Source: an uncultured Blastocatellia bacterium
GTDB lineage: Bacteria; Acidobacteriota; Blastocatellia; Pyrinomonadales; Pyrinomonadaceae
DNA length: 13,663 bases
Assembly: GCA_946480785.1 (NCBI GenBank)
Contig: CAMLLD010000113.1
Span: forward strand, 1 to 13,663
Direction of reading: 5' to 3'
The position numbers and the translations under genes were made by a program. Below, piece after piece: positions 1 to 13,663 of the stretch; position 1 is the first letter of the stretch, and every line of letters begins with the position of its first letter. The notes beneath the pieces are model-generated. The model did no database searches. It saw only the letters and a list, made by a program, of their open reading frames with translations, and had not been told where the DNA came from.

Positions 1-1394
1 CTACCGGTTCCGAGATCAATTCGCTGGTCGAGTATCCGCTGTCCACGGTCGTGCTGGTAATCAAGCCGCCGGGCAGTCATTACGAATTCGAGATCAAGCG
101 CGCGGGACGCAAGGGCAATCCGCTCAACGTTGTCTTTACGCGCAACGGAAATCGCGTTCCGCCGTCGCATCGTCTTGACGGCGGCGCCATGCAGTGGCTG
201 CTGCGTTACGAGGCGAACAACGCGGCGAAGTTTAGTTTGATTTATCGGCTGGTCCATGGGGTAGACGCGCCGTTGCCGGGATACCTGGCGCGCAATAACG
301 TGTTCAATGTTCCGGTCAATGGCAACCAGGCGCCGGCGTTTCGTTACTTCACCGAGCCGCGCGTGTTTGGCTCGAGCGGTTTTCAGGACATGCGCGCGTC
401 GATGAAGGCGGCGGTGGACGCGTTACAGAACGAGGAAGGTGAGTTTTTGCCGCAGCTTCCCGGCGACATGGCGCTGACCGGAGAGTTTCTCAGTCACATC
501 GCGCCGGCCCAGGCGCTGGTTTGCGGGACGAGCTCGTTTCGACTCGATAAAGTCGCCACCTACTTGTCGGCCGAAGGCGCGGAGACTTATTTCAAGCAGT
601 GGCGTCAGGTGGATTACACGAGCGAAGACGCGCGCCAGTTTGCGGATGAGCTGTTGGACGAAGTGCTTGGTGTTTACGTTTCGCCGGACGTTGCTTACGA
701 AGATTACGAGAGCTATTTGCAGGCGGCGTTTGCTGTTGCGGAAAATCGGCGGCGCGCTGACGAGATCTTTCTCAGTTTGGTGAAGCAGATCGCGGTGGTT
801 TGGGGCACGCTGCTTGGGGTGCGCGGCCATTCGCGCGGTGAGTCGTTCGTGGCGCGCAACGTCGGGTTGCGCAGTGTTTGGGAACGAGGCGAGTGGCGCG
901 TGAAGTTGATCTTCATGGACCACGACGCGTTGTCGCTGCCGGAACCGGGGCAGGGACACTTCTTCGCGCAGAACTCTTTGCCGGGCATACTGCTCGACGA
1001 ACGGCACGTTTGGGGGCGCGCGAATCCGGCGCTGTTTGCGGGCACGCTCCTGGGTTGTTTGCAAAGCATTTATCGCCCGAGCGAGGCGCTTGAGTCTGAG
1101 GCGCGGGTGCTTGCCGATGCGGAGTTGAAAGCCGCGTATCAGAAGACGCTCTCCGCGTTGTCGACGAATGTTAAATTGCGCGGGTTTTTCAGTGACGTGT
1201 TTCTCAGCCGCTTGTTTGATTGGGACCAGTTTGTCGGCGGGCATCTCAACGGGCGTGATGAGCGTTGGCAAACCGAGATGAAGAAGATGTTCGCAAAGAA
1301 GGGCTACGAGGCGGACGCGTTTGACGTGTACACGCAGGCCATCGAGCAACACAAGGGATTTTTTGAAAGGAACGGTTTCCTTTTTGAGCGTTAG
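1..1394 (+). CDS. Large protein with weak kinase-fold resemblance, 5' end missing
   Basis: The reading frame is already open at base 3 and ends with TAG at 1392-1394, so the true start lies left of the window; the GTG at 51 is probably internal. At least 463 residues are present. I do not recognise the family. Numbering from the GTG at 51, there is a lysine-containing strand (VIKPPG, 3-8; EFEIKRAG, 12-19), then a helix rich in Glu/Ala (about 44-68). Much later comes an H-x9-N pattern (H260, N270, within RGHSRGESFVARN) followed by a strand ending in MDHD (289-292). That order recalls the catalytic loop and metal-binding Asp of aminoglycoside-phosphotransferase/LanM-type kinase folds, but the match is loose. 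No signal peptide or membrane segment is visible in the part seen. It overlaps the next oxygenase gene, so the two are probably co-translated in one pathway. Coding is confident; the function is speculative. Confidence 0.8.
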   Translation, partial: TGSEINSLVEYPLSTVVLVIKPPGSHYEFEIKRAGRKGNPLNVVFTRNGNRVPPSHRLDGGAMQWLLRYEANNAAKFSLIYRLVHGVDAPLPGYLARNNVFNVPVNGNQAPAFRYFTEPRVFGSSGFQDMRASMKAAVDALQNEEGEFLPQLPGDMALTGEFLSHIAPAQALVCGTSSFRLDKVATYLSAEGAETYFKQWRQVDYTSEDARQFADELLDEVLGVYVSPDVAYEDYESYLQAAFAVAENRRRADEIFLSLVKQIAVVWGTLLGVRGHSRGESFVARNVGLRSVWERGEWRVKLIFMDHDALSLPEPGQGHFFAQNSLPGILLDERHVWGRANPALFAGTLLGCLQSIYRPSEALESEARVLADAELKAAYQKTLSALSTNVKLRGFFSDVFLSRLFDWDQFVGGHLNGRDERWQTEMKKMFAKKGYEADAFDVYTQAIEQHKGFFERNGFLFER

Positions 1395-2190
1395 TTTGTC
1401 GTCAGCTTCGGTCGATCGATATGGCCGTGAAGGGATCTTGTTTCCGGTCCCGGTGCTTAGTGCTGGCGAGGTCGTGCGGTATCGCGATGCGCTTGAGGCG
1501 GTGGCTGCGAGTTGTCGCGGCGACGGTTACCGGAGGCGCTTCGATAACCTGCACCTGTTTTTTCCGTGGGCTTATCGGCTCGCGACGAACGAAGCGCTGC
1601 TCGATGCAGTGGAAAGTATTCTAGGGCCGGATCTCGTGATCGACGGTTCGCTGGTCTTTTACAAACCGCCGCACGATTCGAGCTACGCGTCGTGGCACCA
1701 GGACAGCGTTTACTCGGGCTGGCACCTGACGCCGTCCGTCTCCGCGTGGATCGCTTTGACGCCGAGCGAGCGCAGCAACGGTTGCATGCGCGTGATTCCC
1801 GGTTCGCACCAGGACGGACTGCTGGACCACGACAACATCGTCGATCCGGATCTTTTGAACCGCCGCGGTGAGCGTTTGCGCGACGACGTTGACGAATCGC
1901 TGGCGGTGGATGTGGAGTTGAGTCCCGGTGAGATGTCGTTGCATCACACGAACGTGGTGCACGGCTCGAACGCGAACCGGTCGAATGGACCACGCATCGG
2001 CTTCATCGTGCGCTTCGTGACGAACCAGACGACGCGACGCGATCGACGCGTGATGCGCGTAAGAGGCGCGGCAGATTGCAGTCACCTGCAGCTCGCATCG
2101 CCGCCTGTCGAGGAAGATTTACACCTGGCCGTGACGAGGTGGCGCGAGGCGATGGACTCAGCGCGGCAGCCGGAGAGCGTGGTTCGGTGA
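1384..2190 (+). CDS. PhyH-family Fe(II)/2-oxoglutarate dioxygenase 1
   Basis: Predicted cytoplasmic non-heme iron oxygenase that couples 2-oxoglutarate decarboxylation to hydroxylation, or a related oxidation, of a small substrate. With the TTG at 1384 as start it has 268 residues, normal for PhyH proteins. The iron ligands are visible: H105 and D107 in SWHQD, and distal H193 in VVHGSNAN, followed by R204 (PRIGF), which should bind 2-oxoglutarate. Asp107 is kept, arguing against halogenase activity. No in-frame ATG precedes the conserved region. TTG 1384 has AAAGGA at 1366-1371; TTG 1396 is an alternative, and TTG 1321 would overlap the upstream gene by 74 bases. The start overlaps the kinase-like gene by 11 bases, suggesting coupling. 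The 3' end overlaps the opposing glycosyltransferase by 33 bases. It is clearly paralogous to the PhyH gene at 3294. Substrate unknown. Confidence 0.88.
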   Translation: MSVSLSSASVDRYGREGILFPVPVLSAGEVVRYRDALEAVAASCRGDGYRRRFDNLHLFFPWAYRLATNEALLDAVESILGPDLVIDGSLVFYKPPHDSSYASWHQDSVYSGWHLTPSVSAWIALTPSERSNGCMRVIPGSHQDGLLDHDNIVDPDLLNRRGERLRDDVDESLAVDVELSPGEMSLHHTNVVHGSNANRSNGPRIGFIVRFVTNQTTRRDRRVMRVRGAADCSHLQLASPPVEEDLHLAVTRWREAMDSARQPESVVR

Positions 2191-3276
2191 TTGAAACAAG
2201 CGCAACGGGTTCGACTCAGTTCTTTGCGCTTCGAGTGCTTCGCGTTTGATAAACCGGCAACGGCTTTCAACGTTCTTTGCTACCGTGCTCTTTGAAACAT
2301 CGATGCCGCGGGTGATCCCCGTTTGGCGAAGCAATTGAGCTTGCTCCGGTGTGAGGTCAATCACTTCGCTAAACCCCGTCGCGCCGTCGTACTCTTCGCA
2401 CATGAGCAAGTTCGCGCGAACATCAAGCGTCTCGAGATAAAGATCACTGTCAGTCAGCAGAAAAAATCCGGTTTTCAAATCGCTGTTTGAAATCCCCTGC
2501 TCGAAGTCGTCGCAAACGACGATCTGCGCCAACGGCGAGAAATACTCGTGATAGTAACGTTCGAGAAACCTCGCGTTCTCATCGCCAGCACAGCTCTGAG
2601 CGATCACGATCGCCGTCTGGCCAAGAAGGCGATCGACGTGCGCGCCAAACAGCACCAGCGACTTTTCGAGATACCAGTGGCGCTCCAAACGGTTCTGCAC
2701 GTCTGAATACTCAGACTGCACCCACGCGAGATGCGGCAGGAAACAGTAAGAGTTGAACCGCTGCTGCAACTCGTAAGCATTCACGTCGAGCACGTGCTCG
2801 GCCCTGGCGTTCAACTCGACAAACGCGTCGAACACGGTGCGCTTCAACGCGTACGCATAAGTCGAGTTGCCCTTCGTGATTCGATAAACGTGGTCGCTGA
2901 CACGCACGGGCTCATCTTTGTGCAGCGCGCCGAAATAAAGCAGGTCCCAGTCAGCCGGAACTTCGCCGATGAACGAAGCAAACTTCGTCGTAAACTCCGG
3001 ATCGAGCACCGCGTCGTCTTCGAAGATCAGCACGCTCTCGTGGTCCAACTCGCGCGCCGCCTGGACCACCTGCACGTGACTGAGCAAACAGCCATAAGCT
3101 CCCGCCGTGTGTTTCCAGTGCGGAGGCAGGACCAACGCGTTGCCGTCGCACGCCGAGAAGCGACGCACATCAGCAATCCCGTGCCGCGCAAACTCCGCTT
3201 GCATTCGTTCCCAGCGGTCGGCGCGTCGATCGAGGTTGATACAGACTTTATGAGGGAAGAGGTCGTCGAGCAGCAT
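2158..3276 (-). CDS. GT25-like glycosyltransferase with extra C-terminal domain
   Basis: The N-terminal ~200 residues match the glycosyltransferase family 25 (LPS-type) pattern: CINLDRRADRW (12-22), GAYGCLLSHVQV (59-70), VLIFEDDAVL (82-91, with the acidic metal/sugar-nucleotide site) and WDLLYFG (110-116), then a Tyr/Ala-rich segment at 140-145. GT25 enzymes move a sugar from a nucleotide donor to an acceptor. The protein continues to 372 residues, longer than a minimal GT25. Residues ~205-350 have a second alpha/beta character with IVIAQSC (223-229), a DxD-like LLTDSD (273-278) and a charged helical tail, possibly a second GT-A-like or acceptor-binding domain (inference). It is the only gene on the - strand here. 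ATG 3276 is the first possible start after a stop; no Shine-Dalgarno precedes it. It may decorate the cluster product rather than LPS, given its neighbours. Confidence 0.85.
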   Translation of the reverse strand: MLLDDLFPHKVCINLDRRADRWERMQAEFARHGIADVRRFSACDGNALVLPPHWKHTAGAYGCLLSHVQVVQAARELDHESVLIFEDDAVLDPEFTTKFASFIGEVPADWDLLYFGALHKDEPVRVSDHVYRITKGNSTYAYALKRTVFDAFVELNARAEHVLDVNAYELQQRFNSYCFLPHLAWVQSEYSDVQNRLERHWYLEKSLVLFGAHVDRLLGQTAIVIAQSCAGDENARFLERYYHEYFSPLAQIVVCDDFEQGISNSDLKTGFFLLTDSDLYLETLDVRANLLMCEEYDGATGFSEVIDLTPEQAQLLRQTGITRGIDVSKSTVAKNVESRCRFIKREALEAQRTESNPLRLFQSPNHALRLPR

Positions 3277-3285
3277 CGAGGCTGG

Positions 3286-3291
3286 ATTATA
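3286..3291 (-). promoter_or_regulatory. Possible -10 element (TATAAT) for the GT25 gene
   Basis: Read on the - strand, the 17-base divergent spacer contains a perfect TATAAT nine bases before the GT25 ATG. That spacing would place the transcript start at or next to the start codon, so the message would be nearly leaderless, which fits the lack of a ribosome-binding site. No good -35 was found; the nearest is TTGGTG (plus-strand 3312-3317) at a wide 20-base spacing. A chance match is quite possible. Confidence 0.3.
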
Positions 3292-3293
3292 GA

Positions 3294-4076
3294 ATGATCT
3301 CCGTGCTCACTCACCAACAATTAAGCGAATACGACGAGCTGGGTTTCCTCCACTCGATCCCCATCCTCTCGCCGGATGAGGTCGCGCGTTTTCGCGCCGA
3401 GATCGAGGAGACGTGTCGCGCGCTCGGCGGCCGCGTCACGCGCCTCGACGGGCCGCATCTCTATTTTCGCTGGGCCTGGGAACTGGCCACGCACCCGCGC
3501 GTGCTCGACTGCATGCAGCAACTCATCGGGCCGAACATTCTGCTCAAATCCACGCGCGTCTTTTATAAATTCGGCAACAGCGATTCGTTTGTCGGCTGGC
3601 ACCAGGACGGCATCACGGAAAAGTTGAAAGACGCGTACGTGCCCGCGATCTGGCTCGGCCTGACTCCGGCGACCGCCGAGAACGGTTGCCTGCGCGTGGT
3701 GCCGCGTTCGCATCGGCTCGGTTTGATTCCACACGCGAGCCGGCCCAACCCCGACAACTTAACGACGCAGGGCGCCACCGCGCAGGTCGAGATCGACGCG
3801 CCGCAGGACGTCGTGATGCAGGCCGGCGAGATGAGCCTGCATCATCCGCTCGTGCTGCACGCGTCGAATCCGAACCGCTCGTGCGAATCGCGCATCGGTT
3901 TCTCCGCGACATATTCGACGCCCGCGTTGACGGCGAGCCGCACTGCGGTCGCGTGGGTGCGCGGCGATGGTCCAAGAGATCGTTTCCGCATCGTCGAGCG
4001 ACCGCCGGCGCGTTCGATCGAAGCGGCAGTCGCGGCTTATCGAAAAGAAGATCATCAGGTTCTCTTCGCAAGGTGA
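3294..4076 (+). CDS. PhyH-family Fe(II)/2-oxoglutarate dioxygenase 2
   Basis: 260-residue predicted 2OG-dependent oxygenase, paralogous to the PhyH gene at 1384. Shared landmarks include the N-terminal FxxxIPILSPDEV-like segment, LIGPN, VFYKF, the WHQD iron motif (H103, D105), NGCLRVVPRSH (130-140), GEMSLHH (178-184), distal H189 in VLHASNPN, and R200 in SRIGF for 2-oxoglutarate. The loop after HQD and the stretch 150-170 differ from the first copy, suggesting a different substrate or position. The ATG at 3294 has GAGG at 3278-3281 and lies 17 bases from the divergent GT25 start. It is the first gene of the long + strand run, so the main operon promoter should lie in or before this short spacer; I see no convincing + strand -35/-10 pair. 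The stop overlaps the next gene in a GTGA. Confidence 0.9.
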   Translation: MISVLTHQQLSEYDELGFLHSIPILSPDEVARFRAEIEETCRALGGRVTRLDGPHLYFRWAWELATHPRVLDCMQQLIGPNILLKSTRVFYKFGNSDSFVGWHQDGITEKLKDAYVPAIWLGLTPATAENGCLRVVPRSHRLGLIPHASRPNPDNLTTQGATAQVEIDAPQDVVMQAGEMSLHHPLVLHASNPNRSCESRIGFSATYSTPALTASRTAVAWVRGDGPRDRFRIVERPPARSIEAAVAAYRKEDHQVLFAR

Positions 4077-4945
4077 CAAAGCCACTTCTTTCCGTTGTAA
4101 TCCCCACCTGGAATCGCGCTCACATCGTTTGCGACGCGGTCGCGAGTGCGCTCGCGCAACGCGAAGGAGCGGTTGAAGTGATCGTCGTGGATGATGCGTC
4201 GACGGATGGGACCGCCTCGGTGTTGCAAGAGACTTTCGGTTCGCAGGTTCGTGTGTTGCAGCTTGGCAGTCGTGGTGGACCGGGCGCGGCGCGAAATGCG
4301 GGCGCGTTGTTGGCGAGTGGCGAGTTCGTTGCCTTTCTAGATTCAGACGATGTTTGGCTGCCGGGAAAGTTAGACGCTGAGTTGCGCGTCTTCGGTGACT
4401 TTCCCGACGCTAACGCCGTCGTGTCTGATAGTCGAAGCTTTTTCGAAGGCGAGGCTGATGGTCCGAGTCGCTTTGCGCAGAATGGTTTGCTCGCCGCGAC
4501 GCGCGGCCGCGTGCGTTTCGCCGACGACTGCAATTGGCTTTGGACCAACAGCATGCTGACGGCGCACACGTGCGGGATTACCGTGCGGCGCGAAGTGCTC
4601 GCGCAACTCGGCGAGCGTTTGTTTGCCGAAGATCTGCCGTGTTGCGAAGACTGGGAATTTCAGTTACGCGTTTACAACCTCGGCGGTGTGATGGTGTTGC
4701 CGGAAGTTTATTCGTCAGTGCGACGATTCAACGACGAGTCGCGTCTCGGCCGCGGCATTCCCGGACAGGAACGGACGCGCGAGCAGGACCTGATGCTCTT
4801 GCGCGCGCGGCTGGCAGTAATTGAGAGATCGAAGTCGTGGTTGCACGGACTACGGCCCAATCTCGCGGGCGAGCTGGAACGCTTTCGTCGCGAAACGGAA
4901 GCGCAGTTCGCGCGCTTAACTACGAAGGTTATGATCGCGTCATGA
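4073..4945 (+). CDS. Glycosyltransferase family 2
   Basis: Predicted GT-A-fold inverting glycosyltransferase of 290 residues. The order is typical of GT2: LSVVIPTWNR (6-15), the nucleotide-binding VIVVDDASTDG (36-46), GGPGAARNAG (68-77), the metal-binding FLDSDDVW (88-95), and the catalytic-base region LPCCEDWEFQLR (188-199, ED at 192-193). There are no membrane helices, so it should act on a soluble acceptor. The GTG at 4073 is chosen because it opens directly on the conserved TKPLLSVVIPTWN strand and shares a GTGA overlap with the preceding PhyH stop. The frame stays open upstream to 3686, but that stretch is Arg/Ala-rich and lies antiparallel in frame to the PhyH gene, so it is spurious. 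It is followed by an ATGA overlap with the methyltransferase. Likely glycosylates the pathway intermediate; sugar and acceptor unknown. Confidence 0.9.
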   Translation: MTKPLLSVVIPTWNRAHIVCDAVASALAQREGAVEVIVVDDASTDGTASVLQETFGSQVRVLQLGSRGGPGAARNAGALLASGEFVAFLDSDDVWLPGKLDAELRVFGDFPDANAVVSDSRSFFEGEADGPSRFAQNGLLAATRGRVRFADDCNWLWTNSMLTAHTCGITVRREVLAQLGERLFAEDLPCCEDWEFQLRVYNLGGVMVLPEVYSSVRRFNDESRLGRGIPGQERTREQDLMLLRARLAVIERSKSWLHGLRPNLAGELERFRRETEAQFARLTTKVMIAS

Positions 4946-5703
4946 TGATCGAGGAAGTACATCTGTGGCGAGGCACGCCGGCTGAGCGCGCGCTGCGTTC
5001 GCAGCTCGTGAAGAGTACGCAATTTGCTTACTTCGACGAGCAACTCGATCATCCCGATTGGACCGGTAAGCTGGTGCTCGACTTCGGCGGCAACAAGGGT
5101 AACCTGTTGCGCGATCCTGCGTGCGCGATCGCTCACGAAAACTATTACTGTCTCGACGTGATCAGCGACGCGATCGAAGAAGGACGGCGCACGTTTCCGG
5201 ACGCGCATTGGATCCACTACGACCGTTACAACCGTTCATTCAACCCCGAAGGCGTGCGTGAATTGCCCGTTCCCGATCTTGGTTTGCGCTTTGATTTCAT
5301 TCTTGCCTACTCAGTCTTCACGCACACGACCTTCGAGGAAATGAAGGACCTCGTCGCGCAACTCGAAAACCTTCTCGCGCCCGGCGGCGCACTCGCGTTC
5401 ACGTTCATCGATCCACATTGGCGCTCCAACCTCGAGTGGCGTTTACGACGCAGCCACGCACCGCACGTAAACGATCTCGTCGTGGCGGCGAGTACGGCGG
5501 ATTGGTGCTCGCTCATTAACGGCAGCGAGCTGTACGTGAACAGCAACGGGCCGTGGAACCTGAGCGCCGAAACGTGCGCTACTTACAACGTCTATTACAC
5601 CGAGAGATTTTTGCGGCGCGAGTTTCCCCGCGCGGTCGTGCGGCCGCCCGTCAACGGCGAGATGCAGCACTGCGCGATTCTGCGAAAGGACACCGCGAAG
5701 TAA
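4942..5703 (+). CDS. Class I SAM-dependent methyltransferase 1
   Basis: 253-residue predicted S-adenosylmethionine methyltransferase, first of three paralogues here. SAM-binding motif I is KLVLDFGGNKGN (43-54). The acidic residue ending strand 2 is probably D72 (YCLDV), and the post-motif strands are FDFILAYSVFTHT (117-129) and LAPGGALAFTFIDPHW (145-160). All three copies share a QF-x-YF element before motif I, a DRYN/NRYS segment after it (94-97 here) and a C-terminal E-[MW]-Q-H-C motif (240-244 here). The ATG at 4942 overlaps the GT2 stop as ATGA; upstream in-frame starts such as 4837 would lie deep inside GT2. The stop TAA abuts the next ATG with no gap. Target atom and substrate cannot be read from sequence; O-methylation of an oxygenase-made hydroxyl is a reasonable guess. 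Confidence 0.87.
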   Translation: MMIEEVHLWRGTPAERALRSQLVKSTQFAYFDEQLDHPDWTGKLVLDFGGNKGNLLRDPACAIAHENYYCLDVISDAIEEGRRTFPDAHWIHYDRYNRSFNPEGVRELPVPDLGLRFDFILAYSVFTHTTFEEMKDLVAQLENLLAPGGALAFTFIDPHWRSNLEWRLRRSHAPHVNDLVVAASTADWCSLINGSELYVNSNGPWNLSAETCATYNVYYTERFLRREFPRAVVRPPVNGEMQHCAILRKDTAK

Positions 5704-6603
5704 ATGCGCGCGTCGTTGCCGGTCAGTGCGAAAGTCATGGTTGCGCCGTCGCTCGCGGACGGCTTGCTGAAGACTGCGGAGCGCCTGCCCCATTACGACA
5801 ACCAGGACTTCTATTCGACTGAATTGCAGGCGAGCGTTCATGCCGCGTTGCGCGCGGACAACACAGCGCTCGATTCGTTGATAGAACAGATCGAGCTGCG
5901 ACTGCAGCGTCCGCCCTATTGCGCCGTCGTACAAGGTTTAAAGTTCGACGAAGGGAACAAGGTTTTTGTCGGCCTCAATCGGGCCTTCGGTGAGCTGGTC
6001 GCGCGACCTTATCAGGCGCCACGCGCGCAGTTGGTCCATTACATTCAACCGGCGACTGACATCATGTCGGCGCGCGGCGGCCACGAAAGCGAGCGTTTGC
6101 ACACTGACACTGCCGATTGGGAACCGCCCGTCGAGTTGATCTCGATGGTTTGCGTGCGCGCCGACTTCATGGGTGATGGTTGTTCGCTCATACTCGATGT
6201 CGACTCTATCCGCGAAGAAGTGCGCGAACATCTCGGCCCGGAAGTCTTACACCGGCTCGAAACAGAAGCTGTTCCGTGGCAGTTAGCCGATTATCGCGGC
6301 GGCGGTGTGCAGTGGCGAACGATCCTGAGCGGGTCGAGTGTATGCTGGCGTCGTTACACGATCGATATGGCGCTCGATTCCACAGGCGCAAAGCTGTCGC
6401 CTGAAATGCTGCGCGCGTTAGCTGACTTTGAAGACGTGATTTCAAACACGCCGCGGACGATCGAGTACTTGATGCGTGAAGGTGAGTTGTTGTTTTCCGA
6501 CAACCGCCGCACGATTCACGCGCGCACGCCAATCTCGGAAGGCACGGCATCGGAACGGTTGATGATTCGCAGTTGGGTAAGGAGGGCACAAGGTGGAGCT
6601 TAG
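5704..6603 (+). CDS. TauD/TfdA-like Fe(II)/2-oxoglutarate dioxygenase
   Basis: 299-residue predicted oxygenase of the TauD/clavaminate-synthase-like branch, distinct from the PhyH proteins in the window. Evidence is the RLHTDTADWEPP segment with iron ligands H133 and D135, the QWRTILSG strand (203-210), and LLFSDNRRTIHARTPI (262-277), whose H272 is the distal iron ligand. R285 or R289 in RLMIRSWV is the expected 2-oxoglutarate partner. The NRR-x-x-H-x-R arrangement is characteristic of this family in antibiotic and amino-acid tailoring. The facial triad carboxylate is intact. The ATG directly follows the TAA of methyltransferase 1 and AAAGGA lies at 5685-5690; the 3' end overlaps the next gene by 11 bases. 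Probably hydroxylates or desaturates an amino-acid-like intermediate (inference from family). Confidence 0.87.
   Translation: MRASLPVSAKVMVAPSLADGLLKTAERLPHYDNQDFYSTELQASVHAALRADNTALDSLIEQIELRLQRPPYCAVVQGLKFDEGNKVFVGLNRAFGELVARPYQAPRAQLVHYIQPATDIMSARGGHESERLHTDTADWEPPVELISMVCVRADFMGDGCSLILDVDSIREEVREHLGPEVLHRLETEAVPWQLADYRGGGVQWRTILSGSSVCWRRYTIDMALDSTGAKLSPEMLRALADFEDVISNTPRTIEYLMREGELLFSDNRRTIHARTPISEGTASERLMIRSWVRRAQGGA
6579..6585 (+). promoter_or_regulatory. Strong Shine-Dalgarno fixing the GTG start at 6593
   Basis: AAGGAGG lies seven bases before GTG 6593, inside the end of the TauD-like gene. It is the best ribosome-binding site in the window, and it decides this non-ATG start. Confidence 0.7.
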
Positions 6604-6964
6604 CGCTTTGGTTGGAACCTGGATCAATTCAAACCCGGACACGCACAGCGTGGCCCTGGTGAACGCGTCCGGGTCTGGTGACAAACTCACGGTCCGAGTC
6701 TCGGCTGTTGGCCCAGACGGTTTGATTGATTGGGGTTCCGTCGATGCGGATGTTTTCGCCGCGACTACTGAATCACACGCTGGCGCAGGTTTCACCTGTC
6801 GCTACGTCTTCGATCACGGCGAAACACGCTTGCAGGGGATGATCATGAAGGGGCTGCTCGTCCTGGCCCAGTTTCATCTGTTCAACGATGACGAGCGCGA
6901 GCCTTATTTCCTGCGGGAATATTTCGCTGCGACTCACGATCGTTTCCTGAGGGGGCGCTCATGA
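6593..6964 (+). CDS. Small beta-rich protein A, unknown family
   Basis: 123-residue soluble protein without signal peptide or membrane segment. I do not recognise a named family. It begins with G-T-W-I-N-S-N-P-D-T (8-17), alternates hydrophobic and polar residues as in antiparallel beta strands, has DWG (46-48), and ends with KGLLVLAQFHLFNDD (86-100) and YFLREYF (105-111). The next gene is a clear paralogue with the same opening (G-x-W-x-N-[ST]-N-x-D-T) and closing (KG-[LV]-LV...DD...LxREFF) signatures. The small size, the single Trp near the N-terminus and the strand pattern suggest a lipocalin- or cystatin-like barrel that binds a small ligand (inference). GTG 6593 is supported by AAGGAGG at 6579-6585 and overlaps the TauD-like gene by 11 bases. 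The gene ends in an ATGA overlap with its paralogue. Possible roles are intermediate carrier, cyclase or self-protection binding protein. Confidence 0.8.
   Translation: MELSALVGTWINSNPDTHSVALVNASGSGDKLTVRVSAVGPDGLIDWGSVDADVFAATTESHAGAGFTCRYVFDHGETRLQGMIMKGLLVLAQFHLFNDDEREPYFLREYFAATHDRFLRGRS
6949..6953 (+). promoter_or_regulatory. Ribosome-binding site of small protein B
   Basis: GAGGG ends seven bases before ATG 6961, within the last codons of protein A. It supports independent re-initiation, so the two paralogues can be made in similar amounts. Confidence 0.55.
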
Positions 6965-7323
6965 TCACCAGTGCAAACTCCTCCAGCTTGTCAGGCCGTT
7001 GGTTGAACACGAACCGCGACACGCGCGGCATTTCCGAATGTGTGGTGGCCCAAAACGGCGAAGACATCACTGTCAGCATCACTGCGGTTGACGAACCTGT
7101 TCGTTGGCCCATCGCACGCGCGACGGTTTTGGCGAATCTCGAAGAGGAAACCGGACAGCGCACGGTGGCGCTGTTGGCGAAGTTCGATCTCGGCGACATG
7201 ACTGCCGACACCCACGTTCGTGTCAACAAAGGCGTGCTGGTGATCGTGCTGTACGTCACCTTTCACGACGACAGCGGCCGTTCGAACTATCTCAATCGCG
7301 AGTTCTTCTATCGTGCTGATTAA
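6961..7323 (+). CDS. Small beta-rich protein B, paralogue of A
   Basis: 120-residue protein homologous over its full length to the gene just upstream. Shared landmarks are G-R-W-L-N-T-N-R-D-T (12-21), DITVSITAV (35-43, compare KLTVRVSAV in A), a central acidic loop, KGVLVIVLYVTFHDD (90-104) and YLNREFFYR (110-118). Where A has DWG, B has RWP. That and overall divergence suggest an old duplication kept for two ligands or for a heterodimer. No signal peptide, cysteine pair or metal motif is visible. ATG 6961 overlaps the stop of A as ATGA and has GAGGG seven bases upstream. The stop TAA (7321-7323) is followed at once by the short TCCGTG-type repeat in front of methyltransferase 2. Function unknown; its position between an oxygenase and a methyltransferase argues for a direct pathway role. 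Confidence 0.83.
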   Translation: MITSANSSSLSGRWLNTNRDTRGISECVVAQNGEDITVSITAVDEPVRWPIARATVLANLEEETGQRTVALLAKFDLGDMTADTHVRVNKGVLVIVLYVTFHDDSGRSNYLNREFFYRAD

Positions 7324-7332
7324 CTTTGATCG

Positions 7333-7360
7333 GTCCGTGTAATTCGTGTAAATCCGTGGC
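7333..7360 (+). repeat. Short imperfect tandem repeat (TCCGTGTAA-type units)
   Basis: Three imperfect units follow each other: TCCGTGTAAT, TCGTGTAAA and TCCGTGGC. I recall closely similar strings as dispersed intergenic repeats in Acidobacteriota and Verrucomicrobiota genomes, but could not check copy number. The block sits exactly where the 5' end of methyltransferase 2 should be, and its last unit supplies the likely GTG start. Confidence 0.55.
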
Positions 7361-8111
7361 TTTTCTCTCAACGAAAACGGGGCAGTTCACGTACTTCGCA
7401 CAGCAGCTCGGTGAGACAAACTGGCGCGGCAAGAACGTCCTCGACTTCGGCGGCAACATCGGCAACATCCTCCGCGATCCGCAATCCACGATCGATCACG
7501 AGCGCTATTGGTGCCTCGACGTCGTGCCCGAGTCGATTGAAAAGGGAAGAGCGGAGTTTCCCGAATCGCACTGGATCTTTTACGACCGGTATTGTTTCTA
7601 CTTCAATCCGTCCGGCGTCGCGCAGCTTGATTTGCCGCCACTGGAAGAGTCGTTTGATTACATCGTCGCCTACTCGGTGTTTACGAACACGCCGCGCGCC
7701 GACATGCTGCAGCTCGTGCGGCAACTCGAAGATCGTTTGGCGCCGCGCGGCGCGCTCGCGTTCACGTTTATCGACCCGCATTACCACTCGTGGCCCGATC
7801 GTTACGGGAGCAACAACCTGGTGTGGCGGCTCGAACGCGAGATCTTTCTCGAAGGAGAGAAGGGCAACACGCTGGGCATCGACGTGCGCGCGCTCAGCGA
7901 ACGAGCGCAGGACGCGTCGTGGTTCGTGCTCGTGAATGGTGAAGATTTGTATCTCGAAACTGAGGACGTGCCCCGGTACGAACCGGAGCGGCAACGCACT
8001 TTTCACACGTTCTACACGGTCGAGTACATGCGTTCGCTGTTTCCACACGCAGAAATCTTGCCGCCGGCGAACGAGGAGATGCAGCACTGCTGCGTGATTA
8101 GGAAGAGTTGA
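7356..8111 (+). CDS. Class I SAM-dependent methyltransferase 2, short N-terminus
   Basis: Second methyltransferase paralogue, 251 residues from GTG 7356. Motif I is NVLDFGGNIGN (27-37), the acidic end of strand 2 is probably D55 (YWCLDVV), followed by FDYIVAYSVFTNTP (100-113), LAPRGALAFTFIDPHY (128-143) and the C-terminal EEMQHCCVIRK (240-250). Compared with the first copy it carries an extra loop (about 146-185) resembling one in the third copy. The N-terminus is 17-24 residues shorter than the paralogues up to the shared QF-x-YF element (QF at 10-11). The start lies in the TCCGTG repeat and has no Shine-Dalgarno. TTG 7326 would add ten residues encoded by the repeat and is the alternative. 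The core is intact, so it is probably functional, but the upstream repeat may have replaced its original 5' end. Confidence 0.83.
   Translation: MAFLSTKTGQFTYFAQQLGETNWRGKNVLDFGGNIGNILRDPQSTIDHERYWCLDVVPESIEKGRAEFPESHWIFYDRYCFYFNPSGVAQLDLPPLEESFDYIVAYSVFTNTPRADMLQLVRQLEDRLAPRGALAFTFIDPHYHSWPDRYGSNNLVWRLEREIFLEGEKGNTLGIDVRALSERAQDASWFVLVNGEDLYLETEDVPRYEPERQRTFHTFYTVEYMRSLFPHAEILPPANEEMQHCCVIRKS
8100..8105 (+). promoter_or_regulatory. Ribosome-binding site favouring ATG 8115
   Basis: AGGAAG ends nine bases before ATG 8115 and six before the adjacent GTG 8112. Both codons are in frame; the ATG is preferred, and the difference is one residue. Confidence 0.5.
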
Positions 8112-8114
8112 GTG

Positions 8115-8960
8115 ATGGACTTCGTACCGCTCACTGCCGAGCAGCGTCACGCGTTTGAGGAAGACGGTTTCCTCGTCGTGCGCAATGCGCTCGATCGCGA
8201 TTTGCGCGAGCGATTGCTTGGCGAAGCGGATGAGGTGGCCGAAGCGTTTCTGCGCAAGCCGGTGATCGCGGGCAAGCCCGAATACAACCATCTCGATTGG
8301 CGTCGTGGCTTATTGAAAAGGAAAGCGCTGTTGTCGCTCGTGGCCCACGCGCCGACGGTGTCGCTGGTGGTGCAACTACTCAGCCCGAACATTCACTTGC
8401 ACTCGACGACCGTGATTTACAAACGACCCGAGACTGCCGATACGCCGGTGTTTCGCCGCGGCTGGCATCGCGACATCCGCATGGCGCGCGACTTCGGTCA
8501 CAAGAATCTGCCACTCGCGGGCATCAAGATCTGTTACTGCCTGACTGATTTTGCGCAGCCCGAGTCGGGCATGACGCTGATGGCGCGCGGCACGCATCTG
8601 CGCACCGAACCGTTGCGAATCGCGAAAGGCGCGGTCGATCCGCTCGACGCGGAAGTATGCGACGTGCAACTCAACGCGGGCGATGCGCTGTTGTTCGAGA
8701 ACCGCATCTTTCACACGGCTGCGCCGAATCGCAGCGAGCGCACTTCGAAAGTAGTGATCTACGGATACGCGTATCGCTGGCTGAAGCAGGAGGTCTATCT
8801 CGAATCACCGGACGAGCAACAACTGCTCGAAACCGATCCGATCACGCGCCAACTCCTCGGCGGTTACCGCGACCTCGACACGCCGCCCTGGGCGCTCGAG
8901 CGCTGGGCCAAAAAGCACGGCGTTGTACGCGAGAAACTTTCGTGGACCACCGAGGTTTGA
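8115..8960 (+). CDS. PhyH-family Fe(II)/2-oxoglutarate dioxygenase 3
   Basis: 281-residue predicted PhyH oxygenase, clearly more distant from the two PhyH genes at the left than those are from each other. It opens with the family hallmark FEEDGFLVVRNAL (14-26). It has the iron motif GWHRD (H118, D120), the strand IKICYCLTD (137-145), SGMTLMARGTH (151-161), AGDALLFENRIFH with distal H200, and TAAPNRSERTSKVV (201-214), whose R209 is the likely 2-oxoglutarate ligand. The Asp of the facial triad is present, so hydroxylation or a related oxidation is expected rather than halogenation. It follows methyltransferase 2 by three bases and precedes methyltransferase 3 by five, forming a methyltransferase-oxygenase-methyltransferase block. 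Substrate unknown. Confidence 0.9.
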   Translation: MDFVPLTAEQRHAFEEDGFLVVRNALDRDLRERLLGEADEVAEAFLRKPVIAGKPEYNHLDWRRGLLKRKALLSLVAHAPTVSLVVQLLSPNIHLHSTTVIYKRPETADTPVFRRGWHRDIRMARDFGHKNLPLAGIKICYCLTDFAQPESGMTLMARGTHLRTEPLRIAKGAVDPLDAEVCDVQLNAGDALLFENRIFHTAAPNRSERTSKVVIYGYAYRWLKQEVYLESPDEQQLLETDPITRQLLGGYRDLDTPPWALERWAKKHGVVREKLSWTTEV

Positions 8961-8965
8961 TTTTG

Positions 8966-9757
8966 ATGTCACTGGATGACGCTCAACTACTGACCGACAG
9001 CGCGAAGCATCTATTCGCGCCCGTGAACACTTTTTCGTGGAACCTCGTGTCCACGCGCCACACGCAGTTTCCGTATTTCAACGAACTACTCAACCGCCCC
9101 GTCTGGCGCGGCCGCAAGATCCTCGACTTCGGCGGCAACATCGGCACGTTTCTCGAAAGCGCCGGCGACAACGTGGACCACGCCGACTACTGGTGCATCG
9201 ATCTCAACCCCGCGGTGATCGCGCAAGGCCGCGAACTCTACCCGCGCGCACACTTCGTGCATTTTAATCGTTACAGCCCGCAATACAATCCCCACGGCGT
9301 TCGCCACCACCCGATCCCCGATTGCGGCGTGAAGTTTGATTTCATTCTCGCGTTCTCCGTGTTCACGCACGTCGATCAAACGGAGATGCTTGAGCTGGTC
9401 GGCGCGCTGCGGCGGATGTTGTCTGACGACGGCGTGCTCGCGTTTACGTTTCTCGACCCGCAATACGATCGCTCGCTGTCCGATCCTGAGTCTCCGCTTG
9501 GCGCGACCGTCATCTGGAACCTTGGACCACGACAGAACGAAGCGGCCTTGTGGCGCGCGGGTTGGTTCGTGCTGATCGACGACCAGCTTTATCTCGAGCC
9601 TGCCGACGCCGTGTGTCACCAGACGCGCCACGGCAAACCGCTCGAATCGTTCTGTTCGTTCTTCACCGCGCGATACATGCAATCACTTTTTCCCGACGCG
9701 GAGATCCACGCGCCGGTGCAACGTGAATGGCAACACTGCTGCGTGTTGCGAAAGTAA
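8966..9757 (+). CDS. Class I SAM-dependent methyltransferase 3
   Basis: Third methyltransferase paralogue, 263 residues. Motif I is KILDFGGNIGT (51-61), the strand-2 acid is probably D79 (YWCIDL), followed by FDFILAFSVFTHV (124-136), DDGVLAFTFLDPQY (154-167), and the C-terminal EWQHCCVLRK (254-263). It has the longest N-terminus of the three, with about 30 residues before the shared STRHTQFPYF element. ATG 8966 is chosen because it opens the first plausible folded segment and has GAGG at 8952-8955. The frame is open to 8657, but that part overlaps the PhyH gene and is Arg-rich shadow sequence. The TAA lies three bases before the first LLM gene. Three diverged copies with identical architecture suggest three methylations on one scaffold or three scaffold positions (inference). 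Confidence 0.88.
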   Translation: MSLDDAQLLTDSAKHLFAPVNTFSWNLVSTRHTQFPYFNELLNRPVWRGRKILDFGGNIGTFLESAGDNVDHADYWCIDLNPAVIAQGRELYPRAHFVHFNRYSPQYNPHGVRHHPIPDCGVKFDFILAFSVFTHVDQTEMLELVGALRRMLSDDGVLAFTFLDPQYDRSLSDPESPLGATVIWNLGPRQNEAALWRAGWFVLIDDQLYLEPADAVCHQTRHGKPLESFCSFFTARYMQSLFPDAEIHAPVQREWQHCCVLRK

Positions 9758-9760
9758 GCG

Positions 9761-10921
9761 ATGGCGCTCAGGTTTCACTGGATGCTGCCGAAAGGCGGCG
9801 AAGTAAAGATCGACGGGCGGCAGACGCCGCTCGAGGCGGCGCGTTATCGCATCGAGTCGATGTCGACTGAGTCGCCCGCGCCGAAGCCCGATCTGGTCGG
9901 TTGGACGCACTTCGCGCGACGCGCTGAAGCAGCAGGCATCGAGCAGGTGTTGATCTCGTTCAGTCGTTACGAGCCCGATCCGTTTCTGGTGGCTTGTGCG
10001 TTGGGCCAGGCGGTCGCGAAGCTGAAGTTCATCATCGCGTATCGCTCGGGGCTGATGCAGCCGACGACGTTTGTGCAACAGATGAACACCGCGTCGGCGC
10101 TGGTCCAGGGTCGCGTCGCTTTCAACATCGTAGCGGGAAGCTCGTCGGAAGAGCAGCATGGTTACGGTGATTTTCTTTCGCACGACGAGCGTTACGCGCG
10201 GGCCGAGGAGTTTCTTGCGGTGTGCAACGCTTTCTGGTGTGGGGATGCGGACGTCGAGTTCGCCGGCAAGCATTATCAAGTCGAGCACGGAAAGATCGCG
10301 ACACCGTTTGTGGCGGGTGAGCGTGCTGGTGCGTCTGGCGCACACGTCGCTGCGCCCGGCGCGCACGTCGCTGCTTCCGGCGCACACGTCGCTGCTTCCG
10401 GCCTGAACCCTCACGCGCGTCCGGAGATCTACGTTTCGGGGCACTCGCCGCGGTCGGAGGAGCTCGCCTATTCGCAGGGGACGTGTTGGCTGCGCGTAGC
10501 GGAAGCGCCGGAGAAGCTCGCGCCGATCGTGGCGCGGGCGCGCGAACGCGGCGTTGGCGTGTGTTTGCGGTTGTGTTTGGTGTGCCGTCCCACGCGCGAC
10601 GAAGCGATCGCAGTGGCGGAGAGTCTGTTGCCGGTGGATCGCGAGGAGAGCACGACGACGTTGAAAGACGATTCGCAGATGTATCGCGAAGGTAAGAGTG
10701 TGAAGAGCGACGAGCACTGGCTGACAGATTCGTTGTGGACCGGCCTCGTGCCGCACTACGGTCCCGTTTGGACCACGTTGCTCGGCACACCGCGCGAGAT
10801 CGCGGACGCTTTACTCGAATACGAGCGCATCGGCGTGACGGAGTTCATCATCTCGGGTTGGCCCGAGCTCGACACCGTCGACACCTTCGGCCGCGAAGTG
10901 CTGCCGCTGGTTCGTGTTTAG
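9761..10921 (+). CDS. LLM-class flavin-dependent oxidoreductase 1 (SsuD-like) with repeat insert
   Basis: 386-residue bacterial-luciferase-fold (LLM) protein, close to the alkanesulfonate monooxygenase/SsuD branch, expected to use FMNH2 and O2 for monooxygenation. Landmarks: FHWMLPKGGE (5-14), VLISFSRYEPDP (63-74), KFIIAYRSGLMQP (89-101), FNIVAGSSSEEQ (121-132), HDERYARAEEFL (141-152), GKHYQVEHGK (169-178), EIYVSGHS and, near the C-terminus, GLVPHYG and EFIISGWPELD. In SsuD the corresponding regions bind the flavin phosphate and shape the active site. It has an Ala/Gly/His insert (residues 193-213, from three 21-base repeats) absent from the downstream paralogue. The start is three bases after methyltransferase 3, and the paralogue starts with the same LRFHWM. 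A partner flavin reductase is not in the window. The substrate is probably not a sulfonate, given the context. Confidence 0.9.
   Translation: MALRFHWMLPKGGEVKIDGRQTPLEAARYRIESMSTESPAPKPDLVGWTHFARRAEAAGIEQVLISFSRYEPDPFLVACALGQAVAKLKFIIAYRSGLMQPTTFVQQMNTASALVQGRVAFNIVAGSSSEEQHGYGDFLSHDERYARAEEFLAVCNAFWCGDADVEFAGKHYQVEHGKIATPFVAGERAGASGAHVAAPGAHVAASGAHVAASGLNPHARPEIYVSGHSPRSEELAYSQGTCWLRVAEAPEKLAPIVARARERGVGVCLRLCLVCRPTRDEAIAVAESLLPVDREESTTTLKDDSQMYREGKSVKSDEHWLTDSLWTGLVPHYGPVWTTLLGTPREIADALLEYERIGVTEFIISGWPELDTVDTFGREVLPLVRV
10337..10399 (+). repeat. Three in-frame 21-base tandem repeats inside LLM gene 1
   Basis: Units at 10337-10357, 10358-10378 and 10379-10399 are nearly identical. They share the core GCACGTCGCTGC or its ACACGTCGCTGC variant and encode GAHVAAP, GAHVAAS and GAHVAAS. 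The array keeps frame and falls between the conserved GKIATPF and PEIYVSGHS blocks, where the paralogue has only a six-residue linker. Likely slipped-strand expansion in a surface loop. Confidence 0.85.
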
Positions 10922-11020
10922 AGCGCCGGAGGCGCGACAGAAGGTAGCCAGTGGCAAGCGCGAAGCGCGCGGCCACTGGATCACAACAAAAAAGCGTGCC
11001 AGCCCGGAACGGGCGACAGA
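10922..11020. repeat. Structured intergenic repeat with three hairpins
   Basis: The 117-base gap between the two LLM genes holds three hairpins. GCGCC-GGA-GGCGC spans 10923-10935. An 8-bp perfect stem CCAGTGGC/GCCACTGG (10948-10955 with 10972-10979) has an inner GCGC-GAA-GCGC in its loop. GCCCG-GAA-CGGGC spans 11002-11014. The loops are short purine triplets. No T-run follows on the + strand, so it is not a typical terminator. It looks like a REP-type dispersed element; it could stabilise or attenuate the message. No ORF or clear promoter is seen in the gap. Confidence 0.65.
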
Positions 11021-11038
11021 CACATAACACTGTAAAAA

Positions 11039-12118
11039 ATGAATCTCAGGTTTCATTGGATGATGCCGAAGGGTGGCGAGGTCGGGATGAGGACCGCGCA
11101 GGAGACCTCGCGCGTCGCCACGACCAAAGCGAGCTCGCCCGCCGCGCTGCCCGACATGGAAGGCTGGACGCGCTTTGCGCGTTGCGCTGAAGACGCGGGC
11201 ATCGAATCGGTGTTGCTTTCGTTCAGCCGCTACGAGCCCGACACGATCCTGATCGCGTGTGCGATGGGCCAGTTCGCAAAGAAGCTCAAATTCATCGTCG
11301 CGTATCGCCTCGGCCTGATGCAGCCCGCGACGTTCGTGCAGCAGATCAACACGCTGTCGGGCCTGATCGACGGCCGCGTCAGTCTGAACATCGTCGCCGG
11401 CAGTTCGGCTGTCGAACAACGCGGCTATGGCGATTTCCTGGGCCACGACGAACGCTACGCGCGCGCGGAAGAGTTTCTCCAAGTGTGCCGCGCGTTCTGG
11501 GCGGGCAACGGCGAGGTGAACTTCGCGGGCAAGTATTGTCACGTCGAGAAAGGGAAGATCTACACACCGTTTCAAGCGCCCGATCGGAAGTCGCCGGAGA
11601 TCTACGTGTCGGGCCATTCGGAACAGGCGCAGCAACTCGCGTTGAGCCAGGCGTCGTGTTATCTGCGCTTGATCGACACGCCTGAAAAACTCGGCCCCGT
11701 AGTTTCACACTTTCGCGCGAACGGCGTGGAGGTTTGTCTGCGGCTGTGCGTCGTGTGCCGGCCGACGCACGACGAGGCGCTCGCGGCGGCGAGAGCGTTG
11801 TTGCCGTCGGAAGAGGTCGGACGCGAAGAGCGCGGAATTCTTTCGCGCAGCGATTCGAAGACGTTGAAGGACGCGCTCGCCGCGGCGGATAACGTCGGCT
11901 GGTTAAATCGAAATCTCTGGGCGGGGCTCGTGCCTTACTACGGTTCGTCGGCGATGACGCTCGTCGGCACGCCGGAGGATCTGGCCGCGGCATTTCTCGA
12001 GTACAAACGAATCGGCGTGACGCAGTTCATCATCGCCGGCTGGCCCAAGCTGGACGAGATGATGATCTTCGGGCGGGAAGTCTTGCCATTGGTGCGCGCA
12101 GCCGAGCAACAACAATGA
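11039..12118 (+). CDS. LLM-class flavin-dependent oxidoreductase 2 (SsuD-like)
   Basis: 359-residue paralogue of the preceding LLM gene with the same framework: LRFHWMMPKGGE (3-14), VLLSFSRYEPD (58-68), KFIVAYRLGLMQP (84-96), LNIVAGSSAVEQ (116-127), HDERYARAEEFL (136-147), FAGKYCHVEKGK (162-173) and SPEIYVSGHS (185-194). It lacks the Ala/His repeat insert. The N-terminal linker (about 15-40) and the region after the conserved LLPS segment differ most from copy 1, and these are the regions expected to form the substrate entrance in LLM proteins. ATG 11039 has no Shine-Dalgarno (an A-rich TGTAAAAA precedes it), but matches the start of copy 1. The hairpin repeat upstream may set its expression apart from copy 1. 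It ends in an ATGA overlap with the 2OG oxygenase. The two could form a heterodimer, as luciferases do, or act at separate steps. Confidence 0.9.
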   Translation: MNLRFHWMMPKGGEVGMRTAQETSRVATTKASSPAALPDMEGWTRFARCAEDAGIESVLLSFSRYEPDTILIACAMGQFAKKLKFIVAYRLGLMQPATFVQQINTLSGLIDGRVSLNIVAGSSAVEQRGYGDFLGHDERYARAEEFLQVCRAFWAGNGEVNFAGKYCHVEKGKIYTPFQAPDRKSPEIYVSGHSEQAQQLALSQASCYLRLIDTPEKLGPVVSHFRANGVEVCLRLCVVCRPTHDEALAAARALLPSEEVGREERGILSRSDSKTLKDALAAADNVGWLNRNLWAGLVPYYGSSAMTLVGTPEDLAAAFLEYKRIGVTQFIIAGWPKLDEMMIFGREVLPLVRAAEQQQ

Positions 12119-12900
12119 CAGCGCCTCTATCCAAAGATCCGTTGGGTTTCGTCGTTGAGCGGCTACGCAGTGCGCGCGTCGAGGACAATCCCTTCCCGCA
12201 CTACTACCTCGAGGGCGTGCTGCCTAAAAACTATTACCAGGAGCTGTTAAGGCACCTCCCGGGCAGCAGCGTTTACGAGAATCTCTACGAAGTGACAGAT
12301 CTTAAACTCGATCATTTCCGCCATCGCTACCAACGCGATCTAAACGAAGGTTGGACCAACGCGCTGCCGCCGGAGCTGCAAAACTTCTGGAACTCGTTCA
12401 ACGAATGGTTCCTCTCACCACGACTCGCGCAAGCGTTCCTTGAATCTTTCGCTGAACCGTTGCGAGCGCGTATCGGCGAGCGTGAAACGTGGCCGGAAGT
12501 GTCGGTTGAAGCGCAGTTCATTCGTCATCGTGCGGGTTACTTTCTCGGGCCACACTCCGATCTCTACACGAAGCTCGTCGTCGTCTTGCTCTATCTCGCG
12601 CCTGATGCGCGCGCCGCACGTCTCGGCACATCGCTCTATCGCCCGAAGCAGGCGGGCTTCAGTTGTCCTGACAGCAAGCACTACGCGTTCGAAGATTTCA
12701 TCCGCGTAAAGACCGCGCCTTATAAACCGAATTCGCTGCTGGCGTTTGTGCGCTCGGACATTTCATTTCACGGACTCGAGCCCTTGACGGAAGAGGACGT
12801 CGCGAGCGAGGGGCGCGATCTGATTCAGTATGTGGTCCATGACAAAGCCGCACGCGAAGCGCAGCAAAAAGCTAAGCGCGCAGAACGGGTGACGTCATGA
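12115..12900 (+). CDS. 2OG-Fe(II) oxygenase, prolyl-4-hydroxylase-like
   Basis: 261-residue predicted 2OG oxygenase of a third subtype. It opens with the typical DNPFPHYYLEGVLP segment (24-37). The iron ligands are H147 and D149 in LGPHSDLYTK, the following strand is VVVLLYLAP (155-163), GTSLYRP (171-177) fits the family GT-x-[LF]-Y loop, distal H219 is in ISFHGLEPL, and R234 in GRDLIQYVV is the expected 2-oxoglutarate arginine. Such proteins hydroxylate peptides, amino acids or sugars. A Lys/Ala/Glu-rich helical tail follows (244-259). It begins in an ATGA overlap with LLM 2 and ends in an ATGA overlap with the ATP-grasp gene, so translation of the three is probably coupled. Weakest family assignment of the five oxygenases at sequence level, but the full triad plus Arg is visible. 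Confidence 0.82.
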   Translation: MTAPLSKDPLGFVVERLRSARVEDNPFPHYYLEGVLPKNYYQELLRHLPGSSVYENLYEVTDLKLDHFRHRYQRDLNEGWTNALPPELQNFWNSFNEWFLSPRLAQAFLESFAEPLRARIGERETWPEVSVEAQFIRHRAGYFLGPHSDLYTKLVVVLLYLAPDARAARLGTSLYRPKQAGFSCPDSKHYAFEDFIRVKTAPYKPNSLLAFVRSDISFHGLEPLTEEDVASEGRDLIQYVVHDKAAREAQQKAKRAERVTS

Positions 12901-13663
12901 CGCGGCGCATACTTCTCGTTTGTAGAACTTCCTCGGCGGAAAGTATGAAAAGCGCGCAGGCAATCGCGGCGCTTGATGATGTCGACGTTGTGACCACAGA
13001 TGTGAGCGGCGTCGAGGTCTTGCTGGAAACGGCGCGTAAGCTTCGCGATGAACACGGATCAGCACAAGCGTCACTCGAGCGGATCGTTACGGCGCAGGAG
13101 ACGTTGCTTGAAGCAGTTGCGCTGGCGAATAAAGCGCTCGGTTTGCCGGGGTTGAGTGTCGCAGCAGTGCGTAGAACATTGGACAAGTCGCAGCTCAAGT
13201 CGACGCTGAAAGCCGCGGGGCTCAACACGCCGCAATACAAGGTCGTTACCAATTCAGACGAGGCGCGCGCCTTTGCGGGACAGATCGGTTTTCCGATCGT
13301 TTTGAAATCTGTGGTTGGCAGCGGTGCGCTGGCGACGTTTCTCGTCCACAGCGAACACGACCTGATACGAGTAATAGACCGCGGTCCTTTTCTCGCGGAG
13401 CAATACATCATCGGCCAGGAGCTCTGCATCGACACGATCACGATCAACAACGAACCGCAGTTTCACTCGATCTGCTGCTACCAACCGTCGATACTCGCAG
13501 CAGTCGAAGACCCAAACACACAGTGGTCCTGCATCATGCCGCGCGACATGACGCCCTACAACCACTTCATCGAACAAGGAGTCACCGCGATCCGCGCCCT
13601 CAACGTCGGCAACGCGATGACGCACATGGAAGGCTTCCTCGACGCAACCGGCCGCGCGTGGTT
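12897..13663 (+). CDS. ATP-grasp ligase, 3' end missing
   Basis: The frame opens at ATG 12897 (ATGA overlap with the previous stop) and stays open to the window edge, giving 255 residues without a stop. The N-terminal ~90 residues are a pre-ATP-grasp-like domain (RRILLVCRTSS at 3-13). The ATP-grasp part then shows LDKSQLKSTLKAAGLNTP (95-112), the nucleotide-loop strand GFPIVLKSVVGSGA (131-144, K137 for ATP), LAEQYIIGQEL (166-176) and THMEGFLDATG (242-252). Family members form amide or peptide bonds through an acyl-phosphate; this arrangement resembles the L-amino-acid ligase (BacD/YwfE-like) and carbamoyl-phosphate-synthase-like groups. The catalytic C-terminal magnesium site lies beyond the window. 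In this context it is the best candidate for the scaffold-building step. Acid and amine substrates are unknown. Confidence 0.87.
   Translation, partial: MTRRILLVCRTSSAESMKSAQAIAALDDVDVVTTDVSGVEVLLETARKLRDEHGSAQASLERIVTAQETLLEAVALANKALGLPGLSVAAVRRTLDKSQLKSTLKAAGLNTPQYKVVTNSDEARAFAGQIGFPIVLKSVVGSGALATFLVHSEHDLIRVIDRGPFLAEQYIIGQELCIDTITINNEPQFHSICCYQPSILAAVEDPNTQWSCIMPRDMTPYNHFIEQGVTAIRALNVGNAMTHMEGFLDATGRAW

Follow-up and report, generated by a model that had tools for sequence, protein, structure and literature searches.

The 13,663-nucleotide stretch of DNA analysed here (the window) covers the central part of a conserved Acidobacteriota gene cluster that continues on both sides. Our leading explanation, which is tentative and to which we give a little less than an even chance, is that the substrate of this cluster is a low-complexity, lysine-rich protein made on the ribosome, on which a kinase-fold enzyme, hydroxylases, glycosyltransferases, and methyltransferases act. 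The window carries 16 packed ORFs (Table 1), encoding five 2OG oxygenases, three methyltransferases that are paralogues of one another, two LLM flavoenzymes, one GT25 and one GT2 glycosyltransferase, an ATP-grasp ligase, and the kinase-fold protein g01; we infer the functions of all of the cluster genes. Because the genes at both ends (g01 and g16) are truncated, the window is part of the cluster rather than the whole of it, and in two relatives the cluster extends over ~30-35 kb. The closest relative, G102 (locus L021), has counterparts of all 16 ORFs in conserved order and strand; BLAST recovered 14 of them (52-83% identity), and those of the small pair g08/g09 were recognised by reading and by profile.

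Table 1. Open reading frames of the window, with supporting matches
Gene	Product	Coordinates	Strand	Matches and remarks
g01	C-terminal 463 aa of ~690-aa kinase-fold protein	3..1394	+	5' end cut by window
g02	PhyH1, 2OG oxygenase	1384..2190	+	PF05721 E 5e-28; HQD...H; start not fixed (ORF from 1321; TTG at 1384 or 1396)
g03	GT25-family glycosyltransferase	2158..3276	-	PF01755 (Glyco_transf_25) E 7e-13
g04	PhyH2, 2OG oxygenase	3294..4076	+	PF05721 E 6e-24; HQD...H
g05	GT2 glycosyltransferase	4073..4945	+	PF00535 (Glycos_transf_2) E 3e-29; start GTG 4073
g06	Methyltransferase 1	4942..5703	+	Methyltransf_12 E 5e-11; start ATG 4942 or 4945
g07	TauD-type 2OG oxygenase	5704..6603	+	PF02668 E 5e-13; HTD...H
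g08	Small barrel protein 1 (sm1), predicted avidin-like	6593..6964	+	
g09	Small barrel protein 2 (sm2), g08 paralogue	6961..7323	+	31% to g08
g10	Methyltransferase 2	7326..8111	+	Methyltransf_12 E 1e-9
g11	PhyH3, 2OG oxygenase	8112..8960	+	PF05721 E 4e-19; HRD...H
g12	Methyltransferase 3	8966..9757	+	Methyltransf_12 E 4e-12; ATG 8966
g13	LLM1, SsuD-like flavin enzyme	9761..10921	+	PF00296 (Bac_luciferase) E 4e-36
g14	LLM2, SsuD-like flavin enzyme	11039..12118	+	PF00296 E 2e-42
g15	Prolyl-hydroxylase-like 2OG oxygenase	12115..12900	+	PF13640 E 0.028, sub-threshold; HSD...H
g16	ATP-grasp ligase, first 255 of ~405 aa	12897..13663	+	3' end cut by window; ATP-grasp domains best E 3.5e-8

The enzyme content and tight packing described in the first-pass annotation are borne out. 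With the starts chosen, 12 of the 13 neighbouring same-strand pairs either overlap by up to 11 bases or are separated by no more than 5; the sole larger gap is 117 bases (10921/11039). The methyltransferases, LLM proteins, glycosyltransferases, and ATP-grasp protein are all supported by Pfam, as are four of the five 2OG oxygenases (three PhyH and one TauD-like); the fifth, the prolyl-hydroxylase-like g15, scores below the cutoff (2OG-FeII_Oxy_3) and is backed by its HSD...H motif and by orthologues at 62-70% identity, the one in G102 at 70%. A pattern search places HxD and a later H backed by R/K in all five. We also agree that NRPS and PKS appear to be lacking, as no such domain was found in the Pfam-scanned ORFs of the window and its relatives; the scan covered most but not all ORFs, three flanking ones of locus L023 (647-1143 aa) being among those outside it; our literature search likewise recognised no paper describing this gene set.

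The same annotation saw no precursor peptide, and here the relatives tell otherwise. In eight of the nine genomes with sequence at this position, a short precursor-like gene lies directly upstream of g01; the window begins inside g01 and the gene is not seen in its own contig, and given what the relatives carry, its apparent absence is probably an edge effect. The encoded protein has a conserved motif of ~25 residues (approximately VxLxRxxAxELxxALxxALG) and a variable low-complexity repeat tail, whose repeat types differ freely between copies (GGGKKD, GGGKTTT, APKS, and similar). The tails are lysine-rich in every copy but one, the second G352 copy, which is Ala/Pro-rich with 8% Lys, and Ser/Thr are nearly absent from those of G102, G101, and G097, the window's nearest relatives. 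A profile built from seven copies found the non-seed copy in G097 (E 7e-10) and hit eight ORFs at E <= 1 among 4038, namely the seven seeds and the G097 copy, all upstream of g01. The G003 copy scores only as two weak copies of the motif, and G545 has g01 with no recognisable precursor. A search with the first 40 residues of the G101 precursor found one protein, P0241, among seven candidates.

The kinase-like label of the partner gene, g01, is supported by the structure model of a full-length orthologue, which has a protein-kinase-like fold; neither the window's g01 nor this orthologue (at E <= 0.1) matches a Pfam family. Pfam includes CotH and SelO models, and neither profile matched. Foldseek alone gave no g01 match below E 0.75, a search of solved structures (E <= 1) returned nothing, no match was found in plasmids, and 398 genomes from G005's phylum gave none either, in a search run without a positive control; g01 homologues found number 929. 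PhyH1 directly follows g01 in the window, G102, G101, and G097, and does not in G001, G002, or G003. Within the order of G001, LLM proteins (E <= 1e-60) occur in 3 of 4 genomes with g01 versus 3 of 115 others (Fisher p 2.9e-4, not corrected for kinship), and 6 of the 7 g01 genomes that possess LLM have it on g01's contig. g01 and the Lys-rich protein gene need not be accompanied by the tailoring enzymes, since G130 and G285 carry both with neither small pair nor LLM; LLM or the small pair also occurs without g01 in the draft genomes G119, G110, G005, and G004, and on a Gloeothece plasmid.

Beyond the Lys-rich gene, five of nine relatives encode a giant MnxG-like multicopper oxidase, which adjoins the precursor in G102, G101, and G097, is separated from it by one ORF in G002, and lies ~1 kb off in G003. 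The G101 oxidase matches the manganese oxidase MnxG (9bxa, E 4e-80), although these proteins are 1947-2073 aa long in G002, G101, and G097 versus 1227 residues for the MnxG chain. The N-terminus of the oxidase is signal-peptide-like. Because 13 of the 14 genomes have matches to this family, some of them on several contigs, we use only the adjacency as evidence. On the opposite side of the cluster, the relatives carry DUF7790-like and RidA genes; the only PDB match of the DUF7790-like gene (PvcA, E 1.4) was not used.

How such a set might act on a protein can be sketched as follows. The conserved motif would serve as the docking part, and g01 would transfer phosphate or a nucleotide to the tail, whose side chains the 2OG enzymes would hydroxylate; lysine is the likeliest target because the G102, G101, and G097 tails have almost no alternative in Ser/Thr. 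Decoration of the hydroxylated positions would then fall to the methyltransferases, GT25, and the remaining glycosyltransferases, and the LLM pair, the avidin-like pair, ATP-grasp, and RidA may make or attach a further group. The product could act outside the cell together with the copper oxidase. We had considered a correlation between hydroxylases and tails lacking Ser/Thr (content is low in G102, G101, and G097, and high in G285 and G130, both without small pair or LLM); it is a lead only, because the G002 and G003 tails are Ser/Thr-rich yet hydroxylases are present.

Several known systems resemble parts of this arrangement. In the spore-coat module CotB/CotG-CotH (PMC7821199), a kinase gene is clustered with low-complexity repeat proteins, which the kinase phosphorylates to build a surface layer; here too, a kinase-fold gene sits beside a gene for a low-complexity repeat protein. 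The CotB/CotG repeats are, however, serine-rich, whereas the tails of G102, G101, and G097 are nearly free of Ser/Thr; g01 matched no Pfam family, hydroxylase, glycosyltransferase, methyltransferase, and LLM genes are added, and the hosts are Acidobacteriota. Diatom silaffins are peptides with methylated, hydroxylated, and phosphorylated lysines (PMC4557024), a modification set that the cluster's kinds of enzyme could serve; no counterpart of the silaffins' polyamine chains was identified here. The nearest solved structures to the GT25 protein g03 are mimivirus R655 (E 2.5e-5) and human procollagen galactosyltransferase 1 (E 2e-4 to 4e-4), which recalls hydroxylysine glycosylation in collagen and mimivirus, and the partner protein is Gly/Lys-rich, as in collagen. 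In contrast to that system, the window oxygenases are of PhyH and TauD types, and the tails are not built of Gly-X-Y repeats (longest run 18 residues in G102, 15 in G003, 12 in G002, and 0 in G101); R655 is itself only a putative glycosyltransferase in the paper cited (PMC9546862). The SelO/YdiU kinase-fold AMPylases are a further comparison, and g01 does not match their sequence profile. As in RiPP clusters, a short gene with a conserved N-terminal part and a variable core lies beside enzyme genes in eight of nine relatives' loci; unlike RiPP precursors it has a long low-complexity tail, and the scans identified no known RiPP core enzyme family and no protease or leader-cleavage gene at the loci. 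Lanthipeptide synthetase and graspetide readings were also considered; the scanned ORFs yielded no match to LanC, dehydratase, or radical SAM families.

What emerges in uncultured soil Acidobacteriota is a conserved, undescribed protein pair, made up of the motif-bearing Lys-rich repeat protein and its unannotated kinase-fold partner. In the majority of genomes, though not in every one, this pair is linked to hydroxylase, glycosyltransferase, and flavoenzyme genes at unusual density. Should the Lys-rich protein be the substrate, it would represent a new class of bacterial proteins that carry many modifications and might supply hydroxylysine-type chemistry; if it is not, the locus would make an unknown, perhaps shikimate-derived, metabolite. 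The first-pass annotation favoured a small molecule, built by ATP-grasp and heavily oxidised, methylated, and glycosylated. The conserved oxidative-tailoring cluster is real, and a small molecule and a protein substrate are both in play.

A small molecule is the main rival, doubtful in our judgement yet a serious contender, because the ATP-grasp protein is nearest to L-amino acid ligases and a shikimate-type module lies on g01's contig in three relatives. The dehydroquinase/SDH-like and acyl-CoA-dehydrogenase-like enzymes, LLM flavoenzymes, and 2OG oxygenases would build a shikimate-derived compound, joined to an amino acid by ATP-grasp, methylated, glycosylated, and exported by a transporter-phosphatase fusion; g01, the Lys-rich protein, and the copper oxidase would be a neighbouring separate module, or the Lys-rich protein a linked partner. 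The dehydroquinase/SDH-like, acyl-CoA-dehydrogenase-like, and phosphatase-fusion genes are on g01's contig in G001, G097, and G002, and in G119, G002, and G005 (partly in G110, G545, and G003) these types are grouped with the small pair and LLM. In the G001 enzyme, a dehydroquinase Lys and His and an SDH Lys and Asp, which we take to be the catalytic residues, align with bifunctional 2gpt. The G102 ATP-grasp protein, to which g16 is 52% identical, is nearest to the L-amino acid ligase 4wd3 and BacD, and a Pseudoalteromonas LLM relative neighbours a DAHP synthase gene and three ATP-grasp genes. Nonetheless, ATP-grasp seems not to be an obligatory builder, because in G001 and G004 a DUF7790-like gene directly follows LLM2, with no ATP-grasp in that position, and the G097 cluster has no recognisable one. 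G097 also has the dehydroquinase set with no LLM, inspection by eye shows a different sequence in the G119 enzyme where the dehydroquinase Lys would be expected, and no dehydroquinase gene is seen near G102, whose contig ends at RidA. A small molecule further leaves unexplained the order precursor-g01-PhyH1, the LLM on g01's contig in six of seven genomes, and GT25. An unlikely combination of both ideas is a tanning system, in which the dehydroquinase/SDH-like, acyl-CoA-dehydrogenase-like, LLM, and 2OG enzymes would build a phenolic or catecholic molecule from shikimate that is exported, activated by the MnxG-like oxidase, and used to cross-link the Lys-rich protein, hydroxylated and glycosylated in the manner of silaffins, into a layer that coats the surface or binds mineral.

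Glycosyltransferase content shifts between relatives (GT25, GT2, GT47, GT-D, Glycos_transf_1, and HPAT-like), as it does in surface-glycan loci, and an FkbM methyltransferase occurs in G097 and a weak match to sugar O-methyltransferase (NanM, E 0.004) in g12, so that glycosyltransferases and methyltransferases might build a surface polymer whose sugars the oxygenases modify. We consider this improbable: the scanned ORFs yielded no initiating sugar transferase, polymerase, or flippase, and an amino-acid-ligase-like ATP-grasp, LLM, RidA, and dehydroquinase/SDH-like genes would be unexpected there. Lys tails of such low complexity are able to bind polyanions without any modification, and the G130 and second G352 tails look like histone H1 tails; the G130 g01-precursor pair also lies among housekeeping-type genes. 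That the protein is simply a nucleic acid or polyphosphate binder, with g01 a regulatory kinase and the co-location a genomic island effect, has an equally slim chance, given the repeated linkage to 2OG, glycosyltransferase, and LLM genes and to the giant oxidase in several genomes, and the free variation of the tail repeats.

Some further features concern individual enzymes. The HxD carboxylate is absent from halogenases, and as all five 2OG proteins retain it, a halogenase reading was dropped. The TauD-type protein g07 weakly resembles the NCBIfam models of clavaminate synthase and trimethyllysine dioxygenase, with scores under the cutoffs, and has no match in a search of solved structures (E <= 0.01). 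The small pair g08/g09 is predicted to form avidin-like barrels, an assignment that comes from the structure model of one member; the family is present in 12 of 14 genomes tested, with adjacent copies, separated in G001 by one opposite-strand ORF. In the same genome an HPAT-like protein adjoins g01. An arsenate reductase reading of the LMW phosphatase domain (NCBIfam model E 3e-6, below cutoff and behind phosphatase models) was abandoned because its nearest solved relatives are phosphatases, including YwlE, with arsenate reductase at E 0.009. The nearest solved structures to g14 are alkanesulfonate monooxygenases (best E 2e-42), its plasmid relatives are all below 60% identity (best 48%, Gloeothece), and g13 contains a tandem repeat at 10330-10402.

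Sixteen ORFs were taken as genes in the window (g01 to g16), the first and last of which are cut by the window ends. The tailoring-enzyme set proposed by the first-pass annotation holds up in Pfam and NCBIfam searches (three PhyH, one TauD, and a weak fifth 2OG oxygenase, three methyltransferases, GT25, and GT2), as do the two SsuD-like LLM flavin enzymes (LLM1 and LLM2) and the ATP-grasp protein; HxD...H can be placed in all five oxygenases. The methyltransferases, the LLM pair, and the small pair (g08 and g09, predicted avidin-like barrels) are each paralogue sets, so the gene density derives partly from duplication. Judged by sequence comparison, the window locus is a conserved one: a relative's genome, G102, has counterparts of 16/16 ORFs with identical order and strand, and window genes recur in part in G001 (Pyrinomonadaceae isolate SH2), G101, G097, G002, G003, and G004, with genes in relatives called by a home-made ORF picker. 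Among the matches listed, LLM2 relatives with an organism name are MAGs (85-89%) of Pyrinomonadaceae, a family of Acidobacteriota, and the host probably belongs to this family or lies close to it. The LLM1 ORF is 386 aa in the window and 367-384 aa in four relatives.

The g01 protein, modeled with a kinase-like fold, is about 690 aa long. With the G102 copy as query, 929 homologues were found among 7995 scored candidates, and none of the 120 listed has a Pfam domain. Separate searches of overlapping genome sets located g01 in 4/396, 5/9, 1/72, 4/119, 3/19, and 2/18 genomes, giving ten g01-bearing genomes in total; a search of a 398-genome set, run without a positive control, found it in none (0/398). 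Upstream sequence is present for nine of the ten (the G001 contig ends there), and eight of these have a short same-strand ORF directly upstream of g01 (G102, G101, G097, G002, G003, G285, G130, and G352, the last with two copies); in G545 the precursor motif was not found upstream of g01. This Lys-rich, precursor-like protein is known from relatives, as the window sequence starts inside g01. Copies in G102, G285, G130, and G352 (both) were detected by reading, three others by a composition scan, and that of G097 by a profile seeded with seven copies, G097 and G003 being left out. In a search of 4038 ORFs, drawn from 23 sources with some overlap, the profile matches eight at E <= 1. Each of these lies upstream of g01, and they comprise the seven seed copies and that of G097 (E 7e-10). 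The G003 protein scores weakly, its only matches being two motif copies at 11.4 bits apiece, with E 1 for the sequence as a whole. The tails carry repeats such as GKD, GGGKKD, GGGKTTT, GGKPST, and APKS, with a Lys share of 18-52% except in the second G352 copy (8%).

A giant MnxG-like multicopper oxidase lies near the precursor gene in 5/9 genomes. It adjoins the precursor in G101, G097, and G102 (truncated in the last by the end of the contig), is separated from it by one ORF in G002, and lies about 1 kb away in G003, where the copy is likewise truncated. Complete oxidases are 1947-2073 aa, the G101 protein matches MnxG, and the N-termini have signal-peptide-like stretches by eye.

On the 3' flank, ATP-grasp is followed by a DUF7790-like gene (sub-threshold in Pfam) and RidA in G102, G101, and G003; in G001 and G004 these directly follow LLM2, with g15 (the prolyl-hydroxylase-like oxygenase) and ATP-grasp absent from that position. 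Further along the same contig, G001 and G097 carry glycosyltransferases, followed by a dehydroquinase/shikimate dehydrogenase-like gene, an acyl-CoA-dehydrogenase-like gene (sub-cutoff matches to SfnB/DszC-type profiles), and a gene fusion involving a low-molecular-weight (LMW) phosphatase domain; the fusion partner is a WtpA/ModC-like ABC system in G001 and a membrane-protein-like N-terminus in G097 (by eye, from the G119 homologue). The cluster covers about 30 kb in G097 and, from C756:9990 to where the contig stops, about 34 kb in G001. In G002 the dehydroquinase set, LLM, and small pair are on the g01 contig, on the far side of the oxidase.

Of 14 genomes tested, 11 contain LLM relatives at E <= 1e-30; among the ten g01-bearing genomes, seven do. 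LLM and g01 share a contig in six of these seven and are on separate contigs in G101. Within the order of G001, LLM at E <= 1e-60 is present in 3/4 g01 genomes versus 3/115 others (Fisher p 2.9e-4, uncorrected for kinship). The small pair is found in 12 of the 14. Several patterns count against one unified system: in G130 and G285, g01 and the precursor are present but neither LLM nor the small pair is, G097 has no LLM, and G119, G110, G005, and G004 have LLM and the small pair without g01. There are therefore two modules, joined in most but not all cases.

The best reading, which we hold tentatively, is that the Lys-rich protein is the substrate of the cluster enzymes, as suggested by gene order, the motif, the enzyme families, and predicted folds. 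The motif would mediate docking, g01 would carry out a transfer reaction, the tail lysines may be hydroxylated, and GT25 may glycosylate. The nearest solved relatives of GT25 are human procollagen galactosyltransferase 1 and mimivirus R655, which is itself described as only a putative collagen glycosyltransferase (PMC9546862). Published accounts describe a trimethylated, hydroxylated, phosphorylated lysine in the repeat peptide of silaffins (PMC4557024) and, for CotH/CotG, a surface layer whose repeat proteins are paired with a kinase (PMC7821199). R655, silaffins, and CotH/CotG are analogies rather than memberships. Under the main rival, which we consider somewhat less likely, the product would be a small molecule derived from shikimate, and the Lys-rich protein would be a linked partner. 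Passages of an Atacama soil MAG survey report RiPP and other clusters in Pyrinomonadaceae and do not mention the window gene set (PMC11520301).

Coordinates of features in the window and in related loci. The recurrent module comprises dehydroquinase/shikimate dehydrogenase-like, acyl-CoA-dehydrogenase-like, transporter-LMW-phosphatase, and LLM genes in genomes without g01.
Locus	Positions	Feature	Remarks
L028 (G119:C55)	5518-14434	Recurrent module without g01	Small pair present
L092 (G005:C878)	9040-20000	Recurrent module without g01	Small pair present; adjoins MnxG-like oxidase
L030 (G110:C35)	6028-11408	Recurrent module without g01	Small pair not with module
L001 (NC_014533.1, Gloeothece verrucosa plasmid)	20001-29365	LLM, FMN reductase, acyl-CoA dehydrogenase, methyltransferase, SDR	Four neighboring small-barrel-family copies, beside pst phosphate-transport genes and multicopper oxidase
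L002 (NZ_CP099918.1, Pseudoalteromonas xiamenensis)	3013-17728	LLM relative (38%) in compact cluster	Neighbors: NAD(P)H-dependent oxidoreductase, DAHP synthase/chorismate mutase, three ATP-grasp genes, DUF6421, efflux genes
L023 (G001:C756)	12895-16360	Tungstate/molybdate-type ABC transporter	ModC-like ATPase fused to LMW phosphatase domain
L045 (G352:C480)	about 13169-13755	Two differing precursor-like genes in tandem upstream of g01	Second has APKS repeats and hydrophobic C-terminal end
L045 (G352:C480)	11240-12268	Sulfotransferase-like ORF	By eye
L055 (G097:C6)	14483-16759	758-aa protein adjoining cluster	Kinase-fold-like by eye; no Pfam or NCBIfam family
Window	10330-10402	21-base unit x3.5, 88% matches, inside LLM1	Encodes Ala/Gly/His/Val-rich stretch
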